Shown piece by piece: positions 1 to 63,049 of a DNA stretch of 63,049 nt. Every line of letters starts with the position of its first letter. The first letter of the stretch is position 1. The notes under the pieces were generated by a model. It searched no databases. It saw only the letters and a program-made list of their open reading frames with translations, and was not told the DNA's origin. Both the position numbers and the translations under genes were made by a program. The DNA comes from Bacteroidota bacterium (lineage in GTDB: Bacteria > Bacteroidota > Bacteroidia > Bacteroidales > FEN-979). Where the stretch lies: assembly GCA_026391715.1 (NCBI GenBank), contig JAPLDO010000072.1, positions 1 through 63,049 of the forward strand, read 5' to 3'.

Positions 1-54
1 GAGTGCCTCTGCTTTGGCAATACACTGTATATCTTGCTGTTGTGCTTTGTAGCG

Positions 55-95
55 CTTCTCCCCTCCCTTTTCAAGGGAGGGGTTGGGGGTGGGTA
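55..95. repeat. G/C-rich palindromic element, copy 1
   Basis: Bases 60-69 and 73-82 form a perfect 10-bp inverted repeat (CCCCTCCCTT / AAGGGAGGGG) around a 3-base loop, followed by a G-rich tail. Related sequence recurs at 52549-52573 and 53322-53396, where it is translated. It lies downstream of the last gene of the aromatic operon. It lacks a T-run on the minus strand, so I do not call it a terminator. The rest of 1-166 shows nothing I can assign. Confidence 0.7.
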
Positions 96-166
96 AATTG
101 ACTGCAAACCTTTCTCATAGACTTTTCGGAGTGGACTCAAACCTGAATTTCAACCCCTGGAAATGA

Positions 167-1357
167 TCAGGATTCCTGTCGGATGATCATGGCTGTTGTA
201 ACGCCGCCGCCGCCGCAGATTGAGGTTAGACAATGGGTTTTGCCTAATCGTTTAAGAATGTGGTAGCCTGTTACAAGAATTCTGGCGCCGCTGATGCCGG
301 TGGGATGACCAAGTGCAATGGAACCTCCGTGAAGGTTCAGTTTTGACCTGTTCCAATTCAACAACTTTTCATTCGATAGTACCTGGATAGCAAAAGCTTC
401 GTTGACTTCAATAATGTCAATATCATCAAGCGTCATCCCGGCATTTCGCAATGCCGCCGGTATGGAATAGGCAGGTCCTTCGCCCATTGTTGACGGATCA
501 ACGGCAAGCTGGGAATATGAAACGATTGAAAACAGAGGAGTAACGCCAAGTTCTGCGGCTTTTTTCCTGTGCGTTAGTACCAACGCTACAGCGCCATCGC
601 TCAATCCACAGGAGTTACCGGCGGTTACCGTTCCGTTTTTCCTGAAAGCAGGTTTAATGGCAGCCATTTTTTCAGAGCTGATTTCATGCCTGATGGTTTC
701 GTCTTTATTGAATAAAACTGGCTGATTTCCGGCAGTTCCCGGTATTTCCACAGGAATTATCTCTTCATCGAACCATCCGTTCTTTTGCGCTGCGGAGGCT
801 TTTTGATGGCTATTAATGGCAAATTCATCCTGATCTTCGCGCGAGATTCCATATTTATCGAACAGATTTTCGGCGGTTTCGCCCATTCCCTGACCAATCA
901 AAGGATCAATGCTGTCGCTCCAGCCATCTTCGAGGGTTTTATTTCCCATTTTAAAACCATCCCATCTTGCGCCTTTCAACAGGTAAGGAATTGAACTCAT
1001 GCTGTCGAATCCGCCGGCGACGACTATATCCGCTTCGCCGAGCCGGATTGATTGAGACGCCATTGCCACCGCCTTCATCCCCGACGGGCAAGCCATATTT
1101 ACAGTTACAACCGGAACGGATGAAGAAATTCCGCCTTTTACCGATGCGGTTCTTGCGGGATTTGGTCCGTTTCCCGCCTGCCGGCAGCTTCCGAGGATTA
1201 CCTCGTCAACCTGAGCGCCGGCGATCGTTGCCCGAACAAGCGCTTCCCTTATAGCGGCTGCGCCAAGGTTATATGAAGCAATATCTTTCAGGCTTCCGCC
1301 AAACCTGCCCATCGCAGTGCGGCAGCAGGAAATTACAACAATATCGTTAAGATCCAT
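167..1357 (-). CDS. Thiolase (acetyl-CoA C-acetyltransferase type)
   Basis: This 396-residue protein has the full length of a degradative/biosynthetic thiolase. The nucleophilic cysteine lies in NMACPSG (C90). The conserved NEAF, GHPTGISGAR and C-terminal CGGGG motifs are all present, so it should be active. Thiolases cleave a 3-oxoacyl-CoA with CoA to release acetyl-CoA. As last gene of the aromatic operon, 12 bases after the short-chain dehydrogenase, it probably cleaves 3-oxopimeloyl-CoA or acetoacetyl-CoA at the end of the benzoyl-CoA pathway. A second thiolase (9591-10859) presumably takes the other substrate; the sequence does not say which takes which. Cytoplasmic, with no signal peptide. 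Confidence 0.9.
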   Translation of the reverse strand: MDLNDIVVISCCRTAMGRFGGSLKDIASYNLGAAAIREALVRATIAGAQVDEVILGSCRQAGNGPNPARTASVKGGISSSVPVVTVNMACPSGMKAVAMASQSIRLGEADIVVAGGFDSMSSIPYLLKGARWDGFKMGNKTLEDGWSDSIDPLIGQGMGETAENLFDKYGISREDQDEFAINSHQKASAAQKNGWFDEEIIPVEIPGTAGNQPVLFNKDETIRHEISSEKMAAIKPAFRKNGTVTAGNSCGLSDGAVALVLTHRKKAAELGVTPLFSIVSYSQLAVDPSTMGEGPAYSIPAALRNAGMTLDDIDIIEVNEAFAIQVLSNEKLLNWNRSKLNLHGGSIALGHPTGISGARILVTGYHILKRLGKTHCLTSICGGGGVTTAMIIRQES

Positions 1358-1369
1358 GATTTCTAATTC

Positions 1370-2113
1370 TTAGATATACTGTCCTCCATCAACCTTTATC
1401 ACTTCTCCGGTAATATGCCTCGACAGGTGGGAACACAGGAAAACAGCGAGGTATGCGATATCTTCGGGCTTGCCGAGCCGTTTCATAACGATTTCATCCA
1501 TTGCGGCGATACGTACGCTTTCATCAGCGTTTTTCATCATTTCCGTTTCGATCAAACCGGGAGCGATAGCGTTAACGTTTACATTGTATTTCCCCAGTTC
1601 CTTCGCCACCGACTTTGTCAAACCAATAATACCTGCTTTAGATGCAGAATAATTTGCCTGTCCGAATTTTCCCCGAAGCCCGTTGATAGAGGTGATATTG
1701 ACGATTTTCCCCGATTGCTGCTCACGGAACAGAGGCGCGACTGCCCGCGTAAAGTTGAAATATCCTTTCAGATTGACCCTTATGACGTCGTCCCATTGCT
1801 CCTCTGTCATTTTCCATATCACGCCGTCGCGGTTGATACCTGCATTGTTTACAAGCATGTCAATCCTGCCAAACCGGTCAATTACTGTTTGCACAGCCTC
1901 GTTAACGGTAGTAAAATCAGAGATGTCGGTATGGATAAAAAATGCGCTTCCTCCTTCATTTTCTATTTCCTGAAGAATTCCAGCGGCATCTTCTGCCGGT
2001 TTGCGGTCAATAATTACCACGTTGGCGCCGCAGCGGGCAAATTCAAGGGAAATTGCAGCTCCGATACCGGAGATTCCGCCGGTTACGATTGCGGTTTTAT
2101 TTTTTAAATCCAT
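1370..2113 (-). CDS. Short-chain dehydrogenase/reductase (FabG/3-hydroxyacyl-CoA dehydrogenase type)
   Basis: A classical SDR of 247 residues. The N-terminal cofactor motif TGGISGIG, the NNAG motif and the catalytic Ser...Tyr-xxx-Lys (YSASK) are all visible, and the C-terminus ends in the FabG-like KVDGG. The family oxidises or reduces 3-hydroxy/3-oxo thioesters with NAD(P)(H). It sits 3 bases after the hydroxybenzoyl-CoA reductase FAD subunit and 12 bases before a thiolase. A likely role is oxidation of 3-hydroxypimeloyl-CoA to 3-oxopimeloyl-CoA, comparable with the SDR found in Azoarcus bzd clusters. That substrate is inferred from context only. FabG-like proteins are hard to tell apart, and acetoacetyl-CoA reduction is an alternative. 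Confidence 0.85.
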   Translation of the reverse strand: MDLKNKTAIVTGGISGIGAAISLEFARCGANVVIIDRKPAEDAAGILQEIENEGGSAFFIHTDISDFTTVNEAVQTVIDRFGRIDMLVNNAGINRDGVIWKMTEEQWDDVIRVNLKGYFNFTRAVAPLFREQQSGKIVNITSINGLRGKFGQANYSASKAGIIGLTKSVAKELGKYNVNVNAIAPGLIETEMMKNADESVRIAAMDEIVMKRLGKPEDIAYLAVFLCSHLSRHITGEVIKVDGGQYI

Positions 2114-2116
2114 ATT

Positions 2117-3052
2117 TCAAATCAATTGTAATTCCTTAAAACTTTGGTTCAGAAAAACAGCGATCATCTCTTTTCTGTAGGCTTTTGAATATGTATCATT
2201 ATCAATAATCCGGGTATTTGATATTGCCTCGCTTATCAGCAAATTCAAATCATTGCCCGCGAAACCATAAACTATCACAGGTTTTGCATGAACGCCGCCC
2301 AAAACAATCCTGATCCTGCCGGTTTTAGTAAGTGAAACAGCCGTGGTTAGAGAGGTAAAGTCGAGAGTTTCCCGTTTCCGCAGTTTTTTATAAACAGACC
2401 TGAATTCTTCATTCCGCGGGATATAAATGGAAGAGAGAATGGCTGTCATTTTTAAATCGCGTGGATGAATGCCATCTCCGGTATAGATACTTTCTAATGG
2501 CTTTAATGAAATATCTTCGCTATCAAAAATCTGGATTTGTGCATTCACGCTAATCAAGGCAATTGCAGTATCGGAAACGAATTTTGAAAAACAACTCTTT
2601 TTTCCTCCCGATGCAAGACAGATATTTCCGTTGCATTTTAAACAACTGCCAGCCGCTTCTCTCCACCATTCGCTTTGATTGTAAAACAAGCAGCGGTTTT
2701 CACACAGCAGGTTTCCGCCAATTGTGGCAGTTTTGCGTATTGTTGGAGATGCCACAGAATTGGCAGCTTCAATAAGCGCCGGGAAGTTGCTGACGATGAA
2801 CGGATGTTTTTTCAGATCATCAAGACAAACTAAAGCTCCGATTTCCAGGAATTTATCGTTGACATGAATTTCCGTTAATGCCGCGATTTCAGAAATATCA
2901 ATTAAAAGAGAAGCGTCGTCATTTCCTTGAAATTTATTGACCATTACATCGGTTCCGCCTGCAATGTAACGAAAAATGCCGGCATGCTTTTCCGCAATGG
3001 AAATCGCATTATCCATTGAAGTGGCTTTGATATAGCTTTTTGCTGAAATCAT
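2117..3052 (-). CDS. hcrB: 4-hydroxybenzoyl-CoA reductase, FAD/[4Fe-4S] (beta) subunit
   Basis: A 311-residue xanthine-oxidase-family FAD subunit. The FAD-binding segment with AGGTD (about residues 31-35) and IGGNL (about 111-115) is present. Right after IGGNL comes a Cys-rich insertion with a CxFYNQSEWWR-like stretch and cysteines at 121, 137, 145 and 154 (also 117 and 140). Ordinary xanthine dehydrogenase or CO dehydrogenase FAD subunits lack this loop. In 4-hydroxybenzoyl-CoA reductase it carries an extra [4Fe-4S] cluster that passes electrons from ferredoxin through FAD to the Mo site. This loop is the main reason for the specific call. The gene lies 6 bases after the fused small/large subunit gene. 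Confidence 0.88.
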   Translation of the reverse strand: MISAKSYIKATSMDNAISIAEKHAGIFRYIAGGTDVMVNKFQGNDDASLLIDISEIAALTEIHVNDKFLEIGALVCLDDLKKHPFIVSNFPALIEAANSVASPTIRKTATIGGNLLCENRCLFYNQSEWWREAAGSCLKCNGNICLASGGKKSCFSKFVSDTAIALISVNAQIQIFDSEDISLKPLESIYTGDGIHPRDLKMTAILSSIYIPRNEEFRSVYKKLRKRETLDFTSLTTAVSLTKTGRIRIVLGGVHAKPVIVYGFAGNDLNLLISEAISNTRIIDNDTYSKAYRKEMIAVFLNQSFKELQLI

Positions 3053-3058
3053 CGTTCG

Positions 3059-5872
3059 CTATTTATTATCTCCAGATGGTTTATTCTCTTTCATTTTTGC
3101 AAGAATATCCTCCGCGCTGATGGGTAACTTTGTTATCCGCACGCCTACGGCATTGAACACTGCGTTGGCAATGGCGGGAATCACCGGATGAATAGCTCCC
3201 TCGCCTGCTTCTTTCGCGCCAAACGGTCCTTCAGGATCAATGGTTTCAATAATGCTGGCATGAATGTCGGGAGTATCAAGCGAAGTTGGAATTTTATATT
3301 CCAGGAAATTATTATTGAACAGCAAACCTTTGTAATATTTCATCTGTTCGCTGATAGCCTGACCGGCGCCCATGTGCCATGAACCTTCCAATTGTCCCTC
3401 CACGGCGAGTGGATTTATCGCTTTTCCGCAATCATGCGCGCCCCAAACATTTGTGACTTTCACAAACCCGGTTTCGGTATCAACTTCCACCTCTGCAATG
3501 CAAGCTCCGAATGAATACGACGGACTTAATCCGGCGCCGGCGCCTTTAAAATCACCGCCAAGTTTTGGAGAGATATATTTACCGCTAACACTCACGGCTC
3601 CTCGCTTTGCAGTTAAAATATCAACGATTTCCATCCATGAAAAATCAACCTTTTTATCGTTGCTGAATACGCGGTTATCGTTAAAATTCAGTTCGTCAGG
3701 ATTCACGTCAACCTTTTTAATAACTGCCGCAACGATCTCCTTTTTCAGGTTCTCAGCGGCGTCCTTTGCGGCATTTCCCGCCATAAATGTTACCCGGCTC
3801 GAATAACTGCCAAAATCAACCGGCGTGAGCAAAGTATCTGCGGCAAGCACAAAAATTTTATCCATTCCGATTCCAAGAACTTCCGCAACGATGATGGCAA
3901 GCATGGTATCGCTGCCCTGCCCAATGTCGCTTGAGCCGGAGGTAATCAGAACCCGCCCGTCGAAATCGAGTTTCAGATGAACCACCGATTGTGGAAGTTC
4001 ATTCCAGAGGATGGGCAACGCGCTGCCGCTGATAAAGAATCCACAAGCCACGCCGAGTCCGTTGCCTTTCGTCAGTTTTCCGATACGTTCTTTCCATCCC
4101 GACTTTTCCATCACTTTTTCCAGCGCTTCGCGGCTTCCGTTTGAAGTAATGCGATACTGTCCTACCGTCAGAGTATTTGAATCAAGGAAATTTTTCAGCC
4201 TTAGCGCGCAGGGATCCATTTTAATGCGCAATGCCAGGTCGTCAATCAATGACTCAACCGCAAACCGCGAATTTACGGCGCCGTGCCCCCGCATAGCTCC
4301 GCATTGGGGCTTATTGGTGTATACGCGATAGGCGCAAAAGCCAAAATTGTCGAGTTTGTATGGCGCCTGCAACAAAACTCCGTTGTAATATGATGTCACC
4401 ACCCCGAAACTTCCATAAGCGCCGCCGTCAATGGCGATAGCGGCATCCAATACCTTGATGGTTCCATCGAAGGAAATACCCATTTCCACTGTCATTTTCG
4501 ATGGATGACGTCCGTGATTTGTGAGGAAGACCTCTTCTCTCGATAAACGCACTCTGACGGGTCTTCCTGTTTTTCGGGCGAGATGTGAAACAATGATTTC
4601 ATGTGGAAAAGGATCGCTTTTACCGCCAAAACCGCCGCCGAGGTAAGGTTTAATAACGCGGACCCGGCTAAGCGGAATCTCCAGCGTTTTGGCGAGGGCG
4701 CGATGCAGATAGTGTGGTACCTGGGTGGCTGTAATTATTGTCAGTCCGTTTTCATCCCAAATCGCTGTGGCTGCATGAGGCTCGGTAAAACCGTGATTAA
4801 CGCCGTCAAACTCAAACAACATTTTGTTTGAAACATCAGCGTTTTTAAGTCCTTCCCGCTGATCGCCGAAACGAAGTTCAGCCTTTTTGTGGATGTTGTT
4901 ATTGAATTTTCCGACGTCATGGATCTTCTCATTATCGCCGGCGTCGTTCAAAGAGTCGTCAATGGTGAAGAATGGCATTAAAAGCTGGTATTTTACCTTA
5001 ATAAGTTTACAAGCCGCTGCGGCAATCTCTTCGCTATCGGCGGCAACGGCGGCAACAATTTCACCAATATAACGAACTTTGTCAACAGCCATTGCCGTTT
5101 CATCCTGAGAGACAGGAAGGACGCCAAACTTAACCGGCAACTCTTTTCCAGTTGCGATGTAGTGAACACCTTGCAAATTCAGCGCGTCCTGAATATCAAT
5201 ATTTTCAATTCTTGCATGCGGGTGAATGCTTCGAAGGAATTTACAATGAAGGGAATTTTTGGCGACAATATCGTCGGCATATTCGGCGGCGCCTCTTACT
5301 TTTTTTTCCGCCTCAATGTAGGGACGGGGAGTTCCAACCGCGCCACCGATCACTTTCAGGGAACCAGGTTTTGCAGGATTATTTCCTTGCTGACCATTAA
5401 TTTCGAGGAGATATTCGGAAACGGCTTCAATTACTTTTTTATAGCCCGTGCATCTGCAAAGATTTCCCGATAATCCCTCTTTAATCTGGCGTATCAGGGA
5501 GTCAGCGCCGTGTTTCATATTGATTGTGGGAGCGAGACTAAGCGCCGTCAAAACCATTCCGGGTGTACAAAACCCACACTGAATTGCGCCTTTTTCAACA
5601 AATTTCTCCTGTAACCTGTGTAATTTCCCATCTTTTGCAAGCGCTTCAATTGTGGTAATTTCAGCATTTTGGCAACGCAATGCAGGGGTGATACAACTCA
5701 ACACAGCATTGCCGTTCATCAATACGGTACAGGCGCCGCAACTTCCCTGTTCACAGCCCGTTTTTGTTCCCGTCAGTCCTGCTTTTTCTCGGATCAGGTG
5801 GGACAACATTTCGTGGTCATCTGCCAGGAGATGGTATTGTTTGCCGTTTATTTTTATAGCGATCTGTTGCAT
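3059..5872 (-). CDS. 4-hydroxybenzoyl-CoA reductase, fused [2Fe-2S] and molybdopterin subunits
   Basis: A 937-residue fusion. Residues 1-160 are a two-[2Fe-2S] small subunit: a plant-type cluster at C40, C45, C48 and C60, and a second at C99, C102, C139 and C141. After a short linker (about 160-175) comes a complete Mo-binding large subunit with GGGFGGK near 414 and the catalytic-glutamate motif GAKEAGEG near 888. The family dehydroxylates 4-hydroxybenzoyl-CoA to benzoyl-CoA reductively, or hydroxylates aromatic or purine substrates. The adjacent HcrB-like FAD subunit with its [4Fe-4S] loop points to the former. Known HcrA and HcrC are separate polypeptides as I remember them, so the fusion is unusual. 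Cytoplasmic. Confidence 0.85.
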   Translation of the reverse strand: MQQIAIKINGKQYHLLADDHEMLSHLIREKAGLTGTKTGCEQGSCGACTVLMNGNAVLSCITPALRCQNAEITTIEALAKDGKLHRLQEKFVEKGAIQCGFCTPGMVLTALSLAPTINMKHGADSLIRQIKEGLSGNLCRCTGYKKVIEAVSEYLLEINGQQGNNPAKPGSLKVIGGAVGTPRPYIEAEKKVRGAAEYADDIVAKNSLHCKFLRSIHPHARIENIDIQDALNLQGVHYIATGKELPVKFGVLPVSQDETAMAVDKVRYIGEIVAAVAADSEEIAAAACKLIKVKYQLLMPFFTIDDSLNDAGDNEKIHDVGKFNNNIHKKAELRFGDQREGLKNADVSNKMLFEFDGVNHGFTEPHAATAIWDENGLTIITATQVPHYLHRALAKTLEIPLSRVRVIKPYLGGGFGGKSDPFPHEIIVSHLARKTGRPVRVRLSREEVFLTNHGRHPSKMTVEMGISFDGTIKVLDAAIAIDGGAYGSFGVVTSYYNGVLLQAPYKLDNFGFCAYRVYTNKPQCGAMRGHGAVNSRFAVESLIDDLALRIKMDPCALRLKNFLDSNTLTVGQYRITSNGSREALEKVMEKSGWKERIGKLTKGNGLGVACGFFISGSALPILWNELPQSVVHLKLDFDGRVLITSGSSDIGQGSDTMLAIIVAEVLGIGMDKIFVLAADTLLTPVDFGSYSSRVTFMAGNAAKDAAENLKKEIVAAVIKKVDVNPDELNFNDNRVFSNDKKVDFSWMEIVDILTAKRGAVSVSGKYISPKLGGDFKGAGAGLSPSYSFGACIAEVEVDTETGFVKVTNVWGAHDCGKAINPLAVEGQLEGSWHMGAGQAISEQMKYYKGLLFNNNFLEYKIPTSLDTPDIHASIIETIDPEGPFGAKEAGEGAIHPVIPAIANAVFNAVGVRITKLPISAEDILAKMKENKPSGDNK

Positions 5873-5878
5873 CCGAAA

Positions 5879-7057
5879 TTAAAAAAATGCGCTTTCCCCG
5901 GTAATGTCAAGTCCGGTGATGAGCAGATGGATATCGTGGGTGCCTTCATAAGTAATAACCGACTCAAGGTTCATCAAATGGCGCATCATCGGGAAGTCGC
6001 CGGTAATGCCCATTGCTCCCAGAATCTGGCGCGACTCCCTTGCAATATCGAGCGCCATTTTTACATTGTTCCTTTTGCACATTGAAATCTGCGCCGGCGT
6101 AGCTCTGTCTTCATTTCTCAAAACCCCCAGCCGCCATGCCAGCAACTGTGCCTTGGTGATTTCGGTAACCATTTCGGCTAACTTTTTTTGTGTCAGTTGG
6201 AAGGCTGCTATAGGTTTGTTGAACTGTTTGCGTTCAAGGGAATACTGAAGAGCTGAATCGTAACAATCCATTGCGGCGCCGATAACGCCCCAGGCGATGC
6301 CGTACCTTGCAGAACTAAGGCAGGTGAGTGGACCTTTCAGCCCTTTGACCCCCGGAAGTAGATTTGCTTTGGGAATTTTTACATTGTCAAAAACAAGTTC
6401 GCCGGTGGAGGAGGAACGCAAAGACCATTTTCTAAGGGTTTCGGGGGAGGTAAAACCCTCCATTCCACGCTCCACTATTAACCCCTTCACGGTTTCAGTT
6501 TCATCTTTAGCCCACACAACAGCGATGTCGCAGATAGGCGCATTGGTGATCCACATTTTGGCGCCGTTCAACAGAAAATGATCGCCCTCGTCGGTGAAAC
6601 GGCTGAGCATGCCTCCCGGATCGGAACCATGATTTGGCTCGGTAAGTCCGAAAGCGCCTATCATTTCGCCAGTTGCCAGCTTTGGCAGGTATTTCCTTCT
6701 CTGCTCTTCAGCGCCGAACTTGAAAATCGGGTACATCACCAGCGAAGATTGAACCGAAGCCATAGAGCGTATTCCGGAATCGCCTCTTTCGAGTTCCTGC
6801 ATTATTAAACCGTAAGAAATCTGGTCTAACCCCGAACCGCCATACTCTGCGGGAATATATGGACCAAAAGCGCCAATTTCGCCCAGCTCTTTTATCAGAT
6901 GCCGCGGAAATTCATGTTTCTGGTTGGCTTCATCAATGATGGGGATCACTGCGCGATTAACCCAGTCGCGGATTGAGCCGCGAATGAGTTTATGTTCGTC
7001 TGTCAGAAGTTCATCCACCTGGTAGTAGTCGGGGGATTTGTATCTTATTGTTGACAT
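5879..7057 (-). CDS. gcdH: Glutaryl-CoA dehydrogenase
   Basis: An acyl-CoA dehydrogenase of 392 residues. The stretch SVQSSL, the FAD motif GLTEPNHGSDPGGM and the C-terminal TYEGTHDIH motif (catalytic base Glu near 371) followed by LITGLDITG match glutaryl-CoA dehydrogenases, not straight-chain acyl-CoA dehydrogenases. The arginine before the SVQSSL motif and the tyrosine next to the catalytic glutamate are both kept, as in decarboxylating enzymes. It should convert glutaryl-CoA to crotonyl-CoA and CO2, passing electrons to an ETF-like carrier not encoded here. It is 34 bases after the hydroxyacyl-CoA dehydrogenase/hydratase fusion and 6 before the hydroxybenzoyl-CoA reductase, within the lower benzoyl-CoA pathway. 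Confidence 0.92.
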   Translation of the reverse strand: MSTIRYKSPDYYQVDELLTDEHKLIRGSIRDWVNRAVIPIIDEANQKHEFPRHLIKELGEIGAFGPYIPAEYGGSGLDQISYGLIMQELERGDSGIRSMASVQSSLVMYPIFKFGAEEQRRKYLPKLATGEMIGAFGLTEPNHGSDPGGMLSRFTDEGDHFLLNGAKMWITNAPICDIAVVWAKDETETVKGLIVERGMEGFTSPETLRKWSLRSSSTGELVFDNVKIPKANLLPGVKGLKGPLTCLSSARYGIAWGVIGAAMDCYDSALQYSLERKQFNKPIAAFQLTQKKLAEMVTEITKAQLLAWRLGVLRNEDRATPAQISMCKRNNVKMALDIARESRQILGAMGITGDFPMMRHLMNLESVITYEGTHDIHLLITGLDITGESAFF

Positions 7058-7091
7058 AGTTTTTTATTAAAGGATTAATTCCGTTTTGCAC

Positions 7092-9554
7092 TTATTCAAA
7101 CAAAGAATTGTAATTATTCTCCCATCCCGGTAATTTTCCCTGAATCGAAAGATCCAGCGGAGGATTCTGCCCGCCGATGTTGAGAAGCCGCAATAACGCG
7201 GTGGAAATATAGGGGTTTTTGGCTGGGTTGAACGCTTCGCCGGTTTCACGGGTTAGACGGGCGTCGTTGCAACCTTCGGCAAAAGCATTCTTCTTCTGGA
7301 GATTGTACAGGGCGACTGAATATGGAACGGCATACTTTTGTTTCAGGCGGGCAAGTTCGAATGCCTTTTCAAGCAATTCGTATTCGTCGTTGCCGGTTCC
7401 GTTTGAAAGTCCGAGTTCGTAAGCGCGCGTTGCAGTCAATCCCTGAAGGAAAAGTTCATCAATAAGAGATTCGCCGAAACCGAGACGCACAAGCTCCTGC
7501 ACGGCGCCAAAACCGCCCAGAATTCCGTATTCGATTTCCGGCTGGTTATAATTTTTTTTGAGGCGGAAAACATTTTTCCTTTGAATGGAATCAAATTCAA
7601 CGCCGTGCAAAACCAGGTCAAACCGCTGGTTGAGAAAATAGGTAAATTCTGCGCCCCCGCCCCATTTTTCGCCAAAAACGCCAATCGTCCATACAGGCAT
7701 CTCCTGGACAAAACGGAAAAGTTTCATTCCTGCCTTTGTAAAATAAGAGGCGTCTTCTTCCCCAAGAAATTTATAACCTGTTTTGGCGTCGAACCACCCC
7801 TTGTTGAACTGCCGGGCGTCGGCGCCGAGCATACGCATTCCCTTGCCCGATGCCGTAAATAGCAACGCTCCAAGAGCTCCTTTTTCATAAAGATCAATCG
7901 AAACTCCGATGGCATGATCAAGCTGGTCGAGGGTATTGCGGTTCCATACATTCCCGCGAAGCGGATTATCGAAAATAATTGAGGCAACCCGATCCTTTTT
8001 GGAAGGATAGATGAAACGGAGATCGTTGTAATAAATATCCATCTCGTCGGTAGTGAAATTCCGCTGACATACCGGAGTCCCATAAATCCTGCCATAACCA
8101 AGCAGATTTGACCAGCCTCTCTTTTTCATGGAGTGCAATAGCGATGGTAAATCTTTTCGCGGACCCGTTTTCCCGTCAACATCAAAAAGTTCAACCCTGT
8201 CGGGATTTTCAAGTCCCGATTTTTTGACCAACCCGATGAACCCGTCAATTCCGAAATGATTGAGAAACTTATCAATAATTTCGCATAAACCATATTTGAA
8301 ACGCAGACCTGTTTTGGTCGAAGAATCAATATCGGCGGGTGTTGCGAAATTATCCTGAATAAGGTCAAGCGCGTATAACATGATCGGGATTGCATATCTT
8401 CTGAAGGTCTTTCCGCCCTTATCATCTGATTCTGCAATACGGATCAGTCCGCCGATACTTTTAATTGTTGACTCCCTGTGATCGAGGGCTTTTGCCTCCG
8501 ACAGCGACCAGTAATCAAGATTATTGATCTCGCCGATGGCAACATAAGATTTGGTTTCAGGGTTATAAACCCCTGATATTTTTTCGCGGTTTGGCGCTCC
8601 CGACCATTTGAAAAATCCCTCTTTATCCTTTGATGAAAGTCCGGTTTTTCCCGATTTCTCAAGATCTTCGATCCATTGCGGGTAATGCCTTTCGCTCTGG
8701 TTGTAAACGCTTCTCAACCGGTCGTTGGCAGGCAGAGCCTGTCCAAGATGTTTGGCGCACTCGGTGTAGGGCATGTGTCCGGTGCGGTCGAGTACCTGGA
8801 ATGGATTGGCGGTAAGGAGATCGAAAACCTGCGGCAACTCCACCAAATCCTGTCCGGTTTTTACGTCCCATTGAATAATAGCCGCCATGCCTTCGAAAAT
8901 CGGGTCGGCAATATAGCCATGATGGTCGTTGCGCAAGGCGATAACTTTCTTTTCCAGCGCTTGTTCGGCAAAGGCGACTCCTGCGGTAAAGGTCTCTTCG
9001 GAGGCATATTTTCCCTTCATCACATCGAAGAGGCGGTTGGCATGGAAAGGAAAATATCCGTGACCTGTCAGGAATTTATCCATCAGAAACCTGTCGTTGA
9101 AGAGAACGGCAAGTTCGGCAGTGGTATGAGATGAAGTGTTGGAAAAGATAAAGACAAGTTTCTCAGGGTCGGCATATTTCTCAATGTTCCCGAAAATCGC
9201 TTTCTTGACGTCAATCCGTTCAGTGGCGGCTTCCCAGATGACCTCAGCTTTGCCGAGCAATGCAAAATCCTTTGAGTAGGTAACCCGCGCAAGTAACTCT
9301 GCCGCCTGATCCTCCAGAATTCTTCCGCTACCCGCCATTGCAGAAAAATAGCTTCCGATTTCCCTTGACGCCCGTTCCAGCGCGCTGTCGGCAACGTCAA
9401 TGAAAATGACCTCATATCCGGTTTTATTGAGAATGTCAATCCCGATTCCGATTCCCATTGTTCCCGAACCGATCACGGCAATTTTTTTAATGTTGTTCAG
9501 TTTCCCAACCTCCTTCTGGAGTAGTTTGTTACCGAATGAAAAAACAGTTCCCAT
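7092..9554 (-). CDS. 3-hydroxyacyl-CoA dehydrogenase / enoyl-CoA hydratase fusion
   Basis: An 820-residue bifunctional beta-oxidation protein with the dehydrogenase first and the hydratase last, as in FadN-type proteins (classical FadB has the reverse order). The NAD motif GSGTMGIGIG lies near residue 30, followed by the dehydrogenase C-terminal region to about 460. The crotonase-like domain fills roughly 520-800 and includes a WGGGAEF oxyanion-type glycine stretch. It likely hydrates crotonyl-CoA and oxidises 3-hydroxybutyryl-CoA to acetoacetyl-CoA after glutaryl-CoA dehydrogenase. The start is uncertain. The ATG at 9554 gives an 18-residue extension. A strong AAGGAGG lies 8 bases ahead of a CTG at 9500 that would start the protein at NNIKKIAVIG. 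Confidence 0.88.
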   Translation of the reverse strand: MGTVFSFGNKLLQKEVGKLNNIKKIAVIGSGTMGIGIGIDILNKTGYEVIFIDVADSALERASREIGSYFSAMAGSGRILEDQAAELLARVTYSKDFALLGKAEVIWEAATERIDVKKAIFGNIEKYADPEKLVFIFSNTSSHTTAELAVLFNDRFLMDKFLTGHGYFPFHANRLFDVMKGKYASEETFTAGVAFAEQALEKKVIALRNDHHGYIADPIFEGMAAIIQWDVKTGQDLVELPQVFDLLTANPFQVLDRTGHMPYTECAKHLGQALPANDRLRSVYNQSERHYPQWIEDLEKSGKTGLSSKDKEGFFKWSGAPNREKISGVYNPETKSYVAIGEINNLDYWSLSEAKALDHRESTIKSIGGLIRIAESDDKGGKTFRRYAIPIMLYALDLIQDNFATPADIDSSTKTGLRFKYGLCEIIDKFLNHFGIDGFIGLVKKSGLENPDRVELFDVDGKTGPRKDLPSLLHSMKKRGWSNLLGYGRIYGTPVCQRNFTTDEMDIYYNDLRFIYPSKKDRVASIIFDNPLRGNVWNRNTLDQLDHAIGVSIDLYEKGALGALLFTASGKGMRMLGADARQFNKGWFDAKTGYKFLGEEDASYFTKAGMKLFRFVQEMPVWTIGVFGEKWGGGAEFTYFLNQRFDLVLHGVEFDSIQRKNVFRLKKNYNQPEIEYGILGGFGAVQELVRLGFGESLIDELFLQGLTATRAYELGLSNGTGNDEYELLEKAFELARLKQKYAVPYSVALYNLQKKNAFAEGCNDARLTRETGEAFNPAKNPYISTALLRLLNIGGQNPPLDLSIQGKLPGWENNYNSLFE

Positions 9555-9590
9555 AATAATGCTTTATTGGGTAATTAATATTCCTTTTGC

Positions 9591-10859
9591 TTAAACAATT
9601 TCCACGCAGATTGCGCCGCCCTGACCCCCGCCAATGCAGGCGGTGGCGATTCCGGTTTTCAACCCCTGCCGTTTTAACTCATAAACGAGATCAATAGCAA
9701 TGCGAAGCCCGGTGGCTGCAATATTGTGCCCCAGGGCGATGGCGCCGCCGTTCATGTTGGTTCGCTCGCGAGGCAGACCGAGTTCCTTTTCAACGCCGAG
9801 GTATTGTGCGGCAAACGCCTCATTGACCTCAAAGAGATCAACATCCTCCATTTTCATCTTCAGCTTTGCAAGAAGATCCCTGATTGCAGGAACCGGACCC
9901 TGCCCCATAATTTCGGGTGGAACCGTAGAAAACTGGTATCCTTTTATCCTGGCAAGGTATGGAATGTTTTGCCGGTCGGCGAAAGAACGTTCCATCAATA
10001 CCGCCGCCGCGGCGCCATCGCTGATCTGGCTTGCAGTGCCGGGAGTTACCAGACCATCGGGTTTCAGCATCGGACGAAGACCGGAAAGTTCATCCAGGCT
10101 TATGTCGTATTTTGTACCTTCATCCCGCCATACGTTTATGGCATTGCCTTTCTGATCAACTGTATCAACATTGAAAATGCCCTTCAGATAATTGTTAGAA
10201 CCTGCAGTTACAAACCGGTTCCATTGCTTCGACTGCGCTTTAATGGCGCGAACATGACTCAGATAGGAAAAGTCGTCGCAATCTTTTCGCGTAATACCTG
10301 TTTGTGCGCCGTAAAGTTCGGCAGTTTTCGGCATCAGGGTTTTAAAGAGGTTGTGGCTGAAACCCTCCATCAGGTAGTCGCGGAGAGCGCCATCTTCGAA
10401 ATCCCAGACATTATCCTTTTTTCTTCGTCCCTGGTGGATAAGATTGGTTTGCGACATATTCTCGGTTGCGAAGGATAAAACGCAATTGACATTTTCCGCG
10501 TCAGACATAATTTGGTCAAACCCGTCGGCAAGTACCTGAAAACCGGTTCCGCAGATTCGCAGAGTTGTTTTGCCTGGAGCCACTGCGAGGTTCTCTTTGT
10601 CGTTGAACTTTTGCGCAACTCTGACCGCTACATTTCTTGGCAGATAGATTTGCTGGTTCAGCGAATCAATGTAAATAATCCCGGCAACCACCTGGTCAAT
10701 TTTAATCTTTGCCAGGTCAATCCCCGATCTGACGATTGCTTCATAAACCGCCGATACGGCGAGGTCTTCGGCGGGAAGGTAGTTGTAATAGCCGCCGTGT
10801 TTGCCGATTGGCGTTCTGGCTCCGCTTACGATTACTACTTCTTTCGGTTGTTTGTCCAT
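9591..10859 (-). CDS. Thiolase (acetyl-CoA acyltransferase, FadA/FadI-like)
   Basis: The chosen ATG at 10859 gives 422 residues beginning MDKQPKEVVIVSG and directly abuts the stop of the activator gene (1 base between). The longer open frame from 10916 adds 19 residues that overlap that gene and do not look like thiolase. A cysteine in RICGTGF occupies the nucleophile position. NEAFAAQ, the GHNIAATG histidine motif and C-terminal CIGGGQGG follow. It is longer than the thiolase at 167-1357 and clearly distinct from it. It is a candidate for cleaving 3-oxopimeloyl-CoA to glutaryl-CoA and acetyl-CoA, since it directly precedes the lower-pathway genes; this substrate assignment is inference. Confidence 0.88.
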   Translation of the reverse strand: MDKQPKEVVIVSGARTPIGKHGGYYNYLPAEDLAVSAVYEAIVRSGIDLAKIKIDQVVAGIIYIDSLNQQIYLPRNVAVRVAQKFNDKENLAVAPGKTTLRICGTGFQVLADGFDQIMSDAENVNCVLSFATENMSQTNLIHQGRRKKDNVWDFEDGALRDYLMEGFSHNLFKTLMPKTAELYGAQTGITRKDCDDFSYLSHVRAIKAQSKQWNRFVTAGSNNYLKGIFNVDTVDQKGNAINVWRDEGTKYDISLDELSGLRPMLKPDGLVTPGTASQISDGAAAAVLMERSFADRQNIPYLARIKGYQFSTVPPEIMGQGPVPAIRDLLAKLKMKMEDVDLFEVNEAFAAQYLGVEKELGLPRERTNMNGGAIALGHNIAATGLRIAIDLVYELKRQGLKTGIATACIGGGQGGAICVEIV

Positions 10860-10860
10860 A

Positions 10861-11640
10861 TTATGAATTAATAGGTTGAGGTTTATTTTTTTCACCGCTG
10901 CGATTAAGCAGAACACACCCGAAGGCAGCGAGGAACTGCGAGCGTTCCGGGCTGTCGGAATCAGGATATTTTTTTTTGAAAAGCGTAACTATGGTTGGGT
11001 GCATTGAAGGCAATCCGCCGGTAATCACAACATAATCCTCAACCAATGACAGCTCGGATGATCGGAGGATAATTGAGTTGTAAATACCGAGGATGATATT
11101 GGGTAAAGATGCGCCATTCTTGATCATTCCAATGATTTCTGAAATGGCAAAGACAGTGCAGAAGCTATTGATCTTCACCTCCTGTGTGGCGTCCTTTGCA
11201 AACTCCGTAAATTCTTCAGGAGTGACGTCGAGGCGGAACGCGATTTCTTCCAGAAAGGAGCCTGTTCCTGCGGCGCATTTCCTGTTCATCTTGAACTTTT
11301 CAACCTGACCGAGCGAATTCACCTGGATAAACTTTGTGTCCTGCCCGCCGATGTCAATAATGGAACATGAGCGTTTGTAAATTTCATAAACCGCTTTGGA
11401 AAGAGCTATCAATTCTGAATTTGCAACAAAAGGCGCCTCTATCTGTTCCCTGCCGTAACCGCAGGTGTATACCGGATATTCGATTTCGTAATTTTCTGCA
11501 AAGTAACTGATGATTTTTTTGGCTGCGTTATTGAAATTATAACCCGACTTCACGCAATGAAAAGCGGTCATCCGGTTGTTTTCATCAACCAGAACTCCTT
11601 TTGTATATGACGATCCAAGATCAATACCAAGTCGCTGCAT
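10861..11640 (-). CDS. BadF/BcrA/HgdC-type ATPase activator (archerase), second copy
   Basis: This 259-residue ASKHA-fold ATPase has the length of HgdC-type activators. The phosphate-1 motif DLGSSYTKG is at the N-terminus, DIGGQDTK lies in the middle, and two cysteines in NRKCAAGTG (about 121) and FCTVFA (about 160) are the ligands of the [4Fe-4S] cluster shared by the homodimer. It lacks the long helical insertion seen in the benzoyl-CoA reductase subunit at 20123-21499. It directly follows the solitary HgdB/BcrB-like gene. It therefore probably couples ATP hydrolysis to low-potential electron transfer into that protein and not into the main reductase, which has its own ATPase pair. Confidence 0.88.
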   Translation of the reverse strand: MQRLGIDLGSSYTKGVLVDENNRMTAFHCVKSGYNFNNAAKKIISYFAENYEIEYPVYTCGYGREQIEAPFVANSELIALSKAVYEIYKRSCSIIDIGGQDTKFIQVNSLGQVEKFKMNRKCAAGTGSFLEEIAFRLDVTPEEFTEFAKDATQEVKINSFCTVFAISEIIGMIKNGASLPNIILGIYNSIILRSSELSLVEDYVVITGGLPSMHPTIVTLFKKKYPDSDSPERSQFLAAFGCVLLNRSGEKNKPQPINS

Positions 11641-11648
11641 AGAAAGTT

Positions 11649-11681
11649 AAAGGTTCAAGGTTCAAGGTTCAAGGTTCAAAG
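11649..11681. repeat. Heptamer tandem repeat GGTTCAA
   Basis: About four head-to-tail copies of GGTTCAA fill the gap between the HgdB-like gene and its activator. The same or a reverse-related heptamer recurs at 14859-14904, 24229-24263 and 58608-58640, always between genes. Confidence 0.9.
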
Positions 11682-11682
11682 T

Positions 11683-12969
11683 TTATATACGTGAATTAGT
11701 CAGTTGACCGGATAGTTGATCAATGAAAGTTTCGATGGCAATGATACTTTGTTCTTCGCTGTAGCAGCGCGGATCGCTGAGGTCGCCGTTGATTTCAAGG
11801 TAGGGGATTCCGGTTTGGTTGAAAAGTCGGTTCTGTAAGCCAAACCGGTTATTGGAATTTCGGGCGCAGGTTTTCGATTCGTGGTAAATAATCCCGTGAA
11901 TACTGAATTCATGCAGCAACCCTTCAAGTACATTTTCTTTAACCGAATCGGATCTTACAATAAATAGCTTACTGTAAGCCAGGGCTGAAGACTCAAACGG
12001 ATTTTGCGGGTCGAGATCGTCAAATACCCAGCTATTGCAATAGGTTGAGGCAACAATGCAGGTATTAAGTTTGGCGAATAATTTAGCAAGATTGCTCAGT
12101 TTGTACCACAGCGGCATGCCTTCCCAGTAAATGCGGAATCGCTCGTCAGGAACTGCGCTGATTTTGTTATCAATCCGCTCTTCGAGTTCGGCAAGAAGGA
12201 TTTTATAATAATCAACCGCATCACGAGTTCCACGCATCACAACGATAGGACCCATGTGTATGGCTGAATCGAAGAAGTTGATTGGCGAAGGAATATGTTT
12301 TGCCTTTTGCAGAACCTTTTTCCAGAGAACGCAACCGTCGTGGGATAAACCAACTCTCTCGCTGAAACTGTCAATGTCGAATTTTTTTCCAGCTACTTTT
12401 TCGAGCTCCGGAATGAGGCGATGATACTGGTCAGCCACGCTTTTAATAATCTCCTGGTTCAGGTCGGAAATTGATAACGGGGTATGAATTCCCACCACCG
12501 GAACATTAAAATGCCTGCCATAGAAGCTGAACCAATCCTCAACCTCGCGGCATTGGTTTGTGTTAAAGACAAGAATATCCGGTTTGGGAACCGAAGCAAA
12601 ACCACTCTTCTGAAGCGGAGTTTCATTTTGCAGGAAAGCGCCGATATCGCTGGTAAGATATGAACAGATATCCGGCGAATATCCATGAGCTACCGCCGTC
12701 GGGATGTATTTATCGGCGTTTTTACCGGCTCCCAGCATGGCGCCGTGGTTTTCGGGAAAATAGACTTCGAATCCCATAGAGTACAACAGTTCAGCCGGAC
12801 CAACGCTGGTACACCAGGCGATTTTCCGGTTGCGGGTTTCAGCGGCTTCTTTCAAACGCGCGAAATAACCATCCATCGTTTTGCGAAGGTCATTTACCGA
12901 GCGCAGTTTTACGAGATCGCTCTTTTCGGGGGTTATTTTTTCATTCATGATTTTCAGCAATTCCTCCAT
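11683..12969 (-). CDS. Solitary 2-hydroxyacyl-CoA dehydratase / BcrB-HgdB family iron-sulfur protein
   Basis: A 428-residue member of the family that contains BcrB, BcrC, HgdA/B and the double-cubane cluster proteins. The three canonical cluster cysteines can be placed at C102 (DICSYL), C140 (NTNQCRE) and C368 (SKTCARN). Five more cysteines occur at 53, 213, 304, 311 and 402. It is a divergent paralogue of the BcrB at 21568-22851, with similar spacing and a WEG core motif, but keeps few of BcrB's characteristic segments. No partner subunit lies beside it; the next gene is its ATPase activator. Substrate unknown: a dehydratase, a second ring reductase or a double-cubane-type reductase are possible. 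It overlaps dch by 16 bases; an ATG at 12948 would avoid the overlap. Confidence 0.8.
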   Translation of the reverse strand: MEELLKIMNEKITPEKSDLVKLRSVNDLRKTMDGYFARLKEAAETRNRKIAWCTSVGPAELLYSMGFEVYFPENHGAMLGAGKNADKYIPTAVAHGYSPDICSYLTSDIGAFLQNETPLQKSGFASVPKPDILVFNTNQCREVEDWFSFYGRHFNVPVVGIHTPLSISDLNQEIIKSVADQYHRLIPELEKVAGKKFDIDSFSERVGLSHDGCVLWKKVLQKAKHIPSPINFFDSAIHMGPIVVMRGTRDAVDYYKILLAELEERIDNKISAVPDERFRIYWEGMPLWYKLSNLAKLFAKLNTCIVASTYCNSWVFDDLDPQNPFESSALAYSKLFIVRSDSVKENVLEGLLHEFSIHGIIYHESKTCARNSNNRFGLQNRLFNQTGIPYLEINGDLSDPRCYSEEQSIIAIETFIDQLSGQLTNSRI

Positions 12970-13727
12970 ACCGGTTTTCTCTTCTCAATAAAAGCGTTGA
13001 TTCCTTCATTGCTGTCATGAGTTTCCATCATTTCGTTCACGTACATATCGGCAAATTCCGGAAGATGTTTCAGCATGAAGAAATCAAACGACGCGCGTGC
13101 CGCCCTTGTGGCAAACCGCAGCGACGAAGCGCTCTTTCCAAGGATATTTTTTTTTATCCACTCGTCAGAGCCGGCATCCATTGCCGCTTTATCTTCATAT
13201 ACTTCATTTACCAGCCCTATTGATTTTGCCTCATCGGCAGAAATAATTTTACCGGTGATAAGGAGCTCTTCGGCTCTCGCATTTCCAATTTTTAAAGGAA
13301 GGATAACGGATGCGGGAGGGGCAAATACGCCAAGCAGAATTTCCGGTTGTCCCATCTTCGCGGTTTTGTCGGCAAAGATGAAATTGCAGGCAAGCGGCAG
13401 TTCAAAACCGCCGCCGAGGCACTGACCCGATAATTTTGCAAGCGTAGGAATATGAAGGTTAATCAGCATGAAAAATATCTTATGAAACCCTTCGAGCATC
13501 TCAGCGGCTTTGTCTTTTGTGTGTTCTGCAACGCTTGCGCCAAAAGAAAAGTTATTTCCCGCGCCTTCAAAGGTTATCAGCTTGACCTCATTTTTCTCCT
13601 TCAGCGAAACCAGAAAATCAGTAATCCCGCGCATCATAATGGCGTCGAGAATGTTGGCTTTTCCGTCGTCGAGAATTACCCGCGCAACGGCGTTGTCGTA
13701 TAGAAACTCAACTTTAAGTTTTTGCAT
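12954..13727 (-). CDS. dch: Cyclohexa-1,5-diene-1-carbonyl-CoA hydratase
   Basis: A 257-residue crotonase-fold protein. The segments FSFGASVAEH, GQCLGGGFELP and GQPEILLGVFAPPAS are typical of dienoyl-CoA hydratases of the benzoyl-CoA pathway and set it apart from ordinary enoyl-CoA hydratases. It adds water to the cyclic dienoyl-CoA made by benzoyl-CoA reductase, giving 6-hydroxycyclohex-1-ene-1-carbonyl-CoA. It lies 20 bases after oah and near had, so the three genes for hydration, oxidation and ring opening are together. Translation of the next gene may be coupled, since the reading frames overlap by 16 bases. Cytoplasmic. Confidence 0.93.
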   Translation of the reverse strand: MQKLKVEFLYDNAVARVILDDGKANILDAIMMRGITDFLVSLKEKNEVKLITFEGAGNNFSFGASVAEHTKDKAAEMLEGFHKIFFMLINLHIPTLAKLSGQCLGGGFELPLACNFIFADKTAKMGQPEILLGVFAPPASVILPLKIGNARAEELLITGKIISADEAKSIGLVNEVYEDKAAMDAGSDEWIKKNILGKSASSLRFATRAARASFDFFMLKHLPEFADMYVNEMMETHDSNEGINAFIEKRKPVWRNC

Positions 13728-13747
13728 ATATCTGAGAATAATTGTGA

Positions 13748-14830
13748 TTACTTGAATTGCGGAGAAATCGCTTTAATAAGATCATCATTCCATTCATGTC
13801 CCTCCGCAAGCATTTGCCTAAGCTTTATGAAGTCCGCCTCCCGTTTATCTTTCGGTCCATCGTTAAACGCCCGGAAACCGGCTTTGCCTTCGGTCATCAT
13901 GTTAAGCGCAAGCCAGTCGCGGTTGCTTTCCTTGTTTTTATCCCAGTGTTCGAGTTTGTGTTTACGCAGGGAATTAAGCGTTTTGCTCAGACAATTCGGC
14001 ATCAGGTACATGAGTTTGGTGCATAAACGTTCTACCGCCTGATCCAGCATTGATAGATCCATTTCCCCCGACTTCATCAATTCTTTGCCTTTGACAAGGT
14101 CTTCGCCGGTTTTCATTTTTCCGTAAATGATCTGCCCTTTGTTGTTTATCCATTGATCGGTATAAACCAATGGATTCGGGATGAATTCGCCGTTTACTTT
14201 GAGCGCCGGCGTCGCCTCGGTAATTAATCCCCATCTCACTGCCTCGTGCGCCGACCATGGATCGCAGACTGTACAGGAGAACATTGAATTTTCAATACCA
14301 ACAAACAGCGGAAGAAAATCGGTTGACCCGCCATCCGGCGCGCTGCCATGTTTTGGACCCGCCTGTCCGAACCTCGCAAAATCCTGGGCGATAGAAAAAT
14401 CGCAAGCCATACCAATCTCCTGACCGCCGCCGATGCGCATACCGTTTACCCGGCAAATTACGGGTTTATCATTCATAAGAATTGATGAAACCATATCGTT
14501 GAAAAGGCGCATGTATTGCTTATATTCCTGAGGATTGCCCGCATAATATTCGGCATACTCTTTAGTGTTGCCTCCGGTGCAAAAAGCTTTATCGCCAACG
14601 CCGGTGAAAACTACAGCCACTACGCTGCGGTCGTTGGAGCATTCCCTCATGGCAAGAATTACCTCTTTTACGGCATTTGTTGTATAGGAGTTAAACTGCT
14701 GGGGATTGTTCAGAATAATCCATGCGTTGAAAAGTCCTTCAACATTATTGCCGTTAACATCTTTGCAGGGACGCTTTTCAAAAATGATCTCTTTGTAACT
14801 ATTTTCTGTAAGATTGTGGCTTGCTAACAT
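13748..14830 (-). CDS. oah: 6-oxocyclohex-1-ene-1-carbonyl-CoA hydrolase (ring-opening)
   Basis: A 360-residue crotonase-superfamily protein, about 100 residues longer than simple hydratases, as in the Oah/BamA family. Features that fit BamA include FCTGGNTKEYAEYY near the first oxyanion segment, GMRIGGGQEIGMACDF, and FGQAGPKHGSAPDGGSTDF. The enzyme hydrates and hydrolytically cleaves the ring of 6-oxocyclohex-1-ene-1-carbonyl-CoA to 3-hydroxypimeloyl-CoA. It is the recognised marker for anaerobic aromatic ring cleavage. It sits between had and dch in the operon, so it confirms that a real benzoyl-CoA pathway is encoded and not only a reductase of the same superfamily. Confidence 0.95.
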   Translation of the reverse strand: MLASHNLTENSYKEIIFEKRPCKDVNGNNVEGLFNAWIILNNPQQFNSYTTNAVKEVILAMRECSNDRSVVAVVFTGVGDKAFCTGGNTKEYAEYYAGNPQEYKQYMRLFNDMVSSILMNDKPVICRVNGMRIGGGQEIGMACDFSIAQDFARFGQAGPKHGSAPDGGSTDFLPLFVGIENSMFSCTVCDPWSAHEAVRWGLITEATPALKVNGEFIPNPLVYTDQWINNKGQIIYGKMKTGEDLVKGKELMKSGEMDLSMLDQAVERLCTKLMYLMPNCLSKTLNSLRKHKLEHWDKNKESNRDWLALNMMTEGKAGFRAFNDGPKDKREADFIKLRQMLAEGHEWNDDLIKAISPQFK

Positions 14831-14858
14831 CGTTTCATTTATTTGGTTAATATTTGAT

Positions 14859-14904
14859 TGAACTTGGAACTTGGAACTTGGAACTTTGAACGTTGAACCT
14901 GGAA
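14859..14904. repeat. Heptamer tandem repeat TTGGAAC with decayed units
   Basis: Perfect TTGGAAC units followed by degenerate ones (such as TTTGAAC and GTTGAAC) fill most of the 86-base gap between had and oah. Period is seven, as in the tracts at 11649, 24229 and 58608. Confidence 0.88.
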
Positions 14905-14916
14905 CGGTCGTTACTT

Positions 14917-15987
14917 TTAATCAACATCAGGTACCAACACCGACCTTTCCCTGTAAACATGATTCAGCGTATTTCTGAAAACCTCATTTATTCTGGATAA
15001 TGGAAAAGTCTCAACAAAGTCGTCAATCTTCAGTTTGTCGGTTGCGATCAGATCAACCACTTCGGGGTAAAGCTCAGGCTTGCAGCCCCATGTTCCGATC
15101 AGTTTGGCGTCGAAAGCCATCAGATTGCTCAGCCTGACCTCAGTTCTGTCGAGGGTAAAACCGACGATTGATAATGTGGATGTGAAGGTGATGAGGTTGA
15201 ATCCCAGTTCCTGCCCCTGTTTCGTGCCCGACATTTCAAAAATCTTCCATCCGAAGCGTGAAACGCCAAGTCCTTTGGCAATTTCGCGAACTTTTTCCTT
15301 TATTGCTTTTATATCCATTCCCTTCACATTAAGAGTGGCGTCAATCCCATGTTTTTCCGCAGTTTCCAGTTTTTCATCGTCAATATCGAGCGCGAGTACT
15401 TTAGCGCCAAAGATGCGGGCAATGAGCGCAGCATAGATTCCGACGCCGCCAACGCCAATAACAATTGCAAGATCTCCGGCTTCAAGTTCCGATTTTTTAA
15501 TTACCTGGTATGGAGTGGAAATTGCATCGGCGATAACCGATAGTTTTTCCAGCGGGTATTTGGTAAGAAGTTTGTCGGGAACCCTACAAAGAAAACGTGC
15601 GGGAACCTTGATATGCGAAGCGAATCCGCCATGAAAATCATTGCCGGGCATAAGTTGTTTCTGGCACATATTGCTCCGCCCTTTTTTGCATAATTCGCAC
15701 TCGCCACAGGGAAGAACGGCAGGAATAATAACGTTTTTCCCCAACCATTCCGGTGGACCGGCGATAACCGTTCCGCTGATTTCATGGCCAAGAGTAAGAG
15801 GAAGCTCTTTCTTTGTTTTCACGCCATAATGCCAGAAACTTAGGTCGGTATGACAAACGCCGCAACCGGCTATCTTTACCAGAGCTTCATCACTTTCTGT
15901 TGCAGGGAATGGATTTTCGACATACTGAAAATCGGCGTCCGGCGCCGTCATCTGCCAGGAACACATTTGCTTATCCATAATTGTCAT
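14917..15987 (-). CDS. had: 6-hydroxycyclohex-1-ene-1-carbonyl-CoA dehydrogenase
   Basis: A zinc-type medium-chain alcohol dehydrogenase of 356 residues. The catalytic-zinc region GCGVCHTDLSFWHYG and GHE, the structural-zinc cysteines (CGECELCKKG...C) and the NAD-binding GVGGVGIYAA are all present. Within this broad family the short CHTDLSFWHYGV stretch and the position directly before oah identify it as Had. It oxidises the 6-hydroxy group to the 6-oxo compound with NAD+, making the substrate for ring opening. An ATG three codons in (15978) is an equally possible start. A gap of 26 bases separates it from the upstream ketopantoate-reductase-like gene. Confidence 0.92.
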   Translation of the reverse strand: MTIMDKQMCSWQMTAPDADFQYVENPFPATESDEALVKIAGCGVCHTDLSFWHYGVKTKKELPLTLGHEISGTVIAGPPEWLGKNVIIPAVLPCGECELCKKGRSNMCQKQLMPGNDFHGGFASHIKVPARFLCRVPDKLLTKYPLEKLSVIADAISTPYQVIKKSELEAGDLAIVIGVGGVGIYAALIARIFGAKVLALDIDDEKLETAEKHGIDATLNVKGMDIKAIKEKVREIAKGLGVSRFGWKIFEMSGTKQGQELGFNLITFTSTLSIVGFTLDRTEVRLSNLMAFDAKLIGTWGCKPELYPEVVDLIATDKLKIDDFVETFPLSRINEVFRNTLNHVYRERSVLVPDVD

Positions 15988-16013
15988 TTAATGGTTTATA
16001 CTTTGCTTTGGTT

Positions 16014-16973
16014 TTATTTGCATTTTCCCACCCCGTTCTTGCATGAAATGGCATTGACGAGGTTGGTGAGCACCAGGTTGATCGGAGTCTTTATATAATG
16101 TTTCCTCCCATATTCAACAATTTTGCCGTTCATATAGTCAATTTCGGTTTCCCGTTTGTTGATAAGGTCAACGGCAAGAGAGGGCATGTGATTACCGGCG
16201 TTGTTGAGATACCGGATTGCCATTTTGATAAAATTTTCGGGTAACTTAATCTCTTCGGCATTGGCAACCTGGACAGCCTCATAGAGGATTTGTTCGATAA
16301 TTTCCAATGTGTCGGCATTGTTCATTGCCTCCTTCATGGTAAGGCGCGATATTGCGCAAAGAGGGCTGAGGGCGGCGTTAAGAATGGTTTTTTCCCAGAT
16401 TTTATCAATGATTTTGAATGAATTTGCCTGCTCAGTATTCAAACCTACGCTGGTAAGGGTGGCGGCAATCCATTTTGCAAGTTCTTCCTGCGAATCGTCC
16501 ATTGAACCGATATAATTCGGGGGATTAAAGAAGTTTATTGCCGTAACGTTAGGAGCCTGAAGGTTGCCGGCAAAATTGATTACCATTCTGAGAATTGCAG
16601 AGTTCGGAAAATGGCTGAGATATTTTTTTCGAATATCAATACCGTTCTGGGCGCTAAGCAGGAAAACGCTTTTGGTAAGATTTTCTTTTAAAATCTTGAC
16701 AATATGATCAACATGATAATCTTTCACCGCAGAAATCAGAATGTCAAAATCATGCTCAAGCATCTCCTCCACCGAATAATAAACGTGTTTGAAAAATGAC
16801 TTCTTCTCGAGATGATTGACGATTTCAATCCCTTCCTGCATGATTAGGCTTAGTTTTTCCCTGTCGAGGTCGGTAATGGCAACTTCACATCCGGCATGTT
16901 TGAAGTGAACAGCCAATGTTTGTCCAATGGGACCCAATCCTATGATTCCGATTTTCTTGTTCTGACTTTCCAT
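16014..16973 (-). CDS. Ketopantoate reductase (PanE/ApbA)-like dehydrogenase
   Basis: A 319-residue NAD(P)-dependent reductase of the PanE/ApbA family. The dinucleotide motif GLGPIGQT lies at the N-terminus, and an ApbA_C-type helical domain follows from about 190. Family members reduce 2-dehydropantoate or related 2-oxo acids. The setting, inside an aromatic-degradation operon between the acyl-CoA synthetase and had, suggests a role other than pantothenate synthesis. I know of no accepted step in the benzoyl-CoA pathway for such an enzyme. It could act on a cyclic or branched intermediate, or be a bystander. A 162-base gap with a nested inverted repeat lies upstream. Confidence 0.75.
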   Translation of the reverse strand: MESQNKKIGIIGLGPIGQTLAVHFKHAGCEVAITDLDREKLSLIMQEGIEIVNHLEKKSFFKHVYYSVEEMLEHDFDILISAVKDYHVDHIVKILKENLTKSVFLLSAQNGIDIRKKYLSHFPNSAILRMVINFAGNLQAPNVTAINFFNPPNYIGSMDDSQEELAKWIAATLTSVGLNTEQANSFKIIDKIWEKTILNAALSPLCAISRLTMKEAMNNADTLEIIEQILYEAVQVANAEEIKLPENFIKMAIRYLNNAGNHMPSLAVDLINKRETEIDYMNGKIVEYGRKHYIKTPINLVLTNLVNAISCKNGVGKCK

Positions 16974-17040
16974 GGTTTTGAGTTTGGTTTAAAGTTCAAT
17001 TTCAAGCTGAATAATGAAACTATTCAGAAAAGTAATTTTT

Positions 17041-17133
17041 TTTGGCTAAAGCCAACTACGAAGCTGATTATCAATTGCCACGATCTTAAGGTCGTGGCAA
17101 TTCAAGGCGCTTATATACCCGGCTTTAGCCAAA
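17041..17133. repeat. Nested inverted repeat between acyl-CoA synthetase and PanE-like gene
   Basis: Outer arms of 13 bp at 17041-17053 and 17121-17133 (TTTGGCTAAAGCC and its complement) enclose an inner hairpin with 11-bp arms at 17073-17083 and 17092-17102. The element ends 2 bases before the stop codon of the synthetase gene. It looks like a small palindromic or MITE-like insertion. No T-run follows it in the direction of transcription, so it could as easily stabilise or process the mRNA as end transcription. Confidence 0.85.
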
Positions 17134-17135
17134 TG

Positions 17136-19247
17136 TCAATTATTATAATCATTTTTCGGAGCAGTCTCAATAATAATTCTCGAATCCACAACGCAAATGT
17201 TGCCATCCGATGCAAACAAAGGGTTGAGATCAAGCTCTTTAATATCTGGGAAATCTGTTGCCAGCATGGATATCCGTTGAATTATCTCTGATGTTTTCTC
17301 AATATTAATTCCTTTTTCACCTCTGAATCCCCGGATAAGCGGTTCAGCTTTAATGGAAGTGATCATTTCCAGCGCTTCAGTATCGCTAACGGGGCTGATG
17401 GAAAAAACAACATCTTTCAGTATTTCCACAAAAATGCCACCCAGTCCGAACATGATAATGTTGCCAACTCCATCCACAGCTTTTGCTCCGATTATAAGTT
17501 CCCGTCCCTTGGGAAGAAATTTCTGCACAAAGAACCTGATTCCGTCTCCAAGGTCTCTTTTCATCCTTTCGGCAACATCTTTCGCCTCCCGTTCATTCTG
17601 AATATTTATGGCTACGCCGCCCACATCGCTTTTGTGAATGATTTGTTCGGAATCAGCTTTAATAACAACAGGAAATCCAATCTCGCCTGCCGCGGAAACG
17701 GCGGCTTTAACATCATTCGCAACTTTCCAGGGAGCAACCGGAACTCTGTATGCTTCGAGAATGGTATAAACTTCTGTTGCCGAAAGAATTTCGCGTTTCA
17801 GTGAAATGGCGTTTTCAAGAATTGATTTCACCTTTTCTTTATTTACATCCGTGAAGCGTTTCACCTCTCCTTCTTTCGCCGACCTTATTTCGTTGTACCT
17901 CACAAGCGCGTGGAGAGCCCGCGCGGCTGTTTCGGCAAAATCAAAAGTTGGTATTCCTCCCTCCTTCAGAATTTTTGAAGTCCCCGACCATTTCTGTTTA
18001 TCGGTCATGTAATTACATACAATAGGTTTATTTCCAGCCTTTGCCGCTGCCGCTATCTCACGGGCAACATTTTCGCAGTCAACGAAAGGCGGAGTAACAA
18101 AATTGATGTAAATACTATCAAACTGCGGCTCCTTCATCATAACTTCGAGCGCGCTTTTAAAATGTCCGGGACCGGCGGTTGCAACAACATCCAACGGATT
18201 GCGGATAGAAGCTGATTCGAGCATGGTTCCTTTTAAAACCGAGGCGGCATTTTCTGAAAGAGCAGGAATTTCCATTCCGCAACTCACCAGTTCGTCAATA
18301 GCAATAACTGATGGACCGCCGGTATTGGTAATAATGCCAACTTTGTTGCCTTTTGGAACTGGTTGAGAAGAGAGAGCCACCGCGGCGTGGCATAAATCTT
18401 CCTGACTGCGGAATGTAAGGATTCCGGCTTTTTTGTAAATGAGATCCAGTGAAATGTTGCCAGCCAATCCCCCGATGTGCGACCGGGAGGCTTCCGCTCC
18501 CTTGTCGGTTCTTCCGGCAATAATCGCCAGAATCGGTTTCCGGGAGGTGACCTGCTTTGCCACTGCGATAAATTCCTGCGGGTTTTCAAGGCTTTCAGCA
18601 TAAAGTACAACAGCCTTTGTTTGGTCGTCTTTTCCGTAGTAACTGATGATTTCGGTGATTGATACATCCGACCCGTTTCCATTGGAGGCGTACATTCGCT
18701 GACCGATTCCCATATCATGGAAAGCCTGCATAATTACCGCGCCAACGCCGCCGCTCTGAGCCACTACCGAAATATGACCCGGCTGAGGGAAAGTGAAGGT
18801 GAAGTTGCAATAGGCGTTGAACTCAGGGTCGGAGTTGATGATTCCCTGGCAGTTCGGACCAACAATTCTTATCCCGTATTTCCTCGCTCTTGCAAGGAAA
18901 TCATCTTCCAGAGCCTGTCCTTCGGCGCCCATCTCCTTAAATCCCGCCGTGTTGATAATGATGGCTTTGATTCCTTTCTTCCCGCAGTTTTCCACCTCTT
19001 CAGGTACGAAAGGAGGCGGAATCACAATATGGGCAAGATCAACTTCTCCCGGAATATCAAGCACAGAAGGATAGGCTTTCAATCCGCGAATCTCGTCAAC
19101 CTTAGGATTTATCGGATAAACCGGACCCCTGAACTGGTAATGAAGCAGGTTTTTGATGATTACATTCCCTATTGAAAGCTCTTTCTGCGACGCTCCGATA
19201 AGAGCGACAGCCCTGGGCTTGAATAGCGCGTCAAGATTGTCGTTCAT
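17136..19247 (-). CDS. ADP-forming acyl-CoA synthetase (acetate/aryl-CoA ligase, ACD family)
   Basis: A 703-residue single-chain ADP-forming synthetase: CoA-binding domain (1 to about 130), succinyl-CoA-ligase-like domains with the phosphohistidine motif SRSHIGGLAGN (His near 257), and a C-terminal ATP-grasp (about 490-703). The ATG at 19247 has an AGGAG site 8 bases ahead and overlaps the end of bcrD by 17 bases. The longer open frame from 19367 would run further into bcrD and adds 40 unrelated residues. The family interconverts acyl-CoA + ADP + Pi with acid + CoA + ATP. Here it could conserve ATP from acetyl-CoA, or activate benzoate with ATP to ADP. No AMP-forming aryl-CoA ligase is present in the window. 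Direction and substrate are undecided. Confidence 0.88.
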   Translation of the reverse strand: MNDNLDALFKPRAVALIGASQKELSIGNVIIKNLLHYQFRGPVYPINPKVDEIRGLKAYPSVLDIPGEVDLAHIVIPPPFVPEEVENCGKKGIKAIIINTAGFKEMGAEGQALEDDFLARARKYGIRIVGPNCQGIINSDPEFNAYCNFTFTFPQPGHISVVAQSGGVGAVIMQAFHDMGIGQRMYASNGNGSDVSITEIISYYGKDDQTKAVVLYAESLENPQEFIAVAKQVTSRKPILAIIAGRTDKGAEASRSHIGGLAGNISLDLIYKKAGILTFRSQEDLCHAAVALSSQPVPKGNKVGIITNTGGPSVIAIDELVSCGMEIPALSENAASVLKGTMLESASIRNPLDVVATAGPGHFKSALEVMMKEPQFDSIYINFVTPPFVDCENVAREIAAAAKAGNKPIVCNYMTDKQKWSGTSKILKEGGIPTFDFAETAARALHALVRYNEIRSAKEGEVKRFTDVNKEKVKSILENAISLKREILSATEVYTILEAYRVPVAPWKVANDVKAAVSAAGEIGFPVVIKADSEQIIHKSDVGGVAINIQNEREAKDVAERMKRDLGDGIRFFVQKFLPKGRELIIGAKAVDGVGNIIMFGLGGIFVEILKDVVFSISPVSDTEALEMITSIKAEPLIRGFRGEKGINIEKTSEIIQRISMLATDFPDIKELDLNPLFASDGNICVVDSRIIIETAPKNDYNN

Positions 19248-20079
19248 AATTCTTCTCTCCTGTAAGTTTAAAATGTCTGAAACCTCCCCAGAGGGCGGCT
19301 CCGATTGCGCCGGCATAAATTGAATCCCCGTGCGCCGTGATTTCAAGATTAAGTTTGCTTTCTTCAACCAATTCCTTTACCGCCTGGATCATCCCGATAT
19401 TCATTGCCATACCGCCTGTAAGCGCCACCGGCGATGTTGCCTTGAGCGATGAGAGCAGTTTCACTATTTTATTGGCGATGGAGAGGTGTATCCCTTTTAT
19501 AATATCCGGAGTTGCGACGCCTCTCGAAACCATGTTGATCACGTCGGTTTCGGCTAAAACCGAACATATCCCTGAAGGCGTTTCCGGGTTCACCGATTTC
19601 AGGGAGGTCTCGCCAACATCTTCGATGGCAAGTCCAAGGTAACGCGAAATATTCTCAATAAACTGTCCTGATCCGGAAGCGCACTGCCCCGTCATTTTAT
19701 AATCGAGTACCCTTCCCATTTCATTTATTTTGATAGCTCTAACGTACAAAGCGCCCATGTCAATAACGGTCAAAGAACCGGGTTTCAGGAATGCAGCGCC
19801 TTTCGCATGGGTGGTCATGCTGTAGAAATGTCCCCGCTTGCGCTGGAGCGCCTCGCCTTCGCCTGTAGTGGCAAGGTAAGTAATGTCGCTGCTTTTGAGG
19901 TTGTTCTGCTCCAGCATGAGGTCAATCAGTTGATTGGCTACCATCTCAGGGTTTCTTTTCCTGATCTTCTCGGTCTCCTTGCCAATGATAAACGGCGTTC
20001 CGGAATAGGACATCAGTACAGCTTTGATATTACTACTGCCTACATCAACCCCAAAAGTGTAAATATTTTGATCCTCCAT
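19231..20079 (-). CDS. bcrD: Benzoyl-CoA reductase ATPase subunit D
   Basis: A 282-residue ASKHA ATPase of the BcrD/BadG type. DVGSSNIKAV near the N-terminus is the nucleotide phosphate motif. The cysteines in TGQCASGSGQF (about 132) and GICSVLAETD (about 172) supply ligands for the [4Fe-4S] cluster shared with the other ATPase subunit. It differs from HgdC-type activators in the DMGALYVRAI segment, where they have DIGGQDT, which is characteristic of the D subunit. With BcrA it forms the heterodimeric ATP-hydrolysing module that drives two electrons from ferredoxin onto the aromatic ring. It lies 43 bases after bcrA and overlaps the synthetase start by 17 bases. Confidence 0.93.
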   Translation of the reverse strand: MEDQNIYTFGVDVGSSNIKAVLMSYSGTPFIIGKETEKIRKRNPEMVANQLIDLMLEQNNLKSSDITYLATTGEGEALQRKRGHFYSMTTHAKGAAFLKPGSLTVIDMGALYVRAIKINEMGRVLDYKMTGQCASGSGQFIENISRYLGLAIEDVGETSLKSVNPETPSGICSVLAETDVINMVSRGVATPDIIKGIHLSIANKIVKLLSSLKATSPVALTGGMAMNIGMIQAVKELVEESKLNLEITAHGDSIYAGAIGAALWGGFRHFKLTGEKNYERQS

Positions 20080-20122
20080 CCTTGTATTTTAGATAAATGG
20101 TGAAACCCTTTTTTTCGCTATT

Positions 20123-21499
20123 TTAATTGGTTCTTCCCGCAAACATCGCTCCTCCCAAAGCTCCCATGAATATTGAATCGGCATGGACATTGATCTTGAT
20201 CTCCTTTCCGTAATTCTTCCATACCAGATCAGAAACATATTTAAGCGCCGCCTGATTCCGCGCTACCCCACCGGTAAAAGTAAATTCATTTCGCACGCCT
20301 CCTGAACGCGCAAGCAGCGACATTGCACGCATAACGATAGCGCGGTGAAGTCCGGCTAAAATATCAGAGCGTTTCTGACCCACATTGAGCAATTCCCTGA
20401 TTTCGGCTGCGGCAAAAACAGTGCAGGTGGAGCAGATGTTTACTTCGCTGGTGGCTTCAATTGCAAGAGGTCCGAGTTCGTTAAGCGAAATGTTGAATTC
20501 ATCGGCAATATATCCAAGATACCTTCCGCATCCGGCTGCGCAACGATCATTCATATAAAAACTGGTGACAAGTCCGCGGCTGTCAACCTGAATGGCTTTG
20601 GTATCCTGTCCCCCGATATCCAGAACGGTTCTGGTGTTTGGAAAAACTGCGTGCGCTCCGAAAGCATGGCAAAGAATCTCCGAACGGATTGATTTTTCGG
20701 GGAATGGCAGAAGGGCTCTTCCATAGCCCGTTCCTACCATGTTGGTTATATGTATGTCGAGATTGGCGATAAATCCGATATGACCTTTAAGCGAGTCGTA
20801 AATTTGTTTGTGGTTGCCTTTAAGGAGGTTCAATTCACTGTCGAAACCAATGGCTGTTTCATCCGGCGTGGAATTATCCATATCGGTATATTTATCATTC
20901 AGCAGCTCCATTGCCTGATAAACCAGCTCCCTGAAATCATATTCTGTGAGCTCATTTTCAACATGCGAAATGCTCTTGTCATAAACAAGCATCATAGGTT
21001 CAAAAAACTCTTTTGAAAGACCGTTAACTGCCTGGTTATATTTTTCGCTAACAATATCCCTGAAAAACTGATTCTTTTTGCCAAGGTTGCCGGTAAGATA
21101 TTCATTGAGGATTGTGGGTCCGATTTCATTTACTATGCGTGAAATGTATTCCGAAATCTTCTCTTTTTTTTCACCATTGAAGGCGTCTTCAATCGTATCG
21201 CGGAACTGAACATTCAGCCTGTCGAGTCTTCGTTTGAATTGAAGGTACTGAAAAACCGATTCAATATCGCGGAGGTATCTTCTGTACTCCGGCTTTCGTT
21301 CAATCTCATCTTCCAGCTTCATTTTAAGCAGCGAAAACCGTGCATTGTAGATAGCTTCGAGCCGCGCAATTTCGGTTGCAACGGTATAGTTTGCCCTGGT
21401 ATTGGTAATTCCGCGACCGATAATCCGGTCAGTTTCATCAATGATAATTGCTTTTGAAGTTGTTGATCCAAGATCTATTCCGAGAAAATATTTCTTCAT
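20123..21499 (-). CDS. bcrA: Benzoyl-CoA reductase ATPase subunit A
   Basis: A 458-residue ASKHA ATPase of the BcrA/BadF type. DLGSTTSKAI is at the N-terminus. A long helical insertion (about residues 45-215) separates it from the core, as expected for BcrA and unlike the shorter activators. LDIGGQDTKAI, then NDRCAAGCGRYLG (cluster cysteine near 320) and CSTCTVFAAAE (near 359) follow. With BcrD it forms the electron-activating module of class I benzoyl-CoA reductase. It is slightly longer than the Thauera protein as I remember it. The neighbouring bcrB ends 68 bases upstream. Confidence 0.94.
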   Translation of the reverse strand: MKKYFLGIDLGSTTSKAIIIDETDRIIGRGITNTRANYTVATEIARLEAIYNARFSLLKMKLEDEIERKPEYRRYLRDIESVFQYLQFKRRLDRLNVQFRDTIEDAFNGEKKEKISEYISRIVNEIGPTILNEYLTGNLGKKNQFFRDIVSEKYNQAVNGLSKEFFEPMMLVYDKSISHVENELTEYDFRELVYQAMELLNDKYTDMDNSTPDETAIGFDSELNLLKGNHKQIYDSLKGHIGFIANLDIHITNMVGTGYGRALLPFPEKSIRSEILCHAFGAHAVFPNTRTVLDIGGQDTKAIQVDSRGLVTSFYMNDRCAAGCGRYLGYIADEFNISLNELGPLAIEATSEVNICSTCTVFAAAEIRELLNVGQKRSDILAGLHRAIVMRAMSLLARSGGVRNEFTFTGGVARNQAALKYVSDLVWKNYGKEIKINVHADSIFMGALGGAMFAGRTN

Positions 21500-21567
21500 T
21501 GATGTACATTTTAAATTATACTATTCCTACTCCGTTTACAGGAGAATGACAAAATCTCAAATTAGTT

Positions 21568-22851
21568 TCATTGTCGGGTAAAAATCATCTTCCGCTGTTC
21601 GAGCATCTGAAAAAACGATTCAAGCCGGTTTTTGATATTCGAGTAAGAGAAATACCTCGGATCAACCAGGTCGGATTCGATGAACCCAATGGGAATTTCA
21701 AGTTTTCGTTCCAGTTGCTGCATGATCATCAATTGCCCCGCAGAGAATGAGTTGCAACTCTTGATTGAATTGACGAGGAACCCGTCGGCGTGGTAATCGG
21801 TAATACACTTCGAAAGGAGCTCAACCCGTTGGGGGAGGTTGAGATTAGTGTAGCAGTTCATGCAATATTCTGCCAGACTTTCAAGCGGTTTATCGGGATT
21901 TACGCGGAATCCCATGTCGTAAACCCCGCCAACTTTGGTATAGGACGAGGCGACAATCACGGCTCCCATATCATAAAAGAGTTTCCAGAATTCACGAAAA
22001 TGTGTCCAGTTGGGAGGACCTTCAACAACGAGGCGGAACCTCTCCTCTTCCATTTCGCCTTCGGGGGTAATCGGACCAAGTTTCTTTTCGATGCGGGTAA
22101 GAATCTCTTTATAAAGCTCGGCGTAATAATCAACCGCTTCCGGAGTTCCCCTGAAGCCGCTGTTGATTGGACCAATATAATAAACTCCGGCAAAATAGGC
22201 GTCAATGGGCGATGGGCGGTGTTTGGTGGTATCAAATATCTTTACGATGTAATCCTCAACTTTAGAGGAGTTCCGGAGTATTGACTTTAATTTTTCTTCA
22301 TCATATTTGTTCCCCGAAACCTTTTCCATTTTAGGAATCACCTCCTCTTTCAACTGCTTTACCATATAGGCGGTCATCTGCGGAGTAACCTTGCCTGCCT
22401 CCTGGTAAGGCGTATGAAGCAGCGCTACGGGCACGCCGGGATAAAGCCGTTCCAGAGTTTCGAACCACTTCAGAAATGTAAAGCAACCTGTATAGCTCAA
22501 CAGCAGCAGATCGGGGCTGGGAATTTTTTCTCCGGTTGGACCGATGTTTCCGTTGAGCATCATCCCAACATCGCATTTCACATAAGTGCAAACATCTTCG
22601 GAATGTCCATGTTGTTCGGCGTCGCGGATGTAATCTCCCGATTTTTTACGCATTCCCGATTGCAGTGCGTTGATTTCGGGATATACCGGAAGCATGCCAA
22701 AAGAGAGGATCAGCTCAGAGATGTTGCCGGGAACGAAGGTATATACTACTTTTTTTCCGGTCTCCTTCGCGGCGCTAAGTTCCTTGAAAAGTTGTGTAAT
22801 CATCTCTTTCTGGATGATCATACTACGCTCTTTAGCCACGTCTTTTGACAT
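21568..22851 (-). CDS. bcrB: Benzoyl-CoA reductase catalytic subunit B
   Basis: A 427-residue protein that matches BcrB closely along its length: FVPGN near 40, GHSEDVCTYVK with cluster cysteine C88, SYTGCFTF (C123), VVEGPPNWTHFREFWKLFY near 275-293, and SIKSCNSFSAGQ (C366). These three cysteines bind a [4Fe-4S] cluster, and with BcrC the subunit forms the ring-reducing module. The tight match to the BcrCBAD type, and not to the more distant BzdNOPQ or dehydratase types, supports benzoyl-CoA or a methylated analogue as substrate. The gap to bcrC is 21 bases. Confidence 0.95.
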   Translation of the reverse strand: MSKDVAKERSMIIQKEMITQLFKELSAAKETGKKVVYTFVPGNISELILSFGMLPVYPEINALQSGMRKKSGDYIRDAEQHGHSEDVCTYVKCDVGMMLNGNIGPTGEKIPSPDLLLLSYTGCFTFLKWFETLERLYPGVPVALLHTPYQEAGKVTPQMTAYMVKQLKEEVIPKMEKVSGNKYDEEKLKSILRNSSKVEDYIVKIFDTTKHRPSPIDAYFAGVYYIGPINSGFRGTPEAVDYYAELYKEILTRIEKKLGPITPEGEMEEERFRLVVEGPPNWTHFREFWKLFYDMGAVIVASSYTKVGGVYDMGFRVNPDKPLESLAEYCMNCYTNLNLPQRVELLSKCITDYHADGFLVNSIKSCNSFSAGQLMIMQQLERKLEIPIGFIESDLVDPRYFSYSNIKNRLESFFQMLEQRKMIFTRQ

Positions 22852-22872
22852 ATATTACTCTATCAGCAGGGT

Positions 22873-24060
22873 TTATAATTTGTCGTTTGCCAGGGGTTCG
22901 TCCCAAAGTTTTATTGAGTCGGAAAATGTTCCAACCTGTTCTTTGATGACCTTAAACTGTCCGGTATTTTCACTGAACAGGAAACTGATGAACCGGATAT
23001 TCTTATCGTTGCACTCCTTTTGCAGGATCGGGTGATCGAGCAGGGCAGGGTCGCAGAAACTGGGCGCTGCAAAAATGACTCCGTCAACCTTCCGCTGCTG
23101 AATAAGTTTCAGCAGCCGCGCCTCTTTCGGATTGCCAACATCGTAAACTGAAGAGGAGAAGGTACTTTTTTCGAGATATGCGCCGGTAATGGATTTCAGT
23201 GGATCTGCGGTGTTTGTTTCAATATCTCCCTGTATCCACCTTGCCCCCAGAAGGAAATCGTCTTCAACAATATAGCACCCGGCAAGCTCAATGGTGCGGA
23301 TAAGTCCTACCGGGGGCTGTTCACAGAAGGCGCCTATTACAAGTACGCGAATTTTATCCATCGGGCTTCCGGTCTCCACACCAATCAACCCGATTACCTG
23401 CGTGAGAATCTCGTTGTGTTCTTCCACCGGAATTACATAACCTGCGCGAACTATATGATAAACATCTGCGGCAGACAATCTCCAGGGAAACTCCTGACGA
23501 ATATCATAAAGCTGTTTTATCAGATTGCGGTTTATATTGAACAAACCGATGGAATGGTTAAGCCGTTGCGGAGTTACTTCAACGCCATTCAGCTTATAAA
23601 CCTCATCGAGAACGGTTTGTAGCTCATACCGGTAAAATTCGCCTCCGATATTGGAAACAAAGTTTTGCGGGAAGTCGAGATACTTTACAAATTTACCTTC
23701 GCCTAATAACTGGAACATGCCGGAAAGATTCCGGATAACATCGCAAATGGAAGGAAAAATGAATCCGTCAAAATCTGCAAAATGCTTATCAAGGGCAAGC
23801 TCTACGATACTCCTCGGAATATGGCAGATATACGACTGGTAATAAGCGTCGCCTTTGATGATCAGTTTTTTATCGCCGCCTCCCAGAATGCCAACTGCCA
23901 GTCCATTCGCAGCATGTATAATTTCTCGAGGAAAATAAACAGGCATGTGTCCGATAAGAATACGGTCTTTCTCCTGTGATTTCCATGCCCTGGCTCTTTT
24001 AAAAGAGAGATCGAAAGCCAGCTTCTCACATTGCGTAACTATTCCATTAAGTGTGTTCAA
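22873..24060 (-). CDS. bcrC: Benzoyl-CoA reductase catalytic subunit C
   Basis: The first gene of the aromatic operon, 395 residues. IGHMPVYFPREIIHAA near 36-51, GGGDKKLIIKGDAYYQSYIC (C79) and FPSICD (C106), then APSFCDPAL (C336), match the BcrC/BadD catalytic subunit, with three cysteines for its [4Fe-4S] cluster. With BcrB it makes the heterodimer that binds the aromatic thioester and reduces it to cyclohexa-1,5-diene-1-carbonyl-CoA. It is followed 21 bases later by bcrB. The 288-base space upstream, back to the protease gene, holds the likely operon promoter. Confidence 0.94.
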   Translation of the reverse strand: MNTLNGIVTQCEKLAFDLSFKRARAWKSQEKDRILIGHMPVYFPREIIHAANGLAVGILGGGDKKLIIKGDAYYQSYICHIPRSIVELALDKHFADFDGFIFPSICDVIRNLSGMFQLLGEGKFVKYLDFPQNFVSNIGGEFYRYELQTVLDEVYKLNGVEVTPQRLNHSIGLFNINRNLIKQLYDIRQEFPWRLSAADVYHIVRAGYVIPVEEHNEILTQVIGLIGVETGSPMDKIRVLVIGAFCEQPPVGLIRTIELAGCYIVEDDFLLGARWIQGDIETNTADPLKSITGAYLEKSTFSSSVYDVGNPKEARLLKLIQQRKVDGVIFAAPSFCDPALLDHPILQKECNDKNIRFISFLFSENTGQFKVIKEQVGTFSDSIKLWDEPLANDKL

Positions 24061-24164
24061 ATCAGTAATGATTTAGGCTAAATGATTCTAATTCAAAAAT
24101 ATCTGAAAAAATTAATCCCGGGCAAAGGGGAATCATCAACGAGGAAGTAGTCAGTGAGAGCCGT

Positions 24165-24172
24165 CAAAGATA
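24165..24172 (-). promoter_or_regulatory. Candidate -7 box for the aromatic operon
   Basis: Read on the minus strand the bases are TATCTTTG, an exact fit to the Bacteroidota -7 consensus TAnnTTTG, about 105 bases upstream of bcrC. No clear TTTG -33 element lies at the usual distance, so the call is tentative. No regulator-binding palindrome is evident next to it. Confidence 0.35.
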
Positions 24173-24228
24173 GAAAAAAAATATCCATGACGTTATAAAT
24201 AAATTTAACTGCTTATCGCTTTCAGTTA

Positions 24229-24263
24229 GGAATCTTGGAATTTGGAACTTGGAATGTGGAATT
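24229..24263. repeat. Heptamer repeat TTGGAAN, degenerate
   Basis: Five seven-base units related to TTGGAAC (TTGGAAT, TTGGAAC, TTGGAAT and variants) lie in the leader region between the protease terminator and the bcrC promoter candidate. Confidence 0.75.
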
Positions 24264-24276
24264 TTTTAATGCTCTT

Positions 24277-24296
24277 AAAAAACCCGTCACAGACGG
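24277..24296 (-). terminator. Intrinsic terminator of the M16 protease gene
   Basis: On the minus strand CCGTC-TGT-GACGG forms a short stem-loop followed by a G and six Ts (24277-24282 on the plus strand are As). It lies about 50 bases after the protease stop codon and separates that gene from the aromatic operon. Confidence 0.6.
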
Positions 24297-24348
24297 AATG
24301 TGTATTTAAACCTACTTTTCCGGATATGGCTTGTCATGCTTTACATGA

Positions 24349-27300
24349 CTACCGATCCACCTGTATCAGGCTGTCAAAAAGTTCTTTTGAAGCATTTAGT
24401 TTATCCGAATTGCCGTAAACACACCATGCGCGCTGACCTGTCATCGCTTTTATCATCGCGGCAAATCCGCGGATATCATCAACCGTAGTGGCAATAACCG
24501 CGTCGCGGTCGCGCTGAAGATCTTCAGCCGTGCGTTTGGTAAAGTAATAATTCATCGCCTGATCTCCCCTTTGAACATTCGATTGCGGCATATCCATTCC
24601 TGCAACGGTTCCGATGATATAGCGGGTCATACCTGGTTCGTCGGCTTCGAATTTTGCGAGGTAATCCGACGCTCCTGAGTAAGTCTCAAATGTCTCTTTC
24701 AGATTTGGATCGCGGTAGGAGGAGAAAAAGATCATTCCGGTTGGCGAAATATTGGCAGCGGCGCCATATGCCCCGCCTATGATGCGAATCCTGGTTCTTA
24801 ACCAATCTCTCGAAAGAATCTGATTCAGCACGCGCATTTTTCCATTCCAGCTAAATCCCAGTTTCTTGAAATTGTACCCTTCATAAACATACTGAACTTT
24901 TGATGCAGCAAGAATGCCTTCATTTTTCTTCTCAGGCTTAAATGTCCAGGTTTGATAAACCGGTTTTGTTTGCGGTAAGGATGCGGCAAACTTTGTCACT
25001 CCTTTTTCAAATGCAGGGAGGTCTTTTGCGGCACAAGTGGCTGACGCCATCAAGTTGCCTTTTGTAAACAGCAGTTTTGACGCTTTCTTCAGGTTGGCAA
25101 TGATCTGATCCGAATTTTTATCAAATCCTTTGGTCAGTTCTGTTACGAACCAATAATAGTCGAGACCATTAGTCAATTCATTGAACATCCCTGAATTGCT
25201 GTAATAGGATGGGAGTCGTGTAGCTGCAACGCCGGCGCCTTCCTGTTTTTTTGAAGCTTCAAGTTGCGATTGATGACGAACCAGCAACGTTTTTAAACGC
25301 GCCGTATCGGTAAACTGGGTTTTATTCACTATTTCCGCAGAAAGTTCCAGAGCTTTATCAACCTTATCTTTCATAGCCGACGATACTACCACAAATTTCG
25401 GGATAAGGTTTGAGTCATTTAGATTTTCAAGGTATGATCTTAATGTTGTATAGAGTGCGCCTGTATTTATATTCATCGCTTTATTCAAATCTCCATAACT
25501 GTATTTTTCAGTATTCATTGAACCGAGAAGATTTGACAACAATGAAATATAGGGAATCATCTCCTGTGGCACAGTGCGCATATCAAAATAGAGGCTGGCG
25601 TAAATAATGTCGTTGGTGAATGTTTCATGATGCAAAACAGGTATTCCGGCAACCTGTTTCCGGGTTACGCCGTACCAGATAGCTTTAGGATCAATATCTT
25701 TCAGCGTTAATGAAGGGATGGTAGCAAGCGCTTGCGGAGTATCCTCCTGCTTCTGAAAAGCAACCAAATCCTGTGTTCCCTTTACAAGCGAAGCAACTCC
25801 GGCGTCGTCAAGTTTTGATTTGTAATTTTTCAGCTCTTCCTGCATCATGGCATTTCGCTTTTTGTCCAGTAATGGCTCAGGAACGAGGGTGACCAGGATA
25901 GAATGAGGGTTATTTATAAAATATTTTTTGACGATGGCTTCAAGATAGTCGGTAGTCAGTGATTTTTTTACCTCTGTAAGCGGCTTCTCGTATTCAAGCC
26001 CCTGGAATGGATCATCGCCAAAGAACCATCCCGGATAGATTTGCATAAGGTAAACAAGTCCTTTCTGGACATTGTTGCCCTCTCTGAGGTGAAATTCGGA
26101 ACGGTTAAGCACACCCTGGATTTCACTTTTATCGAAACCTTTTTTAAGCGTCTGTCCGATGGAGTTCATAACAATTTCATAGAACTTTTGTTTATCTCCG
26201 GCATTGGCATTTTGAACCGTGATCTGAACCACGTTTTGTTTATAATTGGAAACGGAAGCTGATACATCCTGACCTATTCCCGCTTTCTGCAAAGCCAGCC
26301 TGATTGGCGCAGTCTCCTGGTTTACAAGCAATTCGGTAATCACATCGAGCGCCATATTGAGCGCTCCGTCGGTGTTATGCCCGGCTACAAGCGTAAGCGA
26401 TAGAAAAGTCTGGTTGGTTGTATCCGAGCCTTCCATTACCGGGTACGACGCCGTTATATCTTTCATGGCTGCAAAGGGCTTCTGGTCTTCAATCGTAACC
26501 CGTGAATTGGCGCGGCTGTATTTCGAAAGATACTCCTTGTCAATGAATTCAAGCTCCTTGTCCAAATCTGCATTTCCATAAAGAATAATGTAGCTGTTTT
26601 CGGGATGATAAAAGCGTTTGTGGAAAGCGGTAAAAGATTCCTGAGTGAGAGTTGGAATGGCAGCCGGATAACCTCCCGATTCGAATCCATAGCCATTATC
26701 GGGAAAAAGGTTTTTATAAATCTGATACCCAAGTTCCTCTTCAGGATTGGAAAAGGCGCCTTTCATTTCGCCATAAACAACGCCTTTATAAGTTACCGGA
26801 CTATCCTTATCGCTCAAATCATAATGCCAGCCTTCCTGTTGTAAAATCTTAGGATCGGAATAGAGAAGGGGATTAAGAACTGCATCGAGATATACATTCA
26901 TCAGGTTGAAATAGTCCTTGTTGTTCATACTCGCCACCGGATAAAAGGTGATATCCTTACCGGTCATTGCGTTAAGGAAAGTTTTAAGCGAACCTTTTGA
27001 CAATACATCAAACGGACTTTTCACCGGGAACTTTCTGGAACCGTTCAATACCGAATGTTCCAGAATGTGCGGAGCGCCATTGTCGCTGTTTGGAATAGTT
27101 TTGAAGGCAATTCCGAACATTTTATTGGGATCGTCGGCAGCGATTTTCAACAAACGGGCGCCGCTTTTTATATGTCGGTAAGAATAACATTCTGCATTCA
27201 CTTCCTTAACAAACCGCATTTCTATCAGTTTGAAGCCGTGAATGACTTCCTGAGCTTGTATTTCTGTCATCATGAAAACTATACCCGTAAGCATGGTTAA

Positions 27301-27351
27301 AATTGCAAGTCTGTTTAAGATTTGCGAAAAAATTGATTTTGTTTTTTTCAT
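24349..27351 (-). CDS. Exported M16-family metalloprotease (presequence-protease-like)
   Basis: A 1000-residue zinc protease with an N-terminal signal sequence (hydrophobic residues about 13-30, ending near IQAQ). The inverted zinc motif HxxEH is at 95-99 (HILEH), followed by SVLNGSRKFP and TFLNAMTGKD, typical of M16C enzymes such as mitochondrial presequence protease. It has the full length expected for the single-chain two-half architecture. It probably degrades peptides in the periplasm. It is transcribed toward the aromatic operon but is separated from it by a terminator, and its product has no evident part in aromatic metabolism. Confidence 0.9.
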   Translation of the reverse strand: MKKTKSIFSQILNRLAILTMLTGIVFMMTEIQAQEVIHGFKLIEMRFVKEVNAECYSYRHIKSGARLLKIAADDPNKMFGIAFKTIPNSDNGAPHILEHSVLNGSRKFPVKSPFDVLSKGSLKTFLNAMTGKDITFYPVASMNNKDYFNLMNVYLDAVLNPLLYSDPKILQQEGWHYDLSDKDSPVTYKGVVYGEMKGAFSNPEEELGYQIYKNLFPDNGYGFESGGYPAAIPTLTQESFTAFHKRFYHPENSYIILYGNADLDKELEFIDKEYLSKYSRANSRVTIEDQKPFAAMKDITASYPVMEGSDTTNQTFLSLTLVAGHNTDGALNMALDVITELLVNQETAPIRLALQKAGIGQDVSASVSNYKQNVVQITVQNANAGDKQKFYEIVMNSIGQTLKKGFDKSEIQGVLNRSEFHLREGNNVQKGLVYLMQIYPGWFFGDDPFQGLEYEKPLTEVKKSLTTDYLEAIVKKYFINNPHSILVTLVPEPLLDKKRNAMMQEELKNYKSKLDDAGVASLVKGTQDLVAFQKQEDTPQALATIPSLTLKDIDPKAIWYGVTRKQVAGIPVLHHETFTNDIIYASLYFDMRTVPQEMIPYISLLSNLLGSMNTEKYSYGDLNKAMNINTGALYTTLRSYLENLNDSNLIPKFVVVSSAMKDKVDKALELSAEIVNKTQFTDTARLKTLLVRHQSQLEASKKQEGAGVAATRLPSYYSNSGMFNELTNGLDYYWFVTELTKGFDKNSDQIIANLKKASKLLFTKGNLMASATCAAKDLPAFEKGVTKFAASLPQTKPVYQTWTFKPEKKNEGILAASKVQYVYEGYNFKKLGFSWNGKMRVLNQILSRDWLRTRIRIIGGAYGAAANISPTGMIFFSSYRDPNLKETFETYSGASDYLAKFEADEPGMTRYIIGTVAGMDMPQSNVQRGDQAMNYYFTKRTAEDLQRDRDAVIATTVDDIRGFAAMIKAMTGQRAWCVYGNSDKLNASKELFDSLIQVDR

Positions 27352-27412
27352 ATTTGTAGAGCTGAAATTTCGAAGAAAAAATAAAAATATAAGATGAAAA
27401 AAATAAAAAAAG

Positions 27413-27420
27413 CAAAATTA
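27413..27420 (-). promoter_or_regulatory. Candidate -7 box for the M16 protease gene
   Basis: On the minus strand TAATTTTG fits TAnnTTTG about 60 bases upstream of the protease start. No good -33 box is visible. The remainder of the divergent space 27352-27645 is AT-rich without other features I can support. Confidence 0.38.
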
Positions 27421-27645
27421 GTTTTTTCCTGATGGAAACTCGATAATGGCAGTAGATTTGACGATGAAAGAAGGAATAACGGTAAACCGGCGAGAACTTT
27501 GTTCAATATCTGTTTTGATGTTTGGCTGACAAAACCTGAGGATTAGCCTTGAAAAAATCTAACATTCCTTTTAACCGGTTTTGGATGAGGGTGAAACTTA
27601 AAATGTCATTTACGGGGAAAATTGGTATTTTAGCAAAAAGATTTT

Positions 27646-28389
27646 ATGCAAAAAGTTTTTATCCATATTGGGAATTATGTATTGTTGATGCAGAAGGTCT
27701 TCAGCAGACCTCAGAAAGGCAGGATCTTCTGGAATCAATTGATTAGTGAAATCAACAGTCTCGGCATCGAATCGCTGGGCATTGTTGCTTTTATATCGGC
27801 TTTTATGGGAGCTGTAGTCGCCATCCAGACTGCTTACAACATAACCAGCCCGCTGATTCCGATGTCAATGGTTGGCTTTACAGTTCGCCAGAGCGTTATT
27901 CTTGAGTTCTCTCCTACGGTTATCAGCCTTATCCTTGCCGGGAAAGTTGGCTCTCGGATTGCTTCGGAAATTGGCACAATGCGCGTTACCGAACAGATAG
28001 ACGCCCTTGAAATTATGGGTGTAAATTCTGCTAACTACCTGATTTTTCCCAAGGTTGTGGCTTCGATACTCATCAACCCGGCTCTGATTATTTTCAGTAT
28101 GTGGATGGGTATTCTCGGCGGATGGATCGCCATGCTGGCATCGAAACTGGTAACATCCAACGATTTCGTGGAGGGAATACGGAATGATTTTTTAGCGTAT
28201 ACTATTTTATATGCCCTTACCAAAACCGTCTTTTTTGCATTCATAATCTCTTCGGTATCGGGATATTACGGGTACGTTACCAATGGCGGGGCGCTCGAAG
28301 TTGGACAGGCAAGTACCAAGGCGGTGGTTTACAGCAGCGTTATCATCATTCTTTTCAACCTTGTATTAACGCAACTTCTGCTAACATGA
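27646..28389 (+). CDS. mlaE: MlaE-type ABC permease (lipid transport)
   Basis: A 247-residue integral membrane protein of the MlaE/TrgD permease family, with about five or six hydrophobic segments. Characteristic stretches are AFISAFMGAVVAIQTAYN, GKVGSRIASEIGTMRVTEQIDALE and the NP within SILINPALI. Such permeases move phospholipids or other hydrophobic compounds between inner and outer membrane together with MlaF and an MCE protein. The start at 27646 gives the usual short N-terminal amphipathic region. The stop overlaps the start of mlaF by four bases (ATGA). No MCE-domain mlaD gene is present in this window. Confidence 0.9.
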   Translation: MQKVFIHIGNYVLLMQKVFSRPQKGRIFWNQLISEINSLGIESLGIVAFISAFMGAVVAIQTAYNITSPLIPMSMVGFTVRQSVILEFSPTVISLILAGKVGSRIASEIGTMRVTEQIDALEIMGVNSANYLIFPKVVASILINPALIIFSMWMGILGGWIAMLASKLVTSNDFVEGIRNDFLAYTILYALTKTVFFAFIISSVSGYYGYVTNGGALEVGQASTKAVVYSSVIIILFNLVLTQLLLT

Positions 28390-29132
28390 TCGAAACCAGG
28401 AAAATCAACAAGACCTTTGGGGAAAATCATGTTCTGAAAGATGTTTCCTATATTTTTGAAAAGGGAAAAACCAACCTGATCATCGGACAAAGCGGCTCCG
28501 GTAAGACCGTGCTCATGAAATGTCTGGTTGGACTTTTCGAGGTTGACAGCGGCATGGTGCTTTACGATGATCGCAATTTCTCTACTATGAATTTTGAGCA
28601 ACGCAAAACCCTGCGGCAGGAGATTGGCATGCTTTTCCAGGGCGGCGCTCTGTTCGATTCAATGAACGTAGAGCAAAATGTGATGTTTCCGCTGAATATG
28701 TTTACAAAACAAATGATAGAGGAGAAACGCGACAGGGTGAATTTCGTGCTTCAGCGGGTGAACCTTATAAACTGCAACAAACTGATGCCTTCAGAACTTA
28801 GCGGAGGTATGAGAAAACGTGTTGCTATTGCAAGAGCTATCTCAATGAAACCACAGTACCTCTTTTGTGACGAACCTAACTCGGGGCTCGACCCTCATAC
28901 TTCGGGCGTGATTGACCATTTGATTCAGGAAATTACAAAAGAATACGAAATTACTACCATTGTAAATACTCACGACATGAACTCAGTGCTTAGCATTGGA
29001 GATACCGTGGCATTCATTTACAAGGGAAATCTATGGTGGCGCGGCGATAAGGAAACCATTCTTCAAACAGTGAATCCTGAACTTAACGACTTTGTATTCG
29101 GCACCGAACTCACTTCCAGATTAAAGCGTTAA
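28386..29132 (+). CDS. mlaF: MlaF-type ABC transporter ATP-binding protein
   Basis: A 248-residue ABC ATPase. Walker A is GQSGSGKT, the signature LSGGM is present in SELSGGMRKR, and Walker B (LFCDEPNSGLDP) is followed by the H-loop histidine in NTHDM. It overlaps mlaE by four bases and should energise that permease. LFQGGALFDSMNVEQNV resembles the Q-loop region of MlaF proteins. A CvpA-family gene follows 7 bases later, suggesting co-transcription. The partner MCE-domain protein must be encoded elsewhere. Confidence 0.92.
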   Translation: MIETRKINKTFGENHVLKDVSYIFEKGKTNLIIGQSGSGKTVLMKCLVGLFEVDSGMVLYDDRNFSTMNFEQRKTLRQEIGMLFQGGALFDSMNVEQNVMFPLNMFTKQMIEEKRDRVNFVLQRVNLINCNKLMPSELSGGMRKRVAIARAISMKPQYLFCDEPNSGLDPHTSGVIDHLIQEITKEYEITTIVNTHDMNSVLSIGDTVAFIYKGNLWWRGDKETILQTVNPELNDFVFGTELTSRLKR

Positions 29133-29139
29133 CCGGCTT

Positions 29140-29640
29140 ATGAACTTTCTCGACTATATCCTCATTATTATCCTGGCGTTATTTGCCATTCTTGGATTCC
29201 GCAAGGGAATTATTGTGAGTGTGGTAACCGTGGCAGCGCTTATTATTGGTATCTATGCGGCAGTCCACTTTTCGAATTACATTGACGCTACACTAATGGA
29301 AAACCTGAAACCATCCCGCAAATGGCTTCCGTTTATATCGTTTTCAATAACTTTTATTATTGTCCTTGTTGTTGTATTGCTGGCGGGAAAACTCGTAGAA
29401 AAACTGGTTGACATAACCGGTCTCGGTTTTGTGAACCGCCTGTTTGGAGCTATCTTCGGGATTATAAAAGGTGTGATTTTGGCAAGCGTACTCTTTTTTA
29501 TCGTTGTCGCCATTGATCACAATGGAAAATGGCTAACCGCCGAGCACAAAAAAGGCTCATATTTCTATACTCAGGTTTCAAGGGTTTTCCCTGAATTGAT
29601 GAAACGGTTTGGGAAGGAAATAAAGTTTCCAAACTGGTAA
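29140..29640 (+). CDS. CvpA family membrane protein
   Basis: A 166-residue protein with four hydrophobic segments. The N-terminus NFLDYILIIILALFAILGF, then RKGIIVSVV, and a GAIFGIIKG stretch in the second half are typical of the CvpA/colicin V production family. Its biochemical function is poorly defined; the family is linked to envelope stress tolerance. It follows mlaF by 7 bases, which fits a shared envelope role. It ends before a bidirectional terminator that also serves the convergent giant T9SS gene. Confidence 0.85.
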   Translation: MNFLDYILIIILALFAILGFRKGIIVSVVTVAALIIGIYAAVHFSNYIDATLMENLKPSRKWLPFISFSITFIIVLVVVLLAGKLVEKLVDITGLGFVNRLFGAIFGIIKGVILASVLFFIVVAIDHNGKWLTAEHKKGSYFYTQVSRVFPELMKRFGKEIKFPNW

Positions 29641-29693
29641 GCCCCATTTTTTCATTGATGGTTCTCTTTTCTCAAGAGGTTTAAGGCGTAATC

Positions 29694-29730
29694 AAAAAAA
29701 AAAAGGCTGGTCTTATGACCAGCCTTTTTC
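29694..29730. terminator. Bidirectional intrinsic terminator
   Basis: Perfect 12-bp arms (AAAAGGCTGGTC / GACCAGCCTTTT, 29701-29712 and 29717-29728) with a TTAT loop are flanked by an A-run on the left and Ts on the right. It can terminate the mlaE-mlaF-cvpA transcript and the convergent T9SS gene. Confidence 0.92.
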
Positions 29731-29748
29731 AAATGTTCCGGTTAAGGA

Positions 29749-32700
29749 TTAGTGTGTCACTGTGATCTTCACCGTGCGTACGCCTTCGGAGGTAGAAACC
29801 TTTACAAAGTATATGCCTGCGGCAAATGTTGAAACATTGATGCGTGTTGTTTTTGCATTCACATCGCGGTTTACAAATACAGTTTGACCGGCATAGCTCA
29901 TCACATCGAGACTTGTGATGTTGAAATCGCTCTTTACATTAACAATTTCGGTGGCAGGATTCGGGTAAATCATGATCTGATTCTTGGTCAGTTCATTGAT
30001 GCCGACGTGCGGGAAGGTAACCGTAATTGTATCTGTTGAGGATTCACACACGATATCATTGTTTACGGAGTTTTTGTACAACGAAGTTACGAAGTACTTA
30101 AATGTTCCGTTCTCAAGAGATGAGGGATAAGTATCAACATAAGTTGTTGGAGTTATTGGGGTGGCAGTTTTCTTGATATAAGGAGCAATACCATTCGATT
30201 CGGTACGATAAACATTATATCCGGTTAAAACGCTGCTGTCGGCAACATCAGTTTCAATGCCCATGATACCATAATAATGGGTATCAACAACGCGGCTGGT
30301 AATACTGACGTTTGATTTTGGAGCTTTGGCTGAAGGAGCCGGGGCGCCAGGCATCAAAGTAACCATTTTATCATCGGTGTTTACCAATGCCTTAGCCTGA
30401 ATAACGAAACAACCTGTTCCGATGCCAAGACCGAAGGTGCTGAGTTTTGCCCAAACGCCTGCTGCGTCTCTATACCAACCCAAATCCTGGGCGGTATAAG
30501 GTCCATCATTATCCCAGCCAAAATAATTGGTAACTGTAGGATTGTTATTCCACTTAACCATGGCGTAGAAAGGACCGGCGAAAGGAATATCAGGAGCGGT
30601 AACAGTAACCCAATCATCTGATGAAGGTTGGAATGAAGCGCTGGAGCCTAATAAAACATGAGCTGCGCTGTAAACATCAACCTGCATTGTGAAAGGAACG
30701 CCTGCGGCATTAGCCATCCAGTACATTTTGAACTCTTTCAGAACGCCGTCATAAGCAGCGGATATCGGGAACTCAGTACCGAGCCATGCAACTTCGCCAT
30801 TGTCGGTTACACCCGATTCGGCGGTTCCATCGTCAAATATGAAGTTCATGATAACGCCGCCGCCGCCGGCGCCACAGTTGGGAGCCGTCCAGGTGAGGGT
30901 GGTTGTGAATTGTGATTGCGAAGATGCAAGAGTTGTTGGAGGAGTACAGATTCCGTAGGCATGAATGTTATCAACATACCAATGAAGAATATCAGAGGAG
31001 TTTACGCCGCTTGCAACAAAACGGATACGGAAGGCTTTTCCTTTTACCGTGCTGATGTCAAGATGTTTTGGAACCCAATTGGTTGTGCCATTGTTTGAGA
31101 GTTCCAGTTTCTGATGCCAGAATCCATTGTAGAACAGGTCAATCGTCAACTTTTCCTTACCGGTAATCAGGCGGTCAATCAGTTTCACATCGAAATCGAG
31201 CCAAATCTTGGCGCATGTCCATGCAGAAGCGTCAATTACTTCGCTGGTCAGAGCCTGTGAGTAATTGGTAAGAGCAGGAGCCCAGTTGAAGTCGGCGGAT
31301 GGAGCCGGGTTTCCGATTCCGGTATTCATCGTCCAGTGACCAGATGGAGCCCAATTGTTGAATCCAAATGTACCAGCATCCCACGGTTCGTAGAATGGCA
31401 ATGGAGCGCCGCAAACCAGGTTTACGGTTTGTTCGCCGGCAGTGTTGCCGAGCGATTCACCAAACTGACCTGCAAAACCATAAGGCGTAAGGTCATACTT
31501 GGCTTTTACATCATATTTGTAGGTTCCCGGATTGAGTCCGTAATCGCAGTAAGTAAGCGAATCCTGGTGAGCATTGTAGTGGATGAAAGCGCCGCCGCGG
31601 TAAATGTTGTAACCAATAACGCCCAGAGGCGTTCCGCCGCCGCCGCCACTTGAGGTAACTGGAAGAGTAGCGCCGCCAATTTGATTGGCAGTTGAACTCA
31701 TCACAGTAGAAGCTCCAGTTGTAACGTCAACCGCTCTGATTTGCGCAGAGTTTGCAGAAAGATTATACGCTGCCATTGTGATAGTGGTGGTAGCTTCGTC
31801 GAAGAACATACACTGTCCATAGTTGGCGTCGAATCCAAGCGCGCCGACAAGCGTTGCAAGCCCGGTGGTTTTATTCACAGAGTAGAAGTTATCGTTAACC
31901 AGATCATATCCCCAGATGTTGCCAAGCTTATCGCCTGCCAAACTAATCATACCATCAGAATTAACGGTAGGTCCAACCAAAGTAGCGCTTGGAATAGCCG
32001 GATTAATTTTCCAGAGTTTATCATTTGTAAGTGAAGCGGCATCGGATGAAACGCCATAAATATCGCCATTGTTGCCGTCAATAGCAAGATCAAGCATTTG
32101 ATCTGAAGTGCCATTGCCCATGCTGCCAAGATCGGTAAAGGCGCCGGTTGCTCTAACAACTTTATAGAGGTGATCGCTTCCATCTCTGATGGCATAAGCA
32201 AAAACAGTTTGATTGGCGGGCATTTCCAAATCATGCCAGAAATCTGAAGTATTTGGAAGCGCTGCAATCGCAGTAGCTCCGCCAACATTGTTAACATCAA
32301 AGTTGATTGTGGAGTAGGTGGACATATTGATCCCAAATGCGTTGGATCCAAGAGGCTGATCGGTTGGCAATTCAGAAACAGTATTCGCAGGATTTATTGG
32401 CGCGCGTCCAATATTTGACCGCGAATGTTCTACCATTCCTTTAAAGGCAGGAACGTGTGGCGCATCCGACATGGTGATCGGTTTCTTCCAGCTTAAGCAT
32501 GTATTACATTCCAAACCAAGGGCTACAAGGTCGCGGGCAGGATATAAAAACTTAGCTATGAAGGTTACGCAAATCTGCGGGCTGTAGCCACTGCCGTAAA
32601 CAGCTTTAACACAAGCCTGGTAGGTTTGTCCATAAACAACCTGGTTTGGCGGAATAGTGTAAGTTGTATCAGGCGTGAACGCGCTTAATGTGCCATTCAG

Positions 32701-35700
32701 GTAGAAGTTGTAACCAAGTACACATGGGTTCGGACCTGTAGTTCCATCAGTGCTATATATCTTCACATTGTCAAGATTCCACCAGTTGATGTCGTTGGAG
32801 GTAACGCCGCTTGTGTGGAAACGAATCTTGAATGCAGGATTGTGAGTTTGCGTGGTGAGATCGATTGTTTCCGCTGTCCATGCAATACTTCCGCCCATAT
32901 TGCTATAGGTTTTAAGAACAGACCATGCAGTACCGTTCCACAACTCAACTGCCAGCTCGTTAAGGTTGGTGGTTGTATAGTTGTCGAGGTAAATGTCATA
33001 CTTGAGTTTCATCTGCGGAGCATGAATACCTGCCAGCGATTTACTGGTCAGATACTGGTTGTAGTTGGTTTGAAGCGGCGTCCAGTTAAACATGGCGGAA
33101 GGAGCAGGATTGCCTATTGTATTTGATATCTGCCAGTTTGTGCCGCCGGAAGTAACCCATTGGTTGGTTGCGAAGCCTGAACTGAAGTTTTCATCGAGTT
33201 GGTAAATCACAGCCCTTGGGGGACTCCATGTTGCTTTCAGATTCTGATCGTTCACAGCCAGGTTGGTTGCTGGCGCAGCATTCTGGAGAAGAGTAATGTT
33301 AAGGTTTAGGTTACCAAGTACCGATACATTCTGAGTATAAACCGGGTATGTGAAACGTGTAACCTGCACCTGATAATTACCTTTCCATACATTCAGAAAA
33401 TGTACGCAGCCCGAAGTGTCTGTTGTTTGTGTATAATTGGTATCGGGATAATCGGCGTTGATTAGTTTAACCATCGTACCGGCTTTTGGATTGGCGGCAC
33501 AGGTTAATGAAACACATACGTTCACGTTGGCAGTCCAGCCTTTTCCGATGATGTTGGAGAAAGTCGGAGCTGATGCGCGTTGTCCCGGAGGTGAATAGAT
33601 AGCCTTTACAGCCCAGCGGTATGGACCGTTTGGTAATGTTCCCCAGCCATTGTCAACTGTTGTGTTTATAGAGCCTGTATACATCGAAATCCACGGCGTA
33701 GTAGGCGATGGAGGTCCGTTACCTTCTTCGCCCTGCTTCAAACGCCATACCTGATATGACATTGCCAGCGGCTGATAATCGGCATTGGCTTCGTAACCGG
33801 TTACAGATGCAACCGGCGATTCATAGATCAAACCTTCGGGCGCTGAAGCGGTGATAAGTTGTTTTTCGCCTGAATTATCTGAGAGCATCGGACCGCCGGT
33901 ACCCTGCAAAATGGCGCGCATCATAAAGGTACCTGCAGCAGGAACCCAGGGACCGCCGCCGGTAACGAATTTTGAATAACTGCGGAGGGAGATATTGGTA
34001 AGATCAACACCCAAACCGGCTGCATGTGGAGGAATTCCACCTTGTTTCATCACTAAATAGAAATCGCCGGAAGCTATGTTTATCGGAGAGGCAAATGAAA
34101 ATTCAACCCAGCCAAATCCGAGAGGAGTGACTACAACAGTGTCAATAATAGTTCCCGGTAAGCCGCCTGCGCCATCTGCTTTACAAGCCATCATAACGAA
34201 TGGTGTAAAAGGTAATGCATTCGATGGATAATTCGAAGCAACGCCGAGGTTAACTTTTCCGCCGATAAGTTTTACCGGATATGTAAGCGCTGTAAATTTC
34301 AGTGCATTAAGGTTTTTGGCAGTTGACCAGATAGCAAAGTTATCCTGGATGCCATCATCATAAATTACCTGGTACATTCCCAGTGGAACAGCCCAGTTGA
34401 GATTAACGGCTGTTGCAGGAGGTCCGTTCAAAGCTGCAGTGAATGAGCCTGGTTGTACGGCAGTTGGTAACAACGCTGCATCCACAGTAGATGTAGTATT
34501 CGGAACCAGCGTAGCGCTTCCTGTAAAATCATCATATCCGGTTTTGCCGATTTTTACCTGAGTAACACCCGACATTGAGAGCAGCGGGGTAAGGTATGTA
34601 CCGCCGGCTACCGTCATAGTTTGGTAAATTCCTCCAACAGTAACGGTAGCTCCAACAATAGGCGCGCCGGTTGAAGCGTCGGTTACAGCGCCGCCAACCT
34701 TAGGTCCGGGCGCCAGTAAAATATCAAGTGATGCGGCTGCGCCGGCAACTATGGTGGCGTTTCCGCTGCCGGAAATGTATCCGCTGGCAGTACAGTTGGC
34801 TATTGCTGCGCCCGAAGGAAGGTTATACAGCATATAGAATCCATTGGCTTTGGTGGTATCGCGCTTGCTACCTACAACAACAATGGCTCCTGCAATAGGC
34901 GCCAGAGTGTTAACATCCTTTACATAACCCATTAATGCTCCTGGAGTTATAGGGGGAACGCCAAAACGAATGTTGGGGCGTAGGGTAGGATTGTTCATGG
35001 TTGCCACTGTACATTCAGTCTGATTGTCGGCATAATGTCCCTGTATATTTGAGGTTGCCGCATGAGAATTGACAGTTGTATAAGTTGTATAGCTGGTATT
35101 TGCGTAGCATATTTCAACAATCACATTTGATGTGCCGTTCCATATAAAAGGGGTGGCAAGCGTTATATCCTGCCATCCTGAACCGGGAACTGCGTAAGGT
35201 GTAGTGTAATATGACGTAAGCCCATTCACATAAGCAGTGATGGTAGTTGCAGTGGTAAGACCCATCTTAACATTGAAGCCGTTCATCATCTGGGTTGAGT
35301 TTGAAATTACGCTAAAACCAACCGAAAGAAGGTTTCCTGCTGATGCGCCGGCAGTTGAGAGTTCAGCGGCAGTGTAAAGCATCTGGGTACGTCCGCCCAT
35401 CCAGTAAGTAAGGTATGGATAGTTAGAAGCGCTTGTTCCTGTGCCAATAGTAACAACAGCAGGTGGCGCAGCCGGTCCGGCTGTTACATGAACCAAATCC
35501 ATAGCGCAGTTATTGCCATAGGCAGAAGTAAACAAAAAGGCAACATAAAGAGTAGCCTGTCCTTCGGCGCCTGCCGGAAGAATCAGATTCTTCACTTTCC
35601 AACCGGCTACTGCATTGTAGCGGTTATAAGTCCCGGCTGTTGTCCAGGTAGTACCGTTTATTGACCATTGTAAATCAACCTTGTCAAGACTTGTTGAATA

Positions 35701-36066
35701 ACCCGGATCTTCGAACCAGGCAAAATCAACCATCACAAAGGATTTGTTCACGGTGGACATGGCTGTTGTCCTCTTCAAACGGGTTGAGCCACTGCTGATG
35801 TTAAACGAGTTGTACTTGACAAACTTGGTTCCATCATAAGCGGCTGTAATCGTTGGATAAGTACTTGCGGTTTCAAAGGTGATCCCTAAGACCGTCCCTG
35901 CAACCTGTTCTACTGCCCATCCCGAAGGAGGAGTAGCGCCATTACCCGCCTCGAAACTTTCGGTCAACAGCATTGTTTGCTGTGCATTTCCAAAAGAAAC
36001 GAAGATAAACATTGAAACTGCAAGCAGCGCCAGTGTTCTCAGCGTTCTGGTAAAATTTTTCATCAT
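29749..36066 (-). CDS. Giant T9SS-secreted multidomain surface protein, paralogue A
   Basis: A 2105-residue secreted protein. It has a signal peptide (about 1-29, ending GNAQQ) and a C-terminal type A sorting domain (about 2022-2105) with the YPNPATE motif and a final KITVTH. In between are an MAM/choice-of-anchor-J-like sandwich (about 35-205), a second beta domain (about 210-370), two carboxypeptidase-regulatory-like repeats (about 375-530), fibronectin-like modules ending in GYNxYR, and a propeller-like segment (about 1206-1480) of repeated short strands. No catalytic residues were recognised. An adhesive or structural cell-surface role is the best guess. It shares long near-identical blocks with paralogue B upstream (36358-43431), but the propeller segment and the part just before the last module differ. 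Confidence 0.88.
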   Translation of the reverse strand: MMKNFTRTLRTLALLAVSMFIFVSFGNAQQTMLLTESFEAGNGATPPSGWAVEQVAGTVLGITFETASTYPTITAAYDGTKFVKYNSFNISSGSTRLKRTTAMSTVNKSFVMVDFAWFEDPGYSTSLDKVDLQWSINGTTWTTAGTYNRYNAVAGWKVKNLILPAGAEGQATLYVAFLFTSAYGNNCAMDLVHVTAGPAAPPAVVTIGTGTSASNYPYLTYWMGGRTQMLYTAAELSTAGASAGNLLSVGFSVISNSTQMMNGFNVKMGLTTATTITAYVNGLTSYYTTPYAVPGSGWQDITLATPFIWNGTSNVIVEICYANTSYTTYTTVNSHAATSNIQGHYADNQTECTVATMNNPTLRPNIRFGVPPITPGALMGYVKDVNTLAPIAGAIVVVGSKRDTTKANGFYMLYNLPSGAAIANCTASGYISGSGNATIVAGAAASLDILLAPGPKVGGAVTDASTGAPIVGATVTVGGIYQTMTVAGGTYLTPLLSMSGVTQVKIGKTGYDDFTGSATLVPNTTSTVDAALLPTAVQPGSFTAALNGPPATAVNLNWAVPLGMYQVIYDDGIQDNFAIWSTAKNLNALKFTALTYPVKLIGGKVNLGVASNYPSNALPFTPFVMMACKADGAGGLPGTIIDTVVVTPLGFGWVEFSFASPINIASGDFYLVMKQGGIPPHAAGLGVDLTNISLRSYSKFVTGGGPWVPAAGTFMMRAILQGTGGPMLSDNSGEKQLITASAPEGLIYESPVASVTGYEANADYQPLAMSYQVWRLKQGEEGNGPPSPTTPWISMYTGSINTTVDNGWGTLPNGPYRWAVKAIYSPPGQRASAPTFSNIIGKGWTANVNVCVSLTCAANPKAGTMVKLINADYPDTNYTQTTDTSGCVHFLNVWKGNYQVQVTRFTYPVYTQNVSVLGNLNLNITLLQNAAPATNLAVNDQNLKATWSPPRAVIYQLDENFSSGFATNQWVTSGGTNWQISNTIGNPAPSAMFNWTPLQTNYNQYLTSKSLAGIHAPQMKLKYDIYLDNYTTTNLNELAVELWNGTAWSVLKTYSNMGGSIAWTAETIDLTTQTHNPAFKIRFHTSGVTSNDINWWNLDNVKIYSTDGTTGPNPCVLGYNFYLNGTLSAFTPDTTYTIPPNQVVYGQTYQACVKAVYGSGYSPQICVTFIAKFLYPARDLVALGLECNTCLSWKKPITMSDAPHVPAFKGMVEHSRSNIGRAPINPANTVSELPTDQPLGSNAFGINMSTYSTINFDVNNVGGATAIAALPNTSDFWHDLEMPANQTVFAYAIRDGSDHLYKVVRATGAFTDLGSMGNGTSDQMLDLAIDGNNGDIYGVSSDAASLTNDKLWKINPAIPSATLVGPTVNSDGMISLAGDKLGNIWGYDLVNDNFYSVNKTTGLATLVGALGFDANYGQCMFFDEATTTITMAAYNLSANSAQIRAVDVTTGASTVMSSTANQIGGATLPVTSSGGGGGTPLGVIGYNIYRGGAFIHYNAHQDSLTYCDYGLNPGTYKYDVKAKYDLTPYGFAGQFGESLGNTAGEQTVNLVCGAPLPFYEPWDAGTFGFNNWAPSGHWTMNTGIGNPAPSADFNWAPALTNYSQALTSEVIDASAWTCAKIWLDFDVKLIDRLITGKEKLTIDLFYNGFWHQKLELSNNGTTNWVPKHLDISTVKGKAFRIRFVASGVNSSDILHWYVDNIHAYGICTPPTTLASSQSQFTTTLTWTAPNCGAGGGGVIMNFIFDDGTAESGVTDNGEVAWLGTEFPISAAYDGVLKEFKMYWMANAAGVPFTMQVDVYSAAHVLLGSSASFQPSSDDWVTVTAPDIPFAGPFYAMVKWNNNPTVTNYFGWDNDGPYTAQDLGWYRDAAGVWAKLSTFGLGIGTGCFVIQAKALVNTDDKMVTLMPGAPAPSAKAPKSNVSITSRVVDTHYYGIMGIETDVADSSVLTGYNVYRTESNGIAPYIKKTATPITPTTYVDTYPSSLENGTFKYFVTSLYKNSVNNDIVCESSTDTITVTFPHVGINELTKNQIMIYPNPATEIVNVKSDFNITSLDVMSYAGQTVFVNRDVNAKTTRINVSTFAAGIYFVKVSTSEGVRTVKITVTH

Positions 36067-36140
36067 TTTTAGTTTTAGTTAATAATTAGTGATTACTTAA
36101 AAAATATAACTGGATCAATATAACTAATTGATATATATAG
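36067..36140 (-). promoter_or_regulatory. Conserved leader of paralogue A, with near-palindrome
   Basis: The roughly 70 bases upstream of paralogue A closely match those upstream of paralogue B (43432-43510). Both contain TTTTAGTTAATAATTAGTGATTA and a spaced ATCAAT...ATTGAT dyad (36114-36132 here). A possible TACATTTG -7 box lies further up at 36227-36234. The conservation may mark shared control or simply recent duplication. The rest of 36141-36287 is AT-rich with nothing else recognised. Confidence 0.5.
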
Positions 36141-36287
36141 TGGGGGTTCTCGTAATCTACATATTCAAGCTGATTTTTTAACTATTTGTAATTTAACTTT
36201 TTAACTAAATTGCATGAATATTCCTACAAATGTAATGATAATTATTAAAATGACTATCCGGTTGTTCATTTAATCTCTATGTAAATG

Positions 36288-36317
36288 AAAAAGGGCTGGC
36301 AATTTGCCAGCCCTTTT
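36288..36317 (-). terminator. Intrinsic terminator of paralogue B
   Basis: Arms AAAAGGGCTGGC (36289-36300) and GCCAGCCCTTTT (36306-36317) form a perfect 12-bp hairpin that ends in Ts on the minus strand. It lies 40 bases after the stop of paralogue B and resembles the terminator after paralogue A. Confidence 0.9.
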
Positions 36318-36357
36318 CAGGATAATAAGCGCAACCCGGCGGGTCGCTCTTACATGA

Positions 36358-39300
36358 TTAGTGTGTCACCGTGATCTTGACCATGCGAACGCCTTCGGAG
36401 GTAGAAACCTTTACAAAGTACACGCCTGGGGTGAATGTTGCCACATTGATTCTGGCTGTTTTGGCGTCAACTGTAGTGTTGAAGTAAACAGTCTGACCAA
36501 CATAGTTCATCACATCAATACGGTCAATAGTGTAGTTGCTCTTCACATTCACGATTTCAGTCGCCGGATTAGGATAAATCATGATCTGACCGTTGGTCAG
36601 TTCGTTGATACCTACATGCGGGAAAGTTACGCAGATTGTGTCGGATGATGGAGTACAAAGAATCGAATTATCAACTGAATTCTTATACAATGTGCTAACA
36701 AAGTAACAGAAGGTTCCGCTGACAAGCGACGATGGGTAAACATCAACAAACGTTGTAGCGCTAACAGGGCAACCGGGGAGAAGATTGAAAGCTGCTCCGG
36801 GTGCGTCGCTGCGGTAAACATTGTATCCGCTGAGAACACTGCTGTCAGACTCATTGTTGATTAATGCAATCTGGTTTGTCATCAGGAAGCTGGGTGAAGG
36901 TTTAACGACAGTCGCAACTTTTGTGTTGGAGTTTACTGCCAAAGTATTCACATTAACCTTAGTTGGCTGTACCAGTTGGTTACCATCGCCGGCTGGGATT
37001 TCGATCCACAGATTCTGCATGAAGTCGCCAACTGCGGAGGCTGCAAAAGCAGAGTAGTTTGGCAAATCTCCAAATACTGAAACGCCATCGGGACCAACAT
37101 TGTCGGCTGAGAAATCGGGATATGCATCCGTTGGTGAATTGCTCATCGGTTCGAGCATTATTCCTATCTGTTTCCCGCCAACGCCAGGAATATTTCCAAG
37201 AGGAATGTTATTTTCCCATTTGTCATCGCCTGTGGTTGTTAGTGGTCCGAGTGTAGCTATTTCAGTAAAAGTAGTCCAATCAACAACATGGATTTTATAC
37301 TGCCAAACGCCGGTGGTTCCCCATGATGCATGGTGGAAATCAATTTTATTCAACGAAGCATCGGGATATGTAGCCAAACTATAAACAACCCCATAAGCGC
37401 GGTTGTATGCCTGGAAGTAAGCGTTATCCGGGGTGCCTGACCATTGGAATAATTTCACGAGCACGGTTGGAACGATAGAAGCACAATCAGGAGCGACCCA
37501 GGTAAGGGTAGTTGTAAATTGTGATTGTGAAGCCGCGAGTGTTTTGGCAGGGTTACAGATTCCATAAGCATGAACATTGTCAACATACCAGTGCAGTATA
37601 TCGCTGGAGTTAACGCCGCTCGCTACAAAGCGAATACGGAAAGCCTTGCCTTTTACAACGTCAATATTAACGTGCTTGGGCACCCAGTTGGTAGAGCCAT
37701 TGTTTGAAACTTCCATCTTCTGGTGCCATGTGCCGCCATAGAAAATGTCAATTGTCAATTTTTCCTTGCCGGTATTGAGGCGGTCAATAAGTTTTAAATC
37801 GAAATCGAGCCAAATCTTGGCGCATGTCCATGCAGAAGCGTCAATTACTTCGCTGGTCAGAGCCTGTGAATAGTTCGTAAGGGCAGGATCCCAATGGAAG
37901 TCGGCAGATGGAGCCGGGTTTCCGATTCCTGTATTCATTGTCCAGTGACCTGTAGGAGCCCATTGGTTGAAGGTAAATGTACCTGCATCCCATGGTTCGT
38001 AGAATGGCAGCGGAGCGCCGCAAATCAGGGTCACGCTTTTTTCACCGGCAGTGTTGCCAAGCGATTCGCCAAACTGTCCTGGAAAACCATAAGGAGTAAG
38101 GTCATATTTGGCTTTAACTTCATATTTGTATGTACCCGGGTTAAGACCGTAATCCCACCAGCTAATAGTATCCTTGTAAGGAACGTTGTGCCTGAAGGCG
38201 CCGTCACGATAGATGTTATAGCCAATCAATCCTGGAGGATCGCCGCCAACAGGACCGCCGCCGGCGCGAAGTTCAGTTGCAAATACCCAGTTCAGGTTCT
38301 GAACGCCGCCAAGTAAGCCGAATTTGCCTGCATGGTCAACAGTTTCCAAACCACCTGCCGAGCCGCCGCTTGGGAACCCAACTAAGGTGCTAACATTCTT
38401 GATTACGCCAGTTGCTGTAAGAGTAGTTCCGGTAATCTTGAATTGCTGTAACTCATCTAATGGGGTTCCGTTCTGAGCATGAACCCAAAGGAATGGTCCT
38501 GTAGGATCGGGATCATAAGCGCTGCCATAAGCGCTCAACATTGCGGGTCCGGTAGCAACTACGGCTCCGGTTGTAGCGCTGACGAGGAACATGGTGTACC
38601 AGTCGCCTACCCAGAATCCGTTATTTACGGGGTCATAAGCAATGTGACGGATATTTCCGGCTCCTGATGTAGCGAGAGTGGAAACAACGGTATGCGCAGC
38701 GAGGTCAAGCTTGCTGATTGTGCTTGTATAACCTGTTGCATAAGCATTGGTGCCATCGAAAGCGAAGTCACGGTTTGCAGTGAGACCAGGAATGTCAAAC
38801 TGTTCAACCTGAACGCCTGTGGTTTTATTATATTTATGGAACCAGTTTGTACCGCCGCCGCTAAGAGACCAGCTACAAGTATAGATAAAGTCGCCGATGC
38901 AAACAACGCCAGTTTCCTGGTTGGTAGCAGCAGCCCATGCAAACATCAAATCCCACAATGCTTCACTGTTGTCAACATTGGCAGGTTTTGTTGTAACGAG
39001 ATCAAACGGCGCCACGTCGGCAATGCTGTTCGGATCAACAACTCTCGGAGTCATACTCAGAATCTGGGGAGCGTCTGCCATTACCTGCGGTTTTTTCCAG
39101 GTAAGGTGTACGTTACATTCAACAGCCTCCAATGCAAGGTCGCGTGCAGGATAGAGGAATTTCGAAATAAAGGTGACACAAATCTGCGGGCTGTAGCCAC
39201 TGCCGTAAACAGCTTTTACACAAGCGGTGTTGGTTGTGCCATAAACCACCTGATTCGGCGGAATGTTAAATGTCGTATCGGGAGTGAATGCAAGCAGTAC

Positions 39301-42300
39301 ATTGTTCAGGTAGAAGTTGTAACCAATTACACATGGGTTCGGACCTGAAGTTCCATCTGTGCTATATACCTTCACATTGTCAAGATTCCACCAGTTGATG
39401 TCGTTTGAGGTAACGCCACTTGTGTGGAAACGAATCTTGAATGCGGGGTTGTTTGTTTGTGTTGAGATATCAAGAGTCGCTGTAGTCCATGAAATGCCGC
39501 CGCCAGCATTACTGTAAGTTTTAAGGATAGACCACGCAGCGCCGTTCCACAACTCAACTGCCAACTCGTTAAGGTTGCTGGTTGAAAAGTTGTCAAGGTA
39601 AATGTCATACTTGAGTTTCATTTGCGGAGCATGAATACCTGCCAGCGATTTACTGGTTAGATACTGGTTGTAGTTGGTTTGAAGCGGCGTCCAGTTAAAC
39701 ATGGCGGACGGAGCCGGATTACCTATTGTATTTGATATCTGCCAGTTTGTGCCGCCGGAAGTTACCCATTGGTTGGGTGCAAAGCCGCCGCTGAAGTTTT
39801 CATCAAGTTGATAAACCATAGCCCGCGGGGGACTCCATGTAGATTTCAAACTCTGATCGTTCACCACGAGATTGGTAGCCGGAGCAGCATTCTGGAGGAG
39901 CGTAATGTTGTAAGAAGCGTCGCCCAGAATTGATACGTTCTGTGTATAAACCGGATATGTGAACCGGGTAACCTCTATTTGATAGTTCCCTTTCCAGACA
40001 TTAGTAAAATGAACACATCCTGAAGTATCGGTAGTCCGCGTATAACTGCTATCGGGAAAATCGGCGTTGATCAGTTTAACCATCGTACCGGCTTTTGGAT
40101 TGGCGGCGCAGGTTAATGAAACGCATACATTCACGTTGGCAGTCCAGCATTTACCAATAACATTGGAGAATGTTGGCGCTGATGGGCGCTGTCCCGGCGG
40201 CGAATAGATAGCTTTAACAGCCCAGCGGTATGGAGCGCATGCAAGGGTAGCCCAGCTATTGTCAACAGTAGAGTTGATATTGCCGGTATAAATGGAAATC
40301 CACGGACCCATGTTTCCTTCCTGACCCTGTTTCAAACGCCATACCTGATATGACATGGTGCTGGAAGTTGCCTGCGTTCCGTTGATTTTAAACGGAATAC
40401 CCTGAGCGTAAGGAGTGGTGGCGCCACTTGTGATTGCAGAATAGCCCGCTGTTGTTCCACCATAAACCAAAGCATTACCCGTTGTAGGAGTATTATTGAT
40501 GGTTACGTAAGGACACCATGGACCTGAAGCAAGCGATCCCAAAGCTGCAAATTCAATCCAATAGTTACCGGCAGGAAGACTGAGACCAGAAGTATTTACA
40601 ACGATCTTCATAATCGGACGCTGGTTATTCAGCGTAACGCTTACGCGGTAAATGTTGGTGAAAGATGTACTCGACATTCTGTTGGTTGATGTATCGCCCC
40701 AAACCACGGTTGATCCGGGTAAACTGGGGTTACCATTCAGAATACGGCAGTAAGCGGCAGTAAATGTTGAAGTTGTGGTAGAGCCTGTCTGGTATCCATA
40801 AAATTCAATGGAAGATACGTTCCATGGATTTCCACTTACGGTGAAATCATCAGCAACGCGTAAAAAGCCTGCATGGTTAAAACTCATTCCATAACCGTTC
40901 AGCGGAGCCTGGAGCATACTTTCATCAGCGCCGCCAAAGCCTGTTCCTGTGCTGTTGATCATAGGACCATTGTCATAAAGAACAGCGCCCGGAGCGTCGG
41001 TAGGAATCACAGAGCCAACAATGTTGGAACCAATGCCTTCATCTACTAATGGCTGGTTAACAGCAACCGGTACTGTAAACTGCGGAGCGGAATTTGTGTT
41101 CTGCATGGTTGACCATTCGAATGGTTCAGCGCTGGCAACTGCTTCATAACCTGTTACAGTTGAAACCGGCGATTCATAGATTAAGCCATCAACTGCGGAA
41201 GCTGTGATAAGTTGTTTTTCGCCTGAATTATCCAACAGCATCGGACCGCCGGTACCCTGTACAATAGCGCGCATCATAAAGGTGCCTGCCGCTGGTACCC
41301 AGGGACCGCCGCCGGTAACGAATTTTGAATAACTGCGGAGGGAGATATTGGTAAGATCAACACCCAGACCTGCTGCATGTGGCGGAGTTCCACCCTGTTT
41401 CATAACGAGGTAGAAATCGCCGGAGTTGATGGTTATCGGGGTGGCAAATGAGAAATCAGCCCAGCCAAATCCGAGAGGAGTGACTTCAACGCTGTCAAAA
41501 ATTGTTCCCGGTACGCCGCCGGCGCCATCGGCTTTACAAGCCATCATAACGAATTTTGTAAGAGGCAGGGCATTCGACGGGTAGTTTGCAGCAATGCCGA
41601 GGTTAACTTTTCCACCCATAAGTTTGATTGGGTAAGCAAGCGCTGTAAATTTCAGTGCATTGAGGTTTTTGGCAGTTGCCCAGATAGCAAAATTATCCTG
41701 GATACCATCATCATAAATGAGTTGGTACATTCCCAGGGGAACAAGCCAATTGAGGTTAACCGCTGTGGCAGGAGGTCCGTTTAAAGCTGCTGTGAATGGA
41801 CCCGGAGGAACGGCAGTAGGTAACAATGCTGCATCCAATGAAGCAGTCGTATTTGGAACCAATGTAACAGTTCCCGTAAAATTATCATATCCTGTTTTTC
41901 CAATTGTAACGGTTTGAAGTCCAGACAAGGAAAGCAGTGGAGTAAGGTAAACACCGCCTGCTACGGACATAGTAATGGGCTGTCCGCCAACGCCAACAGT
42001 TACGGTAGCGCCCACAATTGGAGCGCCTGTTGAAGCGTCAGTGACAATACCGCCAACTTTGGGTCCTGGGCAAGGTAATAAATCAAGAGATGTTGCCTGA
42101 CCTGCTACGATTGTAGCATTTGCTGTGGTGGAAATGTAACCTGTAGCAGTGCAGTTGACAATAGCAGCGCCGGAAGGAAGATTATAAAGCATGTAAAAAC
42201 CATTTGCTTTTGTTGTATCGCGTTTTGAACCTACTACAACAAAGGCGCCTGCAATCGGCGCACCTGTGTTACAATCCTTTACATAACCCATTAAAGCGCC

Positions 42301-43431
42301 AGGAGTAATAGGCGGGGTGCCAAAACGGATGTTTGGGGTAGTAGTCTGAACGGCGCCTGCCATGGTTCCTGGACAACCTGCATAATTATCAGCATGATAA
42401 TGCCAGGTGGTTCCGGTAGCGGCTGTTCCATTTACCGTTGAATTTGAAGTGTAAGAACCATTGTCGCCGAAACAAATTTCAACGATCACATTAGAGGTTC
42501 CATCCCATGCAAATGGGGTGGTAAGAGTAATGTCTCTCCAGCCTGTGCCGGGAACTCCGTAGTTCACCTGATATACTGTGTTCATACCGGCAGTAACCCA
42601 ACTTGTGAGGGTGGCGCTTGTGGTATGACCCATCTTAATTGTGAAATTTGTCATGGACTGGGCTGCGGCGGAAACAATATCAAAACCAACGCTACTGAAA
42701 TTACTTGCAGAAGCGCCGGCAGCGGTAAGTTGAGCTGCAGTGTAAACCATCTGGGTTCTTGATCCCATGTAGAAGGTGTAATAAGGCCAACCAACTGCGG
42801 TTGTACCTGTTCCAATTGTTACAAAGGCAGGTGGCGCGGCAGGGCCTGCTGTTACATGCACGAGGTCCATGTCGCAGTTATTTCCATAAGCCGATGTAAA
42901 GAGGAAAGCAACATAAAGTGTAGCTTGTCCGCTGGCGCCCGAAGGCAGAATAACGTTCTTCACTTTCCAACCGGCTACTGCATTGTAGCGGTTAAAAGAT
43001 CCGGCCGTTGTCCATGTAGTACCATTTATTGACCATTGTACATCAACCTTGTCAAGGCTTGTTGAATAACCTGGGTCTTCGAACCAGGCAAAATCAACCA
43101 TAACAAAGGATTTGTTCACGGTGGACATGGCTGTTGTTCTTTTCAAACGGCTTGAGCCACTGCTGATGTTGAACGAGTTGTACTTGACAAACTTGGTTCC
43201 ATCATAAGCGGCTGTAACCGTTGGATAAGTGCTTGCGGTTTCAAAGGTGATCCCTAAGATCGTCCCTGTAACCTGTTCTACCGCCCATCCCGAAGGAGGG
43301 GTAGCGCCATTACCCGCCTCGAAACTTTCGGTCAACAGCATAGTTTGCTGTGCAATTCCAAAAGAAACGAAGATGAACATTGATACTGCAAGCAGCGCCA
43401 GTGTTCTCAGCGTTTTGGTAACATTTCTCAT
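36358..43431 (-). CDS. Giant T9SS-secreted multidomain surface protein, paralogue B
   Basis: A 2357-residue secreted protein. The signal peptide and first 200 residues are almost the same as in paralogue A, as are the carboxypeptidase-regulatory-like repeats near 376-530, the Fn3-like modules, and the T9SS sorting domain (about 2277-2357, YPNPATE). Compared with A it carries an extra module of about 260 residues (about 764-1024), an unrelated propeller-like segment (about 1457-1729) and an unrelated domain before the last module (about 1980-2184). It was probably made by duplication with later exchange of internal modules. No enzyme motif was seen, and surface attachment or matrix formation is a guess. 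Confidence 0.88.
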   Translation of the reverse strand: MRNVTKTLRTLALLAVSMFIFVSFGIAQQTMLLTESFEAGNGATPPSGWAVEQVTGTILGITFETASTYPTVTAAYDGTKFVKYNSFNISSGSSRLKRTTAMSTVNKSFVMVDFAWFEDPGYSTSLDKVDVQWSINGTTWTTAGSFNRYNAVAGWKVKNVILPSGASGQATLYVAFLFTSAYGNNCDMDLVHVTAGPAAPPAFVTIGTGTTAVGWPYYTFYMGSRTQMVYTAAQLTAAGASASNFSSVGFDIVSAAAQSMTNFTIKMGHTTSATLTSWVTAGMNTVYQVNYGVPGTGWRDITLTTPFAWDGTSNVIVEICFGDNGSYTSNSTVNGTAATGTTWHYHADNYAGCPGTMAGAVQTTTPNIRFGTPPITPGALMGYVKDCNTGAPIAGAFVVVGSKRDTTKANGFYMLYNLPSGAAIVNCTATGYISTTANATIVAGQATSLDLLPCPGPKVGGIVTDASTGAPIVGATVTVGVGGQPITMSVAGGVYLTPLLSLSGLQTVTIGKTGYDNFTGTVTLVPNTTASLDAALLPTAVPPGPFTAALNGPPATAVNLNWLVPLGMYQLIYDDGIQDNFAIWATAKNLNALKFTALAYPIKLMGGKVNLGIAANYPSNALPLTKFVMMACKADGAGGVPGTIFDSVEVTPLGFGWADFSFATPITINSGDFYLVMKQGGTPPHAAGLGVDLTNISLRSYSKFVTGGGPWVPAAGTFMMRAIVQGTGGPMLLDNSGEKQLITASAVDGLIYESPVSTVTGYEAVASAEPFEWSTMQNTNSAPQFTVPVAVNQPLVDEGIGSNIVGSVIPTDAPGAVLYDNGPMINSTGTGFGGADESMLQAPLNGYGMSFNHAGFLRVADDFTVSGNPWNVSSIEFYGYQTGSTTTSTFTAAYCRILNGNPSLPGSTVVWGDTSTNRMSSTSFTNIYRVSVTLNNQRPIMKIVVNTSGLSLPAGNYWIEFAALGSLASGPWCPYVTINNTPTTGNALVYGGTTAGYSAITSGATTPYAQGIPFKINGTQATSSTMSYQVWRLKQGQEGNMGPWISIYTGNINSTVDNSWATLACAPYRWAVKAIYSPPGQRPSAPTFSNVIGKCWTANVNVCVSLTCAANPKAGTMVKLINADFPDSSYTRTTDTSGCVHFTNVWKGNYQIEVTRFTYPVYTQNVSILGDASYNITLLQNAAPATNLVVNDQSLKSTWSPPRAMVYQLDENFSGGFAPNQWVTSGGTNWQISNTIGNPAPSAMFNWTPLQTNYNQYLTSKSLAGIHAPQMKLKYDIYLDNFSTSNLNELAVELWNGAAWSILKTYSNAGGGISWTTATLDISTQTNNPAFKIRFHTSGVTSNDINWWNLDNVKVYSTDGTSGPNPCVIGYNFYLNNVLLAFTPDTTFNIPPNQVVYGTTNTACVKAVYGSGYSPQICVTFISKFLYPARDLALEAVECNVHLTWKKPQVMADAPQILSMTPRVVDPNSIADVAPFDLVTTKPANVDNSEALWDLMFAWAAATNQETGVVCIGDFIYTCSWSLSGGGTNWFHKYNKTTGVQVEQFDIPGLTANRDFAFDGTNAYATGYTSTISKLDLAAHTVVSTLATSGAGNIRHIAYDPVNNGFWVGDWYTMFLVSATTGAVVATGPAMLSAYGSAYDPDPTGPFLWVHAQNGTPLDELQQFKITGTTLTATGVIKNVSTLVGFPSGGSAGGLETVDHAGKFGLLGGVQNLNWVFATELRAGGGPVGGDPPGLIGYNIYRDGAFRHNVPYKDTISWWDYGLNPGTYKYEVKAKYDLTPYGFPGQFGESLGNTAGEKSVTLICGAPLPFYEPWDAGTFTFNQWAPTGHWTMNTGIGNPAPSADFHWDPALTNYSQALTSEVIDASAWTCAKIWLDFDLKLIDRLNTGKEKLTIDIFYGGTWHQKMEVSNNGSTNWVPKHVNIDVVKGKAFRIRFVASGVNSSDILHWYVDNVHAYGICNPAKTLAASQSQFTTTLTWVAPDCASIVPTVLVKLFQWSGTPDNAYFQAYNRAYGVVYSLATYPDASLNKIDFHHASWGTTGVWQYKIHVVDWTTFTEIATLGPLTTTGDDKWENNIPLGNIPGVGGKQIGIMLEPMSNSPTDAYPDFSADNVGPDGVSVFGDLPNYSAFAASAVGDFMQNLWIEIPAGDGNQLVQPTKVNVNTLAVNSNTKVATVVKPSPSFLMTNQIALINNESDSSVLSGYNVYRSDAPGAAFNLLPGCPVSATTFVDVYPSSLVSGTFCYFVSTLYKNSVDNSILCTPSSDTICVTFPHVGINELTNGQIMIYPNPATEIVNVKSNYTIDRIDVMNYVGQTVYFNTTVDAKTARINVATFTPGVYFVKVSTSEGVRMVKITVTH

Positions 43432-43510
43432 AATTTTAAGGTTTTAGTTAATAATTAGTGATTAGTAATAGAATATAAGGGGATCAATTAATTAATTGAT
43501 ATATATGATG
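43432..43510 (-). promoter_or_regulatory. Conserved leader of paralogue B, with perfect palindrome
   Basis: This leader matches the one at 36067-36140 and contains the perfect 18-bp palindrome ATCAATTAATTAATTGAT at 43483-43500. A TATCTTTG (-7-like on the minus strand) lies at 43620-43627, about 190 bases before the start codon. The intervening sequence is AT-rich. Confidence 0.5.
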
Positions 43511-43686
43511 AAATAGGCTTTCAATTTTCAAAAACTTCAAACTTATAAAAAAAATCACAATTGTTATTTGTGCTGATTTTCAATTATTTGAAATAATAAT
43601 CCTTTTATATTAAAACATGCAAAGATAAGCGCATTTTCTGAATTGGTAAAAGCATCCTGATTTTATTTTTTCATACGATGAAAATA

Positions 43687-46600
43687 TCAATGAGAAATGC
43701 AGAGTTTAATAACGGCGAGCTGCTGATTAACCGAAATCCGTAAGAGATACAATCCTGAAGGAACATTCCCGACATCAACTGTTAAGCTGTTTTTGCCTAC
43801 ATCATCCCATTTTGCCTTTACGGAGCCATCAATGCAATGCAATTCAACTCTGATGATTTCAGCGGGGCTGTTAATGGTAATAAAATGATCGGCAGGATTT
43901 GGAAAAACCAGAATTTTCGGGGACTCCTGCATATTCAGTCCTGTTATCACATCTATCAGTATGGTATCTGAATTTGAAGCATATTCACATTCAGAAAACC
44001 TGCTTTGAATAAAATAGTTGTATTGTCCGGGTTGCGATACGCTATCAATATATATGGTATCAGATACCGGGGTCGGATTTATCAGCGTAAAATCATTCTG
44101 GATATTGGTTTGCCGGTAAATATCGTATCCGATAAATTCACGTGAACCGGGGTCCTTCCTTATCCTGGATAAATTTTTCGAAGCGCCTGGAAAGCTCATA
44201 TCTCCTATCCCAATGGAACAATCATCAATAGCCCATGGATACCACAATCCATTTCCGTCGCCATCAACGGCATGCCAGGCAATATCAATGGTTTCGCCGG
44301 TATAGGCAGATAAATCAATATGATATGGGGTTTGCCAGTCATTGATTCCGTTTGCTCCTGGATAAGTCGGAAGCGCCGAAAGATCCAGCGCCACATTCCA
44401 ATTAGCGCCATCGTCTGTCGAAACCTTAACGTAGTAATGATCAAGGTGCAATGATCCCTGAAAGGCATAACTCCAGAAGGTTAGATCCCCGCTCACATAC
44501 ACATTTTCAGCAATGAGCCACTCGTCCTGATGGTTATAATCCCAATTCAGCCCGGCGGAAAAATAGCCGGAATGAACTCCAATTGGCGAATAAATTGGAA
44601 ACTGAGACCAGTTTGTGGATGAATTGGTAATGATTTCGGTCCATTGAACCGGTGGAAAAATATTGGATTCAAACCCCTCCTTTAAAAGGATTCCGCTATG
44701 ACAAACCGGCGGACTCCATGTAAGTTTAACCACCCCGCCAATAGGTTCGCCGGCAAGGTTGGCAGCCGGATAACAAACAGGATTCACAGATATATTGTCA
44801 ACCAGCCAGTTAACCATGTCGGCGGAATTTATCCCGGTTGCCCTGAATCTTATTCTGAAACCCTTTCCTCGTACAGGACTAATATCAAGATGATAACCGG
44901 TCCACGAGATATTTCCGAGGTTTTTGATCTCAGCTTTTTTATGCCACAAATTCCCATAATATACTTCTACAACCATTTTCTCGGTTCCTGTTGAATTGCG
45001 GTCGGTAAGTTTAAGATCAAAATCAAGCCAGATGGCAGCGCAGGTATAAGGCAGTCCATTGAAAGCGGGACTTTCGAGCGAGACGTTGTAATTAACCAAT
45101 GGAGATTGCCACCTGAAACAAGCCGCCGGCGAAGGAATTCCTTCATTCATGTCAATAACCCAGTTGCCCTGATTGGGGCTGAATCTCCAATCGTTATAGT
45201 TAAAAGAGGCGGCGTCCCACGGTTCAAAAAATGGCAACTGCCTGCCCCAGTTAATTGTGATATGCAATGGACCGGCTGGTAAACTTTCCCCCATCAGACC
45301 CGGCAACCCATAAGATGTAAGATCATATTTTGCCGAAATCCCGTAGCGATATACGCCCGGATCAAGGTTGTAATCATAAAAAAACAGCGAATCCGGGTCG
45401 CCGATCTGAGCAATTAAGCTGTCATTGCGATAGATATTATAGCCTACCAGACCTGGTGGAGTAACCAGCAGGGTGTCATTAATCATGGCGGGTTTTTCCC
45501 AAACAACATAAGCAGCGCTTTCGATTGGGTTTCCCTGAATATTTCTAACAGGGCAGAGGTACCAGGCTGTAAATGTTGTACAGGAAAAATCAGAATACCC
45601 GCTTCCATATAAGGCTCTCACACATGCATTGTAAGTTTGTCCGAACTGAACCTGTCCGGGTGGAATAGGAAAAGCATTTTTTGTGGTATATCCGGTGATG
45701 ACATTTCCGAGATAAAAATAGTACCCAAGGATACAGTTCGACTGTTGCTGAGCAGGCTCGGAAGCTATAACTGAAATATTATCCACGTTCCATTGGTTTA
45801 TATCGCGGGAATCGCCGCCGGATGCGCGAAACCGGATTTTAAAATCTATCCCGGTTACTGCTGAAATATCGAGATCATCACTTGTCCATGGAATATTTCC
45901 TTCACTGTTGGAATAGTTCCTGAAGGTTGTCCAGACGTTTCCATTCCATATCTCAACTGCCATTTGGTTTACCGTAGTTGTGCCAAAATTATCGAGAAAA
46001 ACATCATAACGGAGTTTCAGCAACCTGGAACGAACGCCTTGAATTGTCTTGCTTATCAGAGAATGTGAATAGCCATTTTGCGGAGGCAGCGAACTGAAAG
46101 TGGCGGAAGGCGCAGGATTGCCAAAGGTGGCAGAAACAGACCAGTTTGTGAAAGCCGGCTCGGTAGTCCAATTGTTTAATGAAAATGAGCCAGAACTCCA
46201 GTTTTCGGAAAAAAGGCGCTTTTCATAGTGTGGAACATCCCACCTTGCCATAAGGCTGCTATCGTTAATGGTAAGGTTTTCGGGGGGCATTTTTACCTGC
46301 AACAGGTTGATGTTCCATGAAACAGGATTGATTACCGGAATTGTTTGAATAATGGTATCATAGCCAAACCTGATTACAGTCAGTTTATATGTGCCTTTCC
46401 AAACATCGGGGAATGTAATGGTTCCGATGGAATCGGCAAGCCATTGATATATGGTATCGGGATAAGCCATGTTTACCAGACGAAGAGAGGCTCCCTGAGG
46501 ATTCGACGGAGCGCAACTTGTGATCAACTGGAAAGCTACCGGCGTTGTCCAGCATTTACCTATTACATTGGTAAATGCAACTGCCGACCAGCGGTTTCCG

Positions 46601-47721
46601 GGATAACCGGCTTGAATTCCCCACCTATATGGTCCGCATGGTAAAACGTTCCAATTAGGATCAACAGATTCGGGTTGAACTGAGTATCCAATAAACGACC
46701 AGGGGGCGGTATTTTGTTCCTCACCCTGACGAAGCCTGAAAACCTGATAATTCACGCATGAGGATGGTTCATCGCTGAGCGTCTGCGGTCCGCCGGAGCC
46801 GTTACATTTTGCTCGGATCATAAAATTTCCGCCGGCGGGGAACCAGGGACTTCCGCCTGTAACAAACCGGGAAAAACTTCGGAATTGAGCGGAAGTTTCA
46901 TCAATTGCAATTCCGGCGGCATTGGGAGCGTTTCCTCCCTGAATCATTACGATATAAAAGGAACCGCTGTTGAGTGAAACCGTATCGGGAAAATTAAATT
47001 CCACCCAGCCAAAAGCTGTCGGGATAACGTTAAATGGTCCTGCCAGGCTGTTGCCCGGAGTTCCGCCGGCGCCGGCAGCGTCAAAAATCTGAATCTGAAA
47101 AGTAACGAGAGGATTGCTTCCCGGTGGATAATTAGCCTGAGCGCCTATATTAATTAATCCACCGGTAATCTTCACAGGATAACCCGTTGGCGTAAACTTA
47201 ACGGCATTCATATTTCCCTGGAACGACCATACTGTAAAGTTATCCTGTATCCCATCGTCATAGAGAAGTTCATAATCGCCGGCAGGCGGAGACCATGACA
47301 CTGAAACCAGTTGAGTTGCAGAATCAAAAATTGCCTGAGCCGCCGCGGGCGGGTTTAAGTTTTCAAGCAATCCAATATTTATGACAGAAGTAATTCCCGG
47401 TTGAAAGGAAACGGGAGCCGAGGTAAAAGTCTGAAAACCGACTTTGTTGCAGGTAACAGGAAAAGTTCCGGCAGTAGTAACCGACAAGGAATATACGCCT
47501 CCGCCTGTTGACCATACAACCTGACCATTAACCGAAATTTTTGCGCCAACGACAGGAAGTCCATTGGTTGAATTGGAAACCACGCCCATAAGCAACGCAG
47601 GCGCCCCTGAAACAAGCGACCCGCTAAATAGAAATACTAACGATATGAGCCATACCAGTAAAGCGCCTCGCATTATCGGGAAGAAAAAGTTTCTTCTGTT
47701 TATTTTCTGAGGTAATATCAT
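43687..47721 (-). CDS. T9SS-secreted multidomain surface protein, paralogue C
   Basis: A 1344-residue protein related to paralogues A and B but diverged throughout. An N-terminal hydrophobic signal (about 17-40) precedes one carboxypeptidase-regulatory-like domain (about 42-120). A YDDGIQDNF module near 157, Fn3-like modules with GYNIYR, two YEPWD/FEPWDA-type sandwich modules and a MAM-like domain (near 1060-1180) follow. The C-terminus (about 1265-1344) is a T9SS type A sorting domain with FPNPADHF. It lies upstream of B on the same strand, making a three-gene array of related cargo. It lacks the propeller modules of A and B. Function unknown; a surface structural role is likely. Confidence 0.85.
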   Translation of the reverse strand: MILPQKINRRNFFFPIMRGALLVWLISLVFLFSGSLVSGAPALLMGVVSNSTNGLPVVGAKISVNGQVVWSTGGGVYSLSVTTAGTFPVTCNKVGFQTFTSAPVSFQPGITSVINIGLLENLNPPAAAQAIFDSATQLVSVSWSPPAGDYELLYDDGIQDNFTVWSFQGNMNAVKFTPTGYPVKITGGLINIGAQANYPPGSNPLVTFQIQIFDAAGAGGTPGNSLAGPFNVIPTAFGWVEFNFPDTVSLNSGSFYIVMIQGGNAPNAAGIAIDETSAQFRSFSRFVTGGSPWFPAGGNFMIRAKCNGSGGPQTLSDEPSSCVNYQVFRLRQGEEQNTAPWSFIGYSVQPESVDPNWNVLPCGPYRWGIQAGYPGNRWSAVAFTNVIGKCWTTPVAFQLITSCAPSNPQGASLRLVNMAYPDTIYQWLADSIGTITFPDVWKGTYKLTVIRFGYDTIIQTIPVINPVSWNINLLQVKMPPENLTINDSSLMARWDVPHYEKRLFSENWSSGSFSLNNWTTEPAFTNWSVSATFGNPAPSATFSSLPPQNGYSHSLISKTIQGVRSRLLKLRYDVFLDNFGTTTVNQMAVEIWNGNVWTTFRNYSNSEGNIPWTSDDLDISAVTGIDFKIRFRASGGDSRDINQWNVDNISVIASEPAQQQSNCILGYYFYLGNVITGYTTKNAFPIPPGQVQFGQTYNACVRALYGSGYSDFSCTTFTAWYLCPVRNIQGNPIESAAYVVWEKPAMINDTLLVTPPGLVGYNIYRNDSLIAQIGDPDSLFFYDYNLDPGVYRYGISAKYDLTSYGLPGLMGESLPAGPLHITINWGRQLPFFEPWDAASFNYNDWRFSPNQGNWVIDMNEGIPSPAACFRWQSPLVNYNVSLESPAFNGLPYTCAAIWLDFDLKLTDRNSTGTEKMVVEVYYGNLWHKKAEIKNLGNISWTGYHLDISPVRGKGFRIRFRATGINSADMVNWLVDNISVNPVCYPAANLAGEPIGGVVKLTWSPPVCHSGILLKEGFESNIFPPVQWTEIITNSSTNWSQFPIYSPIGVHSGYFSAGLNWDYNHQDEWLIAENVYVSGDLTFWSYAFQGSLHLDHYYVKVSTDDGANWNVALDLSALPTYPGANGINDWQTPYHIDLSAYTGETIDIAWHAVDGDGNGLWYPWAIDDCSIGIGDMSFPGASKNLSRIRKDPGSREFIGYDIYRQTNIQNDFTLINPTPVSDTIYIDSVSQPGQYNYFIQSRFSECEYASNSDTILIDVITGLNMQESPKILVFPNPADHFITINSPAEIIRVELHCIDGSVKAKWDDVGKNSLTVDVGNVPSGLYLLRISVNQQLAVIKLCISH

Positions 47722-47757
47722 TCGATGGGTTCTACTGTTATCCTACATAATTTGTTA

Positions 47758-47765
47758 CAAATTTA
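47758..47765 (-). promoter_or_regulatory. Candidate -7 box for paralogue C
   Basis: On the minus strand TAAATTTG fits TAnnTTTG about 37 bases upstream of the start codon, divergent from the rplU promoter. No -33 element is clear. Confidence 0.4.
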
Positions 47766-47790
47766 CACAAAAACTGCTTTTTTTTAAGCC

Positions 47791-47825
47791 TTTGGTTTGA
47801 AGGTCGGAAAATATTTATAACTTTG
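47791..47825 (+). promoter_or_regulatory. rplU-rpmA promoter
   Basis: A TTTG (47796-47799) lies 18 bases before TAACTTTG (47818-47825), matching the Bacteroidota TTTG / TAnnTTTG arrangement. Transcription would start near 47832, about 30 bases before rplU. Confidence 0.75.
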
Positions 47826-47860
47826 CACTCCCAAATTTACGAACATCAATCTCTTATAAT

Positions 47861-48226
47861 ATGTACGCAATCGTTGAAATAGCTGGTCAACAGTTCAAGG
47901 TAGAAAACAAAGATGAAATTTTCGTTCACCGGCTCGAAGGTGATCCGGGAACAAAAATTAATTTTGATAAAGTTCTGCTGTTGGATAACGATGGCGAGGT
48001 AAGCGTAGGCAAACCACTGGTTGAGGGCAGCGTTATCAGCGGCTCTATTATTGACCATGTTCGCGGCGATAAAGTTGTGGTGTTTAAAAAGAAACGCCGC
48101 AAAGGATACCAGAAGGAATCAGGACACCGTCAGGATTTCAGCAAGGTGCTTATTGAAAACATCTCATACATTGGCGCCCCCGATGCAAATCAGGTTGTTG
48201 AAGAGGCTGCGAAAGTTGAAGAATAA
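47861..48226 (+). CDS. rplU: 50S ribosomal protein L21
   Basis: A 121-residue protein starting MYAIVEIAGQQFKV and containing the basic KKKRRKGYQKESGHRQDF stretch, both diagnostic of bacterial L21. The last 20 residues form an acidic/alanine-rich tail (EEAAKVEE) beyond the conserved core. It binds 23S rRNA in the large subunit. rpmA (L27) follows 40 bases later, the usual bacterial pairing. A good Bacteroidota promoter lies just upstream. Confidence 0.97.
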   Translation: MYAIVEIAGQQFKVENKDEIFVHRLEGDPGTKINFDKVLLLDNDGEVSVGKPLVEGSVISGSIIDHVRGDKVVVFKKKRRKGYQKESGHRQDFSKVLIENISYIGAPDANQVVEEAAKVEE

Positions 48227-48266
48227 ATTATTTTGGATTTTTTAATTTTTAATTAATCAGGATATT

Positions 48267-48536
48267 ATGGCACACAAGAAAGGGGCTGGAAGCTCAAGCA
48301 ATGGTCGCGAATCGCATAGCAAACGTTTAGGCGTAAAAATTTATGGCGGGCAGTTTGCCAGATCCGGCAACATCATCCTTCGTCAGCGTGGTACGGTACA
48401 CAATCCGGGGTTGAATGTGGGAATTGGCAAAGATCACACACTCTTCGCACTTATTGACGGGGTTGTAGAATTTAAAAAGAAAAGGAGCGACCGTTCTTTT
48501 GTTTCCATCGTACCGATGGAAGAAACTGTAAACTAA
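48267..48536 (+). CDS. rpmA: 50S ribosomal protein L27
   Basis: An 89-residue protein beginning [20 protein letters not shown], the standard L27 N-terminus near the peptidyl-transferase centre, followed by LGVKIYGGQ and [10 protein letters not shown]. It begins directly with MAHKKG, so it does not carry the cleavable N-terminal extension seen in some Firmicutes. It is co-transcribed with rplU and followed by an intrinsic terminator. Confidence 0.97.
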
Positions 48537-48578
48537 AGTATTGCATTGCGTGTTTGACGCTATTGCATTATCTTATAC

Positions 48579-48617
48579 AAACCGGCATGGGTTGATCCGT
48601 GCCGGTTTCTTTTTTTC
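48579..48617 (+). terminator. Intrinsic terminator after rpmA
   Basis: Arms AAACCGGCATGG (48579-48590) and CCGTGCCGGTTT (48597-48608) pair with one G-U and are followed by a run of Ts. It lies 43 bases after the rpmA stop codon. Confidence 0.9.
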
Positions 48618-48644
48618 CTCCGAAATTGAATTGAAGTTTTTCTC

Positions 48645-48652
48645 TATTTTTG
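48645..48652 (+). promoter_or_regulatory. Candidate -7 box for serS
   Basis: TATTTTTG fits TAnnTTTG, 20 bases before the serS start codon. A TTG about 16 bases upstream (48626-48628) may serve as a weak -33 element. Confidence 0.5.
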
Positions 48653-48672
48653 TTTTTTAAACAATCGTTTTT

Positions 48673-49944
48673 ATGCTCTCTCTGAATTTTATCCGCGAAA
48701 ATACACAAGAGGTAATTGATCGTCTTGCAATTAAAAATTTTAATGCAAAAGAAATCATCACCCGGATTGTCGAACTCGATAACCAACGCCGGGAAACACA
48801 GAAAAACCTTGATGATACTCAGGCTCAGAGTAAGATACTGGCAAAAGAGATCGGCGCGCTTGTTAAATCAGGAAATGACGCAGAGGCAAACCGGCTAAAA
48901 GAAAAAACAGGAGAATTGAAAATCCTCGGTAAAGAATTTGACGTCGCGCTCGAAAATATAAAAAAAGAGTTGGATGACATGCTGGTTCGGGCACCAAATC
49001 TCCCGCACGCTTCTGTGCCTCGCGGGAAAACGCCGGAGGACAATCTGGTGGTGATGCAGGAGGGCGTGATCGTTCCCGCTTCTTCGGCGGCGGTTCCACA
49101 CTGGGATTTGACCACAAAGTATGATATCATTGATTTTATTACAGGAAACAAGATTACGGGCGCCGGATTTCCGGTTTATAAAGGAAAAGGGGCGCGGTTA
49201 CAGCGCGCTCTTATCAATTTCTTCCTCGACGAGGCAATGAAAGCAGGTTATCTCGAAGTACAGCCGCCATATATGGTCAATGCTGCATCAGCTTATGCAA
49301 CAGGGCAATTGCCTGATAAAGATTCCCAGATGTACTATGCCGGTCTGGACGATCTTTATCTGATTCCAACAGCAGAAGTGCCGGTGACCAATATTTACCG
49401 CGACGTCATTCTCAAAATCCAGGATCTGCCAATGAAAAATGTTGCCTATTCGGCATGTTTCCGCCGCGAAGCAGGTTCTTACGGTAAGGATGTTCGCGGA
49501 CTGAATCGTTTGCACCAGTTCGACAAGGTGGAAATCGTTCAGATTGCTCATCCCGATAAATCATACACAATACTTGAGGAGATGAAAGAGTATGTTACCG
49601 GACTGCTGCGAAAACTCCAACTTCCCTTCAGAGTATTGAAACTTTGTGGCGGCGATATGAGTTTTACTTCTGCCTTAACTTATGATATGGAAGTGTGGTC
49701 GTGTGGACAGAGCCGGTGGCTTGAAGTAAGTTCTGTCAGCAATTTTGAGACTTTCCAATCGAACAGACTGAAAGTACGGTTTAAAGACGAGTCGGGAAAA
49801 ATTGTACTTGCACATACCCTGAACGGCAGCGCGCTGGCTCTTCCGCGAATTGTGGCGGCTTTACTCGAAAACAATCAAACTCCCGAAGGTATCCGGATTC
49901 CGGAAGCGCTTGTGCCTTATACAGGATTTGAGATGATCAATTGA
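48673..49944 (+). CDS. serS: Seryl-tRNA synthetase
   Basis: A 423-residue class II aminoacyl-tRNA synthetase of standard length. The N-terminal coiled-coil arm (about 25-105) is followed by the catalytic core. Motif 2 is seen in FRREAGSYGKDVRGLNRLHQFDKVE-type sequence near 265-290 and motif 3 in NGSALALPRIVAALLE near 385. The TAEVP segment that binds serine is at about 235. It charges tRNA-Ser (and tRNA-Sec where present) with serine. It is probably transcribed alone, since a terminator precedes it and a repeat-rich gap follows it. Confidence 0.97.
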   Translation: MLSLNFIRENTQEVIDRLAIKNFNAKEIITRIVELDNQRRETQKNLDDTQAQSKILAKEIGALVKSGNDAEANRLKEKTGELKILGKEFDVALENIKKELDDMLVRAPNLPHASVPRGKTPEDNLVVMQEGVIVPASSAAVPHWDLTTKYDIIDFITGNKITGAGFPVYKGKGARLQRALINFFLDEAMKAGYLEVQPPYMVNAASAYATGQLPDKDSQMYYAGLDDLYLIPTAEVPVTNIYRDVILKIQDLPMKNVAYSACFRREAGSYGKDVRGLNRLHQFDKVEIVQIAHPDKSYTILEEMKEYVTGLLRKLQLPFRVLKLCGGDMSFTSALTYDMEVWSCGQSRWLEVSSVSNFETFQSNRLKVRFKDESGKIVLAHTLNGSALALPRIVAALLENNQTPEGIRIPEALVPYTGFEMIN

Positions 49945-50253
49945 TAATTGCGAATTTCTTCTATGCCATTTTAATTTTTACACAGTATATCTGCTTAGGA
50001 CAAGTTGCCAATAAATTTGCAAGCAGGTATTATGAAGAATAATATCACCTCTTTGGGGTTTGCAAAAATTCGATTAATAAAATGTTGATTGGTTGCCAAA
50101 TCCCGAAGGGGGTGACAGGATTGTAGATTGAAAAGATTGATTTTGCAACAGAATCCCAAAGGGATGACAGGATTCTTGAAAAGGATTTAATGAGACTTCA
50201 GTCTGGCGGAAGTTTTCAGTTATGAACATAATTTGTCGAAATTCTGACCAACT
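49945..50253. repeat. Non-coding gap with CCCGAAGGG-type dispersed repeats
   Basis: Two direct copies of a roughly 30-base unit, AATCCCGAAGGGGGTGACAG at about 50098 and AATCCCAAAGGGATGACAGG at about 50152, are followed by GATT-rich sequence. A degenerate inverted copy lies near 50040-50065. No gene was seen in this gap, and no TolC-like gene precedes the exporter. Confidence 0.7.
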
Positions 50254-51147
50254 ATGAAATATCAGTTTTTTACAGTTTTCTCCGCCCTGGCAATTCTGGG
50301 CGCCTCATGCACCACAGACAAGGATCAGCCCGATGCTTATGGCTCTTTTGAAGCCACTGAGGTTACTGTTTCTTCGCTGGCGAATGGCAGGATTATGCAA
50401 CTTGACATTGAAGAAGGACAGCTTCTCGATTCAGGGCAAATAGTTGGTTTTGTTGACACCGTCGACCTTCATCTGAAAAAGCTGCAGGTGTCGGACCAGA
50501 AAAACGCCACCGGCTCGCGCAAAGAGGATCTTGCTGCCCAGATCGCCGTTCAGGAGCAAAACAGGGAAAATATCCTTATCGAGAAAACCCGGGTCACGAA
50601 CCTGATGAAAGATGGCGCCGCCACACGAAAACAGCTTGACGATATCAATTCGAGCCTTAACCTTATTGAGAAACAGATAGCATCAATAAAAACGCAATTC
50701 AATGGAATTGACGACCAGGTAGGAAGCGCCCAACAGCAGATCGCCCAAATTACCGAATCAATCCGAAACGCTTATATTATCAATCGGGTAAAAGGCACGG
50801 TAATTACAAAATTTGCCGAGAATAATGAAGTGACTACCTTTGGCAAACCCCTTTACAGGATCGCCAACCTTAACGTTATGGAACTCCGCGTATATGTTAG
50901 CGGAGCGCAACTGCCGCACATCCGGATCGGGCAAACCACAGAGGTTCGGTACGATAATGATGAAAAGACTAATTCGAAAACGACAGGCATTGTGAGTTGG
51001 ATATCGCAAACCGCTGAATTTACGCCCAAAACCATCCAGACCAAGGAGGAGCGGGTTAACCTTGTTTACGCAGTAAAAGTTCGTGTAAAAAACAATGGCA
51101 GCCTGAAGATCGGGATGCCGGGTGAAATAAAACTAATATCCAAATAA
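50254..51147 (+). CDS. HlyD-family periplasmic adaptor (lipoprotein) of an ABC exporter
   Basis: A 297-residue membrane-fusion protein. The N-terminus has a short hydrophobic segment ending in ILGASC, a probable lipoprotein signal with the lipidated cysteine near 19. A biotinyl-lipoyl-like half-motif (ANGRIMQLDIEEGQLLDSGQ) is followed by a long alpha-helical hairpin (about 70-170) and the second half near VKGTVI. It should bridge the inner-membrane ABC permeases downstream to an outer-membrane channel. A DUF2147 gene, two ABC ATPases and two ABC-2 permeases follow with short gaps, resembling the YbhG-YbhF-YbhS-YbhR layout. Confidence 0.87.
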   Translation: MKYQFFTVFSALAILGASCTTDKDQPDAYGSFEATEVTVSSLANGRIMQLDIEEGQLLDSGQIVGFVDTVDLHLKKLQVSDQKNATGSRKEDLAAQIAVQEQNRENILIEKTRVTNLMKDGAATRKQLDDINSSLNLIEKQIASIKTQFNGIDDQVGSAQQQIAQITESIRNAYIINRVKGTVITKFAENNEVTTFGKPLYRIANLNVMELRVYVSGAQLPHIRIGQTTEVRYDNDEKTNSKTTGIVSWISQTAEFTPKTIQTKEERVNLVYAVKVRVKNNGSLKIGMPGEIKLISK

Positions 51148-51161
51148 CCAAAACAACCAAC

Positions 51162-51632
51162 ATGAAAAAGCGCGCAACAACTTTATTAACTATTATTTTA
51201 CTCGCCGTTTGGTCGGGTTTTTCAACAATGGCACAAACTCACAAAGCCGACGATATCATTGGAACCTGGCTGAATCAGGAAGCAACCGGAAAGATTGAAC
51301 TTTTCAAGGAAAAAGATAAATATTTCGGGAAGGTGGTATGGTTGAAGGAACCTAACGACAAAGTTACCGGCAAGCCCCGCACCGATATTGAAAATCCTGA
51401 GGCGAAATTAAAATCCGATCCGCTGGTTGGTATGGTAAATATGAAAAATTTCACCTTCGACGGCAAGGAGGAATGGTCGGGCGGAACCATTTACGATCCT
51501 AAGAACGGCAAGACTTACAAATGTTATATTCGCTTTGAAGCGCCAAACAAACTTAAAGTTCGCGGGTTTATAGGCGTTTCGATTCTTGGAAGAAATACCT
51601 TCTGGACAAAAACCACTCCTCCTCAGAAATAG
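51162..51632 (+). CDS. Exported DUF2147 family protein
   Basis: A 156-residue protein with a signal peptide (about 1-25, cleaved near TMAQ) followed by a small beta-rich domain. IIGTWLNQEATGKIELFK at the start of the mature part and GWSGG-like/YDPKNGKTYKC in the middle are typical of DUF2147. The fold is calycin-like and the function unknown. It is embedded in the exporter operon (14 bases after the HlyD gene, 2 before the first ATPase), so it may be a periplasmic accessory, but this is inferred only from position. Confidence 0.82.
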   Translation: MKKRATTLLTIILLAVWSGFSTMAQTHKADDIIGTWLNQEATGKIELFKEKDKYFGKVVWLKEPNDKVTGKPRTDIENPEAKLKSDPLVGMVNMKNFTFDGKEEWSGGTIYDPKNGKTYKCYIRFEAPNKLKVRGFIGVSILGRNTFWTKTTPPQK

Positions 51633-51634
51633 GC

Positions 51635-52588
51635 ATGGTATCCAATTCCGTCGTTGTAAATAATCTAACCAGGCGATTCGGCGAAACCATAGCGCTCAAT
51701 AACATCTCATTTGAGGTGAAGAAGGGTAGTCTTTTCGGATTTATCGGTCCCGACGGAGCAGGCAAAACCAGTCTTTTCAGGTTTCTTACAACGCTCCTTC
51801 TACCCGACAGTGGCAGTGGAACCGTTGAAGGGTTCGACGTGATCAGAGACTATAAGAAAATCAGGAACATCAGCGGTTACATGCCAGGACGGTTTTCGCT
51901 GTACCAGGATCTCACAGTTGAAGAAAACCTGAGCTTTTTTGCAACAATCTTTGGAACTACAATTGAGGAAAATTACGATCTCATCAAAGATATTTACAGC
52001 CAGATTGAACCCTTCAAAACGCGTAAAGCCGGTAAATTGTCGGGCGGGATGAAACAGAAGCTCGCTTTGTGCTGCGCCATGATCCACAAGCCGGAGGTTC
52101 TGTTTCTTGATGAGCCTACCACAGGCGTTGACGCCGTTTCGCGCCAGGAATTCTGGGAAATGCTTAAACGACTTAAAACTGCCGGAATCACCATCCTTGT
52201 TTCTACTCCATACATGGATGAAGCCAGCCAGTGCGATCGCGTTGCGCTTATGCAGGGGGGACGAATCATGACCATAAGCGCCCCGCAGGAAGTCATCAGC
52301 AATTATCCTTTGTCGCTACTTTCGGTAAGGACGGGCGATATTTACCGTCTGCTCGCCGATCTAAGAACTTATCCCGGAGTTCACAGCGTTTATGCTTTCG
52401 GGCAATCGGCGCACCTTGCTTACAAAGGTCGGAATGTGGATAGCCTGAATTTGTATGATTACCTCGCAAGTCTCAATTATGCGGAAATTAATATTAGCGA
52501 GATCAAAGCGAATATTGAGGATTGCTTTATGGAGTTGATGCAGACTGCGACCCCTCCCCAAAAAAGGAGTGGAGTTTTAAATAGTTGA
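51635..52588 (+). CDS. ABC exporter ATP-binding protein (YbhF N-half-like)
   Basis: A 317-residue ABC ATPase with Walker A GPDGAGKTS, signature LSGGMKQKL, Walker B FLDEPTTGVD and a C-terminal extension typical of drug/lipid-exporter ATPases. The ASP variant in Walker A (PDGAGK) is seen in YbhF-type first domains. It pairs with the second ATPase 4 bases downstream; in YbhF the two are one chain. The last 15 residues (TPPQKRSG... ) are encoded by a degenerate copy of the palindromic element at 52549-52573, so the normal family end is near residue 302. Confidence 0.9.
   Translation: MVSNSVVVNNLTRRFGETIALNNISFEVKKGSLFGFIGPDGAGKTSLFRFLTTLLLPDSGSGTVEGFDVIRDYKKIRNISGYMPGRFSLYQDLTVEENLSFFATIFGTTIEENYDLIKDIYSQIEPFKTRKAGKLSGGMKQKLALCCAMIHKPEVLFLDEPTTGVDAVSRQEFWEMLKRLKTAGITILVSTPYMDEASQCDRVALMQGGRIMTISAPQEVISNYPLSLLSVRTGDIYRLLADLRTYPGVHSVYAFGQSAHLAYKGRNVDSLNLYDYLASLNYAEINISEIKANIEDCFMELMQTATPPQKRSGVLNS
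52549..52573. repeat. G/C-rich palindromic element, degenerate copy inside a coding sequence
   Basis: CCCCTCCCC, an A-run and GGAGTGGAG resemble the elements at 60-82 and 53335-53356. It is translated as TPPQKRSG in the same frame as the copy in the next gene. Confidence 0.65.
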
Positions 52589-52592
52589 CAGG

Positions 52593-53843
52593 ATGAAGAA
52601 AGAAGTTGAAAATATTATTGTTGTCAAAGATCTTGTGAAGAAATTCGGTTCATTTGTGGCGAACGATCGCCTGACCTTTGAGGTAAAACGTGGGGAGATT
52701 TTTGGTTTCCTCGGGGCAAATGGCGCGGGAAAAACAACAGCAATTAAAATTCTTTGCGGACTCTCTTTTCCCACGTCGGGGGAACTTTCGGTAGCCGGAT
52801 TCGATATTTATACCCAGCGTGAGCAGGTAAAAAGAAACATCGGCTATATGAGCCAGAAGTTCTCCCTTTATGACGATCTTACGGTGTTCGAAAACATCCG
52901 TTTCTATGGCGGAATCTACGGTTTAAGAAAAAAGGAGATTGAAACGCGCGCTGCCGGACTGATGAATCAACTGGGATTTGAAAATGCCCGCGACAAGCTA
53001 ATTCGCGATATTCCGCTTGGCTGGAAACAAAAACTGGCATTTTCGGTGGCAATCCTTCACAACCCTAAAATTGTTTTTCTCGATGAACCTACCGGCGGGG
53101 TGGATCCAATTACCCGACGGCAATTCTGGGATATGATATACGAAGCGGCGCACAACGGAATCACTGTATTTGTTACAACCCATTATATGGATGAAGCCGA
53201 GTATTGCGATCGCGTGTCAATCATGGTTGACGGGCGGATCGCCGCGCTCGATACACCTGACAATTTAAAACGGCAGTTTGGGGTGGAGACGATGAATGAG
53301 GTGTTTATTAAACTTGCGAGACCCCACCCCCTGACCCCTCCCCAAAAAGGGAGGGGAGAAAACATACTCCAAAAAGGAAAAGGGGAAAATAAGGGGCGTG
53401 GAATGCTGGCGCGTTTCAAACCATCTGTAAGCAAACGAAACCTGCTGTTCATCGCCGGGCTGGCATGGACAACCGCTGGCGGAATCCTCACCGGACGCGG
53501 ACTTTCGTATGTGCTACGATTCAGCAGCTTACCTGCGTTGCGCATAGCCGCCGGACTTGTCTTTGGCGTAATTTTCTATGTCCTGCTGTTTGCAAAAATC
53601 TCACGTAAGCACATCAAGCGCATTCGCGGACTCAACATCCCCTACCCTTGCGCCTTTTCCTTTTTCAACATCCGGGGCTACCTGATGATGGCGATAATGA
53701 TATCGGGAGGTATAATGCTTCGCACAATTGACATGGTAAACAAAGACTGGCTTTACAATTTCTATATTGCTATGGGTGTGCCTTTACTGATATCGGCGTC
53801 ACGGTTTTTCTGGTTCCGGGCAACAAACAAAGAAATTTCATGA
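52593..53843 (+). CDS. ABC exporter ATPase fused to a small membrane domain
   Basis: A 416-residue protein. Residues 1-245 are an ABC ATPase with Walker A GANGAGKTT, Walker B FLDEPTGGVDP and the degenerate signature PLGWKQKL found in second halves of YbhF-type exporters. Residues about 246-270 come from a palindromic repeat (53322-53396). From about 271 there is an unrelated domain with about four hydrophobic segments (starting MLARFKPSVSKRNLLF) that I do not recognise. An internal ATG at 53403 with AAGGGG upstream could start that domain as its own 146-residue gene. The reading frame is open throughout, so a true fusion through repeat insertion is equally possible. Confidence 0.82.
   Translation: MKKEVENIIVVKDLVKKFGSFVANDRLTFEVKRGEIFGFLGANGAGKTTAIKILCGLSFPTSGELSVAGFDIYTQREQVKRNIGYMSQKFSLYDDLTVFENIRFYGGIYGLRKKEIETRAAGLMNQLGFENARDKLIRDIPLGWKQKLAFSVAILHNPKIVFLDEPTGGVDPITRRQFWDMIYEAAHNGITVFVTTHYMDEAEYCDRVSIMVDGRIAALDTPDNLKRQFGVETMNEVFIKLARPHPLTPPQKGRGENILQKGKGENKGRGMLARFKPSVSKRNLLFIAGLAWTTAGGILTGRGLSYVLRFSSLPALRIAAGLVFGVIFYVLLFAKISRKHIKRIRGLNIPYPCAFSFFNIRGYLMMAIMISGGIMLRTIDMVNKDWLYNFYIAMGVPLLISASRFFWFRATNKEIS
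53322..53396. repeat. G/C-rich palindromic element, translated in frame
   Basis: A perfect 8-bp inverted repeat (CCCCTCCC at 53335-53342, GGGAGGGG at 53349-53356) lies in a longer G/C-biased stretch with a second A-rich half-copy. It encodes LTPPQKGRGE followed by a lysine/glycine-rich run. It sits exactly between the ATPase end and the membrane domain. Confidence 0.75.
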
Positions 53844-54673
53844 AACGATTCAGGGGATTCGTAATCAAAGAGATTTATCACATTTTCAGGGATTTTCGCA
53901 CACTGATGATTCTGTTCGGACTGCCGGCTGTTCAACTGTTGTTGTTCGGGTATGTGCTTACCAACGAGATAAAGGACGCTAAGATCGCTATTTACGACCC
54001 CTCGAAAGATGTTGTGACACGAAAGCTAAGTGAGAAAATCCTTTCATCGGGTTACTTCATGCTCGAACAGAACCTTAATTCGGTTGCCGAAATTGAACCT
54101 GCTTTCCGGCGGGGAGAGGTGAAACTGGCGCTCATTTATGAACCCGATTTTGCCGGAAAACTCGAAAAAAACGGCAAAGCGCGTATCCAGATAATTGCAG
54201 ACGCTTCCGATCCGAACACGGCAAATATGCTGGTCAACTACACAACAGGGATTATCAGTAACTACATCGCCTCGATGAACTCCGAAAAAGTTCCGGCACA
54301 AATCATCCCCGAAGTTCGCATGATGTACAATGGCGAGCTGAAAGGCGTTTTTATGTTCGTTCCGGGTTTGATGGCAATGCTGCTGATGCTTATCTCTGCG
54401 CTGATGACCTCTCTCTCCATAACACGCGAAAAAGAACTCGGCACCATGGAGCTGCTGCTTGTCTCTCCATTACGCCCTGCGCAGATCATCATCGGAAAGG
54501 TTTTTCCTTATGTATTCCTTGCATTTATTGACGCCTGCATTATCCTCGGACTTGGCAACGCTGTTTTCGGCGTTCCCATCCGCGGAAGCGTTACCCTGCT
54601 GTTGCTTGAAAGTTTACTCTACATCTTTTTCCTTGCGCTGAGCATTAAAAAATTCAATATACGCCTTGCCTGA
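53840..54673 (+). CDS. ABC-2 type permease, C-terminally short
   Basis: A 277-residue ABC-2 permease similar to the start of YbhS/YbhR proteins: an N-terminal membrane anchor (about 20-45), a large periplasmic domain (about 50-165), and three to four membrane segments including EKELGTMELLLVSPLRP. The related gene next door has 372 residues. This one stops after LLYIFFLALSI and lacks the last roughly 95 residues, which normally hold two more membrane helices. A deletion is likely because the next start codon overlaps its stop. It overlaps the upstream gene by 4 bases, so the operon is intact. Whether it is functional is unclear. Confidence 0.8.
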   Translation: MKRFRGFVIKEIYHIFRDFRTLMILFGLPAVQLLLFGYVLTNEIKDAKIAIYDPSKDVVTRKLSEKILSSGYFMLEQNLNSVAEIEPAFRRGEVKLALIYEPDFAGKLEKNGKARIQIIADASDPNTANMLVNYTTGIISNYIASMNSEKVPAQIIPEVRMMYNGELKGVFMFVPGLMAMLLMLISALMTSLSITREKELGTMELLLVSPLRPAQIIIGKVFPYVFLAFIDACIILGLGNAVFGVPIRGSVTLLLLESLLYIFFLALSIKKFNIRLA

Positions 54674-55791
54674 TGAGGACAATTCTATATATAATTCAGA
54701 AAGAATTTCTACAGGTTTTTCGCAACAAGGCGATGTTGCCAATCATTTTCGTTGTTCCCATCATGCAACTCATTATTCTTGTTAACGCGGCTACTTATGA
54801 AATGAAGCATATCCGTGTTTGCGTTGTTGATCTTGATCTTTCAGGTTCATCGCGGAAACTAATCAGCAAATACAGCGGCTCCCCCTTTTACCAAATCCAT
54901 AGCAGTTCATTTTCGTATAAGGCGGCAGAAGATGAGATGAAGAAGGGTGATGTGGATATGATTATTCAGATACCAGCCGGCTTTGAGAAACAGGCTCTTA
55001 AGGACGGAAAAGCAAAGGCGCAGTTTGTGATTAATGCAATCAACGGTCAGTCGGCAGGTTTGATCAATGCCTATTCAACTATGATTCTGGTTGACTATAA
55101 CCGGGAAATAGTGGCGGAAAACTTCAGTCCGGCGATGATGATCGGGATAAAGAGCATCAGCGCCGACTATAGTTACTGGTATAATCCCAAACTGAACTAT
55201 AAGACCTACATGGTTCCGGGAATTCTTGTACTGCTGATCACTATAATCGGTTTGCTGCTTTCGGGTATGAATATCGTGAGGGAAAAGGAGATCGGCACTA
55301 TAGAACAGATCAATGTAACGCCCATTAATAAAATCCAGTTCATTGCGGGAAAGCTGATACCATTCTGGATTATCGGGCTTTTCGAACTGGCGTTTGGACT
55401 GGCTGTTGGAAAGTTATTGTTTAATATTCCTATGGAAGGAAACCTGGGATTGGTGTTCATGTCGGCGGCGGTCTATCTTTTTGTAATTTTGGCGTTTGGG
55501 CTGCTGATTTCTACAATTACAAATACGCAACAGCAATCCATGCTCGTTTCGTTCTTTTTCATGGTGGTTTTTATTTTGATGAGCGGTTTGTTCACCTCCA
55601 TTGAAAGTATGCCGCAATGGGCTCAAAACCTCGACCGGCTTAATCCGTTGATGTATTTTATCAGGATTATGCGTATGGTACTGTTGAAAGGTTCAACGTT
55701 TGCCGACATCAGCCATCATTTTTTCGCACTCGTGGTTTACGCTGTATGCGTTTTGAGCCTGGCGATATGGAGGTACAGGAAAGTCTCTTAA
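54673..55791 (+). CDS. ABC-2 type permease (YbhR-like)
   Basis: A 372-residue full-length ABC-2 permease. It has an N-terminal helix (about 20-45), a periplasmic domain (about 50-175), then five membrane segments, with REKEIGTIEQINVTPI between the second and third helix and a SIESMPQWAQ stretch before the last. It should form the membrane channel of the exporter with the shorter permease encoded directly before it (1-base overlap). The substrate could be drugs, lipids or other hydrophobic molecules; nothing in the sequence decides. Confidence 0.9.
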   Translation: MRTILYIIQKEFLQVFRNKAMLPIIFVVPIMQLIILVNAATYEMKHIRVCVVDLDLSGSSRKLISKYSGSPFYQIHSSSFSYKAAEDEMKKGDVDMIIQIPAGFEKQALKDGKAKAQFVINAINGQSAGLINAYSTMILVDYNREIVAENFSPAMMIGIKSISADYSYWYNPKLNYKTYMVPGILVLLITIIGLLLSGMNIVREKEIGTIEQINVTPINKIQFIAGKLIPFWIIGLFELAFGLAVGKLLFNIPMEGNLGLVFMSAAVYLFVILAFGLLISTITNTQQQSMLVSFFFMVVFILMSGLFTSIESMPQWAQNLDRLNPLMYFIRIMRMVLLKGSTFADISHHFFALVVYAVCVLSLAIWRYRKVS

Positions 55792-55800
55792 ATCAATATA

Positions 55801-57222
55801 TTGAATAAGAAATCGCGAAAATTCATCATCGTCAGGGCAATACTTCTGGGTTTGGCGGTTGTCGCCATTGCGTTCGTGACTACCTGGAATCTCTACCACA
55901 AAGAGGAAGCCAAAAAGGACGCCTTGCGGCGGATTCGGGAACGGGGCTATCTGATTGCTCTTACCGACAAAAACACACTCAACTATTTTATCAGTCGCGG
56001 CGCGCCTATGGGATATCAGCTCGATTTGATCCAATCGTTCGGCAAATTCCTCGGCGTCCCCGTGAAAATTATTGCGAGCAACGACTTGTCGAGGTTAAAC
56101 TACCTTCTGGAATACAATGCCGCCGACATCATCGCTCTTAATCTGCCGCTGACGAGTGAAGGGAAAAAACTGGTCAGATTTTCCGATCCCATTGGCGAGA
56201 CACGGCTTGTTTTAGTTCAGAGAAAAGGAAAGGAATCAGGGAATAGTAATTCAGCGGCAGTTAAAATTCTGAAGGATTTTCCACCTGATACAGTTTACTT
56301 ACGGGCAAATCCTTTTATGACGTCGTTGTACCACTCCTTCCTGAAAAAGACCGGCAAAAAGGCGATTCTGAAAGAGGTTGCCGACATTAGCGAGGATGAG
56401 CTGATCATGCAGGTTTCATCGGGCAGAATCCGCTTTGCTTTAATCCAGGAGAATGTTGCAATGGTTTATCACCGCAACTATCCTAACCTCGACATATCGG
56501 TACTGGCTTTTCCAATGTTTAAATATAGCTGGGGGATCGGACTTCACTCCGATTCGCTGCGCAAAAAAGTTAATGAGTGGTTAAAGGAGGAAAAGAAATC
56601 GGGCGATCTCAAGCACACCTACCTTTCGTATTTCCAGAATAACCGTATCAATGGATATTTCAGAAGCGATTATTTTTCGGTGAATGGAAATAAACTTTCA
56701 CCCTTTGATGAAGCTATCAGAATCCACAGCAAACTAATTATGTGGGACTGGCGGCTGGTTGCTTCGCTGATTTATCAGGAATCAAACTTTCAAACCGGGC
56801 TTGTATCGGCGCAAAGAGCCAGCGGATTGATGCAGTTGCTGCCCGAAACAGCGGTAAAATTTGGCATTGACAGCGTTGCAACCCCTGCGAAACAGATCGC
56901 TGGCGGAGTTAAATACCTCCGGTTTATTGACAAACTACTTCCCGAAGAGATCACCAATCCCGTAGAACGGGTTTATTTTGTTCTTGCCACTTACAATGTA
57001 GGCATCGGCAGGGTACTTGCTGCGCGGCAAAAAGCTGAAAAATATGGTCGCAATAAAAATTTATGGAACCGGCATGTTGATTACTACCTGCTTCACCGCT
57101 CAAAAAAAGATCCGGTGGGCAAACCAGATTCTGCCGAAATATACCCCATAGATTACAAGACCGAAGGATTTGTGGATGATGTTGTGAGTAGGTATTATCA
57201 TTACAGGAATCTGATCAAATGA
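55801..57222 (+). CDS. mltF: MltF-like membrane-bound lytic murein transglycosylase
   Basis: A 473-residue protein using a TTG start at 55801, 9 bases after the permease. An N-terminal membrane anchor (about 10-30) precedes a periplasmic solute-binding (SBP_bac_3) domain (about 42-275) and a C-terminal SLT domain. The catalytic glutamate is in LIYQESNF (about 325), followed by ASGLMQLLPETA and the AGGVKYLRFID/TYNVGIGRV motifs. Such enzymes cleave peptidoglycan to 1,6-anhydromuropeptides. Close spacing to the exporter may mean co-transcription, although the functions need not be linked. Confidence 0.92.
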   Translation: MNKKSRKFIIVRAILLGLAVVAIAFVTTWNLYHKEEAKKDALRRIRERGYLIALTDKNTLNYFISRGAPMGYQLDLIQSFGKFLGVPVKIIASNDLSRLNYLLEYNAADIIALNLPLTSEGKKLVRFSDPIGETRLVLVQRKGKESGNSNSAAVKILKDFPPDTVYLRANPFMTSLYHSFLKKTGKKAILKEVADISEDELIMQVSSGRIRFALIQENVAMVYHRNYPNLDISVLAFPMFKYSWGIGLHSDSLRKKVNEWLKEEKKSGDLKHTYLSYFQNNRINGYFRSDYFSVNGNKLSPFDEAIRIHSKLIMWDWRLVASLIYQESNFQTGLVSAQRASGLMQLLPETAVKFGIDSVATPAKQIAGGVKYLRFIDKLLPEEITNPVERVYFVLATYNVGIGRVLAARQKAEKYGRNKNLWNRHVDYYLLHRSKKDPVGKPDSAEIYPIDYKTEGFVDDVVSRYYHYRNLIK

Positions 57223-57345
57223 TCTGTTCACGGCTTACACAGGTCGCCGTTGAATTACGAAATCATTTTTACTCCATATAAAAAGAAAAGGAGCAAAGAA
57301 AAAAAACGAGTGAAACTCTTATACCTTTGTCACAAACTTCCAATT

Positions 57346-58605
57346 ATGACTACTCAAACAACCTGCATCAGATGTTGCATTATTCTGGCTTTTACAATAG
57401 CCATTTCAGCGCAGATATTTTCACAAACACAGGCTCAATGGCGCGGCGACGACCGGCGCGGTATTTATCCCGAAACATCAGCCATTGCTGTATGGCCCGA
57501 AGGCGGTCCGAAACTTCTCTGGTCAACAGAAGAGGTTGGCGACGGCTACGGCTCTCCGGTATTTCTCGACGGGAAACTTTATATCTGTGGCGCTCTTGAT
57601 TCTGCGGCATACCTTTTTGTTTTTGATCTCAGCGGAAAACTGATCCGAAAGGCGCCATTCGGAAAAGAGTGGGTTATTAACTATGCCGGTTCGAGAATGG
57701 CGCCAACCATCGCCGACGGGTTGATCTATCTCAGCACAGGGATGGGGTCGCTGGTTTGCCTTGATCTGACAACTCTCGCCGAAAAATGGCGCGTTGAAGG
57801 AAACGCCGGTTTCCATAACGTCCTGCCACTCTTCGGTCATTCCGAATCGCCCGCAATAGATGGCGACCTTATCTTTTTTACGCCGGGCGGAAAAGATACC
57901 AACGTTGTTGCGCTTAATCGCTTCACCGGAAAAATTGTGTGGATTTGCAATGGCAATGGCGAACGACCTGCGTATAATTCCCCGCTGGTAATCAAACTTA
58001 TGACACGTTCCGTTCTCGTTACATTCACTGCCTATTCCCTGATGGGCATTGATACAAAAACCGGAAAACTGCTCTGGACACATCAGCAGGATAACATTCC
58101 AATACCTGAACGTAAACCCGGCAATGGCGACACCCACAGCAATACGGTTTGGTACGACAACGGCGCGCTTTATTATATTGCCGGCGATGGCAACGGCGCA
58201 GTAAAGTTGAACCTGTCATTTGACGGAAGCGGCATCAGCGAGGCTTGGCGAAACAAAGCTATTGATAATTACATGGGAGGATTTATTAAGATGGGAAACC
58301 TTATTTACAGCGGAAGCGACACTAAAAAATCGTTCTTCAGCCTGAACATCGCCACCGGCGAAATTACCGATACCCTGAAATGCGGAATCGGCGCCCTGAT
58401 TTCTGATGGAAAAATGCTCTATTATTATAACCAGCGCGGAGAGGTGAACCTGATACGACAAAGTACTCCCGGCATGAAACTAATCAGTAAATTCAAAATA
58501 ACAATGGGCGCCAAGGAACATTTTGCTCACCCTGTAATCAATAATGGGATATTGTACATTCGCCACGGGAAGGCTTTGATGGCTTATGATATCGCTGGTA
58601 AATAA
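57346..58605 (+). CDS. Exported PQQ-like beta-propeller protein
   Basis: The ATG at 57346 gives a 419-residue protein starting with a clean signal peptide (TTCIRCCIILAFTIAISAQ, cleaved near QTQA). The upstream extension to 57250 is Lys-rich and is rejected. The mature part begins QWRGDDRRGIYPE, as in many PQQ-binding-like repeat proteins, and contains repeated GxLxW-type strands (LLWSTEEV, GKIVWIC, GKLLWTH) that form a propeller. No dehydrogenase active-site residues were recognised, so it may be a scaffold or lyase-like protein and not a true quinoprotein. It follows mltF by 123 bases and probably has its own promoter. Confidence 0.85.
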   Translation: MTTQTTCIRCCIILAFTIAISAQIFSQTQAQWRGDDRRGIYPETSAIAVWPEGGPKLLWSTEEVGDGYGSPVFLDGKLYICGALDSAAYLFVFDLSGKLIRKAPFGKEWVINYAGSRMAPTIADGLIYLSTGMGSLVCLDLTTLAEKWRVEGNAGFHNVLPLFGHSESPAIDGDLIFFTPGGKDTNVVALNRFTGKIVWICNGNGERPAYNSPLVIKLMTRSVLVTFTAYSLMGIDTKTGKLLWTHQQDNIPIPERKPGNGDTHSNTVWYDNGALYYIAGDGNGAVKLNLSFDGSGISEAWRNKAIDNYMGGFIKMGNLIYSGSDTKKSFFSLNIATGEITDTLKCGIGALISDGKMLYYYNQRGEVNLIRQSTPGMKLISKFKITMGAKEHFAHPVINNGILYIRHGKALMAYDIAGK

Positions 58606-58607
58606 AC

Positions 58608-58640
58608 GGTTCAAGGTTCAAGGTTCAAGGTTCAAGGTTT
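58608..58640. repeat. Heptamer tandem repeat GGTTCAA, with decayed flank
   Basis: Four head-to-tail GGTTCAA units begin 3 bases after the propeller gene stop, and decayed AATTCCA-type units follow to about 58675. The rest of the gap to 58919 is AT-rich; only a candidate -7 box (58795-58802) was noted. Confidence 0.9.
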
Positions 58641-58794
58641 CAGTCCCCAAATTCCAGGACTCAAATTCCAAATTTTTGCTTTCAAGGCTTATTAAATCAT
58701 TCCCGTCAGTGTCTGAAAACGATGAAATAACCCTTTTCGTCGGGTGTTACCATTGATTGAACGATTAACCTTAAAACGGTTCCTGTCTTTTGGA

Positions 58795-58802
58795 TAATTT
58801 TG
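58795..58802 (+). promoter_or_regulatory. Candidate -7 box for the small-protein/nuclease pair
   Basis: TAATTTTG fits TAnnTTTG, about 118 bases before the small exported gene. No -33 box at the right distance was found. Confidence 0.35.
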
Positions 58803-58919
58803 CAGCTCAATTAATTAATAATCTGTTAATTGTTAAATAATTGTTAACGGATCGTGAAACTGTAACATTCCAAACTAAGAACCGTCTCATGGTCACAAAA
58901 CAGAATAAGTAATTTAAAA

Positions 58920-59195
58920 ATGAAAACGATGAAAACAATAAATAAAACGAAAATCATTCTAATACTCCTAGCAGTACTTGGTTTCCAGATAAATACGATT
59001 TTTGCATCAGCAACTCCGAAAGTTGCCATGGATAACGATGGCGCTCCCGATACTGAGATTAATATCGGGATACTTGCTCCGGTAACACCCTGGGAAGCAG
59101 ACTTTGAAGAGGTTTCAAATCAAAATATGACGTCATTGAATGATATTTTAGCCCCGGTTACTCCCGTTACCGCCGATTTTGATGACGAAATATAA
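58920..59195 (+). CDS. Small exported protein with two LAPVTP-xx-ADF repeats
   Basis: A 91-residue protein with a basic N-terminus and hydrophobic signal (about 10-30), then a short acidic mature part. Two imperfect repeats, ILAPVTPWEADFEEV (near 50) and ILAPVTPVTADFDDEI (last 16 residues), make up most of it. I do not recognise a defined function. The nuclease gene begins 3 bases downstream, so the pair is almost certainly co-transcribed. A protective or chaperone-like role toward the nuclease is possible but speculative. Confidence 0.8.
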   Translation: MKTMKTINKTKIILILLAVLGFQINTIFASATPKVAMDNDGAPDTEINIGILAPVTPWEADFEEVSNQNMTSLNDILAPVTPVTADFDDEI

Positions 59196-59198
59196 TCC

Positions 59199-60107
59199 TT
59201 GCAGGAAATGATTAATAAAACCTTTGCTTTCCGGTCAATCGTAATACTCCTGATTGTTTTTTCAGGCGTTATATCCAGGCTTTCTGCTCAGGAAGGAACA
59301 AAAACGCCCGATGGGACTAACCTGAAACGAAGTTCATATTTTGGAGTACAATCAACAATTCCTTCATATAAAAGAGTAAATCCTGACTTCAAAGACCTTG
59401 AATTGCCTTGTTCTGCGGATGGCGACGAAATAATCAGGCACACCGGATATACCTTATCTTACAACAGAGAGCATAAACAAGCCAGATGGGTTGCATACAA
59501 ACTTACCGCAGAGGAGACCCGTCCGGCGGTGAAACGCAATAACCGGTTTATACCCGACCCCGAAGTATTGACAGGTTCTGCTTCAAATAACGATTATAAA
59601 AATTCCGGTTACGACAAGGGGCATCTGGCGCCATCGGCAGATATGTGCTATTCAACGGTAACGATGCAGGAGTCATTTTTCCTTTCAAATATGTCGCCGC
59701 AAAAACCCGGCTTTAATCGCGGAATCTGGAAGGAACTTGAAGCTCAGGTTAGGCAGTGGGCGATTGACGATAGCGCTCTATTTATTGTAACCGGCGGCGT
59801 TTTAACTTCAGGTTTGACCTCGATTGGAATCAACAAGGTTAGTGTGCCGCAATTGTTTTACAAGGTCATTCTCGATTTTCACGGAGATGTTCCAAAGGGA
59901 ATCGGTTTCGTTATTCCAAATGATAAATCGGATAAAAGAATACAGAGTTATACTGTAACGATTGACAGTGTGGAAGTTTTAACCGGATTTAACTTTTTCT
60001 GTCGCCTGCCCGACGACATGGAAAATAAAATTGAATCAGTGGCAGATACAACCTTATGGCGCTGGCAGCCGGTTTCGGGCAGGCATGGAAAGCAGGATGA
60101 AGATTAG
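59199..60107 (+). CDS. Exported DNA/RNA non-specific endonuclease (NucA/beta-beta-alpha-Me)
   Basis: A 302-residue secreted nuclease. A signal peptide (hydrophobic residues about 12-30) precedes a domain with the catalytic motif DKGHLAPSAD near 140, the variant of DRGH found in NucA-type enzymes, then SNMSPQKPGFNRGIWKELE near 168-186 with the metal-binding asparagine. It should cut DNA and RNA in the periplasm or medium with Mg2+. The frame opens with TTG at 59199; an ATG at 59208 (MINKTFAF) is the alternative. It follows the small repeat protein by 3 bases and meets the SRPBCC gene head-to-tail, end to end, with 4 bases between. Confidence 0.88.
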   Translation: MQEMINKTFAFRSIVILLIVFSGVISRLSAQEGTKTPDGTNLKRSSYFGVQSTIPSYKRVNPDFKDLELPCSADGDEIIRHTGYTLSYNREHKQARWVAYKLTAEETRPAVKRNNRFIPDPEVLTGSASNNDYKNSGYDKGHLAPSADMCYSTVTMQESFFLSNMSPQKPGFNRGIWKELEAQVRQWAIDDSALFIVTGGVLTSGLTSIGINKVSVPQLFYKVILDFHGDVPKGIGFVIPNDKSDKRIQSYTVTIDSVEVLTGFNFFCRLPDDMENKIESVADTTLWRWQPVSGRHGKQDED

Positions 60108-60111
60108 GAAC

Positions 60112-60492
60112 CTATTCGCGGTAGAACTCTTTTAACGCGCCAAAATAGCTATGATCCCAGCCGTCGGCAAAATCAAGGTATTCGTCATCAGGAATATTGG
60201 TGTGGATCAATTCTACCGAAACGCCATCTCCTCGTGGATGAAGGATGATCGTAACTATTGACGCTTCCTCCCGCTCTCCGAAATACCATTCCTGAACAAT
60301 CTTTTTATTCTCTTCAAAGGAAAGATTTTTCCCACAGATGCTGCCATCCCACAAAGAAAATTCGCTGCCAGGTTCGGTTGACATAATGGCGGGTTCGCCT
60401 GTCCAAAGCTGGATGGTAACCGGATTTGTAAGAGCAATCCATACATCGGACGGCGGCGCAGCAATGCTGTAATATTTTTTATAATCCTTCAT
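60112..60492 (-). CDS. SRPBCC/AHSA1-like domain protein
   Basis: A 126-residue protein of the START-like SRPBCC superfamily in its AHSA1-like form: an N-terminal KKYYSIAAPPSDVWIALTNP strand-helix and a C-terminal FADGWDHSYFGALKEFYRE helix frame a cavity-forming sheet with QEW and VTI strands. Such small proteins bind hydrophobic ligands or chaperone clients; no substrate can be named. It converges on the nuclease gene (4 bases apart) and has a small hypothetical gene upstream. Confidence 0.8.
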   Translation of the reverse strand: MKDYKKYYSIAAPPSDVWIALTNPVTIQLWTGEPAIMSTEPGSEFSLWDGSICGKNLSFEENKKIVQEWYFGEREEASIVTIILHPRGDGVSVELIHTNIPDDEYLDFADGWDHSYFGALKEFYRE

Positions 60493-60525
60493 AAATACAA
60501 TTTGATGAATTGCAAACCTGGCGCG

Positions 60526-60720
60526 TTATTTTCGCCGGAGTTCATAACGGTATCGAGTTTCGGATTCGAGATTTTTATCATCAATGAAAATAATGGTTTT
60601 TCCGCCATCGAGTACCACGGGGTATTTATTAACAACCGAACCCGACAATAATTTTGCCGCCGGTACATGGTTCCTGTGATTTGACAGGTTCATTCTGTTT
60701 TGAATCAGATCATTTTTCAT
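60526..60720 (-). CDS. Small hypothetical protein
   Basis: A 64-residue soluble protein. Its second half, VVLDGGKTIIFIDDKNLESETRYRYELRRK, has regular beta-strand and charged-turn character typical of a real coding sequence. I do not recognise the family. It lies on the same strand as the SRPBCC gene and is 33 bases upstream of it. Confidence 0.55.
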   Translation of the reverse strand: MKNDLIQNRMNLSNHRNHVPAAKLLSGSVVNKYPVVLDGGKTIIFIDDKNLESETRYRYELRRK

Positions 60721-60837
60721 AGAGTTCCTTGAGTTTATTCCATAACCAGATGAGTCATATTTGTTTTTCGGGACTAATATACATCAATTACCGCCAATTT
60801 CGCCGATGAATAACAAATAGTTAATAACAGCGGAATG

Positions 60838-61017
60838 TTAATAACTTCTGAAAGTTATTTCCAAATCTTTTTCAACGCCTTCGCGGGTCATCAATCCTTC
60901 CGGTTTTCCAACCTCCTCGCCAACTCGCGGCATGCGGAACTGATGTAAAAAATAATTGACTATGCATCGGCAGAATGACTTTATTTCTATCAAATGTCTT
61001 ATAACTCTGTCGGTCAT
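60838..61017 (-). CDS. Possible small hypothetical protein (59 residues)
   Basis: An ATG at 61017 opens a frame of 59 residues ending at TAA 60838-60840. It starts MTDRVIRHLIEIKSFCRC and ends GVEKDLEITFRSY. The second half (VGEEVGKPEGLMTREGVEKDL) looks like coding sequence, but I recognise no family and no clear ribosome-binding site precedes it. The neighbouring non-coding stretches 60721-60837 and 61018-61222 show nothing else I can support. Confidence 0.35.
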   Translation of the reverse strand: MTDRVIRHLIEIKSFCRCIVNYFLHQFRMPRVGEEVGKPEGLMTREGVEKDLEITFRSY

Positions 61018-61222
61018 AATTCGGATTTATAGTTCGCATCAATAACTGCAAGGTACGAACATTAATCCAATTTCAGATTTCATGGCATAAGTTTCAGATT
61101 TCACGACCTTGCCGGAAACTAATTTGGCGCTAATTATTTAAAAACTATGGCAGATATTGTAAGAAAGGTCACTTTTACCAATTCCCAAAACACTGATCTA
61201 AAAATTCGCCCCCCCTGCTCCT

Positions 61223-62098
61223 TCACAAATTAATCCTGAAGCGTCCAGCCAGCCAAATTAGCATGAGCGCAATAACAAAATAGACCAACTGAGAGCGGTT
61301 GGAGAATATTCGTTTATCCGATTTCCTGATTTGAAGACTAAAGTGCATTATGGCGTTATCCAACAAAGATATCGTTAGATAACCGAGACTCAGCAAATAC
61401 GCGGGCCAATATAAATTATTGAACGGCGTATTAAAAAGTAAAAGAATTAAAAAGCCATAAAACCAGGGCTTGAGATATGCGTTGTTCAGGAAAATTCGCT
61501 GGTTGTTGCCATTATTAATAAAAGCAGAAGTATAGGAGGCTTTTAAAAACAGCCGCTTCCAGAAATTACTGAAAAAAACCATGATTATCAGAACAATAAT
61601 GGCAATGATTCCTCTTAAAATATAACTATCTATCAACCAATGAAAAGCAATACCGAAACACTCGAAAAACAAAACCCCGGCAATAATGCTGCATGGAAGG
61701 GAATTAACCAGCATAAAAGCTATCCAGGTTAGAAATAGCCTGGTTTTCCAACTAACCATTCTGAGTTTCTTAAGCGAAAGCAGCAATGAAAAACCAATTG
61801 CCGACAAAATCAGCGGACCAGAACCATAGACAAGATAAATCTGATTTTCAGTCCATTTAAAACTACTCTGCCATGCGAAGATGATAGTAAACGGCCGATA
61901 TTGAAAATTAATGGAAAAAATTTTCAAAAGGATTGCCGTTTCAAGAGTAAGCAAAAACTGAATCAGCAGCGCGGCAAAAACGAAATTGAAGGTTGAATAC
62001 AGGCTAAGTTCAATAAGCCCGCGCGATGAAAGCGGACCTTCAACCGGTTTCGGAATTCGTTTTCTATGTTTGAGCCAGCGGCGTAAATTCATAAACAC
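61223..62098 (-). CDS. Hypothetical multi-pass membrane protein
   Basis: A 291-residue integral membrane protein with about seven hydrophobic segments: roughly 30-55, 93-108, 121-143, 165-182, 212-225, 228-245 and 270-286. The N-terminal 25 residues are strongly basic (RRWLKHRKRIPKP). I do not recognise a family, although the size and layout resemble Yip1-like or DUF3667-type Bacteroidota membrane proteins. No conserved catalytic motif was seen. It is transcribed away from the PD-(D/E)XK gene, with 149 bases between the two. Confidence 0.7.
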   Translation of the reverse strand: MFMNLRRWLKHRKRIPKPVEGPLSSRGLIELSLYSTFNFVFAALLIQFLLTLETAILLKIFSINFQYRPFTIIFAWQSSFKWTENQIYLVYGSGPLILSAIGFSLLLSLKKLRMVSWKTRLFLTWIAFMLVNSLPCSIIAGVLFFECFGIAFHWLIDSYILRGIIAIIVLIIMVFFSNFWKRLFLKASYTSAFINNGNNQRIFLNNAYLKPWFYGFLILLLFNTPFNNLYWPAYLLSLGYLTISLLDNAIMHFSLQIRKSDKRIFSNRSQLVYFVIALMLIWLAGRFRINL

Positions 62099-62110
62099 AA
62101 TTTTACAATA

Positions 62111-62154
62111 AAAACGCGAAGGCGCAAATATATTAAATATCGCCTTCGCGTTTT
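62111..62154. repeat. Inverted repeat between divergent genes
   Basis: Perfect 14-bp arms, AAAACGCGAAGGCG (62111-62124) and CGCCTTCGCGTTTT (62141-62154), enclose an AT-rich 16-base loop. It lies between two divergent genes, so it is not a terminator for either. It may be a dispersed palindromic element. Confidence 0.7.
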
Positions 62155-62247
62155 CGCGATTATAAAAAACACCAGGAGAGGAAAGAAGTTTTAATTCTAC
62201 TCACTCGTCAATAAGCTGTAAATTTGCATCAATAAATTCTTCGGAAT

Positions 62248-63049
62248 ATGAGCAAAAATAGGTTAATCCGTTTTGATTGGGCTATGAAAACGATACTTTG
62301 CGACAAAGCCAATTTCGATGTACTGGAAGGTTTTTTAGGCGCTTTGCTTGAAGATGATAATATCAAAATACTGAACATCATTGAAAGTGAAACTAATCAG
62401 GGAGGAGAGGACGATAAATATAACCGCGTTGACCTGTTGGTCCAGGATTCAGAAAACCGGAAAATATATATCGAGATTCAAAATACCAGGGAAACCGACT
62501 ATCTCGAAAGTTTATTATACAGCTCTTCAAAGATTATTGTTGAGCATCAAAAGCTCGGGGATGATTTCCGCAATATCAGCAAGGTGATTTCTATCAGCAT
62601 AATGTATTTTAACCTTGGTTTCGGCGATGACTATATTTATTATGGAACCAATGATTTTTTCGGAATCAATACCCACAGTAAACTTATTGTAAAGAAACGG
62701 GTTGAATTACTGGGCAGTATCGAGCCCAGATACAAATTTGTGGAAAAAAACATCTTTCCCGAATATTACCTGATTACCGTTGAGCGTTACAAGAATATCA
62801 TACAAAGAAAAATTGACGAATGGATTTACATTTTCAAAAACAACGAAGTTGCCGAAGGTTCAAAGTCGAAAAATATAGATAAAGCCGAAAAAAAACTTGC
62901 GGAAATAAACATGAGCGAGCAGGAACGAAAAGTCTATGACAAATATTTAATCAACACCGCGAGAGACCGGGATGCCATAAACACTGCGAAAGAAGAAGGG
63001 CGCGAAGAAGGAATTGTTAAAGGAATTGTTAAAGGTAAGATTGAAGGAA
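62248..63049 (+). CDS. PD-(D/E)XK nuclease / Rpn-type transposase-like protein, partial
   Basis: An open frame of at least 267 residues that starts with ATG at 62248 and runs off the window. It begins MSKNRLIRFDWAMKTILCDK and has NRVDLLVQD followed by IYIEIQNTRE, the D...ExQ pattern of the PDDEXK_2/Rpn family of recombination-promoting nucleases. The end of the visible part is the GREEGIVKGIVKGKIEG repeat tail common in this family. These genes are abundant in Bacteroidota and often associated with mobile elements, although no terminal repeats are seen here. Confidence 0.85.
   Translation, partial: MSKNRLIRFDWAMKTILCDKANFDVLEGFLGALLEDDNIKILNIIESETNQGGEDDKYNRVDLLVQDSENRKIYIEIQNTRETDYLESLLYSSSKIIVEHQKLGDDFRNISKVISISIMYFNLGFGDDYIYYGTNDFFGINTHSKLIVKKRVELLGSIEPRYKFVEKNIFPEYYLITVERYKNIIQRKIDEWIYIFKNNEVAEGSKSKNIDKAEKKLAEINMSEQERKVYDKYLINTARDRDAINTAKEEGREEGIVKGIVKGKIEG

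Follow-up and report, generated by a model that had tools for sequence, protein, structure and literature searches.

The window analysed here, that is, the whole stretch of 63,049 bases, is a complete contig (C241) of an assembly of 5.02 Mb in 256 contigs, which is 98.99% complete and 1.75% contaminated. Eighteen minus-strand open reading frames, running from 24060 down to 167, make up one class I benzoyl-CoA operon, which may extend further because it stops 167 bases from the contig end. Its widest intergenic gap is 162 bases (16973/17136), the remaining ones being shorter than 90 bases or overlaps. The original prediction gave 17 genes on one strand with mostly short gaps, and its gene list omitted the ADP-forming acyl-CoA synthetase, the PanE-type dehydrogenase, the third HGD-D protein (HGDD3) and the activase of the latter. 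The genes are as follows.

22873..24060, minus strand: bcrC, benzoyl-CoA reductase subunit C (395 aa, TTG start; TIGR02263 442.7 bits, cut-off 421.15)
21568..22851, minus strand: bcrB, catalytic subunit B (427 aa; TIGR02260 642.8 bits, cut-off 486.55)
20123..21499, minus strand: bcrA, activase subunit A (458 aa; TIGR02259 425.4 bits, under the cut-off of 578; PF01869 over cut-off)
19231..20079, minus strand: bcrD, activase subunit D (282 aa; TIGR02261 320.0 bits, cut-off 312.85)
17136..19367, minus strand: ADP-forming acyl-CoA synthetase, acdAB type, alpha and beta fused (NF045493 531.9 bits, under the cut-off of 1300)
16014..16973, minus strand: panE-type dehydrogenase (319 aa; TIGR00745 170.1 bits, cut-off 141.35)
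14917..15987, minus strand: had, 6-hydroxycyclohex-1-ene-1-carbonyl-CoA dehydrogenase (TIGR03201 443.9 bits, cut-off 338.65)
13748..14830, minus strand: oah, 6-oxocyclohex-1-ene-1-carbonyl-CoA hydrolase (TIGR03200 582.4 bits, cut-off 464.45)
12954..13727, minus strand: dch, cyclohexa-1,5-dienecarbonyl-CoA hydratase (best family TIGR03189, 219.2 bits, under the cut-off of 292.5)
11683..12969, minus strand: HGDD3, 2-hydroxyacyl-CoA dehydratase-like (428 aa; PF06050 203.5 bits)
10861..11640, minus strand: act3, ATP-dependent activase, presumably of HGDD3 (259 aa; TIGR00241 153.2 bits, cut-off 125.4)
9591..10916, minus strand: thiolase 2 (TIGR01930 294.8 bits, cut-off 240.55; start probably internal)
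7092..9554, minus strand: 3-hydroxyacyl-CoA dehydrogenase/enoyl-CoA hydratase fusion (820 aa; PF02737, PF00725; hydratase models at 515-764)
5879..7057, minus strand: glutaryl-CoA dehydrogenase, probably of the decarboxylating type (426.8 bits to 3d6b, 237.4 to 3mpi)
3059..5872, minus strand: 4-hydroxybenzoyl-CoA reductase-like alpha subunit fused to a [2Fe-2S] gamma part (TIGR03194 835.1 bits, under the cut-off of 994.55)
2117..3052, minus strand: 4-hydroxybenzoyl-CoA reductase-like beta subunit (FAD) with a Cys-rich insert (TIGR03195 200.5 bits, under the cut-off of 404.55)
1370..2113, minus strand: SDR, candidate 3-hydroxyacyl-CoA dehydrogenase (FabG/PhaB-type models)
167..1357, minus strand: thiolase 1, adjoining the contig end (TIGR01930 439.0 bits, cut-off 240.55)

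In profile searches, BcrB, BcrC, BcrD, Oah and Had scored above the curated NCBIfam cut-offs, while BcrA, Dch and the alpha and beta subunits of 4-hydroxybenzoyl-CoA reductase had the expected family on top yet under its cut-off; nearest solved structures were determined for six operon proteins. These family scores bear out a class I benzoyl-CoA pathway in Bacteroidota, and BcrB and BcrC fall in their own families rather than among unrelated dehydratases. A near-complete pathway is thus very probably encoded in this genome. Like Bcr-type enzymes, the reductase combines a pair of HGD-D subunits with a pair of BcrAD-type activase subunits (bcrCBAD), BcrA reaching 425.4 of 578 bits. Cysteines 79, 106, 246, 262 and 336 of BcrC are invariant in 78/78 alignment rows, and so are Cys 88, 123 and 366 of BcrB, cluster ligands by position, in 82/82; the latter correspond by motif to the cluster cysteines of BzdO, given as Cys95/128/380 in the accessible part of PMC11971306. 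The predicted activity of BcrCBAD is ATP-dependent reduction of benzoyl-CoA to the 1,5-diene. Had and Oah, both over their equivalog cut-offs, indicate the 3-hydroxypimeloyl-CoA (Thauera-type) branch of ring opening.

Further down, the acyl-CoA dehydrogenase of the operon is closest to glutaryl-CoA dehydrogenases among solved structures. A non-decarboxylating enzyme is disfavoured, 3d6b being nearer than 3mpi, which we take to represent that type. The 4-hydroxybenzoyl-CoA reductase-like alpha part gave 612.6 bits to 1rm6_A; the gamma part reached 147.4 of 257.8 bits and scored slightly better with glyceraldehyde- and xanthine-dehydrogenase models. The insert of the FAD subunit holds six cysteines, and such an insert is presumably the extra [4Fe-4S] cluster feature of 4-hydroxybenzoyl-CoA reductase. 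Its cysteine spacing is identical in 17 of the 22 listed FAD subunits; L064, L065 and L077 are one cysteine short, and L029 and the cut ORF L072 have no matching spacing. Together, these genes would convert 4-hydroxybenzoyl-CoA and benzoyl-CoA to acetyl-CoA without oxygen. The former would yield the latter by Mo-dependent reductive dehydroxylation, class I BcrCBAD would drive ring reduction at the expense of ATP, and Dch, Had and Oah would then give 3-hydroxypimeloyl-CoA, to be degraded by beta-oxidation and thiolysis, by glutaryl-CoA dehydrogenase of the decarboxylating type and by a second round leading to acetyl-CoA.

The operon is native to its Bacteroidota host. A chimera produced during binning or assembly might be feared in a draft, metagenome-like assembly of 256 contigs where the operon reaches a contig end, but its probability is negligible: tetranucleotide correlation between operon and rest (0.75-0.95) resembles that within the rest of the contig (0.82-0.94), Por_Secre_tail (sorting-tail) proteins are encoded on the same contig, and the same operon occurs in several assemblies, including other genomes of the same genus and family, the L062 copy lying beside apparent ribosomal-protein genes (by eye). 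The chimeric join that the original prediction had named as refuting it is therefore not indicated. The isolation within the phylum that it implied was too strong, since 75 of the best 80 of 255 BcrB relatives are labelled Bacteroidota, Ignavibacteria or Chlorobiota; these 80 are all bins, without any cultivated species name, which leaves uncontradicted the statement that no cultivated Bacteroidota carrier is known. In the accessible part of one report, a Flavobacteriales MAG is described as expressing peptidases, peptide uptake and benzoyl-CoA degradation, the reductase class not being given there (PMC8099898). In a BcrB tree comprising no Pseudomonadota bcr sequence, taxon labels were scattered (28 changes; minimum 5, shuffled mean 40.0), in a manner consistent with exchange within the FCB groups. 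In a plasmid collection, BcrB matched 9 records (at most 24.4% identity among the matches listed), HGDD3 matched 11 (at most 27.0% in the best 10 of 11) and the PanE-activase fusion 337, none covering 80% of the query. Oah matched 1,516 records there, all below 60%; the six listed were at most 34.9%, those annotated being enoyl-CoA hydratases or BadI.

Beside the bcr genes lies a cassette composed of the CoA ligase, PanE, HGDD3 and Act3. The nearest solved relative of the ligase is the 4-hydroxybutyrate-CoA ligase 8wzu, and its true start probably lies within the ORF, six homologues being 693 aa long; in many other loci, an AMP-forming ligase occupies the interval between bcrD and the dehydratase. 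PanE keeps K195, N199 and E277, which we take to be the catalytic residues, in at least 95% of 60 rows, its nearest solved relatives reaching at most 89 bits. PanE and Act3 form one fused protein in 35 loci, the domains being confirmed by Pfam on one of them, and in 25 PanE has no activase in the same ORF. HGDD3 has five cysteines (53, 102, 140, 311, 368) invariant in 55/55 rows. Its model is nearest to HadB (3o3m_A; TM 0.83 by query length, 0.89 by target length), and, compared with BzdO, it retains counterparts of the three cluster cysteines, of Ser44 and of Glu65; a counterpart of His131 is missing, as it is in HadB. A double-cubane cluster protein was rejected (NF040772 46.5 of 350 bits; five invariant cysteines, not six).

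HGDD3 co-occurs with the pathway. It was found at E 1e-100 in 4 of 395 genomes of the phylum, spanning four families, which are exactly those with Oah over cut-off, and in none of the other 391; in G160 the two genes lie on separate contigs (C76, C37). By bit thresholds chosen for this analysis, 51 of 58 eligible class I loci have HGDD3 and 55 have PanE; among the seven below the HGDD3 threshold, L048 and L050 match in another search. HGDD3 was present in 12 of 61 relatives, nine of which have BcrB, and absent from G425, a member of an HGDD3-bearing genus; none of 14 control genomes had BcrB. A non-aromatic role, in which the cassette would handle lactate, 2-hydroxyglutarate or a branched-chain 2-hydroxyacid as an electron sink or side pathway, draws on the fact that known 2-hydroxyacyl-CoA dehydratases act on substrates of these types and that PanE-type enzymes reduce several 2-oxoacids. 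This role is quite improbable, since the co-occurrence of HGDD3 with Oah across the 395 genomes ties the cassette to aromatic degradation.

Three relatives without a class I reductase (G415, G422, G428) carry HGDD3 beside oah and dch as their sole HGD-D protein, with no second, non-identical HGD-D subunit. HGDD3 may thus need neither BcrC nor a beta subunit, and it is classed as working like a heterodimeric dehydratase, whose traits it shares (cluster Cys 102, 140 and 368 in 55/55 rows, adjoining activase gene), rather than as a member of that group. Because the genome analysed here encodes a further HGD-D pair on C199, this independence rests on the relatives, which are 87-96% complete. In two of the three, acdAB-panE-had lies in front, and the place of bcr is taken by class II bam genes; G415 has no BamB match either, so that its ring reductase is absent or unassembled. 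Class II was assigned from a BamB of the tungsten AOR family together with bam electron-transfer genes, found in G397, G422 and G428. The G397 BamB gave 1252.3 bits to Geobacter BamB (4z3w), in a row of AFOR, CCG/Fer4, flavin/Fer4, FlpD and 2Fe-2S genes with a BamC-like one without Pfam hit; in the relatives, the assignment was made by tblastn. One congener carries class I and class II reductases back to back. Less favourable to the reading of the cassette given below, distances of HGDD3 correlate less with those of BcrB (r 0.542, n 55) than do those of BcrC (0.905, n 75), though neither value is reached by any of 999 shuffles. The view that HGDD3 and Act3 are spare or accessory class I parts, acting either as an alternative catalytic subunit that pairs with BcrC or as a maturation factor, finds some ground in their proximity to bcrD in many loci and in the shared superfamily. 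It is very improbable, and a role as BcrC partner or class I accessory was rejected on the genomes without class I reductase, two of which keep HGDD3 as their one HGD-D protein alongside class II bam genes.

From a mechanistic point of view, the cassette may act as a 2-oxoacid to enoyl-CoA converter. PanE would reduce arylpyruvate to aryllactate, and the ligase would form the aryllactyl-CoA ester; as a radical dehydratase of one subunit, driven with ATP via Act3, HGDD3 would then release water to give cinnamoyl- or coumaroyl-CoA, which ordinary beta-oxidation would turn into benzoyl-CoA or 4-hydroxybenzoyl-CoA. The sequences show gene identities, order, co-occurrence and fusion, and that HGDD3 depends on neither the class I reductase nor a beta subunit; its dehydratase chemistry, homomeric state and substrates are inferred. 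That HGDD3 is an enzyme of the dehydratase type, independent of any HGD-D partner, seems fairly probable. Reductive action of HGDD3 and Act3 on aromatic CoA esters (e.g., as a 2- or 3-hydroxybenzoyl-CoA dehydroxylase or a special ring reductase), with PanE acting on a side product, is unlikely. Its second-best solved relative is indeed the 3-methylbenzoyl-CoA reductase MbdO (161.6 bits), Gly at position 57, where BzdO has Trp46, leaves room for a ring, and molybdenum hydroxylases are nearby; but HadB is closer by sequence and by model, three genomes have no second HGD-D subunit, and fusion of the activase with a 2-oxoacid-reductase-type domain suits dehydration better.

Within the dehydratase reading, the extra enzymes may feed further aromatics, e.g., from amino acids, into the pathway. 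The cassette substrates are most likely aryllactates from phenylalanine and tyrosine; entry as arylpyruvates has a chance somewhat short of even. No cassette gene points specifically to an aromatic 2-oxoacid. Of the unassigned ORF families that recur in at least 3 of 85 stretches, none was recognised by eye as an aminotransferase; a class-III-like one occurs in two of the 85. An anaerobic route dedicated to converting phenylalanine and tyrosine into benzoyl-CoA, FCB-wide and paired with either reductase class, is a tentative and rather doubtful extension. For the explanation as a whole, a native class I operon with a 2-oxoacid-to-enoyl-CoA cassette, the chances appear about even. Elsewhere in the genome, no benzoate-CoA ligase passed the cut-off (best 266.0 of 375.25 bits, C164), nor did Rnf; six [FeFe]-hydrogenase matches allow a syntrophic lifestyle, although a cbb3-type oxidase gene is also present.

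Most of what is known about the degradation of aromatics without oxygen comes from Pseudomonadota, Desulfobacterota and certain other bacteria and archaea. With a conserved operon in numerous bins of Bacteroidota, a large group of polymer degraders joins the possible mineralisers of aromatic rings. In our sample, HGDD3 is as sharp a marker of the pathway as Oah (4/4 versus 0/391) and suggests an entry route, and the swap of class I for class II before an unchanged lower pathway would allow the ATP cost of ring reduction to be studied in close relatives. Among the open-licence PMC articles listed, no title or abstract opening described either a class I operon shared by Bacteroidota or the HGDD3/PanE-activase cassette.

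By family scores, the class I pathway of Thauera and Magnetospirillum has the same four reductase genes, Had, Oah, Dch and lower pathway; the reductase gene order in Thauera is likewise bcrCBAD, according to the accessible part of PMC12521323. The present operon differs in its Bacteroidota host, ADP-forming ligase and fused 4-hydroxybenzoyl-CoA reductase alpha/gamma, and in adding HGDD3, Act3 and PanE. To our knowledge, Thauera clusters lack these three. Like HadBC and FldBC, HGDD3 has three cluster cysteines, an active-site Ser and Glu, an ATP-dependent activase and the HadB fold; unlike them, it has no second HGD-D subunit in three genomes, possesses two more invariant cysteines (53, 311) and lies near a ligase instead of a CoA transferase, with an activase often fused to PanE. 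It shares with DCCP a single kind of HGD-D subunit, an activase and a cysteine aligning with Cys 311, but has five conserved cysteines where six hold the BzdN double cubane, and is far nearer to HadB. Accessible passages of a study on Krumholzibacteriota, an uncultured FCB phylum, report bcrABCD in its genomes and no bcr or bam genes detected in 37 FCB reference genomes (PMC10936416), whereas many Bacteroidota bins have bcr genes here. Finally, for the sulphate-reducing benzene degrader BzS1, conversion of phenylpyruvate to benzoyl-CoA was hypothesised, with candidate dehydratases left without assignment in the accessible part of the report (PMC13416013). The order of intermediates given there is the same (2-oxoacid, 2-hydroxyacyl-CoA, cinnamoyl-CoA, benzoyl-CoA), but that hypothesis concerns benzene, whereas here the route would be served by a dedicated, conserved cassette.

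The original prediction of a near-complete anaerobic benzoyl-CoA pathway on one strand was borne out: 18 ORFs, chosen by us from the window ORF list, run from 24060 to 167 on the minus strand, and the NCBIfam profile scores of five of their products (BcrB, BcrC, BcrD, Oah and Had) exceeded curated equivalog cut-offs. Scores fell below cut-off for BcrA, Dch and the hydroxybenzoyl-CoA reductase subunits, with their own family as top match for all but the gamma part. The window is the whole of contig C241 (63,049 bases), in an assembly of 5.02 Mb (98.99% complete, 1.75% contaminated). The gene order is bcrC, bcrB, bcrA, bcrD, ADP-forming acyl-CoA synthetase, PanE-type (ketopantoate-reductase-type) dehydrogenase, had, oah, dch, the gene of a third HGD-D protein (HGDD3) and act3 (its presumed activase), followed by a thiolase, a 3-hydroxyacyl-CoA dehydrogenase/hydratase fusion and a glutaryl-CoA dehydrogenase, and, at the end, a 4-hydroxybenzoyl-CoA reductase-like alpha-gamma fusion, its FAD subunit, an SDR and a second thiolase.

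As read from the sequence, the pathway would close on paper, with ring reduction, hydration, dehydrogenation, hydrolytic ring opening and the lower steps; the two dehydrogenases and two thiolases can be assigned to 3-hydroxypimeloyl-CoA and 3-hydroxybutyryl-CoA, and glutaryl-CoA dehydrogenase would complete the set. The latter scored 427 bits against its nearest solved relatives versus 237 against 3mpi, which we take to be of the non-decarboxylating type. No ferredoxin gene was seen in the window ORF list, whose 90-aa minimum would miss a small one. Near the bcr operon of a Bacteroidetes bin, a gene resembling, by eye, a 2-oxoacid:ferredoxin oxidoreductase alpha subunit (L062:1-2118) is a possible source of reduced ferredoxin. 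MocA- and XdhC-like genes, also recognized by eye, lie upstream of bcrC in 17 and 14 of 85 stretches, respectively (e.g., L060, L075, L100), and such molybdenum cofactor factors would be fitting for molybdenum hydroxylase maturation.

The operon is native to its genome. Tetranucleotide correlation of 8-kb operon pieces was 0.75-0.95 with the rest of the contig (0.82-0.94 for the rest with itself) and 0.80-0.94 with stretches from two further contigs of this genome, versus 0.55-0.82 with three foreign stretches. Three very large proteins of the window carry the Por_Secre_tail sorting domain and carboxypeptidase-regulatory-like domains, according to domain matches:

29749-36066, minus strand, very large Por_Secre_tail protein
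36358-43431, minus strand, very large Por_Secre_tail protein
43687-47721, minus strand, very large Por_Secre_tail protein

Of 61 relatives, with the genome of the window counted among them, nine had BcrB over cut-off (genus 5/19, remaining family 4/18, other families of the order 0/24); it matched none of 14 control genomes. Tetranucleotide use, the Por_Secre_tail proteins and BcrB in genus and family thus speak against a chimeric join. In the Bacteroidetes bin, ribosomal-protein-like genes (L062:16363-20563, from sequence starts, by eye) lie a few kilobases from the bcr operon.

The class I operon (BcrCBAD type) is also widespread, and this genome is not an isolated case in Bacteroidota. A species-genome scan with a BcrB alignment gave 255 relatives; among the best 80 of these, 75 were titled as Bacteroidota, Ignavibacteria or Chlorobiota bins, in a ranking tilted towards Bacteroidota by a query built from Bacteroidota rows. 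The other five were KSB1, Calditrichota, Armatimonadetes and two unnamed bacteria, and all 80 were bins by title. Among 395 evenly sampled genomes of the phylum, four had Oah over cut-off, two of them single-contig genomes; none of 14 controls did. For an 82-row BcrB tree, taxon labels, taken from record titles only and with the "Bacteroidetes" rows a mixed bag, needed 28 changes (against a minimum of 5 and a mean of 40.0 for shuffled labels, none of 200 shuffles being as low); judged by this tree, the labels are clustered, yet far from a single origin per group.

A recurrent set surrounds bcrCBAD: a CoA ligase, HGDD3, PanE and Act3, then a thiolase or dehydrogenase/hydratase, had, oah and dch, with hydroxybenzoyl-CoA reductase and SDR often divergent from it; the order in the clade of the window is acdAB, panE, had, oah, dch, HGDD3, act3. 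Among 58 eligible loci (those with a complete bcrCBAD set and 5.5 kb or more of sequence behind bcrD), HGDD3 was found in 51, PanE in 55 and a third activase in 45 at bit thresholds set by us, several misses being loci that end within the set. Of 85 stretches, many of them cut and five of them from three genomes, 43 have only an AMP-forming ligase, 19 only an ADP-forming one, 6 both types and 17 neither. PanE and Act3 form one ORF of about 600-650 residues (one of 1,021) in 35 loci, and in 25 the PanE ORF does not include Act3; Pfam found both domains in the single fused protein scanned.

Some related loci carry variant genes. An unusual thiolase behind act3, 25-28% identical to thiolase 1 in L142 and L143, is followed by a large protein of unknown family (L142:12612-14696; likewise L143, L094 and L101), whose L142 copy had no Pfam match at 1e-5 and no NCBIfam match at 1e-20, and which may substitute for the dehydrogenase/hydratase fusion. 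A second molybdenum hydroxylase type (L147:6683-10433, L142:17071-19890, L029:3194-6898) is 41-44% identical to the alpha-gamma fusion of the window; its alpha subunit in G397, a congener of the window genome, scored 948.4 against a cut-off of 994.55 for the 4-hydroxybenzoyl-CoA reductase model. In L029, the FAD subunit is without the Cys-rich insert and the pair lies between panE and act3.

HGDD3 follows Oah rather than the reductase. Its profile (E 1e-100) hit 4 of 395 phylum genomes, from four families and identical to the four Oah-bearing ones, a coincidence of about 1 in 1e9 under independence by our own arithmetic, which ignores common descent; G160 has the two genes on separate contigs. 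Among the 61 relatives, 12 bear HGDD3 and nine of these BcrB. The other three are G415, G422 and G428, all of genus g174. Each carries HGDD3 together with oah and dch (in G415, on a contig of 3.3 kb); G422 and G428 additionally have acdAB, panE, had and act3, with a divergent bam cluster where bcr would be. In these two (L142, L143, L170, L171), class II (BamB-type) reductase alone stands ahead of the shared lower pathway. Their BamB is 83-85% identical to that of G397 (the G428 match crosses one stop at its end), which matches Geobacter BamB with 1252 bits over 649 residues and whose gene lies back to back with bcrC (L148). At 1e-100, BamB was found in 3 of the 61 relatives, and neither in the genome of the window nor in G415.

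HGDD3 is the only HGD-D protein in G415, G422 and G428, and therefore cannot depend on BcrC or a classical beta subunit there; at 87-96% completeness of these genomes, it is possible but unlikely that each of the three lacks such a gene by incomplete assembly. G397, G407, G059 and G294 have exactly three HGD-D proteins (BcrB, BcrC and HGDD3), and none was found in G425. The genome of the window has two more, paired with an activase on another contig (G000:C199:14808-17967, L153); one matched the double-cubane family best (173.9, cut-off 350), and the other had no NCBIfam match at 1e-20.

The cassette may constitute an arylpyruvate-to-enoyl-CoA route, by inference from its gene content. Three steps would lead from a 2-oxoacid to an enoyl-CoA, namely reduction by the 2-oxoacid-reductase-type dehydrogenase, esterification by the CoA ligase and removal of water by the activatable dehydratase, and within a benzoyl-CoA/4-hydroxybenzoyl-CoA operon the obvious 2-oxoacids would be phenylpyruvate and 4-hydroxyphenylpyruvate. 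The dehydrogenase-activase fusion argues for service in one reaction sequence. Counting against this route, no recurring aromatic aminotransferase was recognized by eye among the unassigned ORF families of the 85 stretches, and the nearest solved PanE relatives reached at most 89 bits. A comparable sequence of steps has been suggested for the benzene metabolism of a sulphate-reducing bacterium (PMC13416013), and expression of anaerobic benzoyl-CoA degradation, alongside peptidases and peptide uptake, has been reported for a Flavobacteriales MAG (PMC8099898).

The genome encodes a COX1-FixO (cbb3-type) fusion and six [FeFe]-hydrogenase matches, with neither Rnf nor benzoate-CoA ligase over cut-off, a gene content that fits an anaerobe, fermenting or syntrophic, tolerating or using traces of oxygen. 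Another COX1 gene is split into two pieces, one of them containing a TGA (G000:C26:19381-20683; L119, L120, L155), and is either an assembly error or a broken gene. One near relative (L036) is titled as from fen, and the names of several others are presumably those of northern and Swiss lakes.

All 55 aligned HGDD3 rows share Cys 53, 102, 140, 311 and 368 (one row deviates in a looser set of 56). In an HMM alignment read by eye, Cys 102, 140 and 368 correspond to BzdO Cys95, 128 and 380, S55 to Ser44, E73 to Glu65, G57 to Trp46 and V143 to His131, the position where HadB has alanine (PMC11971306); Cys 311 aligned with a cysteine of two double-cubane cluster protein (DCCP) sequences. The HGDD3 model (mean pLDDT 85.9) was closest to HadB, then to MbdO and BzdO, then to DCCP. 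The family members described in PMC11971306 are homodimers with a double-cubane cluster, heterodimers of the BCR and HAD kinds, and a one-domain desulfidase; HGDD3, a HadB-like subunit that stands alone and has five cysteines, matches none of these.
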